This document shows, piece by piece, positions 1-64,000 of a stretch of DNA of 64,000 bases. The translations under genes were made by a program, and so were the position numbers. Where the stretch lies: NCBI GenBank assembly GCA_036245525.1, contig BTPG01000005.1, forward strand, positions 182,018,245 through 182,082,244. Reading direction: 5' to 3'. The DNA comes from Semisulcospira habei (taxonomy: Eukaryota; Mollusca; Gastropoda; Semisulcospiridae). Position 1 is the stretch's first letter. Every line of letters starts with the position of its first letter. The notes below the pieces were generated by a model. That model worked only from the letters and a program-made list of their open reading frames with translations, was not told the origin of the DNA and did no database searches.

Positions 1-17
1 ATTAACCCTTTGTGTGT

Positions 18-178
18 AGGGTCAGTTGCACGAGTGAGCTTAGTCCTGCGCTAGCCCCTAAACAAGGTGCTGCGCTATAGCTTAAATCCTGCGCCAGCCA
101 CTAAGCAAGGTGTTCTGCTGCAGCGGCGCACCTTGCTTAGTGGCTGACGCAGGACTAAGCTCGCTCACGCAACTGGCC
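18..178. repeat. Family G palindrome
   Basis: Inverted repeat whose arms start with the word CAGTTGCAYGAGTGAGCTTA and close with its reverse complement. Both arms contain the AAGCAAGGTG word, and the left arm holds an internal partial duplication. There are no TTAA ends. Related copies lie at 1952-2280, 8274-8345, 9008-9103 and 62333-62404, and each of the others except 9008-9103 also has family F words beside it, as here at 183-210. Confidence 0.8.
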
Positions 179-285
179 TCAGGTCTGTGATTTTTGCACC
201 TAAAATTCCTTTGTTCCTACAAATCGACCTTTATGTAGACAATTCTCCTTGCAGGCGCCCAGGGAAGGCATTCGCTGAGAAAATG

Positions 286-350
286 AAGTTAGTTAGTTAG
301 TTATTTGGGTTTAACGCCAAGCAGGCAACTAAGGCCATCTCACGGCGGAT
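286..350. repeat. Dispersed repeat fragment with (GTTA)n edge
   Basis: A (GTTA)n run followed by a GGGTTTAACGC-type word and CCATCTCACGGCGG. The same segment occurs inverted at about 30690-30770, where it ends in AACTAACTA. It looks like the 3' end of a SINE or LINE with a GTTA-type tail. Confidence 0.55.
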
Positions 351-379
351 GAGAAAATGAAACTGAAGTGCGCTGTTGT

Positions 380-450
380 GTGATTTTGGACTGTAGGTTC
401 AGGTGCGCGCTGACGTCTGAAAACCGCAAGGTCCAAAATCACAGACCAGC
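380..450. repeat. Degenerate family F palindrome
   Basis: The left side carries GTGTGATTTTGGAC and the right side GTCCAAAATCACAGACCAGC, as in the intact family F hairpins at 40279-40343 and 57028-57092. The centre has diverged. Confidence 0.6.
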
Positions 451-517
451 GCAGAAACAGATTGTTCGAGCGTGTGTGTGTGTTCCCCGAAATAGCCGAT
501 CATGTACACACTGCGTG

Positions 518-560
518 TGGGGGCGGGGGGGTTGGGGGGGAGGGGGAGGGGGGGGGGGGC
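518..560. repeat. G-rich simple repeat
   Basis: Nearly uninterrupted G runs with a few C, T and A breaks. The strand could form G-quadruplexes; no other signal is visible. Confidence 0.8.
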
Positions 561-698
561 AATAGAGGGATTTGTCAAAGCCTGAGGCGGGAAAACCTCC
601 TGACATAGTGTGGTGATCAGGGCGGGCAGCGGTCACTTGTTGGCTCAGTGTTGGCTCAGTGTCTGTCCCTCGCGAATCCGTCGCCGCTATATTGGGGA

Positions 699-959
699 TT
701 AACCCATTTAATCCTCACTCAGTTCCAAATTTTTGAGGTGTCACTTCGAGTCATTCTACCCCAACGCCGAAATCCTTAAATTTTGCCGTTGTCCTCTGAA
801 GACTGCAGTGCAGTGCAGGACACAGATCGACCGTGATAGTTCAAGGGTGATGCCAGAATAGCTTGGCGCCCATAGGCGCCAAGCTATTCTGGCATCTCCC
901 TTGAACCATCATGGTCGATCCTTATCTTGCTGTGGTGTGTCTGGGGTAGAAGGAGTTAA
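699..959. mobile_element. Family A hairpin element (AGAATAG subtype)
   Basis: TTAA lies at 699-702 and 956-959. The core palindrome at 825-920 has arms reading GTTCAAGGGTGATGCCAGAA then TAGCTTGGCGCC, around a CATA loop. The left flank is longer than the right, and the right end shows TGGGGTAGAAGGAG-TTAA. The nearest relative is the copy at 5750-5964. Non-autonomous status is inferred because no coding capacity is present. Confidence 0.75.
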
Positions 960-1779
960 GGACTATTTACCAGTGTGCATGAGATTTGGTATTTCCCGTC
1001 TGTGGCCTCGTGGCATGTGTTAGTTGGACCGTCTCGTGGGCCTGCTAAATGGAGTTGTAAGCCCCTCGAGGCCTGGCTAAGGTTAAGCCCTCAGACCTGG
1101 CATTCTGTATCACTGTCTCTTTCAACTCAGGACGCCATATGCGGGACAGAGACCGACCATTGCAGCTACACGCATGCAGCCCTGGCACGCCGCTGACACA
1201 CGAGCTGGGTCGACCATGATAGACACAGAGTGGTGCCTGGTTAGCGCTAAACTTCAAGCTTAATTGGTTCTTCTTGCTCACATTCCGAAATGTTAGTTAG
1301 ACTGGGGCAGAACCAGAGGAACGTAAACCGACCATGGCCAAAACGCGGCCTCGGCACGGTCATGCAGGAGCTGGGTAGACCATGATCTGGAACATACCTA
1401 TATCAAGGCTTTGGAAGACAGCTCCCAAATTCAGTGCATAGGGCTAGGGAAGTTCCCCGCATTGGCCTAGCACCGTCGGCGCATCAGCCGCCATCTTATG
1501 AGGATAGCATAGTCATCAGATAGTAGCGAAATGGTGTTTCAACACGTTTCTCTCCATGTTTCTTCCTCTTTGGAAGCCAACAAAAACAGATTCTGGTGAG
1601 CGGTTTCCTACAGTGATGGCAAGACTTGCTGTGATTGCTTATAGCACATCAGGACTTTCCTGACATTACAAAAACAGCGATTTCCCTATCAGCGCTTAGT
1701 CCAGCAGTGTCCTCACAAGATGGCCGCCACGACTGGCGTGATGACGTCAGCTTCCCGAGCCCAATATCAAAGTCGTGAT
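960..1779. other. Unassigned intergenic stretch
   Basis: No convincing coding region. A few words such as GACCATGATAGACA and GACCATGATCTGG recall decayed family A arms, but no palindrome can be followed. Confidence 0.4.
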
Positions 1780-1925
1780 CCTGAAGAAAAGGAGACTGCC
1801 AGGAGTGTTAAATGCAGACAACATCCAATGACGAAAAAAAAAACGCGCTCAAAAAAGACAATTACAACACAAAACAGCTGTCTTTGTAAGCGCGTTTTTT
1901 TCGTCGTTGAGATGTCCTCTCAAAG
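1780..1925. repeat. Family K palindrome
   Basis: Arms at 1817-1916 pair GACAACATCCAATGACG with its near complement ending GATGTC, and the stem carries the AACGCGCT/AGCGCGTT word typical of the family (ACACGCTTAGAAAAGACA consensus elsewhere). The preceding AAAAGGAGACTGCC matches the outer end of other K copies. Confidence 0.65.
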
Positions 1926-1951
1926 TCGTAAGGTCCAAAATTAGAGACTTT

Positions 1952-2280
1952 GGGGCCAGTTGCATGAGTGAGATTAGTCCTGCGCCAGCCACTAAGCAAG
2001 GTGCCTCGCTATAGCGTAGCACTTTGCTTAACCGTTTTAGCCCAAAGGTCCCATTTCTCAAATTTTGGAGGTGTTGCTAACGACTATGTACCAGTAGTAG
2101 AGGAGAGGGATTGATCGTGATAATTCAAGGGAAGTGCCAGGTGAGCTTGGCGCCTGAAAGCGCCAAGCTCATCTGGCACTACCCTTGAATTATCATGATC
2201 AATCCATCTCCTGCTGCAGAGTGCCGTTGCTAGAAGGGTTAATGGCTGGCTCAGGACTAAGCGCAGTCATGCAACGGATC
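1952..2280. repeat. Family G palindrome split by a family A element
   Basis: The left arm (1952-2031) and right arm (2243-2280) pair GCCAGTTGCATGAGTGAG with its complement. The family A element at 2028-2242 sits at the TTAA formed by the G word GCTTAGTGGC, so the order of insertion (A into G) can be read directly. Confidence 0.8.
2028..2242. mobile_element. Family A hairpin element inside family G
   Basis: TTAA at 2028-2031 and 2239-2242. The core arms are of the GTGAGCTTGGCGCC/GGCGCCAAGCTCATC subtype, like the copy at 22619. The asymmetric left end has the TTTTGGAGGTGTTGC segment that marks one end of most A copies. Confidence 0.85.
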
Positions 2281-2879
2281 CCAGCACTCCGCAGTGTTAG
2301 CGGTATACTATAAGAAACTATTCTACTTCTAGTTCAGCCAGCGTAGACAAGTGTTAGTATTTTCAACGTTGACCGAGTACTAAATTGAAAATCGCTGTCG
2401 TCAGAAGGAGAATGTGTGCACATAACGATCGACTACACACCTGTAGCTTGAAGCACCGATTGACTTCTCCATAGCAGGAATACAGACATAAATGTTGCAT
2501 GTTCTCGCCTAGGATGCACAAAACCTCTGCCAACCGCAAGGGCCATGGGAATCTGTGTCTCTGATGGTGGAAATGTTCGCTGCTGGAGTTTCTACTTAGT
2601 CTAATGATTTTATCGGTTCAACGCGAGACTTATTGAGTTGATGGATGAATGCATTTTTCTCCCATGTAAATAAGGAAATCCCGCCGTACAGAAACAAGCA
2701 TTTGGCTCCGGAAAAAGCGACCTGCAAGTGTGTGCTGGTCTATGATTTTGGCCACCGCACAAAAGACCCTCGGGTGATCGATGGCTATCCCCGATTCATC
2801 GGATTTCTTTACACAGTTGTACCAGAGCTTATAAATCTCGCCTATAATCAACTCCACGGAATCATTGAAGCGCGTAACA
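2281..2879. other. Unassigned stretch
   Basis: Nothing recognisable except a family F-like word (GTGCTGGTCTATGATTTTGG) at about 2732-2752. Confidence 0.4.
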
Positions 2880-3345
2880 CTGCAAAGCTAACTCACACAA
2901 AATCAACCAATCACTCTTCAAACGAGCCTTACATGCTGAGCTCTTTTTCTGCGGCCCTTGTTGCAACCACAAAGCAACCAATGGGGTTTCATGTAATCCA
3001 TAAATATGGACGTCTTTCTCTTTTCTGCGAGCCTGTCGAACCACAAAAGCAGCCAATCAGACTTCGAATGACCCGTAAGTGCGGAGCATTTTTCTCTTTT
3101 CTGCGGGCCTTTCCAAACCACAAAACAACCAATCAGCCTGCGAATGGTCCGTACGTGTGGAGCTATTTTCTGTTTTCTGCGGGGCTTGCAATACCACAAA
3201 TACAACCAATCAGGCCTCGAGTGATCCATAGGTGTGATGCTATTTTCTGTTTTCTGCGGGGCTTGCAAAACCACAAATACAACCAATCAGGCTTCGAATG
3301 ATCCATAGGTGCGGAGCTACATTTTTTTTTTATTTGTCGCACAGC
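2880..3345. repeat. Degenerate tandem array of a ~77-bp unit with CCAAT words
   Basis: About six diverged units, each with an ACCACAAA-ACAACCAATCAG-type junction followed by TTTTCTGCGGG. The two rightmost units are 77 bp apart (3204 to 3281). The array keeps a reading frame open by chance; the predicted protein changes frame from unit to unit, so I do not call a gene. Confidence 0.8.
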
Positions 3346-3551
3346 GGACCTTGTAAAACCACTCAGAGAAAAGGCAACATCATAAATTGCAAAAATGCCG
3401 AGCAGTGCATTTAGAAGTGATGGCTCCATGGGTGATTGCCCGTGTACAGTTATTGCAGGGGAAATGGATCTGAAAATGGTGTTCGTCACGCTTGAGTCAA
3501 CATTGCTTGACACTCTCCCACAAAACATATTTCATCTCTTCTTTTCCGTCT

Positions 3552-3617
3552 GCAAGAGGCATAGATTTGCATGTGCTCCTGCAGCTGCAGGGGCACATGC
3601 AAATCTATGCCTCTTGC
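3552..3617. mobile_element. Family B hairpin
   Basis: Near-perfect palindrome from GCAAGAGGCATAGATTTGCA to its complement, centred on GCAGCTGC. The variant word TTTGCATGTG is present in both arms, where most copies have CCTCATGAG. Confidence 0.85.
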
Positions 3618-3624
3618 TGATTTA

Positions 3625-4135
3625 AAGGTCACCGTGGTTATATACGTCTACGTTCCTCATACCGAGGACGTCATCTAGGTTAAATCACGCGACTGGAATT
3701 GTCACGAGCCAATTTGCAGCCAATCGAACGTGCTGTAGCAACGCACGAGCGCAAACGAGGGACGAACACGAAAATCTGCGATCTCCGCCACAGAAATCAA
3801 TCTTATTCACATATTGTATTGCTTTAACGATTAGCAATGTATCAGTTCATTCAAATTTACCACCTATGTACAGTTTATGACTAAAAGTGTGTATGTTGGC
3901 AAAACTGCCTCAAAATACTGTTTGCCAAACATTGTTGTGTTGGGATATAGCGGTATCGTTTTAAATTGAAAATGGCAGACAGCAGCCAAGAAATTCAGAT
4001 GAATTGAAACCCGCGCAGATCCACCTAAGCCGGCAAGCAGATCCGCCTGTCACATCCAGTCTCATCTCAAACTTTTCGTGACCTTTCGTGAAAACTGCAG
4101 ACGAGAATCCAAGTGTGGCGGTTTACATTATCTTG
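3625..4135. other. Unassigned stretch
   Basis: No coding region, repeat or hairpin recognised. Confidence 0.4.
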
Positions 4136-4401
4136 TTAACCCATTTAACCCTAACGGCCACGTTTACCTCATTTCGGAGGTGTTAACGAACGACTATGCA
4201 CCACTTGCAGGAGACGGATTGACCATGATAATTCAAGGGTAGTGGTGGATTAGCTTGGCGCATTCAGGCGCCAAGCTAATCCGGCACTACCATTGAATTA
4301 TCATGGTCGGTATATCTCTTGCAACTAACGACTATGCAGCGCTTGCAGGACTAGACGTATTGGCCATGATAATTCAAGGGTGTTGGGGCTAAATGGGTTA
4401 A
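4136..4401. mobile_element. Family A hairpin element with duplicated flank
   Basis: TTAA at 4136-4139 and 4398-4401. The core palindrome carries GATTAGCTTGGCG arms. After the core, a second copy of the ACGACTATGCAnnnCTTGCAGGA flank and another GCCATGATAATTCAAGGGT arm start follow, so part of the element is duplicated before the terminal GGGGCTAAATGGG-TTAA. Confidence 0.8.
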
Positions 4402-4595
4402 TGTCACTAACACGACAGTGAACTTTTCATTTTACTGTTGCACTGAACTGCGACCTTTCGAATGCTGTTGCGGAATAGGGTACATATATGACGATATAAA
4501 AATTAACTCTTCGCTGACATGGAAGACATCTTAATTTGTCCGCTGCATGCCCGTGCCCTTTTCTATGACTGGTTGGCGTCTTTACTGATCTCTCT

Positions 4596-4731
4596 TGTCC
4601 AAGCAGCCGCCGGTACTCAGCGTTATCCCTTAGTAGCGCTTTTTTGGGTCGAGGCGATTCCTGAAGGGATCACCTTGACAAAAAGCGCTACCGACAGCCA
4701 AAGGGTCAAGTACCGGTGGCTGCTTGGACAC
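4596..4731. mobile_element. Family E hairpin inside the loop of a family C hairpin
   Basis: Outer arms pair TGTCCAAGCAGCC with GGTGGCTGCTTGGACA (family C). Between them, about 4620-4708, is a family E palindrome: the word TAGCGCTTTTTTGGGTCGAG pairs with CTTGACAAAAAGCGCTA, around GATTCCTGAAGGGATC. Confidence 0.75.
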
Positions 4732-4769
4732 GAGGAGTTTATTTTCTACGACCTTTGACATTATATTTA

Positions 4770-5447
4770 TTGCGGCGGAGAATACAACTTTGAGTCACAC
4801 GGTGGCTGGCATGACTGGCGTTTGAATCACGCAGTGTAGTTCACTTCGCATGTCCATGCTCTTTTTATATGACTGTTGTGATCTACATTAGTTTGTCTTC
4901 TTGTCATTTTGGCGTAACCCTCTGTACACGCAGCCACCGGTACTGTACACAGTACCGGTGGCTGCATGCACAAAGGGGTTAAATTTTCTTTGAAATGATC
5001 GCGACGAAGAAATGTACCCTACTAGCGGCTCAGGTGACTGCGGCGCAGAATCTTACTCTTTTAAAAATATATGATATAATATATTTTTACTTCAGCAAGA
5101 TGACATACTGCGTATCAGTATTAATGTTCTACGACCTATCACATGATTGTGTCGGAAAATACAACTGTGATTTACGCTAACTCAGGTGACAATGACACCG
5201 TCGCAGAATGCTACCGCGACTTTACTTCATTGAGATGACATCCGTGTCTCCGAGGAGGGTGCAACTGTGATTTACCTAGCTTAGGTGACAAAGTGGCAGA
5301 ATGATACCGTGATTTGACTTCGCCGAGATGATAAATTAGCGCAATAAAAATTTTCTGTGCGTGATCTTTTGCATCAACACGGCGGAGACTGCGACTGTGA
5401 TTTACCTCAGTCAGATGACGGATCAAACGCGACGGAGACTGCTACTG

Positions 5448-5481
<34 letters not shown>

Positions 5482-5500
5482 TCGGCGATATGACACACAA
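4770..5500. repeat. Degenerate ~50-bp tandem repeats with poly(T)
   Basis: Recurrent words (ACTGTGATTTACC, GGTGAC or GATGAC, GGCGGAGACTGC) return about every 50 bases, clearest from 5150 to 5500. A 28-base T run (5451-5478) interrupts the last units. A family C hairpin lies inside the range at 4913-4982. Confidence 0.6.
4913..4982. mobile_element. Family C hairpin
   Basis: Palindrome with arms GCAGCCACCGGTACTGT and ACAGTACCGGTGGCTGC. The right end is AAGGGG-TTAA (4979-4982) and the left end GTAACCCTCTGT, one base away from TTAA. Confidence 0.85.
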
Positions 5501-5749
5501 AACGCATCTTTCATTTCACTTTTACATTGTCTGCGACCTTTTACGCGACGTGGGCGCGCTGTAGAAAATATTGAGTGGAGGTCTAATGGACCGGGAGAAC
5601 GGTAGTTGTTTCACCTCCAGCCTTAACAAAGGGAGGGATGGGGGATGGGGGAGGGAGGGGGGGGGATGATTCGACCTTGATAGCTATGGGGTGGTGTATA
5701 GTGGCATTTGAAGGGAAATCTTTTTTGCTTCCGCAAAATGAAGCTGAAT

Positions 5750-5964
5750 GAACTCATTCTATCCCAGGACCGAAATCTCCAAATGTTGCCGTTGTCCTCT
5801 GAAGACTGTATTGCAGTGCAGGACACAGATCGACCATGATAGTTCAAGGGTGATGCCAGAATAGCTTGGCGCCCATAGGCGCCAAGCTATTCTGGCGTCA
5901 CCCTTGAACTATCATGGTCAATCCTCACCTTGCTGTGGTGTGTCTGGGGTAGAAGGAGTGAAAC
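5750..5964. mobile_element. Family A hairpin, AGAATAG subtype, decayed ends
   Basis: The core arms pair GACCATGATAGTTCAAGGGT through TAGCTTGGCGCC around CATA. Flanks match the 699-959 copy (GCCGTTGTCCTCTGAAGACT on the left, GTGTCTGGGGTAGAAGGAG on the right). The terminal TTAA has mutated on both sides. Confidence 0.75.
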
Positions 5965-6053
5965 AATGACTACCTTGTCGACTGTACCAGATGTCGATCA
6001 TGATACGTGGAGAATAGTGCCTGCTTGGCGCCTATAGGTAAGGGAAGGTCAAG

Positions 6054-6161
6054 GGAGATGGATTGATCATGATACGTGGAGGTAGTGCCTGAATAGCTTG
6101 GCGCCTATAGGCGCCAAGCTATTCAGGTACTACCTCCACGTATCATGATCAATCCATCTCC
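6054..6161. repeat. 108-bp near-perfect palindrome, family A3
   Basis: Arms run GGAGATGGATTGATCATGAT onward to GCGCC, with a TATA loop and then the complement. It shares the AGCTTGGCGCC core with family A, but has ACGTGGAGGTAGTGCCTGAA in place of the usual stem, changed in both arms. Confidence 0.85.
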
Positions 6162-6635
6162 ATGGACATTCCTTAATGCTATATAATATCGACTTTCTGA
6201 AACGTAAAGTAGTGGCTTTAAGGACGATGTGCTAATAAGGCACTACCCAACAACGTTTCATGGTCAGTTCATCTCCCTGAACTTGTCCATAGTGCCTTAT
6301 TACATCGACGTTTATGAATTATGAAACAGTGGTTTGAGAGGCGCTAAACCAATCAGGCGCTTCCACTGGAACTGTCACGGTCAATCCAGTCCGTCCACTT
6401 GTCCATGTTATATATGATATCGACGTTTCTGAAATATGAAATAGAGGCTTATTGGCGTTTAGCGCAGCGAATCAGGCACTACCTCTCTACGTATCGACAT
6501 GCATGTCCAGTGTTTGATTTTCACTGTGTTTGTCTTCAGAGTGAATGCGTGTGTTTCACGTGAGCTTGCGTGTTGGTTCAGTTAGCAGCGCTTTGGGCCG
6601 AGTACCATAATTGGGGGAAGCGCCTATTTAATAAC

Positions 6636-6707
<72 letters not shown>

Positions 6708-7085
6708 CAATAGTAGTAGTAGTATTCGCATTGCCATTCCAATCCACTGAACTTGACTATATTATATAGACATTTCTGAAATATAAAATAGTTTCTTTAG
6801 AGGCACAGCTAATAAGGCACCACCTCTCGAAGTCTCATGTTCAATTCATCTCCTTAAACTTGTCCATAGTGATAATTAAATTGACGTTTCTGAAATATGA
6901 TGATGGTTTTAGGGGCGCGAAGCTCTTCAGGCACTACCCTAGATTTATCATGGGCGATTCACCTCCCTGGCTTTGCATGTAGCGCTAATTATCTTCACGT
7001 TTCTAGAACGAGCAGGCTCCAGGCTGATTAGGCACTTCCCTGTGTCATATCATGGTGGGTCAGTCTCCTTGGGCTTGAACATGGT
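6162..7085. repeat. Cluster of degenerate half-hairpin units with (ATT)n
   Basis: About seven diverged units of very roughly 110-150 bp, each with CTTGTCCATAGT-like, GACGTTTCTGAAATATGAAA-like and AGGCACTACC-like words and a CATGGTCAATCCATC-like segment. A separate piece (about 6500-6740) ending in (ATT)n at 6637-6707 interrupts the series and looks like a SINE or LINE tail. Confidence 0.6.
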
Positions 7086-7267
7086 ACCAAAGATACTATT
7101 AGTGTTTCGTAGTATCTTACTAGCAAAAGCACGCCGAACATACTCTAAACGGTTTACCCAAGGGAACTGACCTCTCAATGACCACCATTACTCACTCTTT
7201 TCCGAAGGTTCAAAACTCATCATCGATTGCGCATGTTCAAATTATTTAGTTGTCGCGGCTGCTCTTG

Positions 7268-7299
7268 TTAACTCATTTGAGACGTGCCGCATGAGTTAA
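7268..7299. mobile_element. Miniature family D derivative
   Basis: Only 32 bp: TTAA, the family D left arm start CTCATTTGAGACGTGCCGC, and ATGAG-TTAA. It looks like an internal deletion of a D element that removed nearly all of one arm. Its right TTAA is also the left TTAA of the next element. Confidence 0.75.
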
Positions 7300-7618
7300 C
7301 CCCTTCGCTGCCAGTGATCACTAATGTTCGCTTCAGAAAAGACACGACGTAGAAAAACACAGATGTAATTGTGACAAAATTAGGTATACAGAACCTAAGG
7401 GTAACAAGAGGCATAAATTCTCATGAGCTCCTGCGGTGAGAGGTCATTCAGGTACCAGCCAGTTGTTTGGATGAGCTCCTACGCGAACTGAGATACGTGG
7501 ATTCGAGAGAGGCATTCAGGCGAGCCATAAAGACCCATCTTTTTCTGTCTGCTACGAATGACTTTGTCGTGTTGAAGTCATCTGTAACTCTATTAGAAGT
7601 AGTGTGTGCATGTGTGTG

Positions 7619-7692
<74 letters not shown>

Positions 7693-7883
7693 CGCGAGCG
7701 CGCGTGCGTGAGTGCGAGTATGAGTCCATAAGCGTAGCATTATTGAATGGTGACTTTATAGCTTCTTTCTAGAGTGCGTTGTATTTTGTTTAGTACTTTT
7801 GTAATTGCGTTTTGTAATTAGTTATTTTGTACAATTAGTTTTGTTAAGCCTAGCTCTATTCTGAGGTTAGGCGCTATACAAGT

Positions 7884-7917
<34 letters not shown>

Positions 7918-7968
7918 GTCCCTTGCAGATGGGTAGCGTTTGCCTTGCCTTGGCAGTTAAGGGGTTAA
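7296..7968. mobile_element. Family B element split by a LINE 3' fragment
   Basis: TTAA at 7296-7299 and 7965-7968. The left side has CCCCTTCGCTGCCAGTG and then the B arm AAGAGGCATAAATTCTCATG at about 7408-7427. The right side has CCTTGCAGATGGGTAGCG and TTGGCAGTTAAGGGG. The interior is occupied by the LINE fragment at about 7447-7918. Confidence 0.65.
7447..7918 (+). mobile_element. LINE 3' end (CR1/L2-like), with (GT)n
   Basis: A short frame reads REAFRRAIKTHLFLSATNDF, the kind of FKxxLKTHLF ending seen at the C-terminus of many CR1/L2-group ORF2 proteins. After a (GT)n run (7601-7690) the segment ends with GGCGCTATACAAGTACTCATT and (ATT)n, a common LINE or SINE tail. Clade assignment is an inference. 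Confidence 0.6.
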
Positions 7969-8273
7969 TATACGACAGGAAAAGGAGGGCTTGAGTTTAT
8001 TCTAAGTAAGTTTTCCCAGGTAAAAATAATGTGTATGTAGTGTGTTTGGCGCACATTATCTGGATCCACGCTTGTGAACTGTGAGATGTTGACTTTCGGA
8101 AGTGAGAGAGAACCGCGCACCAGACAATGCGGGTGAATAGATGTAGCAATCACCTACAGCTGCAGGGTAGTTTTCAGACACTGTATTGTATCTTGATTTT
8201 TCCTTCTCTCTATCGATCCTCTGCTTGCGATACCAGTGTGTGGGCGGGTCTGTGAATTTGGACCTATGGCCAT

Positions 8274-8345
8274 GAGCCAGTTGCATGAGTGAGCTTAGTA
8301 CAGCGCCAGCCACTAAGCTAAGCAAGGACTAAACTCACTAGTGCG
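8274..8345. repeat. Family G palindrome, shortened
   Basis: Starts GCCAGTTGCATGAGTGAGCT and ends in a diverged complement (GGACTAAACTCACTAGTGC). A family F half arm (GGTCTGTGAATTTGGACC) precedes it. Confidence 0.6.
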
Positions 8346-8535
8346 TCTTGTCGCAGCCATGAAGTTCACAATCAATCCATTCAATGGCGTTCACACTGTT
8401 CATACACCCGGACAGTGTGAATTATAAAAATATATATAAGTGTGAATTATATGTTTAAGAGTGCATGCAGAAAAATGCTTTCTTGCTGTCTATGTCACTC
8501 AACCCCTTCACAGCCAGATCACTCGGACGCAGCCA

Positions 8536-9006
8536 TTAACCCATTTAGTCCCGAGTCCCTACAGCAGGAGATTACTGGATTGACCATGATAATTCAAGAG
8601 TAGTGCCAGATTAGCTTGTCGCCTTCAGGCGCCAAGCTAATCTGTCACTACCCTTGAATTATCATGATTGTACATTGATTGTACATTGCTTAACGTCCCG
8701 ACAGCAACAAGGCTTTCTCAGGACGTGCCTGCACTGCTTGTGAAAAAAAAAAAAAAAACAACAGAACATTGAATGTATGTCGCCAGCCGGTCAAATACGT
8801 TAAATAAACCTAACACATGGGGCCTAAATAAAGCTAAGACCATTTAGCAACACACATCCAATATCAAGAGCTACAGGCAGTGCAGACAGGAGGGAGAGTT
8901 TTAAAAAGGCAAATACATGATCAATCCATCCCCTACCACTGGTACATAGTCGTTAGTCGACACCTCCAAAATTTGAGAAATGGGACCTCGGGGCTAAAAG
9001 GGTTAA
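8536..9006. mobile_element. Family A element interrupted by a SINE-like insertion
   Basis: TTAA at 8536-8539 and 9003-9006. The core palindrome (GATTAGCTTGTCGCC and its complement) is complete; the right flank is split by the insertion at 8669-8915 and resumes with ATGATCAATCCATCCCC and GGGGCTAAAAGGG-TTAA. Confidence 0.85.
8669..8915 (-). mobile_element. SINE-like element C, minus strand, 6-bp duplication
   Basis: Read on the minus strand it matches the 3' parts of 45781-46167 and 58977-59334 (CTGCCTGTAGCTCTTGATAT, TTGCTGTCGGGACGTTAA) and ends in repeated GTACAATCAAT. The flanking CATGAT at 8663-8668 and 8916-8921 is the target duplication, taken from the host A arm. Confidence 0.8.
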
Positions 9007-9007
9007 G

Positions 9008-9103
9008 CAAGGCAGTTGCATGAGTGAGCACACTCGTGCTATGGGAGAACACCTTACTTGTTGGTTGACGCAGGACTAAGCTGACCCATGCACCTGGCCC
9101 CTG
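9008..9103. repeat. Family G palindrome
   Basis: Arms GCAGTTGCATGAGTGAGC and GACCCATGCACCTGGCCCC, degenerate in the centre. It directly follows the right TTAA of the A element at 8536-9006. Confidence 0.6.
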
Positions 9104-9496
9104 TACATGGGCAGCTTGCGCACTCGTGTGCTCATTATTTAAAGGCTCAATCCTGCGACTGGTCCCTGGAGCAGTTGGCTTTAAAGTCCAGCATTCACGT
9201 CAGCGCAGGTTTATCCCGACACAGAGTGAGACGTAATCCAGATGACCACCATCAATCTCAGCTTGCAAATGACGTCTCATGAGCGCCTGCAGCCTTCGAG
9301 TCCGGCGTTGTCTTCTCAGCATCAACACCCGCTCAGCTTTATCACCGGGTTCCTTCTGGTAATGCAAATGGCGTCAATCTGAACCAGCAGGTCACAGTAA
9401 CACAGATTGTCATGTGGCCCTGCAGTATGGGTGTTTGTAGCGGATCTGTGCCTTTACTCAAAGTTTAGCATTCAGTGATTCACATCAGACGGCCTC
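9104..9496. other. Unassigned stretch
   Basis: No coding or repeat call beyond scattered words resembling family B. Confidence 0.4.
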
Positions 9497-9592
9497 CCTA
9501 GTAGCAAAACGTCATCAGGCCCATGACGGCCTCAGTGGGCCCCGCGCACAGCCGTGCGGCCGTCCTGGGCCCAAAGACCTTTGCTTATCGGG
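9497..9592. repeat. Family I GC-rich palindrome, diverged
   Basis: AGTAGCAAAACGTCATCAGG pairs loosely with CCAAAGACCTTTGCTTATCG, around a GCGCACAGCCGTGCG centre. The intact relative is at 41944-42052. Confidence 0.65.
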
Positions 9593-9863
9593 ATTATCAA
9601 GTCGCAAGCTTAAGCTGCATCAGCGACTTTCTTCAACCGGATGTAAATGGCGTCGACCTTCGCAGTGAGTGGCTTGGATTCTGAGTCATGAGCCTCTCCA
9701 GCCTGTACAGGGGCTCATTAGAATCTGTGGATATTTCTGTGGTACATTCACTAGGGTTTAGCGTTCTCATCAGCACAGCTTTATCAGGTTCTGCAGCCTT
9801 TTCCTGGATAGTTTCTATTTTTTTGTTAACGGGCCGAATAATGCAAATTTCGTCGATCACTTT

Positions 9864-9931
9864 AACAAGAGGCATAGATTCTCATGAGCCCCTGCATCCT
9901 GCAGGGGCTTATGAGAATCTGTGCTTCTTGC
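9864..9931. mobile_element. Family B hairpin
   Basis: ACAAGAGGCATAGATTCTCA pairs with its complement ending CTTCTTG, around CCCCTGCATCCTGCAGGGG. Two arm mismatches. Confidence 0.8.
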
Positions 9932-9934
9932 AAG

Positions 9935-10518
9935 TGGTAAAGGTTTGGACGGCCGAGTGCATCCCGGAAATTAGGTCTCGGTTTGCTCGGAAATCAACGC
10001 GCGTCCCATCTGCGTGGATACATCATTTGTCTCAATCAGAGAGGTCAGGAGTGCGTTTTTCTTGCGGCTCAGTGCATTTTTCTCCCCAATGTCAGGCAGC
10101 GAAATCTGTCTGTGTGCTAGTGGCATAGACCGTACTAATCATTCGTAGTCTGCCGCAGTGGCCCAGTGGATGTACTATACCTCCCGATTTGTCTAACTTA
10201 AATGTGCAATTTGTTTCTGGCAGAGAGCGCCATAGGGCACCGCAGCGTGCAGGGGGTTGCTAGGATGTACATTTCTTTTTTCTTTCTAATTTACATCAGT
10301 GTGTGTTTCTAGCAGCGAGAAAGCCAGCCATCGTTCAACCTACACTGAGAAATGCTTCGGAATACAAATGTCATCGAAATGAGTGATTCTGAATTTCCCA
10401 TGTTCCTCGTCTGATTCCTAGGTCTTGCCTAAGCCTTTGGGATATGTGTTAATTTGATTTCCCTGATAACTCCTAAAACAATGAATACGAGAAATGTACT
10501 TTCCCTAGTGGCCTACAT
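9935..10518. other. Unassigned stretch
   Basis: No recognisable element or convincing coding potential. Confidence 0.4.
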
Positions 10519-10600
10519 TGCTCGACCATGGCAGGTCAAGGGTAGTGCTTGATTAGCCTGGCGCCTGAGCACTACCCTTGAACTATGACGGTAGTTGCTC
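10519..10600. repeat. Family A remnant
   Basis: CTCGACCATGGCAGGTCAAG and GGTAGTGCTTGATTAGCCTGGCGCC pair with GAGCACTACCCTTGAACTAT. The right inner arm is deleted next to the centre. Confidence 0.65.
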
Positions 10601-10609
10601 TAGCTTCAG

Positions 10610-11035
10610 TTCTTGTAGTTCAAGGAGTGTATGAGTCAGATTACCAGCGCGTGTCAGTTCCTCTAGTGTCCCGAAATGCAAATTTTAATTGAATCGAATT
10701 CAAACCACGCAGACTTCATACTGACCATGCTCGTGTTCGTCGCCTCGCGACATTTGAAGACATCGCTTTTCAAAATATTTCAACAGGCAAATTTCAAGTT
10801 AACCCTCTGGTTGTCGGTGGCGCATTTTGTCGAGATGATTCATGCATGCATCTCATCGACAAGAAGTGCGGCTGACCGACAACCGAGGCCGGGCTGAATC
10901 CCGGTCTGGACAAAATAAAAGCGGTTTCTCGGCCGTCACAGTTTCACATTGCTGTTAGTGATATACACTCCTCCTGCACTGATGATACAGGCAATGCTTG
11001 GTATGTTAACCTCTCCAAGCATGCGGCATCGTCCA
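10610..11035. repeat. Dispersed duplication, copy 1, with family E hairpin
   Basis: Matches about 20696-21120 in the same orientation (TTCAGTTCTTGTAGTTC, TCAGATTACCAGCGCGTGT, GACATCGCTTTTCAAAATAT). A family E palindrome starts at TTAA 10799 (CTCTGGTTGTCGG pairing with CCGACAACCGAG near 10890), and a family C start lies near 11007. The conserved surroundings suggest a larger element that already carried both hairpins. Confidence 0.75.
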
Positions 11036-11156
11036 GAAATGCGGAGACAATTTGACAGCGCGCCTCACAACGATTTTAAAGTATGCATGTAATGATCTGT
11101 TACTACCGTTGAGCTATCACGGCTGATCCGTGTCTCATAGGTGGTACACTGTCTTT

Positions 11157-11362
11157 TTAACCCATTTAGCCCCGAGTCCCTACAGCAGGAGATTGAGTGA
11201 CCATGATAATTCAAGGGTAGTGCCAGATTAGCTTGGCGCCTTCAGGCGCCAAGCTAATCTGGCAGTACCCCTGAATTATCACGGTCAATCCACCCCCTGC
11301 AACTGGTCGTTGAGCAACACCTCCAAACTTTGAGAAATGGGACTTACGGCTAAAAGGGTTAA
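11157..11362. mobile_element. Family A hairpin element, near consensus
   Basis: TTAA at 11157-11160 and 11359-11362. Left end CCCATTTAGCCCCGAGTCCC; core palindrome with GATTAGCTTGGCGCC arms around TTCA; right flank with CACCTCCAAACTTTGAGAAA and GGCTAAAAGGG-TTAA. A good reference copy. Confidence 0.9.
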
Positions 11363-11363
11363 A

Positions 11364-11442
11364 ATTGTAAAGTGCTTTGAGAGTAGAGTGTGGGCGACTT
11401 CGCTATATAAGAAACACTTATTATGACGACGACGACGATGAT
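11364..11442 (+). mobile_element. SINE or LINE tail
   Basis: TTGTAAAGTGCTTTGAGAGT, then GCTATATAAGAAACACTTA and an ATTATGACGACG tail. This AAGCGCTTTGAG...GCTATATAA ending is common to several invertebrate retroelement tails, and it abuts an opposite-strand tail. Confidence 0.5.
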
Positions 11443-11520
11443 GATACAATACAATACAATACAATACAATAATACTTTATTAATCCCTCATGGGGAAATT
11501 CACATTTTTGCCACCACAGG
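11443..11520 (-). mobile_element. LINE-type 3' tail
   Basis: On the minus strand it reads GAATTTCCCCATGAGGGATT, then AATAAAGTATTATTGTATTG with further ATTGT repeats. AATTTCCCC...GGGATTAATAAAGTAT is a widespread 3' end of CR1/L2/Rex-type elements (established pattern, family unspecified). It may also serve as polyadenylation site for the minus-strand exon candidate upstream. Confidence 0.6.
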
Positions 11521-11722
11521 TGCTGCTTACATTCATTCACTCACTCGCTCATTCCACAAATTACAATAACAGAGCTACACAATGGACACTCGGGACGGGT
11601 GAAGCCCGTCGCCAAGGCATCTAATGGCCGGCGCCAGTGGCCTCATCCCGACCCGAACCTCCCTGACAAAAACAGAATACTAAGACAGCCCTATGTCCCC
11701 TGAACACACTATTATAATGTTC

Positions 11723-11728
11723 TTTATT
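11723..11728 (-). promoter_or_regulatory. Candidate polyadenylation signal AATAAA
   Basis: AATAAA on the minus strand (GAACTTAATAAAGAACATTA), about 360 bases after the stop of the candidate terminal exon at 12089-12315. A second AATAAA follows in the LINE-type tail. Confidence 0.3.
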
Positions 11729-12088
11729 AAGTTCCTGCTTGGCTAAAACTAGTACATAAAACAAGTTAACAACAGAAACAAAATACCCGCGTCGATACGG
11801 AGGTGATCTCCGATCTAGGCAACATAAAACTGAACAACGGTCAAACAGCACCTGGGGGCCCGTCGCCGCCATAGTACAGCGCCGGTGTTTAGACAGTCGC
11901 TCCGGCATAAACAGTCACCCGCCTTAATTATACTGAACTTAACTAGTATATAACTTCATAGTCATTTTAAAAACAAAAGTAGTAGAACTACATCATTAAC
12001 GTGAAAGCAGTCCAAAATGGTTTGTAAAAATTACACACGCGGCTGTTCAGTAAGAAACACAGTCACTGCGTCTGGGAGGTGTCTGCCA

Positions 12089-12315
12089 TTACATCATTCG
12101 GAATGTGGGGCCTGAAGCTTGCTGGTACTCCGGCACTTCGTTGAGTGCACTAGCGCAGGCAGTGAGGTTGAGCGTGGCGTGCTGGAAGAGCCACTCCTGA
12201 GATGAGACGAAGAAAGGGGAGGAAAGCACGTTGGTGGCATTGCCACAGCATAGCGCGCGCTGTTCTTCTGATATCCGCTTGGTACAACAAGAATCAGCGT
12301 GTAACTCCGCGGCAC
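12089..12315 (-). CDS. Candidate 3'-terminal exon of an unrecognised host gene
   Basis: I do not recognise this protein. On the minus strand a frame stays open from before an acceptor-like TTTTTCTCCGCTGTGCCGCG-GAG junction to a TAA at 12089. It encodes about 75 residues, including HADSCCTKRISEEQRALCCG and SSQEWLFQHATLNLTACASA, with five cysteines and no low-complexity sequence. Downstream (lower coordinates) is a long AT-rich stretch with AATAAA at 11723-11728 and again in the LINE-type tail, as expected of a 3' UTR. Other readings are a decayed transposon ORF end or a chance frame; a second frame over the same bases is also open. The acceptor is only moderate, so the left limit of the exon is uncertain. 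Confidence 0.3.
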
Positions 12316-12594
12316 AGCGGAGAAAAATATAAAATCCAATAGTAACAGTCACAGCACATCAAATTGCCAAAAGTCATCAAAAAGAAATACCGGTCGTGAT
12401 GCAGCATTGCAGGGCCTGACATCGTATATCAAACGAAGGTACAATGATGATGATGATGATGATGATGATGACTACAAACTCGTCATGATTAGTATGTGTA
12501 ACTAAGTGAAATGATAGTCGTCGATTGTGGCAGCGTATATTACTGGCAGTCTTTTCGTAAACAGACATCAAATTCAGTATCGACATCATTCGCG

Positions 12595-12780
12595 CAGTCA
12601 AACCTGTATACAGCGACCACCCAAGGGACTAAAAAAAGTGGTCGCCTAAGACAGGTAGTCTGTTTCACAGGGTCATTCAAGTAAGCAAAAGAATATAATT
12701 GGACCAACAACGGATGGTCTTATCGGACAGGTGGTCGCTACGTGTTGATGGTCGCTCTGACAGCTTTGACCACAATGTTT
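12595..12780. mobile_element. Possible pogo/Tigger-like MITE remnant
   Basis: AGTCAAACCTGTATACAGCG with ACCACC, then AGTGGTCGCCTAAGACAGGT and later GACAGGTGGTCGCTACGTG. The CTGTATACAGCGACC/GGTCGCC words in both orientations resemble ends of pogo-type MITEs. Boundaries are not resolved. Confidence 0.4.
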
Positions 12781-12956
12781 TGGAAAAGTAGGATCGGAGA
12801 CGGCAGTAGCAGCAACAACCCCAACACCAACACCACCAACAACAACACTAACGCACATAGCATTTATGTCGGTTTGCTTCACGGCCGCACTACTCCAGGT
12901 TTTACTGATGTACACGTCCCGGTATACATTCTTGTCATCTCACGTCAGCATTCTAC

Positions 12957-13057
12957 ACTGAGGAGAAAAAGAAATGCGACGTTTTTGGAATCATCGGAAA
13001 CACTTTAGCGTTTCCAATGAGTCCTAAGAAAATGTCGCATTTCCTTTGCTTCGCAGT
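12957..13057. mobile_element. Family H hairpin, diverged
   Basis: ACTGAGGAGAAAAAGAAATG pairs with a diverged CATTTCCTTTGCTTCGCAGT, with inner stem CGGAAACACT/AGCGTTTCC. TA flanks both ends. It is a decayed relative of the near-perfect copy at 30442-30540. Confidence 0.75.
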
Positions 13058-13394
13058 ATAGTATCGTGCACACAGTTGCGTCGCATGAAGAAAAAAAAAT
13101 CCAGTGTACACGTGAACGTTTTTTTTTTTTTTTTTTTTTTTCTTCTTTTCTCTGCGCAGCCTTATTGCCGACTTCTTTTTATCCGTGATCATCTCTTGTC
13201 AACATTCTACAGATAGCCCTACATTGTATCTCGCACACAAAGCGCCCTCGCTGCCTGCACATGCCGATCGATAAGATTCTACAGTCTCACTATTAACCTT
13301 TCTCTTTAAAAGATCGCTCAGAGATATCATAATCCTCGGCTCAACCTCTATTACCGCCTCGGTTTGGGCATGTAAATCCGAACACATTTTCGCG

Positions 13395-13459
13395 GCAAGA
13401 GGTTTAGATTCTCATGAGCCCCTGCGTCAGCAGGGGCTCATGAGAATCTATGCCTCTTG
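13395..13459. mobile_element. Family B hairpin
   Basis: GCAAGAGGTTTAGATTCTCA with CCCCTGCGTCAGCAGGGG centre and near-complete complement. Confidence 0.85.
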
Positions 13460-13659
13460 GAGAGGGACGGGATCGTGAGATAATATTCATTAGCCACGCG
13501 GCATTACAAGGGATATAAGATGTATGGGGCGATTCTAGAAGTTCTTAAATGTTAGGAATAATAATTTGGATGGGAAAGAAAGCAACTCAGTGCGGTAAGC
13601 TCTGGATGGAACAAATCGCTAGGGAACCCACAAGTTCTTCTATCCGAAGCGTGTTACAG

Positions 13660-14165
13660 AAAACTTCGGTTATAACGAATCGCTTGGGACGCAACGTTTT
13701 GCTTGGATTATCCGAAGTTTTATGTAAGTAAGTAGTTTTATAAAAAACGTGAAAAAGGTGATGTATCCGACTTTTGTTATATCCGATTGTGTTATAAGCG
13801 AAGTGGACTGTATGAGCGCAGTAATGTACACAGAACTGGTTTGAGCCTGTGAAAAAGGTGTTGTTTTATCAGACTTTGTTAACCCATTGCATCCTGAGGC
13901 TGATTTGGTAAAATTTGCTTATCATCAGTTGTCCTGTAAAGGCTACAGTAAAGACTAGAAGATAAGATCAACTGATTTAGTTCAAGGGTGGTGCCAGAAT
14001 AGCTTGGCGCCTCCGGCGCCAAGCTATTCTGGCACCACCCTTGAACTATCAGTCAAATTTATTTCAAGCAATGGGTGTATCAGGATGATCTAAGGGTTAA
14101 CTTTATATTCGATTTTTTTTTTTTTGGTGTTATCTCTGACTTTGTTGTGTCCGACCTTGTTATAA
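13660..14165. mobile_element. pogo/Tigger-like MITE remnant hosting family A
   Basis: Words such as TTATATCCGATTGTGTTATA with AGCGAAGTGGACTGTA, and TGTGTCCGACCTTGTTATAA with GCAAAGT, lie on both sides of the A element at 13879-14100. TTATAAGCGAAGTGGACTG resembles a pogo-type end. Similar words occur at 56285-56330 and 43965-44060. Confidence 0.5.
13879..14100. mobile_element. Family A hairpin element, AGAATAG subtype
   Basis: TTAA at 13879-13882 and 14097-14100. Ends read CCCATTGCATCCTGAGGCTG and CAGGATGATCTAAGGG, so they are also inverted. The core arms (GGTGGTGCCAGAATAG and TTGGCGCC) pair perfectly around TCC. Confidence 0.85.
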
Positions 14166-14212
14166 GCAAAGTTTACTTTAACATCAACGCTAAAGCAAAA
14201 AGCACACAACGC

Positions 14213-14280
14213 CTAGAGGCGTAGATCCTCATGAGTCCCCGCAGGCGTTGAGGCCCGGGCCATGAAGATCTGTGTCTCTC
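14213..14280. mobile_element. Family B hairpin, right half diverged
   Basis: AGAGGCGTAGATCCTCATGA on the left, GAAGATCTGTGTCTCTCGC on the right; the centre GGCGTTGAGGCCCGGGCC no longer pairs well. Confidence 0.65.
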
Positions 14281-14330
14281 GCTGATCCTCATTTTTTTGT
14301 AACCATTCTCCTTCCAACACACGGAGTGCT

Positions 14331-14544
14331 TTGACCATTCTAGCCCCAAGGTCCCGTTTCTCACCCTTTGGAGATGTTGTCAAACGACTGTGCACCGGTT
14401 GCAGGAGATGGCTTGACCTTGATAATTCAAGGGTAGTGCCAGATTAGCTTGGCGATTTCAGGCAACAAGCTAATCTGGCACTACCCTTAATTTATCATGG
14501 TCAAGCCATCTCCCGCTGTAGGGATCCGGGGCTAAAAGGGTTAC
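14331..14544. mobile_element. Family A hairpin element
   Basis: Left end TTGACCATTCTAGCCCC (TTAA mutated to TTGA), core arms GATTAGCTTGG around a diverged GCGATTTCAGGCAAC centre, and right end GGGGCTAAAAGGGTTAC. Confidence 0.8.
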
Positions 14545-14696
14545 AGTCAAGTGAAGTTATCTCCAGACACCACTATAGCCACTGGTAGAAAAGGTGTCAA
14601 TAAGCAGGGTTGTACATGTTTTAAGGTACACAATCATTCATTCAGACAGTGTGTTGAGCCCTTGACTGTCGGAACACAATGAGCAGAACCCGAATG

Positions 14697-14760
14697 GAAG
14701 AGGCATACATCCACATGAGCCCCCGCAAGGCGGGGGCTCATGTGGATCTATGCCTCTTGC
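14697..14760. mobile_element. Family B hairpin with longer 3' flank
   Basis: GAAGAGGCATACATCCACAT pairs with ATGTGGATCTATGCCTCTT; the CACATGAG variant is in both arms. The flank to about 14935 (GTGTATTCATGTTTCTTGGA, ACACAGGTTTTAGAAACA, and a family C-like CAGCCACGG part) recurs after the B hairpin at 36063-36127, so it belongs to a larger repeat. Confidence 0.8.
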
Positions 14761-15084
14761 TGACTGACACCACTGTGTATTCATGTTTCTTGGACGAAAG
14801 AAATTCGTCGGCGTTGAGTTAACACAGGTTTTAGAAACACAGTCTGTGTCCCCAGGCAGGGGAGGGGTTAGTCCCCTAGTGCATACAGCCACGGAAGTGT
14901 AAGCGGTACCGACGACTGCATACACAAGGAGGGTAAAACAACAACAACAACAACCACAACATTCGTTCAGCTTTGTGTTTTAGGAGCGCGGCGCTGCCCT
15001 TAAGCTGTCATGCTAAATGACTCTGATCCCTCATTTATCATTCTCGTTCAGTGTGACAAAATCGGGCTACAATCAGTCTGTGAA

Positions 15085-15371
15085 GAAGTACCCAACAGAG
15101 CAAGAAACACGCTAGGAAAGACAGTTACAACACAATTTATTAATTTTTCGGGAAAATACCCTCTTCTTTGTTGTTGTTGTCACATTCCTTCTGCGATAAA
15201 TGAAGATAGTAGCGACTGATCTCTATATTTGTTTGTTTGTCTATTTAAAAAAAAGGTATTTACCCGAAATATTAATAAATTGTGTTGTAATTGTCTTTAA
15301 ACTAGCATGTTTCTTTCTCCGTTGGGTACAACTTTGCATTTTGCACTCTTGGTAGTCACCATTTTGGTCTG
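15085..15371. mobile_element. Family K element with 14-bp direct repeats
   Basis: Arms pair GTACCCAACAGAGCAAGAAA (from 15088) with TTTCTTTCTCCGTTGGGTAC (to 15329), including AATTTATTAAT and TTACAACACAATTT words. The perfect 14-bp repeat AATCAGTCTGTGAA flanks the unit at 15071-15084 and 15372-15385. The right end ATTTTGGTCTG recurs in the copy at 62128-62263. Mobilising enzyme unknown. Confidence 0.7.
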
Positions 15372-15591
15372 AATCAGTCTGTGAACTTATCGAATGGCCC
15401 TCTCATTATAGGGGAAGATGCTCGTTCTTGCTCCATCTGTGCACATATCGCGTGACACGAGCCAGACATATTTTTGTAATTCAGTGCCTCTGGCCACGGC
15501 TATGTAGTGAACACGATAATGGAATACATGTAACTTTACAAGCCCAGCAGCCATTAAATTCATATTTTTGTGCCATTATAGCGCATAATTG

Positions 15592-15772
15592 GACGTCACA
15601 GTGTGTGGCGTCATATACATTTTCATTGGACGTCAGGCTGCTCTCACGTCATAATGTGACGTCAGAATGTGACGTCAGCATGCTATAATTGACGTCACAC
15701 TTCTCCTGCTGCATAAGTTTACGTCATCATGTCTCATGTATTTCACTGCGTTTGACGTCAGACTATGACGTG
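15592..15772. promoter_or_regulatory. Cluster of CRE-like TGACGTCA words
   Basis: Six GACGTCA occurrences in about 180 bp, four of them full TGACGTCA palindromes, plus ACGTCAT and GCGTCAT variants. TGACGTCA is the consensus site for CREB/ATF bZIP factors (established). No adjacent promoter or gene is visible, so regulatory function is only a hypothesis; a decayed short tandem repeat would look similar. Confidence 0.4.
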
Positions 15773-16117
15773 TGGCAGCTGCCTGCGTCTGATATAGTGA
15801 AGAGAACTTCTTGACCAGAACTACGAGAGTTACACGGTCTCTATTACTTTTCCCCCACACCGAATCTCTGAGAAGCGTGGGCTTGCGTGGGCCTTCATGC
15901 TACCCCTCAGCTTGCAGAGACTCGATAGAACCCGCACCTCGTGCCAGTGTCAATTTTATCTGTGTTTTTTAGGCGAGGACGTTTCGGTTTTTTACTCTAC
16001 AATGCTTCCACCTACCATTTCAACCAGACTGTGAATATTATATTTATGACAGCGACACTACAGCAGATTTCATTCACCTCAAACTTCTGCGGACATAAAT
16101 GGAGGCGATACCCAAAG

Positions 16118-16183
16118 GCAAGAGGCAACGATTCGCATGAGCCCCTGCGTCAGCAGGGGCTCATGCGAATCGTTGCCTCTTGC
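16118..16183. mobile_element. Family B hairpin, CAACGATTCG variant
   Basis: A perfect 66-bp palindrome apart from the loop. GCAAGAGGCAACGATTCGCA replaces the consensus GCAAGAGGCATAGATCCTCA, and the same changes are present in the other arm. Confidence 0.9.
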
Positions 16184-16189
16184 TAAAGT

Positions 16190-16600
16190 AACGGTCCGGT
16201 AGCGAGGCTGTATCGACGAAAATGGATCGTGTATTGCATTTTGTAGGTCATTCACTGTGATTGACGGGAAACTGATTAGCTAGCGTCAAGCACTGGCCCT
16301 CAGACGGTTCTGCGCTCGTTAGATATTCACTTTGTTGTGAGTCAGATGTGGTTGTGACATTAGGGCTTCAGTTTAGCTCAGATCAGATACGCTCAGTTCG
16401 CGCAGTTCAAGAAGAGTACTGGTTGCGTTGACATCGCGTGACAAAGCCATTGTTGTGGCGTAGGATGATGTTCGAGGGAAGTAGTGGGAACTGACTCGTT
16501 AAAAATGAAACAGTGAAAAAAAAAAAAAAAAAAAAAAAAAAGTGGAGCGACAAGGGTTGAATTAAGCCCCTGAGTGCGGAGAAGACGTAAACCGCGATCC
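16190..16600. other. Unassigned stretch with poly(A)
   Basis: Nothing recognised except an A run at 16516-16541. Confidence 0.4.
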
Positions 16601-16604
16601 ATCT

Positions 16605-16670
16605 GCAAGAGGCATAGATCCTCATGAGCCCCCGCAATTGCGGGGGCTCTTGAGGATCTATGTCTCATGC
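16605..16670. mobile_element. Family B hairpin
   Basis: Consensus arms GCAAGAGGCATAGATCCTCA and complement, centred on CCCCCGCAATTGCGGGGG, with three right-arm substitutions. Confidence 0.85.
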
Positions 16671-16791
16671 ATAAACCTCTTTAATCGTATCCATGCTCTA
16701 TGGACAGTCTGGCGTTCTTGGGCTTTGTATTAACACTTATCATTCGGAATACACCAGCGTGTGAAATTTTGTTTGACTAAAGTAGTTCAAG

Positions 16792-19700
16792 CCTCGCGCT
16801 GGGACCATACGGCGTTGAGGCGCGTCCCCTGGGTGGTGGATAGGGGGTCCCTCGTGAGAGGGGTGCACCGAATGAAATAAGGTGCCGTGAACCAACATGG
16901 TCTAAGGGAAGGTGACCCCGACAGAAAACCCCTGGTCCTCCTAGTAAGGGGGTTGGGCGTGGGGGTAGCTTCCCCACCCTGCAAAAAAGGAAATAGCTAC
17001 AAAAACGCCGACGAAAAGACTAACAGTAATTCCTTTCCTGGAGGAGGAAGGTTCTTCTACTAGAAGACTTATGACATCCTGTGGTGAAAGCCGGAAGTCT
17101 TCGGAAGCCACAGGACCGAGCCGCCTCTCTCTATCCAGGGATACAACCATGGGCACATGGAACGTCAAGACCATGTACCAGAGCGGCAAGGCCGCCCAGA
17201 TAGCAGCGGAAATGCAAAAGTACAACCTTTCCCTGCTAGGCATCAGTGAAGCCAGATGGACACAGTCTGGCCAGAAAAGGCTGTTAAGTGGGGAGATGGT
17301 TCTGTATTCAGGTCATGAAGAGGAGAATGCCCCCCATACAGAAGGAGTAGCACTCATGCTGTCACCAGTGGCACAGAGAGCGCTGATGGGCTGGGAACCT
17401 CTTGGGCCAAGAATTATAACAGCAGCCTTTAGAACCAAGAAAAAGCTCAAGCTGAACGTCATCCAGTGCTATGCGCCCACCAATGACAGTGACGAGGAAG
17501 AGAAACAAGAGTTCTACGACCGACTCCAGAGTGCCGTGGACAAATGTGCGGAGCGAGACATCACCATCGTCATGGGCGATTTTAATGCCAAAATAGGGGA
17601 GGACAACACCGGATACGAAGAGGTGATGGGGAGACAGGGACTAGGCTCGGAGATGAGTGAGAACGGGGAGAGGTTTGTAGACTTTTGTGCTCTAAACCGA
17701 CTTGTCATTGGAGGCAGCATCTTCCCACACAGAAGAATACACAAAGCAACTTGGGTCTCACCGGACCATACAACAGAGAACCAAATAGACCATATCTGCA
17801 TTAGCAAGAAATTTAGAAGATCCCTTCAAGATGTTCGAGCGAAGAGGGGAGCAGATGTCGCCTCAGACCACCATCTGCTTACCTTAAGAATGAAGCTCAA
17901 GCTAAAGAAAAGCCGCACAGAGACAACAAGAAGACAGCGCTATAATGTAGGCCTCCTGAGAGAAACTGGAGTTAGAGAAGAGTTCAAACTGGTGCTGTCC
18001 AACCGGTTTCAAGCGCTACAGGAGCTAGTAAATGAAGAGGAGGCGGTCACCACAGAGCAGCAGTGGAAGGCAGTTAGAGAGGCGCTGAACTCAACCTGCA
18101 AAGACACTGTAGGGTTCAGGAAACACCATCACAAGGACTGGCTGTCGGCACAGACCTTGAAGAAGATAGAAGCGAGGAAGCAGAAGAAAGCAGCGGTCAA
18201 CAACAGTCGCACGAGAGCAGCCAAAGTAAGGGCACAGGGGGAATACTCGGAAGCCAACCGCGAGGTGAAGAGGAGTATCAGGGCAGACAAGAGGGCCTAC
18301 ACAGACAGCCTGGCAGCAGAGGCAGAAAAGGCAGCAGGCAGCGGCAACATGAAACAGCTCTACGACATTACCAGAAGATTGTCGGGTAAGTATGGCCATA
18401 CAGAAAGACCAGTAAAAGACAAAGAAGGCAAGCCTATTGCAGACAGAGCAGACCAACTCGACAGATGGGCCGAGTATTTTGAAGAGTTACTGAACAGACC
18501 TAGCCCACCCGACCCCCCCGACATCCAGCCGGCAGAGACCGACCTACCCATCAGCTGTGACAGACCCAGCCGGGAAGAAATCAGAAAAGCAGTGGCATTT
18601 TTGAAGAATGGCAAAGCAGCAGGGCCAGATGGCATCCCAGCGGAGTCTCTGAAAGCAGACCTAGAGACAACAGTTGAGATGCTGTACCCACTGTTTGGAA
18701 AGATCTGGGAAGAGGAGGTGATGCCAGCTGACTGGAAGGAGGGGTACCTAATCAAGCTTCCCAAGAAAGGCGACCTCAGCAAGTGTTCCATCTACAGAGG
18801 AATCACCTTGCTGTCAGTACCAGGAAAGGTCTTCAACAGGATCATCCTAGAGAGAATGAAGAGCTCCGTTGACCCCCAGCTGAGAGACCAGCAAGCAGGA
18901 TTCAGGAAGAACCGATCATGTACAGACCAGATCGCCACTCTCCGCATCATCGTGGAACAGTCTCTGGAGTGGAGCTCCCCGCTGTACGTCAACTTTGTGG
19001 ATTATGAGAAAGCATTTGACAGCGTGGACCGAGAGACTCTGTGGAAACTCCTACGACACTACGGGGTACCCACAAGGCTCGTCCGCCTGATCAAGAGCAG
19101 CTATGATGGCATGACATGTCGCGTGATCCACGAAGGGCAGTTCACCAGAGAGCTCCAGGTCAGAACTGGTGTCAGGCAGGGGTGTCTGCTGTCTCCATTC
19201 CTCTTCCTACTGGCCATAGACTGGGTCATGAAGATGACCACAGAGCACAGACGAAGTGGAATACAGTGGACACTGTGGACACAGCTTGACGACCTCGATT
19301 TTGCAGACGACCTGGCATTACTGTCCCACACTCATCAACAAATGCAGGACAAGACCACGAGGCTTGCTGACATCTCGTCCCAAGTGGGCCTCACCATTCA
19401 CAAACAGAAAACAAAGACAATGAGGCTGAACGCAACCAGGGAAGAACCAGTCTTGCTTGCTGGCACCCCGTTGGAGGAGGTGGAGTCCTTCACCTATCTC
19501 GGGAGCATCATAGACAAAAAAGGCGGCACTGATGCAGATGTCAGAGCACGAATCGGTAAAGCCAGAGCAGCCTTTCTCCAGTTGAAAAAAGTGTGGAGTT
19601 CCAGAGAGCTGTCACAACACACCAAAGTCCGGATTTTCAACTCCAATGTAAAAGCAGTTCTCCTATATGGAGCAGAGACATGGAGATTGACAAAAACCAC

Positions 19701-20098
19701 AGTCAACAGAGTACAGACCTTCATGAACAGTTGCCTTAGAAGAATTTTGAAAATCCACTGGCCAGAGAAGATCAGCAACGTCAGACTCTGGGAGAGAACA
19801 GAGCAGATAACAGCAGAGAATGAAATTGGGCGAAGAAGATGGGGATGGATCGGTCACAGTCTGAGAAAGCCAGCTTCCAGTATCACTAGGCAGGCATTGT
19901 CATGGAACCCCCAGGGAAAGAGGAAAAGAGGTAGGCCGAGAAACTCCTGGCGTCGAGACCTCCAAGCAGACATCAAGAGACTGGGAACCACCTGGAGTAG
20001 AATCGAAGGAGAAGCACAGGACAGGAGTTGCTGGAGGTCTCTCGTCGACGGCCTATACCCGGGTAGGGGTGACAGGCGTAAGTAAGTAAGTAAGTAAG
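16792..20098 (+). mobile_element. Full-length RTE-like LINE retrotransposon
   Basis: A 3.3-kb insertion bounded by the direct repeat TAAAGTAGTTCAAG at 16778-16791 and 20099-20112; its first two bases could also belong to the tail. It has about 280 bp of 5' leader, one long frame (17071-20085) and almost no 3' UTR, ending in a (TAAG)n run. A short tandem-repeat 3' end in place of poly(A) is typical of RTE-clade LINEs (established). Removing the insert restores the edge of the family A hairpin at 20103-20178. The intact frame and perfect duplication suggest a young copy. Confidence 0.85.
17071..20085 (+). CDS. LINE endonuclease-reverse transcriptase polyprotein
   Basis: A 1004-codon frame with no stops or shifts. 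The N-terminal part is an APE-type endonuclease, which nicks target DNA: WNVKTM at 30-35, E60 in GISEARW, YAPT at 134-137, GDFNA at 169-173 and SDHH at 265-268, so all the usual catalytic positions are present. A basic linker follows, then a reverse transcriptase that copies the element RNA at the nick: NGKAAGPDGIP in the fingers, YVNFVDYEKAFDSVD with catalytic D644, GVRQGCLLSP from 700, and FADD at 744-747. The C-terminal region has GHSLRK and a KRKRGRPRNSW basic stretch and no zinc knuckle. The codon for M27 (17149) lies in ACCATGG and may be the true start. RTE-clade placement is by overall architecture and tail; a neighbouring clade is possible. Proteins of this type are often misannotated in databases as craniofacial development protein 2. 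Confidence 0.92.
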   Translation: MTSCGESRKSSEATGPSRLSLSRDTTMGTWNVKTMYQSGKAAQIAAEMQKYNLSLLGISEARWTQSGQKRLLSGEMVLYSGHEEENAPHTEGVALMLSPVAQRALMGWEPLGPRIITAAFRTKKKLKLNVIQCYAPTNDSDEEEKQEFYDRLQSAVDKCAERDITIVMGDFNAKIGEDNTGYEEVMGRQGLGSEMSENGERFVDFCALNRLVIGGSIFPHRRIHKATWVSPDHTTENQIDHICISKKFRRSLQDVRAKRGADVASDHHLLTLRMKLKLKKSRTETTRRQRYNVGLLRETGVREEFKLVLSNRFQALQELVNEEEAVTTEQQWKAVREALNSTCKDTVGFRKHHHKDWLSAQTLKKIEARKQKKAAVNNSRTRAAKVRAQGEYSEANREVKRSIRADKRAYTDSLAAEAEKAAGSGNMKQLYDITRRLSGKYGHTERPVKDKEGKPIADRADQLDRWAEYFEELLNRPSPPDPPDIQPAETDLPISCDRPSREEIRKAVAFLKNGKAAGPDGIPAESLKADLETTVEMLYPLFGKIWEEEVMPADWKEGYLIKLPKKGDLSKCSIYRGITLLSVPGKVFNRIILERMKSSVDPQLRDQQAGFRKNRSCTDQIATLRIIVEQSLEWSSPLYVNFVDYEKAFDSVDRETLWKLLRHYGVPTRLVRLIKSSYDGMTCRVIHEGQFTRELQVRTGVRQGCLLSPFLFLLAIDWVMKMTTEHRRSGIQWTLWTQLDDLDFADDLALLSHTHQQMQDKTTRLADISSQVGLTIHKQKTKTMRLNATREEPVLLAGTPLEEVESFTYLGSIIDKKGGTDADVRARIGKARAAFLQLKKVWSSRELSQHTKVRIFNSNVKAVLLYGAETWRLTKTTVNRVQTFMNSCLRRILKIHWPEKISNVRLWERTEQITAENEIGRRRWGWIGHSLRKPASSITRQALSWNPQGKRKRGRPRNSWRRDLQADIKRLGTTWSRIEGEAQDRSCWRSLVDGLYPGRGDRRK

Positions 20099-20102
20099 TA
20101 AA

Positions 20103-20178
20103 GTAGTTCAAGGATAGTGCCAGAATAGCTTGGCGCCTAGCTAGGCGCCAAGCTATTCTGGCACCACCCTTGAACTAT
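20103..20178. mobile_element. Family A hairpin core that received the RTE-like LINE
   Basis: AGTTCAAGGATAGTGCCAGA pairs with its complement ending CTTGAACTAT, around GGCGCCTAGCTAGGCGCC. The left tip (GTAGTTCAAG) is the duplicated target of the LINE. Confidence 0.85.
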
Positions 20179-20689
20179 AGCCATTGGTCTATATCATTAT
20201 CTGTAAGTACTATAATGTAGCTGGCTTATGGCAGTGTACACATTGAAGCTTTTAGCCTAAAGATCATAGGGGTTAACAAGGATTGTAGAAAAACACTCTG
20301 CGACAACTGCTTAGACTGAGACATGAATGCGAACTGAGCAGAATAGTCAACATGCCTAGTGCAAAATATATTATTAACTCATAGCTCCCTTTTCATTGTT
20401 TAACGACTGCCCCCCCCCCCCCCCCCAACCACCATTCTCCCCTCCCCACGACAAATTTTAATCATATGCCTTATTTTCGCTTGAAACAAGAGCACTCCAG
20501 AACCAAAATAATGATGTTTAGGCATGGGCATACCAAGGGTATGGCTCAAGTCTAAAAGGCAGAAGGAACAAAGAGTATTCTAGCTACATCATGTGCAGAG
20601 GAGTTATGGCATGCCCCCCCCCCCCCCCCCCCCCCATCCTCATACCGTACCTGGCTCCGACGCCAATGGTTGCAATGACTTTTGCTCAG

Positions 20690-21098
20690 GTCTAGGTTCA
20701 GTTCTTGTAGTTCTAGGAGTGTATGAGTCAGATTACCATCGCGTGTCCGTTCCTCTAGTGTCCCGAAATGTAAATTTTAAAATCGAATTCATACCACGCA
20801 GACTTCAAACCCTGCTCGTGTTCGTCGCGACACTTGAAGACATCGCTTTTCAAAATATTTCAACAGGCAACTTTTAACCCACTGGTTGTCGGGTTGCGCA
20901 TGTTGTCGAGGAGACTCATGCGTGAATGTCATCGACAAGAAGTGCTACCGACAGCCGAGGGCTGAATCCCCTGGACAAAAAGCGGATTCTCCGTCACAGT
21001 TTGCGACATTACTGTTAGTGATATACACTACCTTCCCCCCCCCCCCCCCCCCGCCCCCCCACCCCCTCCCCTGCATGATACAGGTAATGCCTGGTATG
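20690..21098. repeat. Dispersed duplication, copy 2, with family E hairpin
   Basis: Counterpart of 10610-11035. A family E palindrome begins at TTAA 20874 (CCACTGGTTGTCGGG pairing with CCGACAGCCGAGGG). C runs interrupt it at 21032-21065, and another C run lies just before at 20614-20635. Confidence 0.75.
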
Positions 21099-21165
21099 TT
21101 AACCTCTTCAAGCATGCAGCCACCGGTACTGTGAATACCGGCGGCTTGATGTACAAAAAGTTTAA
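21099..21165. mobile_element. Family C hairpin
   Basis: TTAA at 21099-21102 and 21162-21165. GCATGCAGCCACCGGTACTG pairs with CCGGCGGCTTGATGTAC. The right TTAA is shared with the next element. Confidence 0.85.
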
Positions 21166-21211
21166 CTCATTCGAGTCGTGCCATCCAGGCGGCACATCTC
21201 GAATGAGTTAA
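21162..21211. mobile_element. Short family D hairpin
   Basis: TTAA at 21162-21165 and 21208-21211. CTCATTCGAGTCGTGCC pairs with GGCACATCTCGAATGAG; the inner stem seen in longer D copies is missing. Confidence 0.85.
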
Positions 21212-21440
21212 TGATAATAATAATAATACATAATTCTTGTATAGCGTTGTTCTCCAGGAAAATCACAACAGCACACCCTCTCTCTCAGACACACGCACGA
21301 TTTTACACTACTTTAAACCACCCCATCTCTTCCCAACACCTTAAGAGATCCACTTCCTCTAGGATCAGAATAAAAGGCAGTCAACAGTTAGCTACAGATG
21401 AGCTAAGTGTTAAATGCCCGACAGAAAAGAAAAGTCTTTA
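21212..21440 (-). mobile_element. Possible retroelement 3' tail
   Basis: Begins (AAT)n and TTGTATAGCGTTGTTCTCCA, the orientation expected of a minus-strand LINE or SINE tail. No protein match is visible. Confidence 0.35.
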
Positions 21441-21529
21441 AGTGAGCTTTGAACTGTGACAATGTGGGCAGATGTGAGCAGATAGCCCCTTTGCACCTGA
21501 ATCGCACTGAGTTTCTAAAGCATGTTCTT

Positions 21530-22510
21530 AATTAAGCGAACTTTAGTTCGCGAACTCTGACGAACTAGAGTTCACGATCTCGGACGAACGAGGTCGGTTC
21601 TTAATTGGACGATCTAAAGATACAACGAACCTAGTTCGAAGTAGTTCACAAACCTCGGCAAACCATAGTTCGCTGTCGGAAAAGGTTCGCTGAACGTGTT
21701 GAGCAAACCAAGGCGAACCTTTTCTCTGATTGGTCAAAACTTTTACCCTCTTCTGCGTTGGAGATAAGAAGACAGTCACCGATACAAACAAATATGGCGG
21801 ACGGCGATATTTCACTCGTGCGAAGAACAAGACCTATTTTTATTAAAAAAAAAACAAAAAACTACCAAGTGAGTAGGAAAAGCACTGTCAAGGGAGAGAA
21901 GTGTGCATGATAGACCAATGATCATAGATCTACTTTGGTCTAAGCACACACAAAAAAAAAAAAGATAGGAAAGAGGGGGGCCGCTAAATAAGAGACTGAA
22001 AGCAATGCATATGGAAGCCCCCCCGAAGGGGGGCGTATCACATATCCCACTGTTCCAGCCCCTAGGTGCATGGAAATTTAAATCTAGGTCCCCCATTTTT
22101 ATTTATATTTTTATTTATTTATTCCCCCATTTTTATTTTTATTTCTAGGTGCATGGAAATTTAAATCTAGGTCCCCCATTTTTATTTTTATTTTTATTTA
22201 TTTATTCCCCCATTTTTATTTTTATTTATTTTTTATTGATTTGTGGGAGGTGCAACGCTGTTTGTGGGGTCGCTACTGCAAGGAGTACAAAAACAAACAT
22301 CGTTCAAATCGCGAAGCGGCATATCGGTAGCCATTTTGAACACCTTCGCAGTCAGTAAGTACGCCGAATCAAGCACTTCAGTTAAGAAAGAGAACCATGG
22401 CAAACCTGGTTTGCTGAAGTTCGCCTAGGTTTGTTCAACCTCAATTAAGAAACAAACCAAAAGATCGCCGATCTTCTCCGATCTAGGTTTGCCGATCAAA
22501 AGTTCGTCCA
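21530..22510. repeat. Foldback-rich region of GTTCG/CGAAC words
   Basis: Both ends (21535-21720 and 22380-22510) are dense in inverted words such as GAACTTTAGTTCGCGAAC, CGATCTCGGACGAAC and GATCGCCGATCTTC. The middle holds a family J segment (21880-22060, similar to 45305-45500) and an 83-bp tandem duplication with CTAGGTGCATGGAAATTTAA starting at 22062 and 22145. The whole may be one large imperfect foldback element with an insertion. Confidence 0.5.
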
Positions 22511-22618
22511 AGTAAGAGCAGCTCTGTGCCTCCTAGTATCCATGTTCCTTGGACGGCTGGGCCTGTTTTTATACAATGTTTTCAAAAACGCAGACTGTTG
22601 CCGCCGGCAGTAAAGGGC

Positions 22619-22839
22619 TTAACCCATTTAGCCCCGGGACCATGCAGCAGGAGATGGATTGATCATGATAATTCAAGGGTAGTGCCAGGTGAGCTTGGCG
22701 CCTGAAGGCGCCAAGCTCATCTGGCACTACCCTTGAATTATCATGATCAATCCACCTCCTACAACTGGTACATGTATAGTCGTTAGGCAACACCGCCAAA
22801 ATTTCAGTAATGGGACCTTGGGGCTACTAAAAGGGTTAA
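22619..22839. mobile_element. Family A hairpin element, GTGAG subtype
   Basis: TTAA at 22619-22622 and 22836-22839. Core arms GGTGAGCTTGGCGCC/GGCGCCAAGCTCATC around TGAA. Confidence 0.9.
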
Positions 22840-22989
22840 TGCACACCAACCCCTCTCCCCTTCCCCCCTCCCACGCAAAAAGAAAAAAAAAAAAAAAAAG
22901 AAGAAAAGAAAAAAGTATGTGCCCCACCCCACCCCTGACCCCTGTCAAATCTCTGTAGCAGTACCTCTAGGTGGGCTGATTTAATTGAG

Positions 22990-23185
22990 CACCCGGCGAA
23001 ATCCACACCAAAGGGTGTCTGCTCGGCGTGTTAAATGCAAAGCAAATCCCAGCGAAGAAAGGAACACGCTTAGAAAAATAATTACAAACCAGCTTATGAA
23101 TATTTTGAAGATAACTGGGGTAACACACCGTGTGTCTATTTTGTAAAAGGGTTTTAATCCTTTTTCGAAATAGACACACAGTGCG
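22990..23185. repeat. Family K copy
   Basis: Left part GCGTGTTAAATGCAAAGCAA and GGAACACGCTTAGAAAAATA; right part forms its own stem, CCGTGTGTCTATTTTGTAAA against TTCGAAATAGACACACAGTG. Confidence 0.6.
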
Positions 23186-23284
23186 CTACGTATCTGTTCT
23201 CTTGACAACTCGTCCCTCGTTCACTTGAGTTTGTGTGCCTGCACTCTCTTCCCCCCCCCCCCCCCCAGCTGGATTCATTTGCAG

Positions 23285-23386
23285 AGGAGGGTACAGGCCG
23301 TTCACTGTATGGCTGCCATGGAGGAAACTCAGACCCTCATGCCAGCTTTACACAGTCGCATCCGCATTATAAGGCTTCGACAGCCG
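23285..23386 (+). CDS. Weak candidate internal exon
   Basis: A C-rich tract and TTCATTTGCAG acceptor precede 102 bases open in two frames, followed by a GTAATG donor. One frame reads VQAVHCMAAMEETQTLMPAL. It is not phase-compatible by direct joining with the exon candidate at 24770-24885, and no homology is recognised. Confidence 0.2.
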
Positions 23387-23484
23387 GTAATGAAATTTGC
23401 ATGTGATTGAGTCCCTGTCTCCTGTCATACGCAGGAATGGTGGAGTGAGGTCACTAAGGGTCGATAATCCAAACACTTTCACCT

Positions 23485-23550
23485 GCAAGATGTATAGATC
23501 CTCGTGAATCTCCGCCACTGCGGGGTCTCATGAGGATCTATACCTCTTTG
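23485..23550. mobile_element. Family B hairpin
   Basis: GCAAGATGTATAGATCCTCG pairs with TGAGGATCTATACCTCTTTG; the TATA variant is in both arms. Confidence 0.8.
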
Positions 23551-23647
23551 GGAGCCATTCAGGTCGACCTTGTTTAAATGTTGATATGTGGCATGCATGA
23601 TGCATGTAACTAGGGTGTGTACATATGAAAATATCTGCTATCTATGT

Positions 23648-23711
23648 ACAAGAGGCATAGATCCTCATGAGCCCCGCAACTGCGCGGGCTCATGAAGATC
23701 TATGCCTCTTG
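23648..23711. mobile_element. Family B hairpin
   Basis: ACAAGAGGCATAGATCCTCA and complement, around CCCCGCAACTGCGCGGG. Confidence 0.85.
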
Positions 23712-24443
23712 TGGAAGCACTCAAGTCTGTCTTGTTTAACATTAGGAATTGTGTGTCATGTTGGATTCGCCATGGATCTGGAACAAACCTGAATCAGTGA
23801 TTTAGTTGAAGAACGAATTCTAGATCACAGTTAAATATATTAGTATGTACAGGTCAACAGATGCACTATTTCAGATGATTTTACTCTGAGATTTCAAAGC
23901 GTGTTCGTTCGTGGACTGGATTTTTTTTCTGTGGGTTTTCCTCGTCTGTGAAAAAATGAATAATTGTGAAATGACCGTACGAGGACTAGCCTAGTACCTG
24001 CGCTCCTATATTATGTACCTATATCTACGCTTAGCAAACGCAGAATGACGTAGATGGGGGAAATTGACCATTCATCATGACCTGGAAGTGAAAGCGAATT
24101 TTTTTTCTGTCCAAACAGTATCATAAATAAAGTTATTCAGACTAAATGTGTTTAATATGGGCTTAGTTCCCCCCCCTCCCCCCCCACTCCCCAGCAAAAT
24201 AAGTTTTAAAAAAGCAGCAGAACAGTAAATGCGTGATGGCTAGTTCCTGCACTACCTGTGCTCTAGTGACTTGTACACGACCTGTGACATGTATTTGAAA
24301 CAGCACGGGGGTAGCACACTGGCTAACCAATGAGTAGCGGGTATAATGCAACTGGTCACGTGAAGCTACCTTTCGCAGACCCGATTAGTTCTGCATAGGA
24401 GATCATACGAGAACAACCTACCTCCTTCGCATCCCATACCTCT

Positions 24444-24658
24444 TTAACCCCTTACATCCTGACACACTAGCGCATAAAATCAATTTGTCTATGATAGTTC
24501 AAGGGTAGTACCAGAATAGCTTGGCGCCTATGGGCGCCAAGCTATTCTGGCACTGCCATTGAACTAAAATAGTTCATCTGTCTACTAATCTGCAATGGGA
24601 CCCTCATAAGACAAGACACTAATCTGAAAACTTTCAGCCTCAGGATGTAATGGGTTAA
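24444..24658. mobile_element. Family A hairpin element, AGAATAG subtype
   Basis: TTAA at 24444-24447 and 24655-24658. Ends CCCCTTACATCCTGA and TCAGGATGTAATGGG are inverted; the core carries AGAATAGCTTGGCGCC arms around TATG. Its end subtype matches 13879 and 42717. Confidence 0.9.
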
Positions 24659-24769
24659 AACCGTAAGATCCACAATGTACCGCACGATTCACCATTTAAC
24701 TTTCTTATGCAATTTTCTTTTTCGAAAACAAAATGGTAAAATGGCATGTTTCATCTGATTTTGTTGCAG

Positions 24770-24885
24770 GAACCTTAATGAAGGTTGTGTGCGCACGTTG
24801 ACTCAGCCGTATTGCCGTCAGTTGGAATACAAAACCGCGTCTTCAAAAGGGACAATTCGTTCACCAGCTTCTAAAACAGTCCCTG
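24770..24885 (+). CDS. Candidate internal exon of an unrecognised host gene
   Basis: This is the best exon-like structure in the window. A pyrimidine-rich TTTCATCTGATTTTGTTGCAG acceptor is followed by 116 bases and a CTG-GTAAGTTG donor close to the U1 consensus. Only one forward frame is open; it reads NLNEGCVRTLTQPYCRQLEY followed by KTASSKGTIRSPASKTVP. One base precedes and one follows the complete codons, so flanking exons would have to supply matching phases. I recognise no domain. If real, a plus-strand gene has an intron at least across this part of the window. No other exon of matching phase was found nearby, and a chance arrangement remains possible. Confidence 0.35.
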
Positions 24886-24957
24886 GTAAGTTGTATTTCT
24901 TACATCTTTGATTGCAGATTAATAAGTTGAATGGAGAAGAAGTGAGCATAATCCAAC

Positions 24958-25274
<317 letters not shown>

Positions 25275-25796
25275 AAGGTTTGTGTGTGGGAGGGGAGGGG
25301 GAGGAGGGTTAAGAGGCAGGGGCCTGTGGGTAAAACGAGTGGAAGAGACTATTGATTGTAGGCTGAGCACCCACCCCCTCCCTCCGTCCACATACACACA
25401 CACTCAGACATACCCTACCCTAAATATCTGGAGAAAGCCGCCTTACGTTTAAAACTGTTAATGACAGCTTTGATGTGCAAGTAGCTGTAAGCAGAAAGTA
25501 TCGCTAAAGACCTTTTCTTCACTGTGCAATCAATGTGCCATGTTTCATTTCAGTGTTTGGCCTCCCCTCTATCATTCTGTCAGTCCCCCCTCACCCCTCA
25601 CCATCCCCCTCCCCCCCCCCCCACACACACACACACACACACGCGCGTACTTTCATACACCAGTCAGAGGGTACAATCGATACTAGAATACTGTCTTCCT
25701 TATCGATATCTGGAACTGTGGTCATCAGTACTAGCGCTAGTACTTTCCGCAGAGAATGCCACCCCTTGAAGTTCTACCGCCAACGTACTTGCATAG

Positions 25797-25862
25797 TAAC
25801 CCTTTGTGCATGCAGCCACTAATACTGTTTACTGTACCGGTTTCTGCATGCACAAACGGGTT
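25797..25862. mobile_element. Family C hairpin, diverged
   Basis: GTAACCCTTTGTGCATGCAG and GCATGCACAAACGGGTTGA are inverted ends. Inner stem ACTAATACTGTTTACTGTACC with mismatches. Confidence 0.75.
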
Positions 25863-25904
25863 GATCATCTGCAGAATAATGCATACAATTGATGGAGATA
25901 GATT

Positions 25905-25989
25905 AACTAAATTTTGAAGGGCAGTGCCTGATTAGCATGGCGCCCTAGACGCCAAGCTAATCAGGCACTGCCCTTGAAGTTTAAATAGG
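25905..25989. repeat. Family A core variant
   Basis: AATTTTGAAGGGCAGTGCCT and GATTAGCATGGCG pair with the complement ending GCCCTTGAAGTTT. GGGCAGTGCCTGATTAG is present in both arms in place of GGGTAGTGCCAGATTAG. Confidence 0.75.
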
Positions 25990-26220
25990 ATCAGGTTTTT
26001 CCCCTCCCCTCCTGGCGCCACGTTTGATATCTATCCTTGAGCTGTCGTGACCAGTACATGTCCAAAGTGAAGGTATATCAGGATAATGCAAAAAGTGTCT
26101 TGTTGGATCCATTTTCACCGGCCTTGTCGGACCTTTGATTGATGTATCATTTTAGGACCATGTGTGGCGCCGATCTCATGCGGCACTACCCCTATGTCAT
26201 CGCGGTCGGATCATCTGTAA

Positions 26221-26380
26221 CCTAAGTACAAATCGGAATCCAATGCAATCCAAACAAACCAGTCCAATCCAGTCAGGTCCAGACAGTCCAATCCAATCCA
26301 ATTTAATCTAATCCAAACCAATCCAATCCAGTTCAATCCAGACCAGTCCAGTTCAGTCCAGACCAATCGAGTCCAATCAT
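26221..26380. repeat. Minisatellite of CCAAT/CCAGT pentamers
   Basis: Dense runs of ATCCA, GTCCA and CCAAT words with 5-bp and 10-bp spacing (for example CCAATCCAATCCAATTTAAT). Confidence 0.8.
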
Positions 26381-26509
26381 AATTTTGCAAGAATCGCCCT
26401 TCTTAACACTTGCACTGCCAATGGACGCACATTGTATTTTTGCAATACCTGTTAACTCATCGCCGAAGAGTCCCAGCCGTCCCTCGTACATGTATTCAAT
26501 GTGGTGTCA

Positions 26510-26574
26510 ACAAGAGGCATAGATCCTCATGAGCCCCGTCAACTGCGGGCACTCATGAGGATATATGTTTTGAA
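26510..26574. mobile_element. Family B hairpin with outer flanks
   Basis: ACAAGAGGCATAGATCCTCA, GAGCCCCG then CTCATGAGGATATATGTTTTG. The right flank GAAGTTGGATCGTGTTCATT with CTCAGCAGTCAAAGGGTTCA matches the complete copy at 56074-56267. Confidence 0.8.
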
Positions 26575-26794
26575 GTTGGATCGTGTTCATTTTTTTTTCT
26601 CAGCAGTCAAAGGGTTCAGTTAAACTACTATCATGGTCGATCCCACTTTCGCTTCCGTGTTGAGAAGGAAAGCGAAAGCCACGTGGTCAGTCCCCAGGTA
26701 CAAGATCGGAATTCTTGGATCACCCGCAGGGTAATTATCGATCGTTTGTACGGCGACGGTTGTCAATAAACTGCAATCTACCTCTGAACATTGA

Positions 26795-27333
26795 TTAACC
26801 CTTTCAGCCCCAAGGTCCCATTTCTAAAATTGTGGAGGTGTTGCCTAACGACGGTGTACCAGTTGCAGGAGATGGCATGACCATGATAATTCAAGGTTAG
26901 TGCCAGATTAGATTGGCGCCTTCAGGCGCCAAGCTAATCTGGTACTCTCTTGGCTTGACTTCGCGAACGAAGATTCTATAGGGCTTGCCCACGTCGTCTG
27001 CAGGCATATTTGTGGCTGCGGAGGCCAATCCGGAACAGGCAGGTTCGACCGCAGTGGCTGCAGGGGAAGGTCTGGCCAGGGTTCTGAGTTACGACAGCTC
27101 TGTTTTTTCTCCTGAGCCGCTTGTCCTTAAGGTTAGCTCTACGAGAGTCCTCAAAGGAGACGGCTGCCTTGTAAGTGGTGGAGCGCCAGGTGTCGCGGTC
27201 CGCAGCAATCGAAGACCACTGGCGGTGGTCGATTTGGCAGGCACTAAGTGGCGCCAAGCTAATCTGGTACTACCCTTGAATTATCATGGTCAATCCATCT
27301 CCTGCTGTAGGGATCCGGGACTAAAAGGGTTAA
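26795..27333. mobile_element. Family A element with a LINE fragment in its right arm
   Basis: TTAA at 26795-26798 and 27330-27333. The left arm, TTCA loop and first part of the right arm are followed by the insert at 26947-27249. The 22 bases 26925-26946 are repeated exactly at 27250-27271, after which the right arm continues. Confidence 0.9.
26947..27249 (-). pseudogene. LINE ORF C-terminal fragment with zinc-binding end
   Basis: Minus-strand frame of about 90 residues: WRSTTYKAAVSFEDSRRANL, basic KDKRLRRKNR, then CSHCGRTCLFRIGLRSHKYA. The CxxC...GLRSHxxxC pattern is a zinc-binding C-terminus shared by many LINE endonuclease-reverse transcriptases of fish and invertebrates (established pattern). 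The stop codon comes after the C-x-RRRGQAL end. The 303-bp insert has a perfect 22-bp target duplication and no catalytic domains, so it is an extreme 5' truncation. Confidence 0.8.
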
Positions 27334-27815
27334 CGTCTGACACGTGTACGCGTACCGAGCTCACTTCATACTTCTAACCTCCCTTCTGACAAATCTGTGA
27401 TACCGACTCTTCGAGAGAAACCACCACGTCATGTGCTGGTATATGATTTAGGGCTTCGGTTCGAACTCGCTTCGTCCATGGTCGACATGCAGGCCGGTGG
27501 ACATCATTATTCTGGTTGAGTTTATCATGGTCGAATCTTTTCTGGCGCGAGCATATCAACGGTATTTATGTGTGTCTGTTGTACATGTGTGTTTCTCAGA
27601 ATGCTTTACTAATAGCATCATCCAATGACTGCGCATGCGTATGTTCCCGGAACGGAGTGGACATCAGCGCCACCCCGCCCATCAGGAGGATTAACTCCGA
27701 AGCACACATCTCCATTACTGGGGCTTAAGAGTTATTCCGCCTGTCTATCTTGGTTGCGTGAGAAGCCAGAAAGATGTCGCTGCTCTGCAGTTCTTCAGAA
27801 AAATCCAATTCATCT
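27334..27815. other. Unassigned stretch
   Basis: No element recognised; a family F-like GTGCTGGTATATGATTTAGG lies at about 27433. Confidence 0.4.
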
Positions 27816-27879
27816 GCAAGAGCAATAGACTCTCAAGAGCCCCTGCTAGCAGGGGCACATGAGAGTCTATAGCGCTTGC
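27816..27879. mobile_element. Family B hairpin
   Basis: GCAAGAGCAATAGACTCTCA pairs with TGAGAGTCTATAGCGCTTGC around CCCCTGCTAGCAGGGG. GACTCTCA/TGAGAGTC is changed in both arms. Confidence 0.85.
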
Positions 27880-28554
27880 TGCCAGGGGTGAGGTACGTTC
27901 TCATGTTAATACTGGGGGAGTCATAGCGGGTTTCAGTCGGCACCTGTTTGGGACCTTGGAGGCCACGGAACACAGTGCCGTTTCCGTACTGTCCACTCTC
28001 TTAGCCATAGTCAGTCCCAGGCATCCCCTAATATTTCAATCCCCTAAAAAACACTACCACCCACCAGCTGCACATTTGCCATGCACAAAATAACCAAAAA
28101 TACAGCACATTGACGGTCTCATTTCTTGGCTATGAACCTGATTCCTTACCAACCCTACACCCAAGCACAGCTGAAATCAGCGTGCCACTCAAATCACTAC
28201 GTCAACGGCAACTCAACATAGGCCCACAATTGTCCACTGTATAAGCTCAGGATGGTATGAATCAAAGCACCAAACATGTCTCCTCTCAGCTAACCAGAAA
28301 TTTCCAGCAAATTCCAACATTCAGCCATACTACAAATTTTCAAACAAGGCAAAAATTATTTTGAAAAAACACCGGTCCTCTTACTGCCTCAACTGCCCAA
28401 TTTAAATATATAACGTGACCTGGAATGATGACCAAGGAACGAATCCATGGCCTGATCCACCATTTGGTGGTTGGGAAATTTACAAGACTGTATCTTGCAG
28501 GAAGGGTCATTTAGCCTGCGTAGGCAGACAGCTAGATCATCAGGTAAAAAAAAA
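27880..28554. other. Unassigned stretch
   Basis: No gene or repeat recognised. The last part (28440-28550) may be the 5' region of the SINE-like element that follows. Confidence 0.35.
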
Positions 28555-28765
28555 AAAGACAAGCTTCTTCCATAGCATGTCCGTTGAAAAGTCCTGGCAA
28601 ATCAAAGTGGCACAGTGGCAGTGCGCCTGAATTGATCAGTGTTCAGGTCTTATTCCATAGGTAATAGATTTCCCTGTATCCCCATAACCCGCCCGTCAGG
28701 GCCGTCCATTTTCACTTCGGTGCCGTGGACGTTAAACCCCGAACTAAACAACAACAACAACAACT
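28555..28765 (+). mobile_element. SINE B body with (AAC)n tail
   Basis: CCATAGCATGTCCGTTGAAA, CCTGAATTGATCAGTGTTCA, CATAACCCGCCCGTCAGGGC and CGTGGACGTTAAACCCCGAA match the reverse of 57290-57615. Ends in (AAC)n. The tRNA-like head of the other copies is not evident here. Confidence 0.7.
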
Positions 28766-28837
28766 ACAATCAGGCCTTTAGTTAGCGCATCGAACCGTGG
28801 AGCCAGTAGATATCGCGAAATTTCACAGCACTTGTGT

Positions 28838-28934
28838 TTAACCCATTGGCTGTCCAGTCGGTAACGCTTTCTGTCGAAGTGTTTCTTACAGGAATCACCT
28901 CGGCATAACGCGCTTCCGACAGCGTAAGGGTTAG
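28838..28934. mobile_element. Family E hairpin, diverged
   Basis: TTAA at 28838-28841; right end AAGGGTTA. CCATTGGCTGTCCAGTCGGT pairs with CCGACAGCGTAAGGG, with imperfect inner stem. Confidence 0.75.
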
Positions 28935-28977
28935 CGGTTACTGTGAAGACTACATTGCAATTCAGGCGATGAAATGA

Positions 28978-29060
28978 ACACGATAGTTCAAGGGTGGTGC
29001 CAGAATAGCTTGGCGCCCTTAGGCGCCAAGCTATTCTGGAACCACCCTTGAACTACCACT
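28978..29060. mobile_element. Family A core, AGAATAG subtype
   Basis: ACGATAGTTCAAGGGTGGTG arms around GGCGCCCTTAGGCGCC, one mismatch. It follows the family E element with about 45 bases between. Confidence 0.8.
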
Positions 29061-29245
29061 GATGATCGACCTGTTGTTTGTAAGGTCATTAAAAGGTGAA
29101 GGATGCTATAATTACTTATAGGTGAGTGTCATAGATTTTTCGTCTGTCAGATAAAGCTTCTATTTTGTAACAGCTGAATTGATCAGAGCCTAGAAATAGC
29201 TATAGTTTTATCGTCGGTTACAGATGTACGTGACTAACTAACATC

Positions 29246-29282
29246 TGCAGGGACTCATGAGAATCTTTGTCTCGTACTGACT
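29246..29282. repeat. Half family B hairpin
   Basis: Only the right arm remains: CTGCAGGGACTCATGAGAAT then CTTTGTCTCG. Confidence 0.55.
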
Positions 29283-29311
29283 AAACTGGCTCCAGCTGTT
29301 TCTTATCTCAT

Positions 29312-29558
29312 TTAACCCCAACCACAGGCAGATTTGTATCGACCATATTAGGGTGGTGCCAAAATAGCTTCGCGCTCATAGGTCATATTCGACCATGATG
29401 GTTCAAGGATGGTGCCAGAATAGCTTGGCGCCCATAGGCGCCAAGCTTTTCTTGCACCACCCTTGAACTATCATGCTCGGCTTGTTTTCTTCTTTGCAAC
29501 ACAGTCTTCAAACAACTGCAAACTTTCTGGATTTTGACCGTGGAGCGCAATGGGTTAA
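29312..29558. mobile_element. Family A element with partially repeated arm
   Basis: TTAA at 29312-29315 and 29555-29558. A second partial left arm (ATCGACCATATTAGGGTGGT) precedes the main AGAATAG-subtype palindrome. Confidence 0.8.
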
Positions 29559-30171
29559 ATTATAATTATTATTGTATTACGAGCTAGGCTTTGCTTTGCC
29601 TGTGGTTCTTATCGCCTAGAGGGTCCGGTCGGGGGGGGGGGGGAGGGGGGGGTATGGGGGGGGGGGGATCAGTGTCGAAGGTGAGAGTCAAGGGCTTTAG
29701 CTCGAGACTCTTATGGTCAGTATGCGATAAATACGCGATAAAGCTTTCGCTTCAGTTTGAAGTTTCATGTCGTTGATATTATCTAACTAACAATCATTCA
29801 GTTATGTTGTTTTTTTCCCAATCAAACAACACCTACATATCGTTGTTTTTGTTGTGTTTGTAAATTATTTATTTATTGGCATATGTATGTTTAGAGGTTT
29901 GACTGAATGAAGATTAGGATGTGTTTATGCCGAGAAATGTGATTGGCCAAAGATTTTGGGGGGGAGAACGCGTTTGCTCAGCGAGTAAAGTTGTCACTCG
30001 TAACATGTAATAAGGGAGTCTGCTTATCACATGACTCCCGTTGCCTTGAGAACGGACGACAAGGGGACGAAAATCGAATAGAGCCAGGCCAATAAGAAAA
30101 AGTGTAAAGAGACTGAAAGAAGACAATAATACTTATCAGCACAACATCAGTACCTATGGCAGCACTTACCA
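29559..30171. other. Unassigned stretch with G run
   Basis: A G-rich run at about 29628-29668 and AT-rich sequence. No gene or element recognised. Confidence 0.4.
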
Positions 30172-30246
30172 ACTGCAGGAGGCAAGTTTCACACTACTGA
30201 GCCTCTGCACTTGCAAGGGGCTCGTATCAATCTAGCCCTCCTGCCG
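30172..30246. repeat. Degenerate family B hairpin
   Basis: GCAGGAGGCAAGTTTCACAC against CAATCTAGCCCTCCTGC, with TGCACTTGCAAGGGGCTC centre. The GCAGGAGG/CCTCCTGC ends agree with each other. Further half-arms lie at 30340-30380. Confidence 0.55.
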
Positions 30247-30441
30247 ACCGAATAGGCTGATGACACTGAATCGGTGCTTCTTACTCGTGTGAATGTGTGC
30301 TTCTTGTTGACCGAAGAGGCACTTGTGACCCTATGCCTTTGTTGACAGCATAGACACATGCAAATCTATGGCTTTTATATCTGTGACTCTTTCTGATCGA
30401 ATGCATACAGTCATGTAAATCTATACTTCACGTGAATCTGC

Positions 30442-30540
30442 ACTGACGAGCAAAAGAAATGCGACACCATTGGAGTCAACGGAAACACTGAAGTGTTTCC
30501 GATGACTCGAATGGGTGTCGCATTTCTTTTGCTCGTCAGT
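30442..30540. mobile_element. Family H hairpin, near-perfect
   Basis: A 99-bp palindrome: ACTGACGAGCAAAAGAAATG with GCGACACC on the left and the exact complement on the right; inner stem GGAAACACT-GAAGTGTTTCC. TA follows the right end. The ACTGACGAGC/GCTCGTCAGT ends could be short Tc1/mariner-like terminal repeats (inference). Confidence 0.85.
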
Positions 30541-30689
30541 ATAATATATTACTGCTTGCTCGTGTAAATCATTGTCTTTTTCCAACGGAATAGCCTACAT
30601 AAGTTCGTGTAATTGTATTCCTCTAAATGTAGGCCTCCCACTAGTCAAAGTCGGGAGCAGCTGTTCCTCTGAAAATGCCATCTGGGTAT

Positions 30690-30770
30690 AAGCACACTGG
30701 TTGCCTCCCCCAGGTTGCTCCGCCGTGAGATGGCCTTGGTTGCCTGCTCAGCGTTAAACCCAAATAACTA
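30690..30770. repeat. Dispersed repeat fragment
   Basis: CCGCCGTGAGATGGCCTTGG, then GTTAAACCCAAATAACTAAC: the inverted counterpart of 286-350. Confidence 0.6.
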
Positions 30771-30976
30771 ACTATCCCCCAGTTTGCTGCAGCGGCAGCG
30801 AACCGAGGGAGGCAACTAGTGTGCGTGTAAGGTCAGAAACAAGACAAGAGTCGGACATCTCTGTACCATCAGAGTGGACCCCAATTTACCACAGGTCGCG
30901 TTTATGTGGCGGTCATCGCGTATTAAACGCTCGGCCCGTAATTGGTCTGACCGTGTCACTCACCTAGGAGAACCTA

Positions 30977-30978
<2 letters not shown>

Positions 30979-31048
<70 letters not shown>
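30979..31048. repeat. (TA)n microsatellite
   Basis: Thirty-five TA units, followed by AGAGGCATATATATATCG, which may be a family B arm start eroded by the repeat. Confidence 0.95.
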
Positions 31049-31050
<2 letters not shown>

Positions 31051-31245
31051 AGGCATATATATATCGTGTGCTTGTCTGTGAATTTTGATCTTATTACTCT
31101 TATCCGTAAGTTACAAAAACAAAGATCAGTCCCGGCTGAGCCATGGTCCATGCTCGATATATAGAAGGGTGGAGGTTACACATATCGTAGCGATGTTGTT
31201 TGGAGATTTACGTCCCTCGGAGCCTACTGGCCATCAGGGACAGAA

Positions 31246-31345
31246 GGTAGCAATTGGCAGCAGCAGGCTTTCATAGCTTCAACTTCTGTGGCGCCTTTAG
31301 CATTTGTAAAGATGGCTATGTGCGCTTGGGAAAATCCATACATAC
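31246..31345. mobile_element. SINE D 3' part
   Basis: GTAGCAATTGGCAGCAGCAG, GCTTTCATAGCTTC and ATGGCTATGTGCGCTTGG match the 3' half of 36762-37150. No tRNA-like head. Confidence 0.6.
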
Positions 31346-31394
31346 GCAAGAAATGTATTCGAGTTCAGTTCTTCAGACAAACGCTTCCATCCCG

Positions 31395-31466
31395 GCGCGA
31401 GGGACATAGATTTTCATGCACCTCTGCCTTCGTAGGGGCTCGTGAGAACCTGTGCCCTTTGTTGGA
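31395..31466. mobile_element. Family B hairpin, decayed
   Basis: CGAGGGACATAGATTTTCAT on the left, CTCGTGAGAACCTGTGCCCT on the right. Confidence 0.65.
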
Positions 31467-31664
31467 ATAGACCGACTTCATTTATGTCCTCAAATTGAGG
31501 TAAACTTCTTCATCCGGAGTTTATTCGGCTGTGTTAACCCCGATGGCAGTCGTGACATCTTAGGATGGGACACACTGCACGCATCCGCGTTACCAACCTC
31601 GGCTCTCATGCAGAGCGGATCGCAGCTAGGCGACCAGTGTGGAAATAGGGATTAAACTGGGACA

Positions 31665-31704
31665 GCAAGAGGCATCGGGGGCTCATGAGGATCTATGCCT
31701 CTTG
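31665..31704. mobile_element. Family B hairpin with left-arm deletion
   Basis: GCAAGAGGCATC joins directly to GGGGGCTCATGAGGATCTAT and GCCTCTTGC, so most of the left arm and the centre are gone. Confidence 0.8.
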
Positions 31705-32320
31705 CCGTAGGGTAGTGTTCTATGTGTGGGTGTGATTAGAAGACCCATGTCTTGATAGGTATTAAGCTCGGACGCATCCTATAGGTTTTCACGAGACCTT
31801 TGGAAATTAGCTAACTTCGTGCCCCGCCTTTTGTTCGGGGAAGAGGGGGGGGGGGGGGCGTGTAATGGGGGTGGGGAGGGGGGAGTTGGCGGGTGGGGGG
31901 TGGGCGGGCAGGGGCGGGGGGGGGGGGGAGGCTGAGTTGGGGGGGCAAAGATAAGGGAAGAAGCTATGTGAAGGTGGGTGGAAATTGTCCTGACAAGTAC
32001 ATTGGCTGATGCTGTGTGAGCCTGACACTGCCGGCTGAGTGCAAAAAAGTACCAATTTCAGTTGTTTATTTTGTTTTGGGTTTATATTTCGGGCTATTTT
32101 TCTACCGATAATTTTGCTAGTTTTCTTTGTACTTTTTACGCTACCATCTCTGGTTTAGTTAAGAAATATGTTCTGATCTTGATCAGTACGATTTCAGACA
32201 TGTGGATATACATTATTCATACTTGCAGCAGTCTGCTTATTATGTGTTTGTGTATGTGTGTGAAGATTCTTTCTTCGTACTTTTCACTGGCTTTGGTAAT
32301 CGAGATGCTACCGTTTTGCC

Positions 32321-32330
<10 letters not shown>
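31705..32330. other. Unassigned stretch with G-rich tract
   Basis: G runs at about 31843-31940. From 32062 the frame that continues into the LINE is open, but its first 100 residues are hydrophobic, end in a (CT)n-encoded LSLSLS run and resemble no LINE domain. Confidence 0.5.

Positions 32331-32374
<44 letters not shown>
32331..32374. repeat. (CT)n tract before the LINE
   Basis: A C run followed by (CT)n, then CTGCACAG. The arrangement is a textbook pyrimidine tract plus AG acceptor. Confidence 0.9.
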
Positions 32375-32377
<3 letters not shown>

Positions 32378-34605
32378 CAGTCTCCATGAAACTAGATAAA
32401 GAGAACAAAAAGAGACATAAAACAATTAAATATCGTTCTTTCAAAACATTTAATAACAACTTTCTGCGGGATCTGCGCAATACTCCTTTCAGGGACGTGT
32501 ATAACCACACTTCTCCTGACAGTGCCCTGTCGTACTGGATGGATCTATTCCTTGGAGTCCTAAATAAGCATGCGCCCATACGAGAAAAACGAGTTAAGCA
32601 CTCTACCCTGCCACCCTGGTTAACAGTAGATGTCAAACAGGCCATGTCATTTAGAGACAAACTTAAGAAAGAAAAACAGTTTGATGAATATAAGAAACAA
32701 CGAAATCGTGTTAAATACTTAGTGAGAGCGTCAAAAAAACTGTTTTTCCAGGAAATGATTAGGGAAAAAAAAGATACAGCATCGGTGTGGAAAGCCCTGA
32801 ACGTTATAACAAAGGGTAAATCAGCCCCTGAAATACCATCCCATTTGTCAGCTGATATATTAAATAAGCACTTCCTATCGACAGCTGAAACACTTGCTCA
32901 GTCAGCTGCAAGTAGTAACGCAGAGTACCAAGTTCCTAGTGTACTGGAAAAATACTGTGAGGCCAAAAATATACTGCAGACATTCATCATTCCTGATATT
33001 ACCGTCGCTGAAGTCGGCAAATTCATCTCTAGCATGCCGAACAAAAAGTCCACCGGGATGGATGGTATAGACAACAAAATTCTGAAAATGTCACTACCAT
33101 ATACGGTAGAGGCACTCACTTATATCTTTAACCTCTGTATAAAACACAGCACGTTTCCAACTATTTTCAAAGAGGCCAAGGTAATTCCAATCCCTAAATC
33201 AAAAGATCTTGAAGATGTCAATAACTACCGTCCTATCTCACTTTTGTCGGCCCTGTCAAAGCCCCTTGAAAAACACATACAAAAACACCTCCTCGATTTT
33301 CTAGAAAAGGGCAATTTCATAAATATTCATCAGTCCGGCTTTAGACCGAAACACTCATGTCAGTCAGCACTGGCACACATTGTAGACAGCTGGCTGGAAT
33401 CAATAAATAAAAACCTGATGTCTGGAGTTGTTTTCTTAGACCTACAAAAAGCATTTGATCTTGTCGACCATGACATTCTCTTAAAGAAGCTAGCAGCATA
33501 CCATATAAGTGAAACTGCCATAGCATTTTTTAGATCATACCTAAAAGACAGAAAACAAAAGGTATATACTCATGGAAAATACTCTAAACAAGGACAAGTT
33601 AACTACGGTGTCCCCCAGGGGTCGATCTTGGGACCTCTTCTATTTATAATATTCATTAATGATTTGCCTTTGCATATTACTAACACTGATGTTAATTGCA
33701 ACCTGTTTGCGGACGATACGAGCCTCCATGTTTCGGGCAAAAAAACAGCTGACATTAACATAAGCTTACAAAGTAGTCTCAGCGAGGTTTCCGACTGGTG
33801 TAGAGAGAATCATATGGTTCTTCATCCAGGAAAAACAAAGAGTATTATAATCACTACACGACAAAAACACCAACGCCGACCACAGCCGTTACATTTACAA
33901 CTGAACGCTAAACTGATAGAACAAGTCACAGAGCGTAAATTCTTGGGAATACTCGTTGACGAACAATTATGTTGGGAGACGCATATAAATACAGTCTGTA
34001 AAACCATTGCTAAAAACACTTTCCTGTTGTCCCAGCTTAGACAAGTAACGGATACACATACTCGTAAACTGTTTTTTCATGCCCATATCAAGTCTCATGT
34101 TGATTATGTCTCCACAGTGTGGGACGGTTGTAGTGATGTTCACATGAACAGGTTAAACTCTATATATAAAAGAGCTGTCAAAATGATAGATACGCGGCCC
34201 ATTCCTACCATAGACAAATTTAGACATCTAAACATTCTCGGCCTGCGTCAACAACTTAATTTCAACAAATGCATCCTCATGCACAAGATATTAAATAACA
34301 TGACACCGCAGTATCTAACCACCAAATTTGTGCCACAGCAAGAACGCGAACGGTCCTCAAGGAACAATACTTTACCCCTACCTCTGCCTAGAATTGACCT
34401 CTTTAAAACTAGTTTATCCTTTTCTGGACCGTTTGTATGGAACACTATTCCTGCACATTTGAAGACTATAGCCTCACTTGGAATCTTTAAAACGAAACTT
34501 TTCGATTACCTGATGAGCCAAACATAAAAAAACACTGGGTATTTAAACAAACCCTGATGGTTAATGTTTTTATGTAATATAATTATGCATTTATTTTTAT
34601 TGTTG

Positions 34606-34666
<61 letters not shown>

Positions 34667-34884
34667 GTATGGTATAAGATGAATGTTAAGTGTTATTATT
34701 ATTTTGTGTTATTTTTTTAAAAATTTTATTGTTGCATGAAATAATATATGTAAATATAATTCTTTATTATTATTATTATTATTTAATCTATTTTATGTTG
34801 TAGATGTTAGCAACGGCAAGTTTGTAAAATGACGATTTGTTTCTGTCAAAACTTTTTACCGTTGATAAATAAAGTTTCATCATC

Positions 34885-34887
<3 letters not shown>
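32375..34887 (+). mobile_element. 5'-truncated CR1/L2/Jockey-like LINE
   Basis: Covers the reverse-transcriptase frame (32389-34527), a (TG)n-containing 3' UTR (TG run at 34610-34662) and a tail ending AATAAAGTTTCATCATCATC before (CT)n at 34888-34918. The endonuclease that should precede the reverse transcriptase is absent. (CT)n lies at both edges, so any target duplication is hidden. Confidence 0.8.
32389..34527 (+). pseudogene. LINE reverse transcriptase, endonuclease missing
   Basis: About 712 codons without a stop, from MKLDKENKKRHKTIKYRSFK to the terminus KTKLFDYLMSQT. The start corresponds to the linker that normally follows the endonuclease. Reverse transcriptase motifs are complete: NKKSTGMDGI, YRPISLLSALSKPLEK, FRPKHSCQSAL, FLDLQKAFDLVDH with its catalytic Asp at 33439-33441, GVPQGSILGPLLF from 33607, and FADD at 33706-33717. 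The C-terminus has the SGPFVWNTIP and FKTKLFDYL motifs common in CR1/L2 and related LINEs. The frame continues upstream to 32062 only by chance through the (CT)n run. With no nuclease domain it cannot be autonomous, but the long clean frame suggests recent origin. Clade is uncertain within the CR1/L2/Jockey group. Confidence 0.85.
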
Positions 34888-34918
<31 letters not shown>

Positions 34919-34922
<4 letters not shown>

Positions 34923-34937
34923 TAACTTTTTACCCCG

Positions 34938-34988
<51 letters not shown>

Positions 34989-35035
34989 TGTGTGTTTATT
35001 CCTGTACATATTAACTTTTACTCCGATGTGTGTGT

Positions 35036-35071
<36 letters not shown>

Positions 35072-35176
35072 GTGTATGTGTGTGTGTGTGTGTGATGATG
35101 TATGCGTGAGCAAGGACATGATTGAAAACAGGTCTATGGCCTAATCATTTATCTTTGGAAAATAAAGTTTCATTTC

Positions 35177-35180
<4 letters not shown>
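34919..35180 (+). mobile_element. Second LINE 3' UTR of the same type
   Basis: CGATGTGTG-type (TG)n runs (34940-34996 and 35028-35096), then TTTATCTTTGGAAAATAAAG and TTTCATTTCATTT before another (CT)n. The ending AATAAAGTTTCAT equals that of the preceding LINE, so this is probably a severely truncated sister copy. Confidence 0.6.

Positions 35181-35271
<91 letters not shown>
35181..35271. repeat. (CT)n microsatellite
   Basis: About 91 bases of uninterrupted CT directly after the LINE-type tail. Confidence 0.95.
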
Positions 35272-35275
<4 letters not shown>

Positions 35276-35284
35276 CCCCTCCCC

Positions 35285-35425
35285 TCCCCGCCTCCCTCTT
35301 CTTCCGCCAGTCAAAAGCAATTTTCCGATGAGGAAATTCATTGGCTTGGATGTCGCTCTGACTTGCAAAAACAACTTTTCTTATATGAGATATTAGTCTG
35401 AAATAGCGGAATAATTGCACAGACT
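35285..35425. repeat. Dispersed repeat, inverted copy at 61745-61880
   Basis: CGCCAGTCAAAAGCAATTTT, CCGATGAGGAAATTCATTGG and ACTTGCAAAAACAACTTTTC occur in reverse complement at 61745-61880, 26 kb away, with few differences. Confidence 0.8.
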
Positions 35426-35429
35426 GTCG

Positions 35430-36062
35430 GATAACTTTGCCATTAACTCGTGTGCAGCTCACGTGCTTGCTGGGTTCATTTATACTCGTCTTTCTAGGGC
35501 CATCGATAGGATTTTCGACGATACCAGCGAGTGAACATATTTACAAGACTTAGCTTCTCACGAACCCCCGCAGATGCTGAAGCTCTTGCCTCCTGCTGGA
35601 AAGATTCAGGTCTGTGTCCTTCAGACAGAGGAGGTAGGGGGTGGGGGTGGGGGCGGGAATTGTGCCGCTTCGAAGTTGCTTTGCCCAAAAAAGATAACAT
35701 CGGGAATCTTGTAACACATAATTCTTCAGAAGCGGTGCCTAATGGGAAGATATGCCACTGGCTGAAGCCATTTAGTTCTGTGTCCTTAAGATAGAGGAGA
35801 AGGATGGGCAATCGTGCTGGGTGCTGAAGATGACACGAGGGAAGTCTAGTGAAATGTGGCCGTATAACAAAAATGATGTCTGCTATTGAGAACCGATGCG
35901 TCTGTCCTGATTTGAGAACGGCATATTTAGTACATCGTGACGCAGGCGTTTGGACCAAAACAGGAAGCATCGTAAGATTTTATGGATTCCACGAAAAGTA
36001 ATGAAACCTTTTATCTTTTCTTAAGCCCTTCACAGCCGAGAGAAGGTAAACACGATCCAACT
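35430..36062. other. Unassigned stretch
   Basis: A decayed family B-like pair (AGACTTAGCTTCTCACGAAC at 35546 and GAAGCTCTTGCCTCCTGCTG) and no other call. Confidence 0.4.
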
Positions 36063-36127
36063 GCAAGAGACATAGATCCTCGGGAGCCGCCGCGACTGCG
36101 GGGGCTCATGAGGATCTATGCCTCTTG
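36063..36127. mobile_element. Family B hairpin with long 3' flank
   Basis: GCAAGAGACATAGATCCTCG pairs with TGAGGATCTATGCCTCTTG. Flank words GTGTCCATGTTTCTTGGACG, GTTTCAGAAACAAT and CAGCCACCGGTACTGTAGAC repeat those after the B hairpin at 14697-14760. Confidence 0.85.
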
Positions 36128-36263
36128 TTGAGACCAACGTGTGTCCATGTTTCTTGGACGATTTTTTTACTTTTGGCCGCTGAACGAACAAAGGTTTCAG
36201 AAACAATAATGCACGTGCAGGGAAGGGGCTGACCTTGTGCATACAGCCACCGGTACTGTAGAC

Positions 36264-36375
36264 AGTAAGATAAGACAAGATAGTTTATTGCCATATGTTT
36301 CCGTGAAAAAAAAAAACACCAAAACAAAACAACAATAAAAACATTGGAATTTGTCATGAGGTCAGTTACTAAGAC

Positions 36376-36470
<95 letters not shown>
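36264..36470 (-). mobile_element. Retroelement 3' tail and (CA)n
   Basis: AAGATAAGACAAGATAGTTT and ATTGCCATATGTTTCCGTG have the orientation of a minus-strand tail with AATAAACTATC. A (CA)n run fills 36382-36470. Confidence 0.5.
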
Positions 36471-36472
<2 letters not shown>

Positions 36473-36711
36473 CCAGTAGACTCTAAAATATGATTTCCAT
36501 GCTAAATAATAAGCAAATACCGGTATTAAACACGGCGAACGGGCACGCCTCACCGATTGAGTTGTAAGCTGACTGTACACATTGCGACAAGTACCAGCGA
36601 CAAGGGACGAGAGGGTTAGTACCAACACAATGACAGCTGACGTATTTTAGTATTTGTATTTATATTTTTCACGTGAATATCCATATCCGAAACATTTCTG
36701 TACTTGTGAAG

Positions 36712-37207
36712 GCAAAAGACAGCAAGTCCATTTTTGTGAAAAGCGAGATTGATCTTGACATGGGGACGTAGCTTAGTGGATAAGACACTGCGCTGACAGT
36801 CGTAAGATCCCGGGTTCGAATCCTGGTGGGCAGGAATGGGAGTCACATTTACGTACAGACTCGGCTTACGGTTGTATGTCTCGCTTCTCGTGTGCACAGC
36901 ACGCATAATCACCACGTGCGCACGTTAAAAATCCCATTATCACTAATCGAAAAGAGAACGCCCGGTAGGGCCGGTGAAATGGAAACAAAAATGCACCGAA
37001 GTTAATAGCCGGGTGGAAGTTTGCACATAAAAGTAGCGCTTAGTAGCAGCAGGCTTTCAAAGCTCCAGCTTCCATCCCTACGGCGGCGCCTTGAGCATCT
37101 TTAATTAGATGGATATGTGCGCCTTGGAGACACCGCACCGTACCATACCATTGCATTGTTTCACAATGAAAATCCCGCTTTTCCACAAAAATTGACTTGC
37201 TGTCTTT
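36712..37207. repeat. Family N palindrome split by a SINE
   Basis: GACAGCAAGTCCATTTTTGT with GAAAAGCG on the left pairs with CGCTTTTCCACAAAAATTGA and CTTGCTGTC on the right. SINE D lies between. A third, unpaired copy of the word (CACAAAAATGGATTTACTGT) is at 37782. Confidence 0.7.
36762..37150 (+). mobile_element. tRNA-derived SINE D
   Basis: The head GGGGACGTAGCTTAGTGGAT resembles a tRNA 5' half: A box TAGCTTAGTGG (36769-36779) and B box GGTTCGAATCC (36813-36823), i.e. an internal RNA polymerase III promoter. The body includes ACGTGCGCACGTTAAAAATC, GCCGGTGAAATGG and GCAGCAGGCTTTCAAAGCTC. The 3' limit is not sharp. Confidence 0.75.
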
Positions 37208-37259
37208 CTGTCCTTTCATATACATTTTCGTCTTGGCGATTTACACACCCCAACACTGT

Positions 37260-37339
37260 TTAACTCACTCGAGACGTGCAGCCTCCGGATATGCGGCATA
37301 AGCCGCGTATCCGGAGGCGGCACGTCTCGAATGCGTTAG
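37260..37339. mobile_element. Family D hairpin
   Basis: TTAA at 37260-37263; right end TTAG. CTCACTCGAGACGTGCAGCC and TCCGGATA pair with TATCCGGAGGCGGCACGTCT-type complement. CTCCGGAT replaces the CATACGGAT seen in other D copies, in both arms. Confidence 0.85.
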
Positions 37340-37494
37340 AACCTGCTTGCTACAGACGGGGGCGATGTTTCATATGTGAGTGTGTTGTTTTCCATATCAG
37401 AGCTGTATGAATGCAGTTATTTGTGATTGTTTTGCGCTGAATAGGTTGGTCTAGCAGACTGCTGCCGAGTGGAGGCAAAAAACATTAACCCTTT

Positions 37495-37580
37495 GGCTGT
37501 CGGTAGCGGTTTTAGTCGCGAGGACTCCTGCAGCAGTCATCACTGCTACAACCGCTACCGACACCAAAAGGGTGTATTAA
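37495..37580. mobile_element. Family E hairpin
   Basis: TTAA at 37495-37498. CCCTTTGGCTGTCGGTAGCG pairs with CGCTACCGACACCAAAAGGG. It ends at the TTAA (37577-37580) that starts the next element. Confidence 0.8.
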
Positions 37581-37768
37581 CCATTTTAGCCCCAAGGTCC
37601 CGTTCCTCAAATTTGGGAGGCGTTGCCTAACGACCAGTTGCAGGAGATGGATTGATTATGATAATTCAAGGGTAGTGCCAGATGAGCGCCAAGCTCATCT
37701 GGCACTACCCTTGAATTATCATGATCTATCCATCTCCTGCTGCAGGGTCCCGGGGCTAAATGGGTTAA
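37577..37768. mobile_element. Family A hairpin element with central deletion
   Basis: TTAA at 37577-37580 and 37765-37768. The stem goes GGTAGTGCCAGATGAGCGCC then AAGCTCATCTGGCACTACCC: the AGCTTG part and loop have been lost from one side only. Confidence 0.85.
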
Positions 37769-38139
37769 TGCGAGTCAAATCTTACTGTTCACAAAAATGG
37801 ATTTACTGTCCCTTGCACTCAAAGACAGAGGACTTGTAACATTAAACAAACAGATGATGGACGTTTGGGTGGTTTCTTCGTAGTGCGTAGGAAGATATTG
37901 TGTCCCACTCCAGAAAGTTGATCTTGATAGGGAAACTGAGCTGACGCCCAGCGTAGCCAAGCTTTTCGGACGGGATGTTATGAGTTATTTTGTGATTGTT
38001 TCGCACTGAATAGATTAGTCTGTTTCTTGTAACAGGTGGTTATTTAAGGGCTTTTTCTTGGTACTGTGTGATACAATTCCATTTCCGGTTACGCTCAGTA
38101 GGGACACTATGGACGGGATACTACGTCTGTAATTATTTT
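37769..38139. other. Related flank sequence
   Basis: GAAACTGAGCTGACGCCCAG and TTATTTTGTGATTGTTTCGC recur at about 39760-39825, so this belongs to the duplicated block that follows. Confidence 0.45.
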
Positions 38140-38615
38140 GCAATCAATATTGTTTTATCCCTACGTCACACGACCAATCATTTTAGCGAAAACCGTACCA
38201 TCTGACCTCGCTATAAAATCCCTTGTAGGGACTAATGGCGGACTTTTTGTAGACCTCTTTCTGACGCGTCTTGGATGACAGACCGCCAAAACTTTCTAAA
38301 GATAAAAGTTATTAGTGTTGTTCGAAACAACAGGCACATTACAGGAGACAGCAACGTCATAAAAGATTTTAAATTACGTCATGTCTATTATGTATGAATG
38401 TATATTCCTTTGACTTCAGTCATGTCTGGCGTGATCCAGATTTCTTCTTGATTTCTTTTACGAAAGTTTTACGAGGAATGAAAATAAATACGTTATTGGC
38501 AGCAGGGGCTTGCTGCACTGACCCTTGTAGGCCTGCGAGAGGTCAAAGAAACTATTGTACCCCTCAGGCCTTCGTCCTTCGGGGTACAATGGTTTCTTTC
38601 AACTCCCTCAGACCT

Positions 38616-38886
38616 CATCATCATCATCATCAGTCCCTTGCCCGAACTGGGCGTTGGGGGGACTGAAAGGCAGCAGCAACAGACAGTGCTCTCCACTGAG
38701 TTCTATTTTGGGCGGTTGCAAGCAAGTCTGGCATCTCGAGTTCGGTCCATTCTTTTATGTTTGCGACCCAACTCTTTCTCTGACGACCTCGCCGACGACT
38801 TCCTTCGAGAGTGCCTTGGAGGATAGTCTTGGACAAGGTGTTGTGTCGGGTCACGTGGCCAAACCAAGCAAGCTTGCGCCGTTTCA
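38616..38886 (-). pseudogene. 5'-truncated LINE, same family as 51401-52445
   Basis: Encodes only the C-terminal 85 or so residues, RRKLAWFGHVTRHNTLSKTI to SAAFQSPQRPVRARD-type end, identical over most of its length to the copy at 51405-52433. Ends in (ATC)n on the plus strand. Target repeat CCTCAGACCT at 38606-38615 and 38887-38896 comes from an arm of palindrome P; its first base may be LINE sequence. Confidence 0.9.
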
Positions 38887-38902
38887 CCTCAGACCTACAA
38901 GG

Positions 38903-39166
38903 ATAATAATAATAATAATAATAATACCGTTATTATATAGGCGCTTTTTCTCAATTTTTGGGGAAATCGACTCAAAGCGCCGCGCCTGAAACCCAACACA
39001 CACACTCACGAAACAGACACGGATTTACGCCATTTAAGACAAACACAGTACAAGACAAACGAAGGGCCAGTCAGCTACTGAAGTTACAGAGATTTTTGAT
39101 CGCTTGTATTTGAAATTTGTAAAGTGGCCTGAGACCGGTACCAAAGTGGGGGGGGGGGGGGGGGGA
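38903..39166 (-). mobile_element. SINE A, minus strand, head missing
   Basis: Reverse complement of the 3' two thirds of 52724-53128: (ATA)n, CGGTATTATATAGGCGC-like tail, CGACTCAAAGCGCCGCGCCT, AGCTACTGAAGTTACAGAGA and ACCGGTACCAAAGTGG, ending in a G run. Inserted in the right arm of palindrome P, 16 bases from the LINE. Confidence 0.85.
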
Positions 39167-39854
39167 TCCGTGTAGCAAACCCCTGCTACAAATAACGTAT
39201 ATTGTTTTCATCCCTACGTCACACGACCAGTCCCGTTAGCGCAAACCGTACCATGTGACCGTGATACAAAAACCTTTGTAGCGCTAAATGGCGGACTTTT
39301 TGTAGCCCTCTTTCTGACGCGTCTTGGATGCCAGTTTTGTTTATAAAAGATCACCAAACGTTCTAAAGTACAAAGTTATTTAGTGTTGTTGAAAAACAAC
39401 AGGCGCACTACTGGAGACGGCAACGTCATGAAATGTTTTATATTACGTCATATGTCTATTATGTAATAATATATATTCCTTTTACGTCTGTCATGTCTGG
39501 CGCGATCCAGGTCGGAAGATTTCTTCTTGGTTTCTTTACGAAAATAGTGGAGGAATGAAAACAAATACCTTATTGGTAGCAGGGGCTTGCTGCAAAGACC
39601 TTTGTAGGCCTTCGCGAGGTCAAAGGAACCATTGTACCCCTCAGGCCTTCGGCCTTCGGGGTACAACGGTTCCTTTGACCTCCCTCAGGCCTACAAGGGT
39701 CCGTGTAGCAAACCCCTGCGACCAATAACATATTGTCTGGTTATGCTCAATAGTGGGAACTGAGCTGACGCCCAACATTCTATGGTATTGGTTATTTTGT
39801 GATCGTATTGCACCGAATAGCTTCGTCTAGATCTTATGACACTTTGTTATAGAT

Positions 39855-40063
39855 TTGACTCATTCGAGACGTGCCGCTTACGGATACGTGGCTGTTTGCC
39901 GCGTATCCGTATGCGGCACGTTTCGAATGCAGGGGCGGATCAGGTATACCTCTCGGGAGGGGGGGTCCAACTTTTTTTTTTGGGGGGTGGGGGTGGTGGC
40001 GTCCGGACCCGCTAGACCCCCCCCCCAAACCCCCTCCAGCGCCGCCCCTGCAAATGAGTGAAC
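39855..40063. mobile_element. Family D hairpin interrupted by a TIR element
   Basis: CTCATTCGAGACGTGCCGCT and TACGGATACG pair with CGTATCCGTATGCGGCACGT and TTCGAATG. The last bases (ATGAGTGAA) follow the insertion at 39930-40050. The left TTAA is mutated to TTGA. Confidence 0.8.
39930..40050. mobile_element. hAT-like MITE, 121 bp
   Basis: Terminal repeats CAGGGGCGG and CCGCCCCTG with G-rich left and C-rich right interior that are also partly complementary. CAGGGGCGG ends are typical of hAT MITEs (established). The expected 8-bp duplication is not clear; CGAATG and CAAATG flank it with one mismatch. Confidence 0.6.
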
Positions 40064-40278
40064 TGAAAGTTAGTGGCAAGAGCGCGCCGGCTCCGGACTT
40101 GACACCCATTCTTCTGACTGCACTATCTACAGTGATAAGCCAGCTCACCGCATAGGAACTCTGGTATACAGCCCGCCTGCAAAGCCTGCCAAAACTCAAC
40201 GAAGCAAATTACCCTTGTTTCATCGCCACAAGCCAGATTTTCCTTACCACCCACCGCAGCGAGACTTCATGATGATAT

Positions 40279-40343
40279 GTGCTGGTCTGTGATTTTGGAC
40301 CTTACGGCTTTGAGCCGTACGGTCCTAAATCACGGACCAGCAC
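40279..40343. repeat. Family F hairpin
   Basis: GTGCTGGTCTGTGATTTTGG, then ACCTTACGGCT, TTG loop, and the complement with two mismatches. No TTAA ends. Confidence 0.85.
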
Positions 40344-40676
40344 TGGCACTCACGCTGACAAACAAGGCTCAATAAAACGAGTTCAGGTCTAGGGTTTTGG
40401 GCCTTCCCGCTTGGAGATGTACGTTCCAGAATCCCATCCATGTATCCGTACACATGTTGATAAGCAGGCGTCCGTAAAATGTGGCTTATCGAATCCAGCG
40501 TGAATGGATCTATCTTTAAATAGCCTATCTTTATTCGTAAACGGTTCATCTTTAGACGGCTCGGACGATTTAATGATGATGGCACGCGCACCAACTGGGG
40601 AATGAATTTTCAGGACTGCCTCTCCCCCCGACCCTTTCCTTGACACTTTCAAGATCAAACCTCAGAATTCATCTCT

Positions 40677-40745
40677 TTAACCCTCTTGTGACTAAAACCG
40701 CCGGTGACGTAATCATTACCGTGGCTGCATGCACGAAGGGGTTAA
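40677..40745. mobile_element. Family C hairpin
   Basis: TTAA at 40677-40680 and 40742-40745. Ends CCCTCTTGTG and GCACGAAGGGG; stem with CCGCCGGTGACG-type words, rather diverged. Confidence 0.75.
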
Positions 40746-40779
40746 CCGTGTACCATTATGGTCTATCCTCCTTTGCAGA

Positions 40780-40935
40780 GATGGCCCTGAAGTGGAGCGA
40801 TATAATAATACAAAAATAATAAATAAAATAATTACGGCATTTATAATGCGCTTATCTTATAATAATTATAACTCTAAGCGCGCACTCACAACTCGCGCAC
40901 GCATGCGCACGCTTTAGACAATGACTCACGTACCA
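40780..40935 (-). mobile_element. LINE 3' UTR, minus strand
   Basis: Reverse complement of the tail at 55555-55677: TATAATAATTATAACTCTAA, GCGCGCACTCACAACTCGCG, and GCATGCGCACGCTTTAGACA. Confidence 0.65.
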
Positions 40936-41063
40936 CAAATACAGTCAGCTTGGGATGGGGAGTGTGGTGGCGAGATGCCGGGGTTTGACACAAGAAGGTT
41001 ATTTGGGTGAAAAAAAAATACTTTAAAGCGGCAGAATTAACTCAACCGTCAATACTTAAAGAT

Positions 41064-41114
41064 GCAAGAGACATAGATCCACATGAGCCCCCGCGGTGGA
41101 TCTATGCCTCTTGC
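41064..41114. mobile_element. Family B hairpin, centre deleted
   Basis: GCAAGAGACATAGATCCACA and TGAGCCCCCGC join directly to GGTGGATCTATGCCTCTTGC. Confidence 0.85.
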
Positions 41115-41377
41115 TGACCCTACTTTGTGTCCATGTTCTTCGGACGGCGGGGACGCTTTGGCGACAAAGCTTTCAGAAGAAAAAAAAATTGCGTTCGCTG
41201 GTGCCGAAGGACTTCAGACTTGAGTCAGGTGTGGCGGCGGTGAGTTGAAAGCAGCGTGATAAATCTGTCATACACGGCGCGAACGTAGTAGTGCGGAATT
41301 GGTTTTACAATGATATTGTTCCCACCCATGTTGTTAACATGCTCACGGCCTGGAAAAAACGTTAACATCGCCCAAGT

Positions 41378-41431
41378 GCAAGAGACAAAGAACCTCATGA
41401 TGAGGGGCTCATGATGTTCTTTGCCTCTTGC
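41378..41431. mobile_element. Family B hairpin, AAAGAAC variant
   Basis: GCAAGAGACAAAGAACCTCA against CATGATGTTCTTTGCCTCTTG. AAAGAAC/GTTCTTT is changed in both arms; the centre is shortened to TGATGAGGGGCTC. Confidence 0.85.
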
Positions 41432-41943
41432 TGGGTCATCATTTTATGCTTGTGTTCCTTGTAAGGATCAGGTTATATTTGGCGTTGATTAATATTTGCC
41501 GTGGTTTCAGAGAGAAAAACATTATTTGCCTCTTGCTGGCGCAATATGTGTGTGGATGGATCGGCAGTAGAGTAACAAACCCCTTTTTTTTATAGCTTGT
41601 GACATACTTCATCTTGGCCTCGCATATAACAGAAATATGCATGGGCCGTACCTCCTCCAGGACCAAGTTTCAAGTAAGTGGCTCAGTTGAGGCCGTCTTC
41701 TCAAACGTATAAATGAGCTAGGCATATTATTGTTTAGCGAGAAACAGGCAAATAATGTGGATTCTGGATGTAGGCAAACTGTTGACATGTTGCCCATGGT
41801 CAGTAACATCAGGCTTGATCCTACACCACCCGGTCGTTTGATTTTCTTAGCGGTTGGGTAAGGTCTTGAAAATCTTCCTGCGCCACTGATGGGGTTATTT
41901 TGGCATTAGATTTGTCACGGTTTCAAAGACGTCATTATTTTGT

Positions 41944-42052
41944 CCCAATGCGCAAAAGGCCATCGGGCCGACGTCGGCCGTCGTAGGCCCGCGCACAGCC
42001 GTGCGCGGGCCAACGGCGGCCGACGTCTGCCCGATGGCCTTTGCGCACTGGG
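41944..42052. repeat. Family I GC-rich palindrome
   Basis: CCCAATGCGCAAAAGGCCAT then CGGGCCGACGTCGGCC on the left; near-complete complement on the right; centre GCGCACAGCCGTGCGC. About 109 bp, no TTAA. The same family forms the middle of the 1.2-kb foldback at 44413-45605. Confidence 0.85.
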
Positions 42053-42335
42053 ATGTTTGCTGGTAACGAAGGGGTATCATCACGACCTCTCCTGTGCTGT
42101 AAGACTACAAAATGGCTCTGGCATTTGACTGACATTTTATTGACGAGGTCATCGCGCATTATCCCTCGGCATTGATCACTTCAAAGACCTATCTCACTTC
42201 CCTCGACAACAGCCGGCAACTATGGCCACCACTTTTTTCAAAGTAGCCTGCCGATAGTGCCTGTTTAGTTTAAAGCTATGTTCCTATAAGGTCGTCTCCG
42301 ATACGATTACGAGCCGAAACCGAAGAGGGTCAGAG

Positions 42336-42337
<2 letters not shown>

Positions 42338-42372
<35 letters not shown>

Positions 42373-42685
42373 AGTTTATGCAAGCCATGAATGCTTGTAT
42401 CCATTCGACCGACTACGAGACGCACACGACACGACACGACAAGGAGGCGTTGTTGTTTTTTCGGATGCCGGATGTGTTCGGACCGGAAGTATGAAGTAAT
42501 TTTTGTCAAACGTCAAACTTCTCTCGCGGCCATTTTGATCTGTGCGTCAAGGTCCTTGGGCCGACCTCGGCCACATGTGTTTGTTTTTGTATTTTGCTTT
42601 GTGTTTCATTACTGTGATTGTAAAGCGCCTACAGCACCTTTATGATTAGGCGCTATACAAATTACCTTTATTATTATTATTATCT
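42338..42685 (+). mobile_element. Poly(A) run and retroelement tail
   Basis: A run at 42338-42371. At 42610-42685 GTAAAGCGCCTACAGCACCT and TTAGGCGCTATACAAATTAC with (ATT)n form a LINE or SINE tail, like the one at 7860-7917. The 5' limit is unknown. Confidence 0.5.
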
Positions 42686-42716
42686 GAGCATGCTGATACA
42701 AACTTTGATCACTTAA

Positions 42717-42928
42717 TTAACCTTTATCATCCTGATACACGTTTGCTTGAAAATGATTTGACTATGATAGTTCAAGGGTGGTGCCAGAATAGCTTGGCGC
42801 CTGAGGCGCCAAGCTATTCTGGCACCACCCTTGAACTAAAACGGTTGATCTCTCTCCTAATCTGTAATGTAGCCATCATTGGACAATAAGCAAATTAAAA
42901 AAAAAATCAGCCTCAGGATGACCTGTTA
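42717..42928. mobile_element. Family A hairpin element, AGAATAG subtype
   Basis: TTAA at 42717-42720; right end decayed (GGATGACCTGTTA). Core arms GGTGGTGCCAGAATAG and CTTGGCGCC pair exactly around TGA. Confidence 0.85.
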
Positions 42929-42929
42929 T

Positions 42930-43636
42930 CGATGGTATTCGCATGCAACCTGGTAATAGTGAGATTTAGTTTGCACCGAGTGCTGTCTGTGTTCATGGTA
43001 CAAGTCGGTTATCACCCGTGACGTCTTTCTCGTTCGTTGTTGGGAGTCGCCCGGCGTAAACGTAGCCCCTCTTATAAGCATTTCTGTGTTTTCGAGAAAG
43101 AAAAAAAAGTTTATATTTAGGGAGACGGGTCAGAATATGTGCTCCGGGACTTTTTTTCACAAGGCAGCTGAGTATTTTCTGGTGAGCTGCGGGTTCCAGA
43201 TTTCGACACTGAGAGAATCAGTGGGGGGAAATCAAAGCAACCGCATCAAAACATGATTGCCCCGCGCCAAAATGTACTGTCTTACGACCTTGCACGCGAA
43301 TGCTGTCGACCTACTCGTGGCACTAATTTGTTAAGTTCAGTACTTGAAAAATGGGAGAAATCTGACTAGAGCAAAGCCACTCGCTGACGTTTAATGACAC
43401 CAATTACAGTTTTATTTGGAACAGTTATGGGCACCGCTTGCCAGTGAAATAACTAGGCCGTCGTTGAGCAAGTCAACGCACAGGAAAGGGAGTTCACCCG
43501 TACGCACAAGGGGAGACCATTAACTCGGATTTCGTCAGAGTATTTGACCCTGTTTCAGTGTGCGTCTCGTTTCTAGTCGACTCCATCCTGATACGTTGCG
43601 AATTACCATAACACACGTCCGCCAAGGAAAGACTGA
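42930..43636. other. Unassigned stretch
   Basis: No element or coding region recognised. Confidence 0.4.
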
Positions 43637-43854
43637 TTAAATCATTCAGCCCGACGGCCGTATTTCCCAAATTTTGGAAGCGTCATCTAATGACTATGCA
43701 CTAGTTGCAGGAGATGGATCGACCATGATAATTCAAGGGCAGTGCCAGATTAGCTTGGCGCCGATAGGCGCCAAGCTAATCTGGCACTACCCTTGAATTA
43801 TCATGATCGACCCATCTCCTGATGTCATATAGTGCGTCAGGGCTGAATGGGCTA
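43637..43854. mobile_element. Family A hairpin element, CAGCCCGACG end subtype
   Basis: TTAA at 43637-43640; right end CGTCAGGGCTGAATGGGCTA is decayed. Ends ATTCAGCCCGACG and CGTCAGGGCTGAAT match each other and differ from the TTTAGCCCCG type. Core pairs around GATA. Confidence 0.85.
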
Positions 43855-44083
43855 CATCTAATCTGCCTAAGCAGGTTTCGGTGATTTTACTGACTATTTT
43901 CAAGTTCGTCTGCAGTAATTTTCTTTTTTTCTCGGGTCCCGCTGACACCGAGGTGATCGTCTCAGTGCAGTAAGCTATAAGCGAAGTGACTCCGTCTGCA
44001 AAAGACATAGATCCTCATTTACCCCAATAAATATGTCAAGATAGAGCGGTCTTCGTTATAAGTTATAGAGGAGGTCAGCCGTT

Positions 44084-44333
44084 TTGAGCCCTTAGGTCGA
44101 AACCTCCAACTTTGGGAGTTGCGCCACTGAGTTGTGCGTAACAGTTCAAGGGTCGTTTTGATCCTGATAGTTCAAGGGTGGTGCTAGAATAGCGTGGCCT
44201 AGGCGCGAAGCTACTCTGTCACCACCCTTGAACTATCATGGTCTAAAGGCGCCAAGCTACTCTGGCATCACCTATGAACTATCAGGGTCGATTCTTATCC
44301 TGGCAGTGTCTCAGGTCTGATAGTCCAGACGAA
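44084..44333. mobile_element. Family A element, arm fragments repeated
   Basis: An AGAATAG-type palindrome with damaged centre (GCGTGGCCTAGGCGCGAAGC) followed by another right arm (TAAAGGCGCCAAGCTACTCT onward). Confidence 0.7.
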
Positions 44334-44412
44334 ACAAATGACTGTACATCGTGCAAAATGCGAGGAAAACCCCAACAAAGAAAGAAGCACGCTTAGAAAA
44401 GACACGTGTGCT

Positions 44413-45605
44413 ACACAGTTTCCATTTTTATAGCCAATGACTCAATAACAGGACAAGTGCAAAATAAACTTACGGGTTGAAACTTGTTTTTTTCAAAAAT
44501 GAACTTACAGACACGACTACAATGTACTGTTCATATTTCTTTGGCGATAATTGTAACTGTGGTGCCCGTATGTCCATTTTGAAAAAGAAAAGCTTTTAAC
44601 TCGGACATTGAATAAACTGTATTTGTAGTAACAGTACTTGACCTTTCTGTTGTGTCATAGGTTTCTATGACCTCTGTCACTGTTGACACATAGGTAAATA
44701 CGACAGAGCTGAATCCAACAATGACATAACTCTAGTACTGACCTCTGACGCACAACGAATCTGGCAATGGAACAATGAACTCGTTGAGCGGAACGTATAC
44801 GGGCCGATGTTGGCCGTAGTTGGCCCGCGCACAACAGTGCGCGGGCCAACTGCGGCCAACTTCGGCCCGAGGATCTTTCGCTTCTTCGTCACGGTGGACA
44901 GTTCGACCGTCCACCAATTGTAGCTGACGAACGAGTTCATTGTTCCATTGCCAGATTCGTTGTGCGTCAGAGGTCAGTATTAGAGTTATGTCATTATGGC
45001 ATTCAGCTCTGTCGTATGTGTCAACAGTGACAGAGGTCATAGAAACCTATGACACAACAGAAAGGTCAAGTACTGTTACTACAAATACAGTTTATTCAAT
45101 GTTCGAGTTAAATGCTTTTCTTTTTCAAAATGGACATACACCACAGTTACAATTCTCGTCTAAGAAATATGAACAGTACATTGTAGTCGTGTCTGTATGT
45201 TCATTTTTGAAAAAAAAAAAAGTTTCAACCCGTAAAAAATGAAAAGAAAAGGGGAGACTGCCAGTGCTAATATTTTAGGAAGGTTACAAAGTAAAGTAGG
45301 TAATAGCACTGTCAGGGGAGAGAAGTGTGCATGATCGACCAGTGATCACAGATCCACTGTGGCCAAAGCACACAAGAAAAGAGATATGAAAGAGGGGGTG
45401 AGCTAAGAAAGTGACTGGAAGCAATGCGCATGGAAGCCCCCTCCCCCCCCCCCCCCCCCCCCGAAGGGGGGCGCATCACATATCCCACTGTTCCAGCCAC
45501 TTCTCTCCCCTGGCAGTGCTGTTACCTACTTTACTTTGTAACCTTTCAACCCGTAAGTTTATTTTGCACTTGTCCTGTTATTGGCTATAAAAATGGAAAC
45601 TGTGT
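44413..45605. repeat. 1.2-kb foldback with ~370-bp arms
   Basis: The left arm 44413-44786 pairs with 44930-45231 plus 45548-45605; the right arm is interrupted at 45236-45543. Paired words include AACAATGAACTCGTT/AACGAGTTCATTGTT, TGACCTCTGACGCACAACGA, AGTACTTGACCTTTCTGTTG and ACACAGTTTCCATTTTTATA. Arm identity is high by eye. The 44787-44929 spacer holds a family I palindrome (GCCCGCGCACAACAGTGCGC centre). Family K words precede the left arm (44345-44405). Confidence 0.9.
45236..45543. mobile_element. Family J insertion with 13-bp direct repeats
   Basis: TTTCAACCCGTAA occurs at 45223-45235 and 45544-45556. The insert itself folds: GGTTACAAAGTAAAGTAGGT with AATAGCACTGTCAGGGGAGA (45282 on) pairs with the complement ending 45543. 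The interior (GTGTGCATGATCGACCAGTG, CATATCCCACTGTTCCAGCC) matches 21880-22060, and it includes a C run at 45436-45462. Confidence 0.75.
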
Positions 45606-45780
45606 CACACAAGGTCATGCAGTTACAGACATTATACTTGGACTTGGTGGCCTGGAAGGAGACGGCATAGTTCACGCCCGTCCCTAATTCCTTTCTTTAC
45701 GCAATGAAGGTGAGTTACGTAGTCTGTCTAGTTCAACGTTAAAGTGATTGACATGCGCATAATTATTCTTGTACTGTATT

Positions 45781-46167
45781 ACCCCACCCGGGTCTGCCCT
45801 GGGGGACTTGGGTGGGGTAGGTATTTTTTAGTTCCCAGGGTCACCCTGGTCAGCCCCACAGGGTGGGTTTATCTCTCTATTCTGGGGCATGTGTTTCTGT
45901 CTTTGTCCACTCACCTGTATTTGCCTTTTTAAAACTCTCCCTACTGTCTGCGCTGCCTGTAGCTCTTGATATTGGATGTGTGTTGCTAAATGGTCTTAGC
46001 TTTATTTAGGCCCCATGTGTTAGGTTTATTTAATGTATTTGACCGGCTGGCGACATACATTCAGTGTTCTGTTTATTTATTTATTTTTTTCCCACAAGCA
46101 GTGCAGGCACGTCCTGAGAAAGCCTTGTTGCTGTCGGGACGTTAAGTAATGTACAATCAATGTACAA
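45781..46167 (+). mobile_element. SINE-like element C, 14-bp target duplication
   Basis: Bounded by TCTTGTACTGTATT at 45767-45780 and 46168-46181. Starts with ACCCCACCCGGGTCTGCCCT and ends GTCGGGACGTTAAGTAATGT with a repeated ACAATCAATGT tail. No coding capacity and no clear A or B box; it could be a severely truncated LINE 3' end. Confidence 0.85.
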
Positions 46168-46184
46168 TCTTGTACTGTATTGGT

Positions 46185-46290
46185 CTTTTCGTGATGGTTT
46201 ATGGGTAGTGCCAGATTAGCTTTGCACCTTCCGGGCGCTAGGCTAACATTAAGCATGCCACCCTTGAACTATCATGACCAAGCTGGAACG
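46185..46290. repeat. Family A remnant
   Basis: GATGGTTTATGGGTAGTGCC on the left; CCACCCTTGAACTATCATGA on the right, centre decayed. Confidence 0.65.
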
Positions 46291-46295
46291 TAATC

Positions 46296-46440
46296 TTAAC
46301 TCATTCGAGACGTAAAGCAACTTGCCAGCGGGACGTTAAAAAGGAACTAATGAATGAATGAATGAATGAATAAGACGTAAAGCATACGGATACGCGGCAA
46401 TAGCCGCGTATCTGTATGCCGTTCGTCTGGAATGAGTTAA
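46296..46440. mobile_element. Family D hairpin with a 53-bp insertion
   Basis: TTAA at 46296-46299 and 46437-46440. Left arm CTCATTCGAGACGTAAAGCA is interrupted at 46320-46372 and resumes as TACGGATACGCGGC; the right arm is complete. Confidence 0.85.
46320..46372 (+). mobile_element. Extremely short retroelement 3' fragment
   Basis: ACTTGCCAGCGGGACGTTAA with an (AATG)n tail, flanked by the perfect 12-bp repeat AGACGTAAAGCA at 46308-46319 and 46373-46384. The GGGACGTTAA word also ends SINE-like element C. Confidence 0.85.
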
Positions 46441-46477
46441 TCAAGATTAAACTTTTATAATATCGATCTTATAATAA

Positions 46478-46720
46478 TAATAATAATAATACTGTTTATT
46501 GCCATTTGCCTTAAGAACATAAAGCATAGGAATGTGTGTTGGTGTCGTTACAATTACAAACATCACATTCAACTCTATCACACAATTCAATGCTCTACAC
46601 ACACTGTCAAACTTTAAAACTGAACAACTAATCTCACAAACCCATACGTACCCATTCACACACCCACGCTTATTTCACACACACACACTCACACAACACA
46701 CACGCTTATTAATCTAAGAA
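46478..46720 (-). mobile_element. Retroelement 3' end, minus strand
   Basis: (AAT)n followed by ACTGTTTATTGCCATTTGCC, the orientation of a minus-strand tail. The upstream part has no clear coding match. Confidence 0.45.
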
Positions 46721-46973
46721 GTCTAAGTTAATTAAGGTATATCGTTTAAAATGTTGTTGGAAAGCCAGAAGTAGGTCAAACTTGCACGTGTTTGTCGAAA
46801 ACAAGGACTGTAGCCTGGACAATGGACAAACAGCGATGTCGCATGTTTGACCAGACTAAAACGGTTAATCCTTTGTTCGCGTCAAAAGACGCGCAGTTTG
46901 TAACCTAATTCTCATTTACGGATATCGTCTCAGTGTTTGACAAAGCTGTAGGTCATCAGTGCTGAATGCATGT

Positions 46974-47052
46974 TTAACTCATTCGAGACTTGACGCGCCC
47001 GGATACGCGGCTGAAGCCGCGTATCCGGATGCGACAAATCTCGAATGACTAG
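46974..47052. mobile_element. Family D hairpin
   Basis: TTAA at 46974-46977; right end decayed (ATGACTAG). CGGATACGCGGCTGAAGCCG centre, stem with CGCCCGGAT/ATCCGGATGCG. Confidence 0.8.
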
Positions 47053-47100
47053 CAGCGCTCTAAGTTTCCGGACAAGATACATTTCAGGTGTCAGAGTTAA

Positions 47101-47815
47101 GGCGGCTACCCATAAACACCAATCCGATACGAAACCGATCCGAGTCCGAAGCGGGACCGAAACAGAAAAAAAATCGTGCAAGTCTTTTTTTCATATTTGT
47201 GTGTTTCCATAATGTCCGATGCGATAAACGAATTCGCATCCGGCTATGAACGAAAATGACGCACTTTTTGAAGGAATATAGCATCATCGCTTGGGTTCGG
47301 ATCGTATTAGTATTGAAATCGTGCTTATGGAAACGTAGCTTTAATCTGGCATTAATCTACGGTTCCATCAGCACAAATCCGATACGAATTCGATTCGAAC
47401 CCGATGTGGTGATGCGATTTTCCTTTAAAAATTGCGTCATTTTCGTTCGAATTCGTTTCCGTATCGGGCATATGGAAACACACAAACATGACAAGGATTT
47501 GCACGAACTGTTCTGTTTCAGACCCGCTTTGGATTCGGATCGAGTTTGTATCGGATTCGTGTTTATGGATCACTCGCCTTATGCTACGGTTCGATAAGCA
47601 CGAATCCGATACGAATACGATCCGAACCGGATGCGGTGATGCGATTTTCCATGAAAAATTGCGTCATTTTCGTTTGAAGCCGGATGCGAATTCGTGCTCG
47701 TGTCGGGCGTATGAAAACACACAAACGTTAACATGAAAAGGACTCGCACGAACCTTCCCGTTTCGGACCCGCTTCGGACTCGGATCGGGTTCGTATCGGT
47801 TTCGTGTTGATGGGG
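47101..47815. repeat. Array of three self-complementary ~230-bp units
   Basis: Units near 47107-47335, 47355-47575 and 47581-47815. Each begins with ACGAATCCGATACGAA-type and GATCCGAACC-type words and ends with the complements (GGATCGGGTTCGTATCGG, TTCGTGTTTATGG). Middle words GCGATTTTCC and TTGCGTCATTTTCGTT recur. The first bases AGGCGGCTACCCATAAACAC and the CTCGCCT near 47579 look like terminal repeats next to TTA. Confidence 0.75.
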
Positions 47816-47829
47816 CGGGGATTCTCCAG

Positions 47830-48660
47830 AAATTCCTATCAATGAAATCCAGACAAAAAGGTGACTGCCGAGCGTGTGAAATGTAGAGAACATCCCATCA
47901 ATGAAAGGAACACGCTTAGAAAAGATAGTTTCAAACGCAAATATTCATATTTCGGGGTTAACGCTTTTTTTTTTCTTCAAAATATGCGTACAATCAAGTA
48001 CACAATTTGCAACTTCTCTTTTCTTGTCGGGAATATGCAAAAGTTGCAAACACAATTTGCAACTTCTCTTTTCTTGTAGGGAATATGCAACAGTTGCAAA
48101 CACAATTTGCAACTTCTCTTTTCTTGTAGGGAATATGCAACAGTTGCAAACACAATTTGCAACTTCTCTTTTCTTGTGGGGAATATGCAACAGTTGCAAA
48201 CACAATTTGCAACTTCTCTTTTCTTTGTCGGGAATATGCAACAGTTGCAAACACAATTTGCAACTTCTCTTTTCTTGTAGGGAATATGCAACAGTTGCAA
48301 ACACAATTTGCAACTTCTCTTTTCTTGTGGGGAATATGCAACAGTTGCAAACACAATTTGCAACTTCTCTTTTCTTTGTCGGGAATATGCAACAGTTGCA
48401 AACACAATTTGCAACTTCTCTTTTCTTGTAGGGAATATGCAACAGTTGCAAACACAATTTGCAACTTCTCTTTTCTTGTCGGGAATATGCAACAGTTGCA
48501 AACACAATTTGCAACTTCTCTTTTCTTGTAGGGAATATGCAACAGTTGCAAACACAATTTGCAACTTCTCTTTTCTTTGTCGGGAATATGCAACAGTTGC
48601 AAGTGGTACAAATTATAAAATGTGTTGTAGCTCCCTTCTCTCAGCGTTTCTTCTTCGTTG
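47830..48660. repeat. Family K copy expanded by a minisatellite
   Basis: The left K arm (CCAGACAAAAAGGTGACTGC at 47849, GGAACACGCTTAGAAAAGAT) and a short right arm (GCGTTTCTTCTTCGTTGGGG at 48640) enclose the 50-bp tandem array. A further K-like AAGCACGCTTAGAAAG follows at 48682. Confidence 0.65.
48002..48602. repeat. Minisatellite, 12 units of 50-51 bp
   Basis: Unit ACAATTTGCAACTTCTCTTT with TCTTGTNGGGAATATGCAAC and AGTTGCAAAC. Units begin at 48002, 48052, 48102, 48152, 48202, 48253, 48303, 48353, 48404, 48454, 48504 and 48554. Units differ mainly at one base (C, A or G) and by one extra T. Every junction forms the hairpin GTTGCAAA-CACAA-TTTGCAAC. The 50-bp period leaves frames open on both strands; these are not genes. 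Confidence 0.97.
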
Positions 48661-48908
48661 GGGGGTTCTATAGCAAATTAAAAAGCACGCTTAGAAAGTG
48701 CACCTTTTATAACATTTTCGGGTTTTGCGAAATAGTCATTTAGACTGAATTGGTCAACAATTTTCAACAATGTTTCAATGGTGCAAGAAGGTTCTGAAAA
48801 GATGACGTGAAAAATTTAGTCCGGATTTTCTAAACTGTCACGGTCTAGCAATCTGTCACTGTACGTGCCATCAGTGATGAATACGATATTTGGCCTTTTA
48901 GGACATGT

Positions 48909-49017
48909 TTAACCCCCCTCATTGCCAAGAAAAAGTGAACTTGGTCCAACTGCAAGAGACATAGATCCTCATGAGCCCCCGCGACTGCGGGGGCTCATGA
49001 GGATCTATGCCTCTTGC
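48909..49017. mobile_element. Family B element, left TTAA intact
   Basis: TTAA at 48909-48912, then CCCCCCTCATTGCCAAGAAA; hairpin 48952-49017 with consensus arms and CCCCCGCGACTGCGGGGG. The right flank to about 49085 carries the TCCATGTTCTTTGGACGGCC word found after other long B copies. Confidence 0.9.
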
Positions 49018-49317
49018 TGAAACCAAATTGTATCCATGTTCTTTGGACGGCCGTGGCTATTTGGTGGTTGAGGGAAAGATTTCAGAAAAAAAAAGAGCCC
49101 AGCAGGTTCAGTTGACAATGCACTCCAGTTACCTGCCGAGTAGGATCCATTTCAGGGTACGCCCAGGCATCAAGTAAGCTGACACTGCTCCTAAACTATC
49201 ACAGTGTAGCAGTCTCCTTATGCAGGATCATCAGTGCTGAATGCCTTATTGTCTCTCGTATTAATGTTTAACTGCAATCTAAAGTTTAGTGATAAATTGG
49301 ATATGTTTCAGTGTACT

Positions 49318-49365
49318 CCCTGACGCTCAGCTAATCAGGCACTACCCTTGAACTATCACGGTCAG
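49318..49365. repeat. Family A half arm
   Basis: GCTAATCAGGCACTACCCTT then GAACTATCACGGTCAGAC; no left arm. Confidence 0.65.
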
Positions 49366-49957
49366 ACAATATCCCTATAAAGGATGTCTGTGTGTTATGC
49401 GGTACACTCCTTTATTCATGGTAATAGCTTTCTAAAGTTTCATCTAAGAATTGTATCAGTTTCATGGTCTTGTCAAAAGTTTGTCGAGGGCACTGAACAT
49501 GGATGTCGTAGCCGTTAGCGAAGGCCCTTGAAAAATCCGTTGGCTGCATTTGTCCATTATTCAAGCTTCCTGGATCAGTGTTAATTCTATTTTGTCTTGA
49601 GCATTAATAAGATACACAGGTGTGCGTGCCTCGGGTCTCCGCTAAATTGTATTATTATTGAAGATGACTGAATTGGTGTACACACTGTTGGGTCCAGAAC
49701 GTGAATAAACTACGCCATTGTGCAAATTGAGGGTAAATAGTTTTGTTATTCAAGCAGACTGGATTGGTGTAAAGTTCGTTTGGTCCAGAGCATGAATAAC
49801 CGAAACCATTGTGGGTACTGAGCGTAACAGCACTTGTGTAACTAATAGTAGCCTGTGTCCTCTGTCATGTCCAGTCACACTGTAACCCGTAAACCTCCTG
49901 TGTATAGGTAAATGTGGGGTATTAGAGGTATAGGTATATGTGCCGATCGTCTCCAGC
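49366..49957. other. Unassigned, with a two-copy ~90-bp repeat
   Basis: At 49662-49840 two diverged units share GACTGNATTGGTGTA, GGTCCAGANCNTGAATAA and CCATTGTG. Otherwise nothing recognised. Confidence 0.5.
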
Positions 49958-50018
49958 AAAAGGCGGAGATTCTCATGAGCCCCTGCTAGGCAGGGGCTCA
50001 TGAGAATCTGCGCCTCTA
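49958..50018. mobile_element. Family B hairpin, GCGGAG variant
   Basis: GCAAAAGGCGGAGATTCTCA pairs with TGAGAATCTGCGCCTCT. GGCGGAGA/TCTGCGCC differs from the consensus at matching places in both arms. Confidence 0.85.
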
Positions 50019-50165
50019 ACAGTCAGATTTGTTTCTTTTGGTGACACTGTTTCTTTGGTGTCCTTACTCGCTACCAAACCCAGTTTTATTTTTCAGACGG
50101 CGGCGTGGCGTTTCCTCCCCCCCCCCCTACCTTCCATCCGTCCCAAATAGCATTAGAGCTCTGTC

Positions 50166-50250
50166 CCCGGCGAGCAAAAGGTCCTCGGGCCGATGGCGGC
50201 TCGCTCACGGGCCAACGTAGACCCGAGAACCATTTGCTTTCTGTTCCTGG
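50166..50250. repeat. Family I palindrome, decayed
   Basis: GGCGAGCAAAAGGTCCTCGG pairs loosely with CCGAGAACCATTTGCTTTCT, centre CGGCTCGCTCACGGGCC. Confidence 0.65.
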
Positions 50251-50254
50251 GTCG

Positions 50255-50753
50255 TTTCTGGCCGGTCTCATTGAAGTTTTGACAGATCTGAGAAGTCGTT
50301 TCTCGCCGTGTTCTTTGTCAGGTGAATTTTTTTGTTTATTTTCCCCTATCACGTTTCCGCAGCACCCTAATAGGGGCGAAAGGCCACACATCTTGACTCG
50401 TGTGCTCAAGTATTATAGAGCTACATCGTGTATGGTATATGGATAACCACGGAATCATAAAGCTACATCGTGTCTGGTGTATGAATAGAGACGGAAGACT
50501 TCGCATTAAGTCTATATCTATGCCGCGGTTCACTTTTGCTGAATTAATGAAACATAGCATCTGATTCTGATAAACACTGCACTACTTTTGCTTTGCTTGA
50601 CAGACCAATTCATTCAGCTGAAAAAAAGTAAAAGGTTTAAAAGTGTTTTTTTTAAAAAAAGATTCCGGGCTAAAGTTTGTCACCTTCACGCACAAGTGAG
50701 CCTTATTGTGCAATTTTGCACTCACTGCCTTCTCGTCTGGGTTTTAATCTCAT
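50255..50753. other. Unassigned stretch
   Basis: A short two-copy repeat around AGCTACATCGTGTNTGGTNT (50420 and 50461); no gene or element called. Confidence 0.4.
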
Positions 50754-50867
50754 TTAGCTCATTCAAGTCGCCCCGCGTCGAAAGCTGCGGAAATGTATAG
50801 CTTTGCCGCCGGCAACGCTATACGACACTTTCGCAGCTATGGATGCGGAGCATCTTGAATGAGTTAA
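50754..50867. mobile_element. Family D relative with different inner stem
   Basis: CTCATTCAAGTCGCCCCGCG and AAAGCTGCGG pair with CCGCAGCTTTC-type complement and CATCTTGAATGAG-TTAA (50864-50867). The stem word AGCTGCGGAAATGTATAGC is not shared with other D copies. Confidence 0.8.
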
Positions 50868-51215
50868 TTACGGGGTAGTGGCTTGACTAAAATTTAACTC
50901 TGTGATTTAAGTACAGGGTTGTGGCTTTGGCTTGACTTAGCTCTGTGATTTATTACCGGGTCGTGGCTTTGACTAGCATTTAACTGTGGGGTTTTGGCTT
51001 GACAACAAATTTAACTCTGATTTGACTACCGGTAGTGGCCTGGATAAAATGTAACTCTACGATTTGACCACCGGGCAGTGACCTGACTAATGTTTAATTC
51101 TGAAATTTAACTGCCGGGTAGGGGCTTGATTAAAATGTAACTCTGTGACCTAACTCAATACCGGGTGGTGGTTTGACGAACATTTGATTGAAGTACAGGA
51201 TAGTGGCTGGACTAA
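50868..51215. repeat. Degenerate ~45-bp tandem array
   Basis: About eight units with the pattern TACCGGGTNGTGGCTTGACT, AAAATTTAACTCTGTGATTT. It begins directly after the TTAA of the preceding D element. Confidence 0.8.
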
Positions 51216-51400
51216 AAATGTTGCCCCCATCGCTTCCAGTAATCAGGGATTTCGCACTGGCCGACGTTCACTTCAAAACAAATGAAATGGGACCCAAAAT
51301 GGTTGGTTGGTTGGTTAGTTCGGGGGTTTAACGTACACGGCACCGAAGCGGTGATAATGGACGGCCCTGAGGGGCGGGTTATGGGGGACAGTGAAATCTA

Positions 51401-52445
51401 GATAGAGGAGGGACTGATCCAAATGATAGAAGCGCTTTACAAGAACGCCTGCAGCGCGGTTCTACTTAACAATCAGTCAGGCGAGTTCTTCAGGACGACG
51501 ATCGGTGTCCGTCAAGGATGACTGCTCTCTCCTGTCCTTTTCAACATATTCCTGGAGAAGATCATGCAGGAAACCCTCCACGACCACCATACTTCAATCT
51601 CTATTGGTGGCAGATCCCTGTGCAATCTTCGATTCGCAGACGACATTGACCTCATGGCAGGCAGCAATAGTGAGCTCCAAAACCTGACAGACAAACTTTC
51701 AAGTAGCGCAGGGTCTTATGGCATGGAGATCAGTACGGATAAAAGCAAAGTGATGATCAACACCACAAGCGACAGCAGCAGCAACATTCACATGAACGGC
51801 CAGAAGCTAGAAGAGGTCAATAGCTTCAAGTACTTGGGAGCCACCCTGTCCAAAGACGGTAGTTGCATAGCAGAGATCCGTATCAGGATAGGTACAGCAA
51901 CATCCGCAATGGCCAGGCTGGACAGGATATGGCGAAGTAACTCCATCAGCTTCACCATCAAGTACAGGCTTTACAAGTCCCTCGTAGTGTCTATTCTACT
52001 CTACGGCTGTGAGACTTGGACACTGCTTGCAGACTCAGAAAAGAAAATCCAGGCCTTTGAGAACAAGTGCCTGAGGAAGTTGCTCCGCATCTCGTACCGC
52101 GAGCACAAGACCAACGAATATGTACGGAGCATCGTCACTTCCCTGGTGGGCCCACATGAACCCCTTCTGGCAACCGTGAAACGGCGCAAGCTTGCTTGGT
52201 TTGGCCACGTGACCCGACACAACACCTTGTCCAAGACTATCCTCCAAGGCACTCTCGAAGGAAGTCGTCGGCGAGGTCGTCAGAGAAAGAGTTGGGTCGC
52301 AAACATAAAAGAATGGACCGAACTCGAGATGCCAGACTTGCTTGCCACCGCCCAAAATAGAACTCAGTGGAGAGCACTGTCTGTTGCTGCTGCCTTTCAG
52401 TCCCCCCAACGCCCAGTTCGGGCAAGGGACTGATGATGATGATGA
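51401..52445 (+). mobile_element. 5'-truncated LINE with 9-bp target duplication
   Basis: TGAAATCTA flanks it at 51392-51400 and 52446-52454 and belongs to the SINE host. It ends with the stop codon merging into (TGA)n. A shorter copy of the same family is at 38616-38886. Confidence 0.92.
51405..52433 (+). pseudogene. LINE reverse transcriptase C-terminal half with UGA stop
   Basis: Reads GLIQMIEALYKNACSAVLLN, then GVRQG and an in-frame TGA at 51519-51521 where the family has Cys (GVRQGC), then LLSPVLFNIFLEKIMQ. FADDIDLMAGSNSELQNLTD, GMEISTDKSKVM, FKYLGATLSKDGS, LLYGCETWTL and FGHVTRHNTLSKTILQGTLE follow to a normal terminus. The first catalytic Asp region and the whole endonuclease are missing. 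It is dead twice over: by 5' truncation and by the stop. LINE clade not resolved (RTE- or Jockey-group style C-terminus). Confidence 0.9.
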
Positions 52446-52723
52446 TGAAATCTATTGCCTATGGAGTACGACCTGAACACTGATCAATTGAGGCGCACTG
52501 CATCTGTGCCACTTTGATTTACCCAGGACCTTTTCAAAGGACATGCTATGGAACAAGCCCGTCTCCCCCCCCCCCTACCCTCCCCCCCCCCCTGGATTGC
52601 GAGTCCAGCTACCGGGGCCGGGACGGGGGCTCAAAGCCTCGACCCGGCGATTCCCTTCGCTCTCTTGCTCCGACGCTTAACCGCCTGAGCCATTTCGGAC
52701 TCTCGGGACCCAAAAGGACATAA

Positions 52724-53128
52724 GGGGCGGTCCGTGGCGCAGTGGTTAAGGCGCCTGCCACCAATGCCAAAGGTGCGCGGTTCGATATCGGGTTCCGGCG
52801 TTGGACTTTTCTCCTCTGGTAAGTGTCACCGTTAATTCGGGCGGACCGTCGGGGGTTCTTTCTCCGGGTACTCCGGTTCTTCCACCCCCCCCCCCCCCCC
52901 TACTTTGGTACCGGTCTCAGGCCACTTTACAAGCGATCAAAAATTCTCTGTAACTTCAGTAGCTGACTGGCCCTTCGTTTGTCTTGTACTGTGTTTGTCT
53001 TAAATGGCGTAAATCCGTGTCTGTTTCGTGAGTGTGTGTGTTGGGTTTCAGGCGCGGCGCTTTGAGTCGATTTCCCCAAAAATTGAGAAAAAGCGCCTAT
53101 ATAATAACGGTATTATTATTATTATTAT
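52724..53128 (+). mobile_element. tRNA-derived SINE A, full length
   Basis: Head GGGGCGGTCCGTGGCGCAGT; A box TGGCGCAGTGG at 52735-52745 and B box GGTTCGATATC at 52779-52789, one difference from the GGTTCGANTCC consensus. The body includes TCTCAGGCCACTTTACAAGC and AAGCGCCTATATAATAACGG, tail (ATT)n. A headless minus-strand copy is at 38903-39166. Confidence 0.85.
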
Positions 53129-53144
53129 AAAAAACGCAGGACCA

Positions 53145-53210
53145 GCAAGCGACATAAATCCTCATGAACCCCCGCAATTGCGGGGGCGCATAAGGATTTA
53201 TGTCTCTTGC
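53145..53210. mobile_element. Family B hairpin, ATAAAT variant
   Basis: GCAAGCGACATAAATCCTCA pairs with AAGGATTTATGTCTCTTGC around CCCCCGCAATTGCGGGGG. ATAAATCC/GGATTTAT is in both arms. Flank GCAGCTGGGTAGGGTTCGCC recurs in the next copy. Confidence 0.9.
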
Positions 53211-53278
53211 AGCTGGGTAGGGTTCGCCTCGCCCCCGGGCAGTTAAGGGCAACAATGGGCATAAAGAGCACAGGATTA

Positions 53279-53368
53279 CAAGAGTCATAAATCCTCATGA
53301 GGCCCCGCAGGGTTTATGTCTCTTGCAGGTGGGTGGCGTTCGCCTTGCCCCGGCAGTTAAGGGGTTAA
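53279..53368. mobile_element. Family B element, partial arm deletion
   Basis: CAAGAGTCATAAATCCTCAT and GAGGCCCCGCA join to GGGTTTATGTCTCTTGCAGG. Right flank GTGGGTGGCGTTCGCCTTGC and GGCAGTTAAGGGG-TTAA (53365-53368), as in the copy ending at 7968. Confidence 0.85.
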
Positions 53369-53654
53369 CTATCGACTAAGGGGCTTGACTAACCACAGTC
53401 CCCGCTGTGCTTCAGCTCTCGGGTATTGGCATCGTCGGGCTGGCGTGGGGGCTCTGGGCGTTTTTGCTTACTAGAATTATGACATCCGTCATCGTGATTA
53501 TCTGAAGACTTTGACCCGGTTTTAAGTTCTTAGGTTACAGCGCCCTAGTTAGCACGCCTCCGCTCGGCCTGATCGTCTCAAGACCGGCCGTGCCCACGCC
53601 GACTTATAATTATAATGTTCTCAGGTTACAGTGCCCTAGTTCACAGTCATCTTA

Positions 53655-54113
53655 AGGCGTGTTTCCATATAGCGGCGCGAAAGCGGTGTCGACGGCGACA
53701 CCAATCGAGAACCGAAAAATAAAGGAGTGTTTCCATTATTATGCGGGACACGATAGCGGCGCGATTACTGTGCGACAGGCGACAGCAGCGCGACACCATT
53801 TTACCGCCCCATAGAGCGGTTCAGCCGGGGTCCTGCTGTGAAGTGAGGGTGACTTTTAGTATGTGACCCTGACAAACTGCAGCAATTTGAAACAACTTTA
53901 ACCCTCTTAGCCCCCAAGGTCCCATTTCTCAGATTTTGGAGGTGTTGCCCAACGACTGTGTAGCAGTTGCAGGATCCCGGGGCTAAAAGGGTTAATAGAG
54001 ACGCGATGCCGTCCGTCACGCCGCTATTTGAAAGCACATGAAGCGATTTTCAGCTACTTTTTGGCCGTGTGGACTACCGCGACAATATCGCTTAGCTATA
54101 TGAAAACACGCCT
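53655..54113. mobile_element. PIF/Harbinger-like MITE with a nested family A derivative
   Basis: Terminal repeats AGGCGTGTTTCCATATAGC (from 53655) and its near complement (ending CGCCT at 54113), one mismatch in 19. TTA flanks at 53652-53654 and 54114-54116. A 3-bp TWA duplication is the PIF/Harbinger signature (established). The interior has GCGGCGCGA and GCGCGACACC words on both strands. Confidence 0.75.
53898..53995. mobile_element. Family A element lacking its whole palindrome
   Basis: TTAA at 53898-53901 and 53992-53995. The left flank CCCTCTTAGCCCCCAAGGTC to AGCAGTTGCAGGA runs straight into TCCCGGGGCTAAAAGGG. The core is absent, a deletion between the GCAGGA-like words that border the stem. 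Confidence 0.9.
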
Positions 54114-54211
54114 TTACTCAGCAACATATTCAAGGCCCGGTGGATGGAACGGTCATGACGATCATAGCTAAAAAGAAAACCTACCCTCAAAAGTGGAGAA
54201 ATGTGTCTTAT

Positions 54212-54338
54212 TTAATCCTTTGGGTGTCTGTAGCGCTTTTTGTCGCGATGATTCCTGTAGGGTTAACCTTTTGACTGTCGAGATGATGCCTGTCGGAATC
54301 ACCTCGACAAAAAGCGCTACCGAGAGCCAACGGGTTAA
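54212..54338. mobile_element. Family E element with repeated left part
   Basis: TTAA at 54212-54215 and 54335-54338. After TTGTCGCGATGATTCCTGTA a second GGGTTAACCTTTTGACTGTC left end follows, then the right arm CACCTCGACAAAAAGCGCTA. Confidence 0.8.
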
Positions 54339-54459
54339 CTAGCTGAAGGCCTGCAGTTGAATAGGCGCTTGCCCTGAAAATTTGACGGAGACACACTATC
54401 GTGACCCGCAACAACGTCTGCGGTGTCATAGTCGATTCATCTCCCGCGGTTGGCGCTGG

Positions 54460-54526
54460 GTGGGGGGTGGGGGGGGGGGGGGTGTGGGGCGGGGGGGTGG
54501 GGTGAAAAGTCAGTGAACCGTGTCAC

Positions 54527-54568
<42 letters not shown>
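54460..54568. repeat. G-rich tract and (CT)n
   Basis: G runs at 54460-54500 and (CT)n at 54532-54568. Confidence 0.9.
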
Positions 54569-54572
<4 letters not shown>

Positions 54573-55188
54573 GGTCCCGTCTGTCAATGAGACCTTGCGA
54601 GGTAAATCCGGGTGGCTAGTCTTCAAAGCCGGAAACTGACACGCCCACAGACCCGTTCTCTTAAAGAACACCGATGAAAATGATCCTGCTTCTTGTCATC
54701 AAGAGCTATGCCTCTTGAAGATGTCCAGGAGTTTATCGTTTGTCTGGGGTATCCAGTTGGTAACCCATCACTTCATATGAAACAGCATACATTTCAACGT
54801 GGTCGCTCGGAAAGTATGTGGAGATCTCTCCAAGGTGACTTCTCTGGATTTTTTACTATATAAGGAGTCCTGGTTTGGAGCACGGAAGCTGGTAAGGTTT
54901 TTTTTTGTTGTTGTTGTGGTTTTTTTTGTGTGTGTTTGTTTGTTTGTTTGAGTTTTTTTTGTTTGTTTGTTTGTTATGTTTTGTCTTGACCAGAGATTTT
55001 ACGGTAAACAAACTTCCCCTCTTCTTTGCATAGCGTGCACAGGCCTATTATGTAAACACCGGACAAAACAAAATGTCAAGGACCCAAATGTTTTGTTTTT
55101 GTTGTTGCTGTACCTGGCCTTCGTCCGTAAGCGGATTACAGCTAGTTTGCGCACACAACAAGTGTGGTTTGTCACCGAATTAGCGTTG
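54569..55188. other. Unassigned, T-rich
   Basis: GT-rich and T-rich runs (54897-54975). No gene recognised. Confidence 0.4.
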
Positions 55189-55295
55189 TTAACCCGTTCA
55201 GTGCCGAGAAAATCCGAACATCACCCAGCTGCAAGAGGCATAGATCGTCATGAGCCCCCGCAGTTGCGGGGGCTCATGAGGATCTCTGCCTCTTG
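55189..55295. mobile_element. Family B element
   Basis: TTAA at 55189-55192; hairpin 55231-55295 with near-consensus arms around CCCCCGCAGTTGCGGGGG. Right flank TCCATGTTCTTGGGACAGCT as in other long B copies. Confidence 0.88.
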
Positions 55296-55359
55296 ATGAC
55301 ATCACTTTGAATCCATGTTCTTGGGACAGCTGGGACATTTTGGTGTTGAATTAACACAG

Positions 55360-55677
55360 GATACACAAACCTTCTCTGTCTGCGGTCCATCCACCTGGAA
55401 CACCGTCCCACTCTCTCTCCCTCAGAAACCCTCTCTCTCCTCCTTCCAGTCCACCCTCAAAACGCACCTCTTTCAACATTTCTAGCACTCTAACGCCACC
55501 GCCCTCCCCCCCCCCCCCCCTTTCAAGCTGAAAGCGTAATGTATTTGTGATATGTGAGTCATTGTTAAAAGCGTGCACATGCGTGCGTGAGTTGTGAGTG
55601 CGCGCTTAGTGTTATAATTATTATAAGATACGCGCATTAAAAATACCGTAATTATTATTTATTTATTATTAAACTAT
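55360..55677 (+). mobile_element. LINE 3' end (CR1/L2-like)
   Basis: A frame reads FSVCGPSTWNTVPLSLPQKP, then SFQSTLKTHLFQHF and a stop, the usual C-terminal motif of CR1/L2-group LINEs. The 3' UTR (GCGCGCTTAGTGTTATAATT) also occurs inverted at 40780-40935. Confidence 0.75.
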
Positions 55678-56073
55678 TAAACGCTATCTGCGTACTAACT
55701 GGCACTGAACAGGTTAAAGCGAACTGCGCTGCAGGGCGGGAGTTTTACTGCTACAATGCACAGCGGATACAACTCATACAATGTTGTCCAGCCTCGTGGA
55801 AGACTTTTCTGCTTATCGTTTAACAAACCATGTGAGTAGACACGTGACACAGGTGTGCTGCTGTCCCATGTGCTGCAGCTAAGGAATTCTGCAACGTACA
55901 AAGGAGAAGAAGAGTAGAGAAGTCTTTCATATCACGCCATTCAAACTGTATAATAGCCCTTTAATAGCGCTAGTAGCCCATTTGTGCAAAATGTATTGCA
56001 ACATTAGCCCATTTGTGCAAAATGTATTGCAGTACGAATGAAGAACGTTTATAACGGAGATCCTGATTGGCTA
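55678..56073. other. Unassigned stretch
   Basis: A short tandem copy of AGCCCATTTGTGCAAAATGT (55976 and 56004). Nothing else recognised. Confidence 0.4.
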
Positions 56074-56267
56074 TTAACCCGCCTCACTGCCAGTGGAAGC
56101 AGTGTGTGTTTTTGAAGTCAGTCCCCTTGTCCAAATAACACGGATGCAAAGTGTTGTCCGCAAGAGACATAGATCCTCATCAGCCCCCGCAACTGCGGGG
56201 GCTGATGAGGATCTATGTCTCTTGCAGTTGGATTGTGTTCACTTTTTCTCGGCAGTACAAGGGTTAA
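56074..56267. mobile_element. Complete family B element, TTAA on both ends
   Basis: TTAA at 56074-56077 and 56264-56267, 194 bp. Hairpin 56160-56225 with ATCAGCCCCCGC/GCGGGGGCTGAT, where the CATGAG/CTCATG of other copies is CATCAG/CTGATG in both arms. Best reference copy for the family. Confidence 0.92.
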
Positions 56268-56825
56268 TTTTTGCCTAAAACAGGTCCGTTTAATCCGACC
56301 TTTGTTATATCCGACGTCGTGATAAGAGAAATCGTCCTGCAGTACATTGCACTCAAAGCCTGTTTGTGGCGCAATGTCATTGCCGTTGTGGGGTGTGGGG
56401 TGGGGGGGATAGGAGGTGGATGGTGGGTGGTGGGTGGGGGAGGAAGTTCACGCTGTGTATCTCCCTCGATTCGCTACTTCTGATCAGAGGTAGCGAACCG
56501 AGGGAGCCAACCAGTGTGGTGAAAAATCAGACGTGACATCTTGCGACCTGAGCGTTATTACGTCATCTGTAAGGAAAGGAGTCGAGGATGTTTGCTTTTC
56601 CATCATCATCGAAGATCGATTACCCAGTGAGCTCCTCCACCTTAGAGACATCGATATATATATGTGACCTTGTGCAGATTGCTGGGGTCTGTTTCAATGG
56701 TTTTGAACGAACGAGAAAAAAAAAAAAAAAACCGAGTGTCGTTCAGATTATAATGCTGCGAGCGCTTCGGTCATTAGCAGGTCACGAGTTGGTGTGCCGT
56801 GAATGCGCCTCCTTGTGTAAAAGGC

Positions 56826-56960
56826 AGACCAGAAGCGTGACATCCGAGCGTGTAAACTGAAAGGGAAGCAATATCAAACAAGGAAAGAAACCACTCTTCA
56901 GAAAATAAACACACACCCTTTTTTTTTTTATTTTTTAAAAGCGTCCTTTTTTTCAATGTT
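56826..56960. repeat. Family K half copy
   Basis: GCGTGACATCCGAGCGTGTA, AAGGAAAGAAACCACTCTTC and GAAAATAAACACAC resemble the K left arm; no right arm found. Confidence 0.45.
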
Positions 56961-57027
56961 GGTTGTTTTCTATCGCTATAGTGTCCCTCCGTTTCAAAGC
57001 AGCAATGAGAAACTTATGAATGCCCGC

Positions 57028-57092
57028 GTGCTGGTTTGTGATTTTGGACCTTAAGGCTGAAAGCCGTAAGGTCCAATATCACAGACCAGCAC
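57028..57092. repeat. Family F hairpin
   Basis: GTGCTGGTTTGTGATTTTGG, ACCTTAAGGCT, GAA loop, and complement. The AAGG/CCTT variant is in both arms. Confidence 0.88.
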
Positions 57093-57289
57093 ACACATCC
57101 CCCGGGTTGGATTACAGTTAGCGGGTTGAAGAACTGGTAACAGGCGAACGTCCTTTTCTTCTTTTTTCCCGCTTGAGATACTTTTCAGATCTTGTCAGAT
57201 TATGTCACTACCCATGCAATTTCGGGGGAGGACGGGGGGGGGGGGGGGGGGGGGACGCCCTCGCTGGCAAGAGGCAGGTTAGTTTAGTT

Positions 57290-57615
57290 AGTTAGTTCGG
57301 GTTTAACGTCCACAGCACCGAGGTGATCTTGGACGGCCTTGACGGGCGGGTTATGGGGGACAGGGAAATCTATTGCCTATAGAGTACGACCTGAACACTG
57401 ATCAACTCAGGCGCACTCACTGAGCTGAGCACTCCAACTGTGCCACTTTGATTTACCAGGACCTTTCAACGGACATGCTATTGAACAAATCCGTTTTTCC
57501 CCCTGGATTGTGAGTCCAGCTACTGGGGCTGGGACGGGATTTGAACCCACGACCCGGCGATTCCCTTCGCTCTCCTGCTCCGACGTTTAACCGCCTGAGC
57601 TATTTCGGACTCATT
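57290..57615 (-). mobile_element. tRNA-derived SINE B
   Basis: On the minus strand the head carries an A-box-like TAGCTCAGGCGG and the B box GGTTCAAATCC; body with CTGGACTCACAATCCAGGGG and CCTGAGTTGATCAGTGTTCA; tail (AACT)n at 57290. A tRNA-gene reading is unlikely because body and tail recur at 51301-52706. Confidence 0.85.
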
Positions 57616-58710
57616 CAAGAGGCAGGGCATGCGGATGGGCTGATCAGACGTGGCGAGAAACCTGATGAAACAGTTTCAGTCCAGGAACAGAGCCAAGAGC
57701 ACCGCACAGCACGGTCCATCGCCTCCGTATGTGGAGAAAGGCAGTGGGCTTTGGGCAGACTTGAAAAGACGGAAGAGACCCGTAAGGCATCGGACCAGTA
57801 TCTAGAGGAAGTCTTGGAAGACTTCTGTTGGGTGGGGATGGGGCGCCTATGGGCTTTTCCGAGCGCAGAGATCACGTCCTTGACGGAAGCGAACTGAACT
57901 CATTTTGGCAAGTTCTGCCGGCTTTTTGTCCTAAGGAACATTCCAGACGGAATACAGATTGACGAAAAATGTCATTATGTCTCTTCTCACCCAATGGCTT
58001 TGCCAATATCCCATCCACTTCCGTGACCAAGAGGTTCAGACGTTATAACTACGCGCTAAGCTCTACCTACTAAGCACGGTATGTAGATGAAACTAGAGTG
58101 TTTGATTAGCTAATCCGGCACTACCTTGGGCTAATATAAACGATCATGCACTACTCCTGGTGTCTCATGGTCCAGCAATCCTCAGTCAGTTGGACACGGA
58201 CAAGAGACGGTAATTTTGATGAATTTCAGAGACAGTTGGTTTGTATGTGTTTTATGTCCGCGGGGTTTTTCCAGATAGTGTTTTCCATCTTCTGTGTCTT
58301 TGGTGCCGTCGGCAATGACGTAATACATTTTTTTTTGTCTTGAGAGCGTTGTATGATAGTTTGCAGGCCATGCAGACGTAATTTAGCGTACATTTCTTTG
58401 GCATCGAGTGCCTTCTACTTTAGCATTTGGGCGTAGCCAGAGATGGGGATTTTATTCGTTAATGATGATAGCTTGCCAACACTTGTTTGCTTTGTGTGTC
58501 TAGGGGCAGTTGTTCACAATTCGGAAAAACGGTACCGAAAAAAGAAGCCCCCCCCCCCCCCCCTCGTCTCTCCCCACGAGACAGCAAAGAACCAAAATCA
58601 CCCAACAAAACAACCAAGCAGTTACAAACGCAACCACTGGGCAGCCCAGCCACACAGCCAACCAAAGCAACCATCAACCAACGAAACAGCCAGCCAACCA
58701 TTTAACATAT
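57616..58710. other. Unassigned stretch
   Basis: An open frame to 57897 (KASDQYLEEVLEDFCWVGMG) has no recognised domain and starts in the SINE, so I do not call it. A C run lies at 58549-58563. Confidence 0.4.
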
Positions 58711-58907
58711 TTAACCCGGCGCTCTGCAACAGGAGATGGCTCGACCATGATAATTCAAGGTTAGTGCCAGAGTAGCTTGGCGCCTGAAGGCGCCAAGATA
58801 CTCTGGCATTAACCTTAAATTATCATGGTCGAGCCATCTTCTTCAACTGGTACGCAGTCGGAAATTGACAACTCCAAAATTTTTGGGCAATGCGGCTGAG
58901 GGGTTAA
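58711..58907. mobile_element. Family A hairpin element, GGTTA variant
   Basis: TTAA at 58711-58714 and 58904-58907. Arms AAGGTTAGTGCCAGAGTAGC and complement with two mismatches; GGTTA and GAGTA replace GGGTA and GATTA on both sides. Confidence 0.9.
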
Positions 58908-58976
58908 AAAAAACAACCTTGTTTAGCATTTGTTTTAACAGGTATCTTCTTCTTGTTACGAAGTCTTTTCTATGCG

Positions 58977-59334
58977 CCCTGGGGGACTTGGGTGGGGTTA
59001 ACTACTTTTTAGTTCCCAGGGTCACCCTGGTCAGCCCCACAGGGTGGGTTTTTCCTCTATTCTGGGGCATGTGTTTCTGTCTACCTTTGGTCCATTCACC
59101 TGTATTTCCCCTTTTTTAAACTCTCCCTACTGTCTGCACGGCCTGTAGCTCTTGATACTGGATGTGTGTTGCTAAATGGTCTTAGCTTTATTTATCGTAT
59201 CAGACCGGCTGGTGACATACATTCAATATTCTGTTTAGTTTTGTTTTTTTTTTCACGGGCAGTGCAGGCAAATCCTGAGAAAGTCTTGTTGCTGTCGGGA
59301 CGTTAAATTAAGCAACGTACAACCAACCAACCAA
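58977..59334 (+). mobile_element. SINE-like element C with ~12-bp duplication
   Basis: Flanked by CTTTTCTATGCG (58965-58976) and CTTCTCTATGCG (59335-59346), 11 of 12 bases equal. Starts CCCTGGGGGACTTGGGTGGG; tail (AACC)n, which differs from the ACAATCAATGT tail of the copy at 45781. Confidence 0.85.
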
Positions 59335-59350
59335 CTTCTCTATGCGAAAC

Positions 59351-59410
59351 GGTCTGTGAGTTTAGACCTTACGTTCGTAGGCCGTAAGGTCCAAAATCAC
59401 AAACTAGTAC
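59351..59410. repeat. Family F hairpin, diverged
   Basis: GGTCTGTGAGTTTAGACCTT pairs with AAGGTCCAAAATCACAAACT, around ACGTTCGTAGGCCGT. Confidence 0.75.
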
Positions 59411-59529
59411 AGATTATACTGATCCGGTTCCAGTTTCTATCGTTTATTTGCGTATCTGGCCCACAAAGCTATTTTGGTTGCTGCTTTATTTATGGGTTCA
59501 GTTCTCATTTACTGGCTAGTTAGGTGAGA

Positions 59530-60062
59530 GAAAACAACAACATTCCAACGAAGAGACAAATTAACACACTTAGAGAAGACAGCAACAACTGAATTTATTA
59601 ATATTTCGGTTTAAACCTTCTTTTTTTTTTTTTTTCTCCAAACTAGACGTATACAAACAAGCGTGTCATTTGCTGATTATCTTTTCGTGTGAAGTGGCAA
59701 CTTGTGTATTGTTCGTTTGTCCTTTTGAAGCTAAGATTAACTCATTCAGCCCGACGACCGTGTTTCCAAAATTTTGGAGGCGTCATCTAACGACTATGCA
59801 CCTATTGCAGGAGATGGATCGACCATGATAATTCAAGGGTAGTGCCAGATTAGCTTGGCGCCGACAGGCGCCAAGCTAATCTGGCACTACCCTTGAATTA
59901 TCATGTTCGACCCATCCCCTGCTGTAGTGCGTCAGGGCTGAATGAGTTAAAAGGACAATTACAAGACAGTTTATCAATGCTTATCGTTAAAACCCGAAAT
60001 ATTAATAAATTGTCTTGTAATCGTCCTTTCTAAGCGTGTTTCTTTCCTCGTTTCACATGCTT
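59530..60062. repeat. Family K palindrome split by a family A element
   Basis: AACAACATTCCAACGAAGAG, ACACACTTAGAGAAGACAGC and TTTATTAATATTTCGG on the left; CCGAAATATTAATAAATTGT, CTAAGCGTGTTTCTTTCCTC on the right. A TTAA in the loop took the A element at 59737-59950. Confidence 0.75.
59737..59950. mobile_element. Family A hairpin element, CAGCCCGACG end subtype
   Basis: TTAA at 59737-59740 and 59947-59950. Ends CTCATTCAGCCCGACG and CGTCAGGGCTGAATGAG are inverted; core perfect but for one base, loop GACA. Confidence 0.93.
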
Positions 60063-60708
60063 TGCGGTCACTGTTTTTTTTTTTTTTTTTTCGTCTGGAA
60101 TTTTTTGTGGTTTTTTTTTTTTCATATTTGTCCATAGGGATTCTGAGGCGATAGACAGCTGGTTCTTTTCCCGTCGTATAGGTGCAGGAACTGACAGTTT
60201 ACCATCCGTAAGTTCCAAAATCACAGACCGGCACACGGGCTATATGAAACACACGCCCAGTGGCCTTCTTTGATCCCCAAATCGAATAAGGCACGATGCT
60301 AGCCGATGATCGCAGACCAGCACACAGATGACTGTTGCAGAAACGTTAGGTTCAGATTCATGGAGCAACACATATCTGCACGATGAACGCCCAGGATGAT
60401 AGCTAGGACCCACGCGGTAGTCAGAGGCCTTTATGATGGACGAAACCTTCCTGCCACGTAGAGGAGTAGCTTGACTACGCGGTGATCGGGGAGTAACACA
60501 CCAAAACGGCCCGTAAGTCGGCTTGACCCGCCGTCTCTTTTGCGTGCGCTTTTCCCCACGCCAAATTTGCCCATTTTTCCACAAAGTCGCCTGAAACAAA
60601 GTTTAGAGGTCTCACAAAATCACACACCAGCACACAACTTTACAAATGAGTACCGGAAGTGAAAAAAATCTGGGAAAAAATGTGTAAGAAAACTGAAAAA
60701 TGTTAGCC
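60063..60708. other. Unassigned, with scattered family F words
   Basis: T runs at 60074-60122 and F half-arms (TCCAAAATCACAGACCGGCA at 60213, CGCAGACCAGCACAC at 60310, AAAATCACACACCAGCACAC at 60615). No gene called. Confidence 0.45.
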
Positions 60709-60853
60709 TTAACCCATTCAGCCCTGTCGGCGCCAAGCTAATCTGGCACTGCCCTTGAATTACCATGGTCGATCCATCTCTGCAACTGATGCATAGTCAT
60801 TAGATGACGCCTCCAAAATTTGGGAAATACGTGCGCCGGGCTGAATGAGTTAA
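60709..60853. mobile_element. Family A element, left arm deleted
   Basis: TTAA at 60709-60712 and 60850-60853. CCCATTCAGCCCTGTC joins directly to GGCGCCAAGCTAATCTGGCA and the rest of the right side. Confidence 0.9.
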
Positions 60854-61310
60854 TACAGATGACAATGCTATATCCCTTTCTTTTTCTTGCTCTATTTCAT
60901 TGGGAATCGGTTGTTACCAGTTGCAGATAATAGCCAGTAACTGTCAGTTACACGAGTACACACAGCCGAGGGATGGTTGGATGGCAGTTACCTGCGAGGA
61001 AAAGTCACCTGCACATCATCTTAACACAGATCGTTTTGCGCGTAACAAGTACCTTGTACCGCGTTGAGCCGCTGTCCATCCCTACGAAGGACAAGTGACC
61101 CTCTGCTAAGAGTGTAAAAACTGGCATCATCTGTTTGGCAGGGAGACGTTTGTGAAGTGTGCTGAGCGAAAACATCGGCAGTTAAATGAAAAGGGTTTCA
61201 TTGGGGTCTCTGGCACGGCCTTTGATGTAGAGCCCTTCTTTCGATAAGTGCCAATTTCAGGTTGTTAAGAAGTTTTAAGTGTTTTTGGTGGAAATAGCTC
61301 ATTTTCTTGG
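60854..61310. other. Unassigned stretch
   Basis: No element or coding region recognised. Confidence 0.4.
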
Positions 61311-61313
61311 GTG

Positions 61314-61367
<54 letters not shown>

Positions 61368-61427
61368 CACACACACAAACACACACACGCACAACACACA
61401 CACAAACACACACACACAAACACACAC

Positions 61428-61475
<48 letters not shown>

Positions 61476-61490
61476 ACACACATACACGCA
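61314..61490. repeat. (CA)n microsatellite with interruptions
   Basis: Long (CA)n with ACAAC and GCACAAC breaks, followed by GAGA-rich sequence to 61540. Confidence 0.95.
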
Positions 61491-61650
61491 CGCACGCACG
61501 CACTGACAGAGAGAGAGAGTGAGAGGGAGAAGGAGAGAGAGATTGTTTTTAACACAGCCTAAGTGAAACTTCTTAAAGTTTGGGAGCTGTCGTTGGAGAA
61601 GACTGAAAGTCCTAGCGATGACCGTAGAAAGACAGGTATAAATGAATTAA

Positions 61651-61717
61651 GCAGGAGGCGTAGAACCTGGTGAGCCCCCCGCGGATGCGGAGGTTCATGA
61701 GGATTTACGCCTCCTGC
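61651..61717. mobile_element. Family B hairpin, GCAGGAGGCG variant
   Basis: GCAGGAGGCGTAGAACCTGG pairs with GAGGATTTACGCCTCCTGC. GGAGGCG/CGCCTCC is changed from AGAGGCA/TGCCTCT in both arms. Confidence 0.85.
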
Positions 61718-61744
61718 TGACGGACTGCATGAATGGCAAACCAT

Positions 61745-61880
61745 GTGCAATTATTCCGCTATTTCAGACTAATATTTCATATAAGAAAAGTTGTTTTTGC
61801 AAGTCATGGCGACATTTAGGCCAATGAATTTCCTCATCGGAAAATTGCTTTTGACTGGCGGGAGAAGAGGGAGGCTGGGA
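61745..61880. repeat. Inverted copy of the 35285-35425 repeat
   Basis: Starts TGCAATTATTCCGCTATTTC and ends with CTTTTGACTGGCGGGAGAAG, the reverse complement of the other copy. Confidence 0.8.
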
Positions 61881-62127
61881 GGGAGAGTGAGAGTGCGTGT
61901 GTGGGTGGGGGGTGGGGGGAGGGGCTGAATCGAATCAAAATGCCATATTATAAAGGATATGTCCTCTGAAGAGACTTTGTATACAAGGCCAGAAGAGAGA
62001 CATCATCTATGCGAAATGGACCAGGCTGCTTTAGAGAACTGCACTGATTCTCATGAGCACACACCCCGCCCCCTCTCAGCGCGTCAGTGCCTTCCAGCGC
62101 CTCGGGATGAATCCATGACTGCACAGA

Positions 62128-62263
62128 AGAACCCAATGGAGAAAGAAACACGCTTAGAAAAGACAGTTACAACACAATTTATTAATATATCGGGGGGGGG
62201 GGGGGGAGAAACAACAACCTCTCTTCGTTTTACACGCTTGGCATCACCTTTTTGGTCTGGAGT
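62128..62263. mobile_element. Family K copy between imperfect 14-bp repeats
   Basis: AGAACCCAATGGAGAAAGAA, ACACGCTTAGAAAAGACAGT, AATTTATTAATATATCGG, then a G run and TTTTGGTCTG. CATGACTGCACAGA and CATGACTGCATAGA flank it (13 of 14 equal). No full right arm. Confidence 0.55.
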
Positions 62264-62332
62264 GCATGACTGCATAGACACAAACGTTGCCAGAAACTTA
62301 CGTGTGATGATTTCGGAGCCTACAACCCAGGG

Positions 62333-62519
62333 GACAGTTGCATGAGTGAGCACCTTGCGCAGTGGCTAGCGCAGGACTAAGCTCACTCATTGCCACTGGT
62401 CCCAGGGCAATAAGGTCCAAGAGGAAAGACCAGCGTGAAGAGAGACATACTTTGTGCTGGTCTGTGGAATTTGCATCTCGTGGGGCACTTTCTTGAGGTA
62501 CAAAATTACAGATCAGTTA
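62333..62519. repeat. Family G palindrome with family F arms
   Basis: GGACAGTTGCATGAGTGAGC pairs with GCTCACTCATTGCCACTGGTCC (62333-62404). F-like words AATAAGGTCCAAGAGGAAAG and GTGCTGGTCTGTGGAATTTG follow. Confidence 0.65.
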
Positions 62520-63104
62520 ACAGAATCGTGTTTTCACTGTGCACATCAGTCAGCAAGAGACACAGATGTAAAATTCGTCCAGGAGACAACATAGATCCTC
62601 ATGAACCGACATAAGAACACAGTGCTATCACTCTACTATGTAAAAATGTTATAAAATATAACATTATCTAGCTTTGCTAAGAACCTTTACACATCTCATT
62701 CGCTGATATACATAAATGACACCAGCAATAGGCATAGATTGCAGACGCTTGGCCTTCACCTTTGACGTATGACGCAAACACTTGCAACACAATCTGCTAT
62801 GGAAGAGGCAGTGGAACACAGGAGAGCCATGAGAGACGTCTCATTAGGTGTAATCTTCTTTCTCCCTGGCACTCAATATGTGCCCATGGTCTGGTCTGTG
62901 ATTGTCCACCTTCAGATGGCCGCACCGTGCACAGTCCGGGATTAACTCTGTAGTCTGCGTGATGTCCAGGCGGCATAGGAACCCTGGGGTCCAGTGATGG
63001 CAATGCCAATCCTTTTTTGAATATAGTATGGTCAAAGGTTGTTTGTTTTGGCCGATATTTGTTCCTGTGGACTATACATCCTTTTGACCCTCTCGAAGTA
63101 GAGA
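62520..63104. other. Unassigned, with B-like arm fragments
   Basis: Isolated words such as CATAGATCCTCATGAACCG (62590) without partner. No gene recognised. Confidence 0.4.
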
Positions 63105-63226
63105 TTAACACATTCTGCCCCATGACTGAAATCCCCAAATTGTGAATTTGCTCTCTGAAGGACTTTATTACAATCCTAGAGACAGATCGAGCATTATAGT
63201 TCAAGGGTGGTGCCAGAATAGCTTGG
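63105..63226. mobile_element. Family A element truncated after the left arm
   Basis: TTAA at 63105-63108, flank CACATTCTGCCCCATGACTG, arm TATAGTTCAAGGGTGGTGCC and AGAATAGCTTGG; the right arm is missing. Confidence 0.8.
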
Positions 63227-63239
63227 TGTTCAGTTCGAC

Positions 63240-64000
63240 TGATAAAATGTGAGCTTTAACGAGTTTTAACTGAGGTCAGGCACAATTGTATTTATTGATA
63301 GGACATTTTCAAAAAGTTTTACCTTGACATTTTTTTCCACTCAAAGGGGTGCGGTGCCACGGACCCTGCGCGTGACGGGGTCGCTGCATACTTGACTCCT
63401 TCTCAGTGGCTGATCTTTGGGTGGCAGTTCAACGAAACGGTCAAAAGTGCAACGTGGACCGCACAGGCTTTATCACCACACGTGAATTGAGATAGCCTTG
63501 TGTCAGATGGGCGGGGAAAGGGTGTGAGTTGTATAAATACGAGTGTTTTATAAGGTATGGTTTTGCCGTACCCGCTTCAGGGCCACCTTATATTTTTTTA
63601 AGGTAGGGCCGAGGCTTTTTTCCTGTTCATACTCCGTTTGAAGTGGTAGCCTCCTTCCCTCCTACACCTCTCTCACTCTCCCTCCACCCCACTCACCTTA
63701 GTTCGATTTTTACCCCAGTCAGTTAGCTATAACCATTTCTGAAAATCTTCCTACACCACAGTGCAGCATAATAGAAAGTGCAGGTATTACCGGATGGTAG
63801 GCGTGATACGTTTGAGAGAGTACATCGTAATTGACACCAAAAACTATTTCAAGAAGAAATGTACCCCCAAAAAGTAACGACTGTCAGAAGGAAAGGAAAA
63901 AAACCCAGCTCAGTCGACAGAACAGGTTGATACGGATCGCGTCGGTGAAACCGGCCAAGATATTTTTCCCTCTTTTTTTTTTTTTTGCAGCTTGAAATAT
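63240..64000. other. Unassigned end of window
   Basis: No element recognised. GGGCGGGG (63509) and TATAAATA (63531) stand close together but without other promoter support. Confidence 0.4.

Follow-up and report, generated by a model that had tools for sequence, protein, structure and literature searches.

Short palindromic elements crowd the intervals between TTAA sites in a 64-kb stretch of the Semisulcospira habei genome

The CMITEs of Acropora corals are piggyBac-related MITEs with TTAA target duplications; there are six families, whose TIRs differ and are mostly of the CCC type (PMC2872659). Their internal region is more conserved between families than their TIRs are, and the coral genome also contains piggyBac elements, one of which has the TIR of a CMITE family; the TIR start given for piggyBac MITEs is CC[C/T]T (PMC2872659). 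Kolobok elements and the T2-MITEs of Xenopus likewise target TTAA and comprise many MITE subfamilies per genome, but their ends start with AG or RR (PMC6004289). Pokey and mPok of Daphnia, which belong to the piggyBac superfamily (PMC3849761), offer another case of MITE groups within one genome, with the difference that insertion occurs in rDNA as well as elsewhere (PMC4912750).

Here we analyzed 64,000 nucleotides of Semisulcospira habei DNA (the whole stretch is referred to as the window). The window is a rich case of this known kind of element, packed with short palindromic elements between TTAA sites (Table 1). We consider it very probable that these hairpins are transposase-less, TTAA-bounded MITEs with ends like those of the genome's own piggyBac elements, likely moved by several piggyBac transposases and not by one. 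The likeness to CMITEs extends to differing TIRs, TTAA boundaries, a core more conserved than the TIR, piggyBac elements alongside, and a single TIR match. CMITEs are about 100 bp long and are not reported as palindromic (PMC2872659), whereas the family-A elements compared here measure 206-222 bp and have a near-perfect hairpin core. Compared with 290,453 bases of this genome, the 60-base CMITE core printed for the corals gave nothing below E 1.6. With the piggyBac superfamily (structures 6x67 and 9c0f) the elements of this genome share the TTAA target, a short TIR starting with C, and transposase homology; they differ in that several lineages start with CTC instead of CC[C/T]T, and the MITEs carry no transposase.

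The initial annotation had named ten hairpin spans in families A to E as flanked by TTAA, and TTAA was indeed present at both ends of all ten. Its description of a TTAAC start and a GTTAA end fits nine spans in each case, the exceptions being TTAAT at 54212 and GTTTAA at 21165, while strict CYC...GRG ends (C[CT]C on the left, G[AG]G on the right) occur in 8 of the 10. On the left side of the ten spans, TTAA is followed by C[CT]C, CCT or TCC. The fourth TIR base is variable, and many hairpin ends start with CTC, compared with the CC[C/T]T of the coral study (PMC2872659). The window contains 75 TTAA-CYC plus GRG-TTAA sites (17.2 +/- 4.4 expected, null maximum 28) and 15 TIR-matched TTAA pairs that begin with pyrimidines (mean 0.06 and maximum 1 in the null), the null being 100 first-order Markov sequences. 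The two commonest triplets adjoining TTAA are CCC (47) and CTC (28). TTAA was not singled out by a plain count of TIR-matched pairs of any sequence in the window (TTAA 15, GATC 15, AATT 14, CATG 14, ATAT 121, TATA 137). This control says little, since simple repeats are the probable source of the high ATAT and TATA counts, and the family-A arms contain GATC and CATG. By BLAST (E up to 1e-4, counted by hand), core A occurs at about 30 places and core B at about 23 in the 64 kb.

TTAA is also the target of Kolobok (PMC6004289), and the elements could in principle belong to that superfamily. Kolobok ends are given as RR, and as AG for the ten full-length Xenopus cases (PMC6004289), whereas the hairpins here start with C[CT]C; none of the ten spans has RR or AG after its left TTAA, and a Kolobok MITE was rejected on these terminal bases. 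Moreover, the full elements of this genome that have C[CT]C-type ends carry a piggyBac transposase. We regard a Kolobok origin as highly improbable.

Table 1. Positions of palindromic elements, other TTAA-bounded units and empty sites in the window
Feature	Coordinates	Strand	Remarks
Family A, subfamily A1	22619..22839	+	TIR CCCATTTAGCCCC; palindromic core; 40 places genome-wide, 814/1574 alignment ends at TTAA
Family A, subfamily A1	11157..11362	+	
Family A, A1-like	4136..4401	+	
Family A, A1	8536..9006	+	split by other sequence just right of core
Family A, A1	26795..27333	+	split by dispersed repeat at about 26948-27250
Family A, A1	37577..37768	+	adjoins E-type hairpin at 37485
Family A	2028..2242	+	inserted into a different hairpin repeat; one 4-base slot (TTAG or ATAG) in empty relatives
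Family A, A1 ends	53898..53995	+	palindromic core absent; consistent with loss between TGCAGGA repeats
Family A, subfamily A2	24444..24658	+	TIR CCCATTACATCCTGA
Family A, subfamily A2	13879..14100	-	
Family A, subfamily A3	59737..59950	-	TIR CTCATTCAGCCCGACG
Family A, A3-type ends	60709..60853	+	core truncated
Family A, PB6-type TIR	747..959	-	TTAA at the 959 end (TTAACTCCTTCTACCCCAG), gone at the 747 end
Family B hairpin MITE	56074..56267	+	
Family B	55189..55717	+	TIR CCCGTTCAGTGCC; split by other sequence
Family C short hairpin	40677..40745	+	
Family C short hairpin	21099..21165	+	TTAA in common with D element; left flank duplicated at 10780-11010
Family D, 50-bp palindrome	21162..21211	+	
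Family D hairpin	46296..46440	+	
Family E hairpin	54212..54338	+	TIR of CCCTTTGGCTGTCGG type; second partial E copy within
Family E hairpin	37485..37571	+	right TTAA changed (GGGTGTATTAA)
TTAA-bounded unit	7296..7968	+	TIR CCCCTTCGCTGCC / CCCCTTAACTGCC
Empty site, PB1 insertion of locus L036	27107..27150	+	single TTAA at 27127-27130
Empty site, PB1 insertion of locus L056	46491..46534	+	single TTAA at 46511-46514
Empty site, PB4 insertion of locus L059	42831..42919	+	A2-type sequence; TTAA

That homology between copies should end at TTAA was borne out for family A at about half of the alignment ends across the genome. At the 40 family-A places that were scored, out of 2545 first-look candidates from a core query, TTAA lay within 4 bases in both copies at 814 of 1574 pairwise alignment ends, the remaining 760 falling elsewhere. 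Eight other palindromic tetramers put through the same test reached at most 29 ends. Flank columns were nearly devoid of information in 64 distinct ends from 46 of 59 core copies (the others lay near a record end, were short or had duplicate flanks); these ends were selected by TTAAYYY, which leaves only the flank columns informative. For families B to E, the edge of homology at TTAA was assessed inside the window. There, one TTAA has been lost from each of the D copies at 37260 and 46974, and both from the copy at 39855. The similarity between the E-type copies at 10799 and 20874 continues into their flanks beyond TTAA, so that they look like a single duplicated block. The 516-bp palindrome at 44596-45111 was rejected as a TTAA-bounded element, as it lies within a larger inverted repeat and its homology runs past TTAA. 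This palindrome, together with the block duplication of a segment containing E and C hairpins, is what would be expected if the palindromes were not mobile and had arisen by inverted duplication or replication slippage, with TTAA incidental. Against such an origin, the flanks of the family-A copies at 40 places are unrelated, the copies tend to end at TTAA, and nested copies replace one 4-base slot; it has very little probability in our view.

Within family A, one conserved palindromic core is combined with four TIR sets (A1, A2, A3 and PB6 types). We compared nine hand-picked elements, six from the window and three from other loci, both PB6-type ones having TTAA at one end only. Between TIR sets the core is 83% identical, a figure partly biased because the family-A places were found with a core query, and the TIRs are 56-59% identical; inside a subfamily, the TIRs are conserved over 16 bases at 83-86%. 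The core is flanked by roughly 50 bases on one side and 80-100 on the other. A separate insertion of the core into unrelated MITEs was rejected, given that A1-, A2-, A3- and PB6-ended elements align end to end at similar length. The core-less A1 element (53898-53995) looks like a deletion between TGCAGGA repeats. Family A of the initial annotation already mixes several TIR types, which by the end-to-end alignments are subfamilies of one element, while across the five families (A to E) the cores look unrelated within the window. Core changes that mark a subfamily are present in both arms. Mismatch between the arms of a copy (0.068 in A, 0.137 in B) exceeds mismatch to the nearest other copy (0.047 and 0.115). 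The comparison used 58 copies of A and 30 of B (28 of B for the within-copy value), and its expectation assumes independence and ignores relatedness. It did not support ongoing arm-to-arm correction inside single copies.

The genome, of about 2 billion bases, was searched for piggyBac-like transposases, as the initial annotation had suggested, and such transposases, some with similarly starting TIRs, proved to be present. Eight large contigs make up 1963 of its 1983 Mb, which fits eight chromosomes. PF13843 was matched in all 116 candidates scored out of 1058 first-look matches and in 0 of 14 control genomes; by hand count, 93 of the 116 are stop-free inside the match, and several copies have identical domain scores. 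PB1-PB7 are identified as piggyBac transposases by the DDE_Tnp_1_7 domain and by their homology to piggyBac enzymes of solved structure, the structures having been compared for PB1 and PB6. PB1 and PB6 matched the solved piggyBat 9c0f (E 7e-30 and 3e-57, respectively), and both also align to piggyBac 6x67. The three aspartates of the piggyBac D-D-D core line up in these alignments. Seven full piggyBac elements have matching TIRs next to TTAA, starting TTAA-CYC or TTAA-CCT, and fall into five deep lineages of about 25-34% identity, each with its own TIR. PB2, PB5 and PB6 likewise start with CTC, as does PB3 at its left end.

MITE ends were compared with 14 PB ends in a test in which L053 was the one piggyBac locus included and ends starting CCCATATAAGCC were excluded. 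Elements that combine core A with PB6-type ends (at 747-959 and in L053) match PB6 at 11 of 13 inner bases; of 300 shuffled TIRs, 0.3% and 0.7% did as well. With 14 ends tested, this suggests a moderate link of one A subfamily to PB6, and this subfamily is the only one for which a specific partner emerged. The seven sampled piggyBac elements included no autonomous partner for subfamilies A1, A2 and A3 or for families B, C, D and E (the other 12 PB ends reached 0.020 at best against shuffles). This shortage of specific partners, and the TTAA plus mostly C[CT]C common to all families, would suit the reading of the initial annotation, in which all the hairpin families were moved by one piggyBac lineage that tolerates any TTAA-CYC end; the coral study also raises the possibility that a short terminal motif plus core could permit cross-mobilization (PMC2872659). 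However, five piggyBac lineages with distinct TIRs and deep splits are present side by side, PB6 ends are matched by one A subfamily, and the TIRs are conserved over 16 bases within a subfamily and far less between subfamilies. A single mobilizing lineage is thus unlikely, and the notion of one system behind all families, whose TIRs differ after the first few bases, was set aside because the five transposase lineages with different ends coexist.

We also screened 122 TTAA-bounded units for empty sites and obtained 39 junction-spanning matches, including self and weak ones, of which those named below are used. Orthologous empty sites with a single TTAA had been proposed as a check; run here on paralogues, it gave a mixed answer. 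Paralogous empty sites with a single TTAA were found for three PB1 insertions (L036, L056 and L048), and TTAA was present at the empty site in 2 of 8 related copies for PB4 in L059. For PB1 in L040, L032 and L033, the paralogues have no TTAA at the slot. The empty relatives of MITEs have one 4-base slot that is rarely TTAA: TTAA is kept in 1 of 5 empty relatives of L028, inserted in a B copy (0 of 3 under another scoring), the slot of 2028-2242 reads TTAG four times and ATAG twice over 6 alignments, and the weaker empty relatives of L018 and L019 have no TTAA. No empty site for the 50-bp D element was among the junction-spanning matches. A TTAA-specific, piggyBac-type origin is supported by the TTAA edges of family A, the TTAA-CYC and TTAA-CCT transposons of the same genome, and the single-TTAA relatives of the three PB1 insertions.

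If several piggyBac transposases are at work, the matching lineage would bind each MITE family through its own TIR. Hairpin intermediates are known for piggyBac cutting; the MITE would be cut at TTAA through such intermediates and then reinserted at TTAA. The palindromic core may be an inherited passenger, with a nearly symmetric palindrome seemingly the founder of each subfamily, and the TIRs would change faster, with the turnover of transposase lineages. It is conceivable, though we hold it rather doubtful, that the core outlasts its drivers as a long-lived passenger whose TIRs are repeatedly remodelled to piggyBac lineages (A1, A2, A3, PB6), subfamilies being founded by re-symmetrized palindromes. 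Hairpin template switching and selection for the fold are examples of how such founders could arise.

At minimum, these data document a further community of piggyBac MITEs. Stronger conservation of the core than of the TIRs, a pattern left unexplained for corals (PMC2872659), is repeated in a genome about 10 times the size quoted there for Acropora millepora. An element bearing CCCATTTAGCCCC, CCCGTTCAGTGCC, CTCATTCGAGACG or CCCTTTGGCTGTCGG ends would identify the drivers of the MITEs, and the hairpin ends are suited to cell assays. With one core, four TIR types and five lineages, the genome provides a natural panel for how MITEs remain mobile as transposases change; if the tentative passenger scenario is true, one MITE lineage survived the turnover of several transposases.

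TTAA was found at both ends of all ten named hairpins of families A to E (short palindromic MITEs), as the initial annotation had claimed. Their terminal motifs were less uniform: nine of ten began with TTAAC and nine of ten ended with GTTAA, but only eight carried both CYC and GRG. In the window, 75 TTAA-CYC or GRG-TTAA sites were observed versus 17.2 expected, and 15 TIR-matched TTAA pairs with pyrimidine ends versus 0.06, the null in both cases being 100 first-order Markov sequences. A cruder control, which counted matched pairs beside any palindromic tetramer, did not single out TTAA (TTAA, 15; GATC, 15; AATT, 14; CATG, 14; ATAT, 121; TATA, 137). The counts for the other tetramers are probably filled by simple repeats and by the hairpin arms themselves; therefore, the signal resides in the specific CYC ends. 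The conserved palindromic centers of families A and B (core A and core B) occupy about 30 and about 23 places, respectively, in the 64-kb window (BLAST; counted from the listing), and the TIR ends there were sorted by eye into at least nine types.

Features of the window, TIR types and piggyBac element types (PB1 to PB7) of the S. habei genome
Feature	Window position	Size	End or arm	Remark
TIR type A1			CCCWTTTAGCCCC	
TIR type A2			CCCATTACATCCTGA	
TIR type A3			CTCATTCAGCCCG	
TIR PB6-type			CTCMTTCTACCCCAG	
TIR type B			CCCGTTCAGTGCC	
Further TIR type			CCCCTTAACTGCC	
TIR type C			CCCCTTCGTGCATGC	
TIR type D			CTCATTCGAGACGTG	
TIR type E			CCCTTTGGCTGTCGG	
PB1		2.9 kb	TTAA-CCCATATAAGCCTG	
PB2		3.0 kb	CTCTTACCAGTTC	
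PB3		3.2 kb	CTCTTTGACACCGTA and CCTTTTGACGCCGTA	
PB4		2.8 kb	CCCACTAATGCCC and CCCATTATTGCCC	
PB5		3.0 kb	CTCTTAAACGTT	
PB6		3.4 kb	CTCTTTCTACCCCAG and CTCATTCTACCCCAA	
PB7		3.4 kb	CCCTTTCGCCGCCG and CCCTTTCGTCGCCG	
Family-A element with PB6-like end	747-959			TTAA lost at 747 end
Separate hairpin repeat	20-178 and 1951-2280		AGTTGCATGAGTGAG...	Second copy split by the nested family-A MITE
Nested family-A MITE	2028-2242			
Repeat copy compared with its host	19-193			
D palindromes	7268-7299 and 21162-21211	32 and 50 bases		TTAA-bounded; very short for a transposition substrate
Duplicated block	10780-11010 / 20860-21105			E-type hairpin and C-type start; internal C-run in one copy
Relative of the L028 site	14733-14870			Uninterrupted, TTAA at slot
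Dispersed repeat	26948-27250			Interrupts a family-A MITE; L036 copy holds PB1, third copy (L057) empty
Empty site for PB1 of L036	27107-27150			Single TTAA
Empty site for PB1 of L056	46491-46534			Single TTAA
Large inverted repeat	44446-45580			Encloses 516-bp palindrome 44596-45111; arm homology runs past TTAA
A1 MITE	53898-53995			Palindrome entirely absent; fits deletion between TGCAGGA direct repeats
Non-LTR retrotransposon frames	17071-20085, 32062-34527, 51564-52433			RVT_1 with DUF6451 and endonuclease domains; an RVT_1 frame of 821 residues, up to 64% identity to database proteins; an RVT_1 fragment with a sub-threshold DUF6451 match

Homology running past TTAA had been set beforehand as grounds for rejecting the claim. 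In the source assembly (1.98 Gb, 507 contigs), we aligned family A from all 40 scored places, out of 2545 first-look candidates. TTAA lay within 4 bases in both copies at 814 of 1574 ends (787 alignments, each of at least 185 bases), with 760 ends away from it; among eight other palindromic tetramers, the highest count was 29. Columns outside TTAA were almost devoid of information. Thus, the homology of family A often has its edge at TTAA, and the claim withstands this test for family A. Families B to E within the window include decayed ends and one block duplication.

In the search of the genome for piggyBac-like transposases, PF13843 identified them at all 116 places scored, drawn from 1058 first-look candidates; in 93 of these 116, the match contains no stop (counted from the listing). 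Open frames span 363 to 687 residues, with identical scores in several copies. TIR pairs adjoining TTAA, in which 11 or more of 14 bases had to agree, were present at 17 of 30 loci in one set and 5 of 6 in another, and yielded the seven element types. Identity is 68% between PB1 and PB4, 62% between PB2 and PB5, and about 25 to 34% for the remaining pairs; the seven types therefore fall into five deep lineages. Both PB1 and PB6 match piggyBat 9c0f and piggyBac 6x67; their three aspartate motifs, which we take to be the catalytic triad, align with piggyBat. Another transposase locus, L065, has the end TTAACTCGGTAGTGG on its C-terminal side (one end seen) and possibly belongs to another lineage.

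The initial annotation proposed that one TTAA-specific, piggyBac-like system mobilized several independent hairpin families. We compared 309 TTAA-YYY ends with 14 PB ends, using 300 shuffled controls. Only PB6 clearly exceeded the shuffles: 11 of 13 inner bases matched at window position 959 and at position 3809 of locus L053, each being one end of a core-carrying family-A element. Shuffles reached this level at frequencies of 0.003 and 0.007; the next best, a PB1 end, stood at 0.020. At its opposite end, the L053 element reads CTCATTCTACCCCAAC, 16 bases identical to a PB6 end, but lying two bases off TTAA. Given that 14 ends were tested, the evidence for PB6 as the putative partner of PB6-type family-A elements is moderate; among these ends, no partner was found for A1, A2, A3 or B to E.

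Empty sites were sought by joined-flank comparison within at most 290,453 bases, the relatives being paralogous copies. The expectation of single-TTAA empty sites held for PB1 at three loci: L036 (in the window and in L057), L056 (in the window) and L048, where neighboring units of its own satellite are empty. The units of this satellite are about 84 bases long and carry a TTAA. For PB1 in L040, L032 and L033, however, paralogues exist with a slot lacking TTAA (e.g., TTAG). PB4 in L059 is inserted inside an A2-type MITE, and TTAA is kept at the slot in 2 of 8 related copies. Among MITEs, a single slot was recovered, but TTAA was rarely kept. The family-A element nested in another hairpin repeat showed a single four-base slot in 6 of 6 alignments from three repeat copies (one in the window, the opposite arm of its host repeat, and L089); four of the alignments read TTAG there and the other two ATAG. 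In L028, the A1 element, which is nested in a B element, had TTAA at the slot in 1 of 5 uninterrupted relatives and, under another scoring, in 0 of 3. L018 and L019 had weaker relatives, none with TTAA, and this comparison found no empty relative of the 50-bp D element. Similarity among these MITE relatives is only 66 to 82%; the four-base slot is therefore observed, but TTAA as the MITE target is inferred.

Nine hand-picked family-A elements of types A1, A2, A3 and PB6 align end to end over 206 to 222 bases. Between types, identity was 83% in the core versus 56 to 59% in TIRs and 53 to 60% in subterminal parts; within types, it was 91%, 83 to 86% and 78 to 84%, respectively. The types therefore resemble subfamilies of a single lineage, with ends that evolve faster than its palindrome. 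In core A (58 copies), 86 cells had changes on both arms (79 still paired) versus 31.1 expected under independence, and 123 had a change on one arm only; in core B (30 copies), the figures were 46 (38 still paired) versus 18.6, and 104. Paired changes cluster at a few positions. Continuing correction between arms could be considered, but the two arms of a copy differ from each other no less than the copy differs from its nearest counterpart, so the data favor symmetric founders of subfamilies. In yeast, according to the available part of one report, template switching lengthens identity between imperfect-palindrome arms (PMC3820800). By analogy, it may have acted on the S. habei hairpins.

The piggyBac transposase binds TIRs, cuts at TTAA and reinserts at TTAA. 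A transposase would bind the MITE TIRs, cut at TTAA via hairpin ends and reinsert at TTAA, and the MITEs would be carried in trans. Observed directly are the anatomy, the enzymes, a single TIR match and, for some of the autonomous copies, empty sites; the MITEs themselves were probably moved in this way. The accessible text on piggyBac describes hairpin intermediates and TTAA targeting (PMC7351741). Coral CMITEs, in the portion of their description available, also lie at TTAA; their TIRs form several families of CCC type and are less conserved than the core, and piggyBac elements occur in the same genome, one of them with a matching TIR (PMC2872659). As far as that portion goes, the S. habei set differs in having a hairpin-shaped core, subfamily changes that are symmetric between the arms, larger elements and TIRs with CTC starts. 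Among the titles and abstract openings listed by searches of an open-access library, we found no report of arm-symmetric evolution of piggyBac MITEs. The shared features (TTAA, multiple TIR families, core conserved above TIRs, coexisting piggyBac elements and one TIR match) are already combined in what is described of coral CMITEs; therefore, the S. habei set belongs to a known kind.
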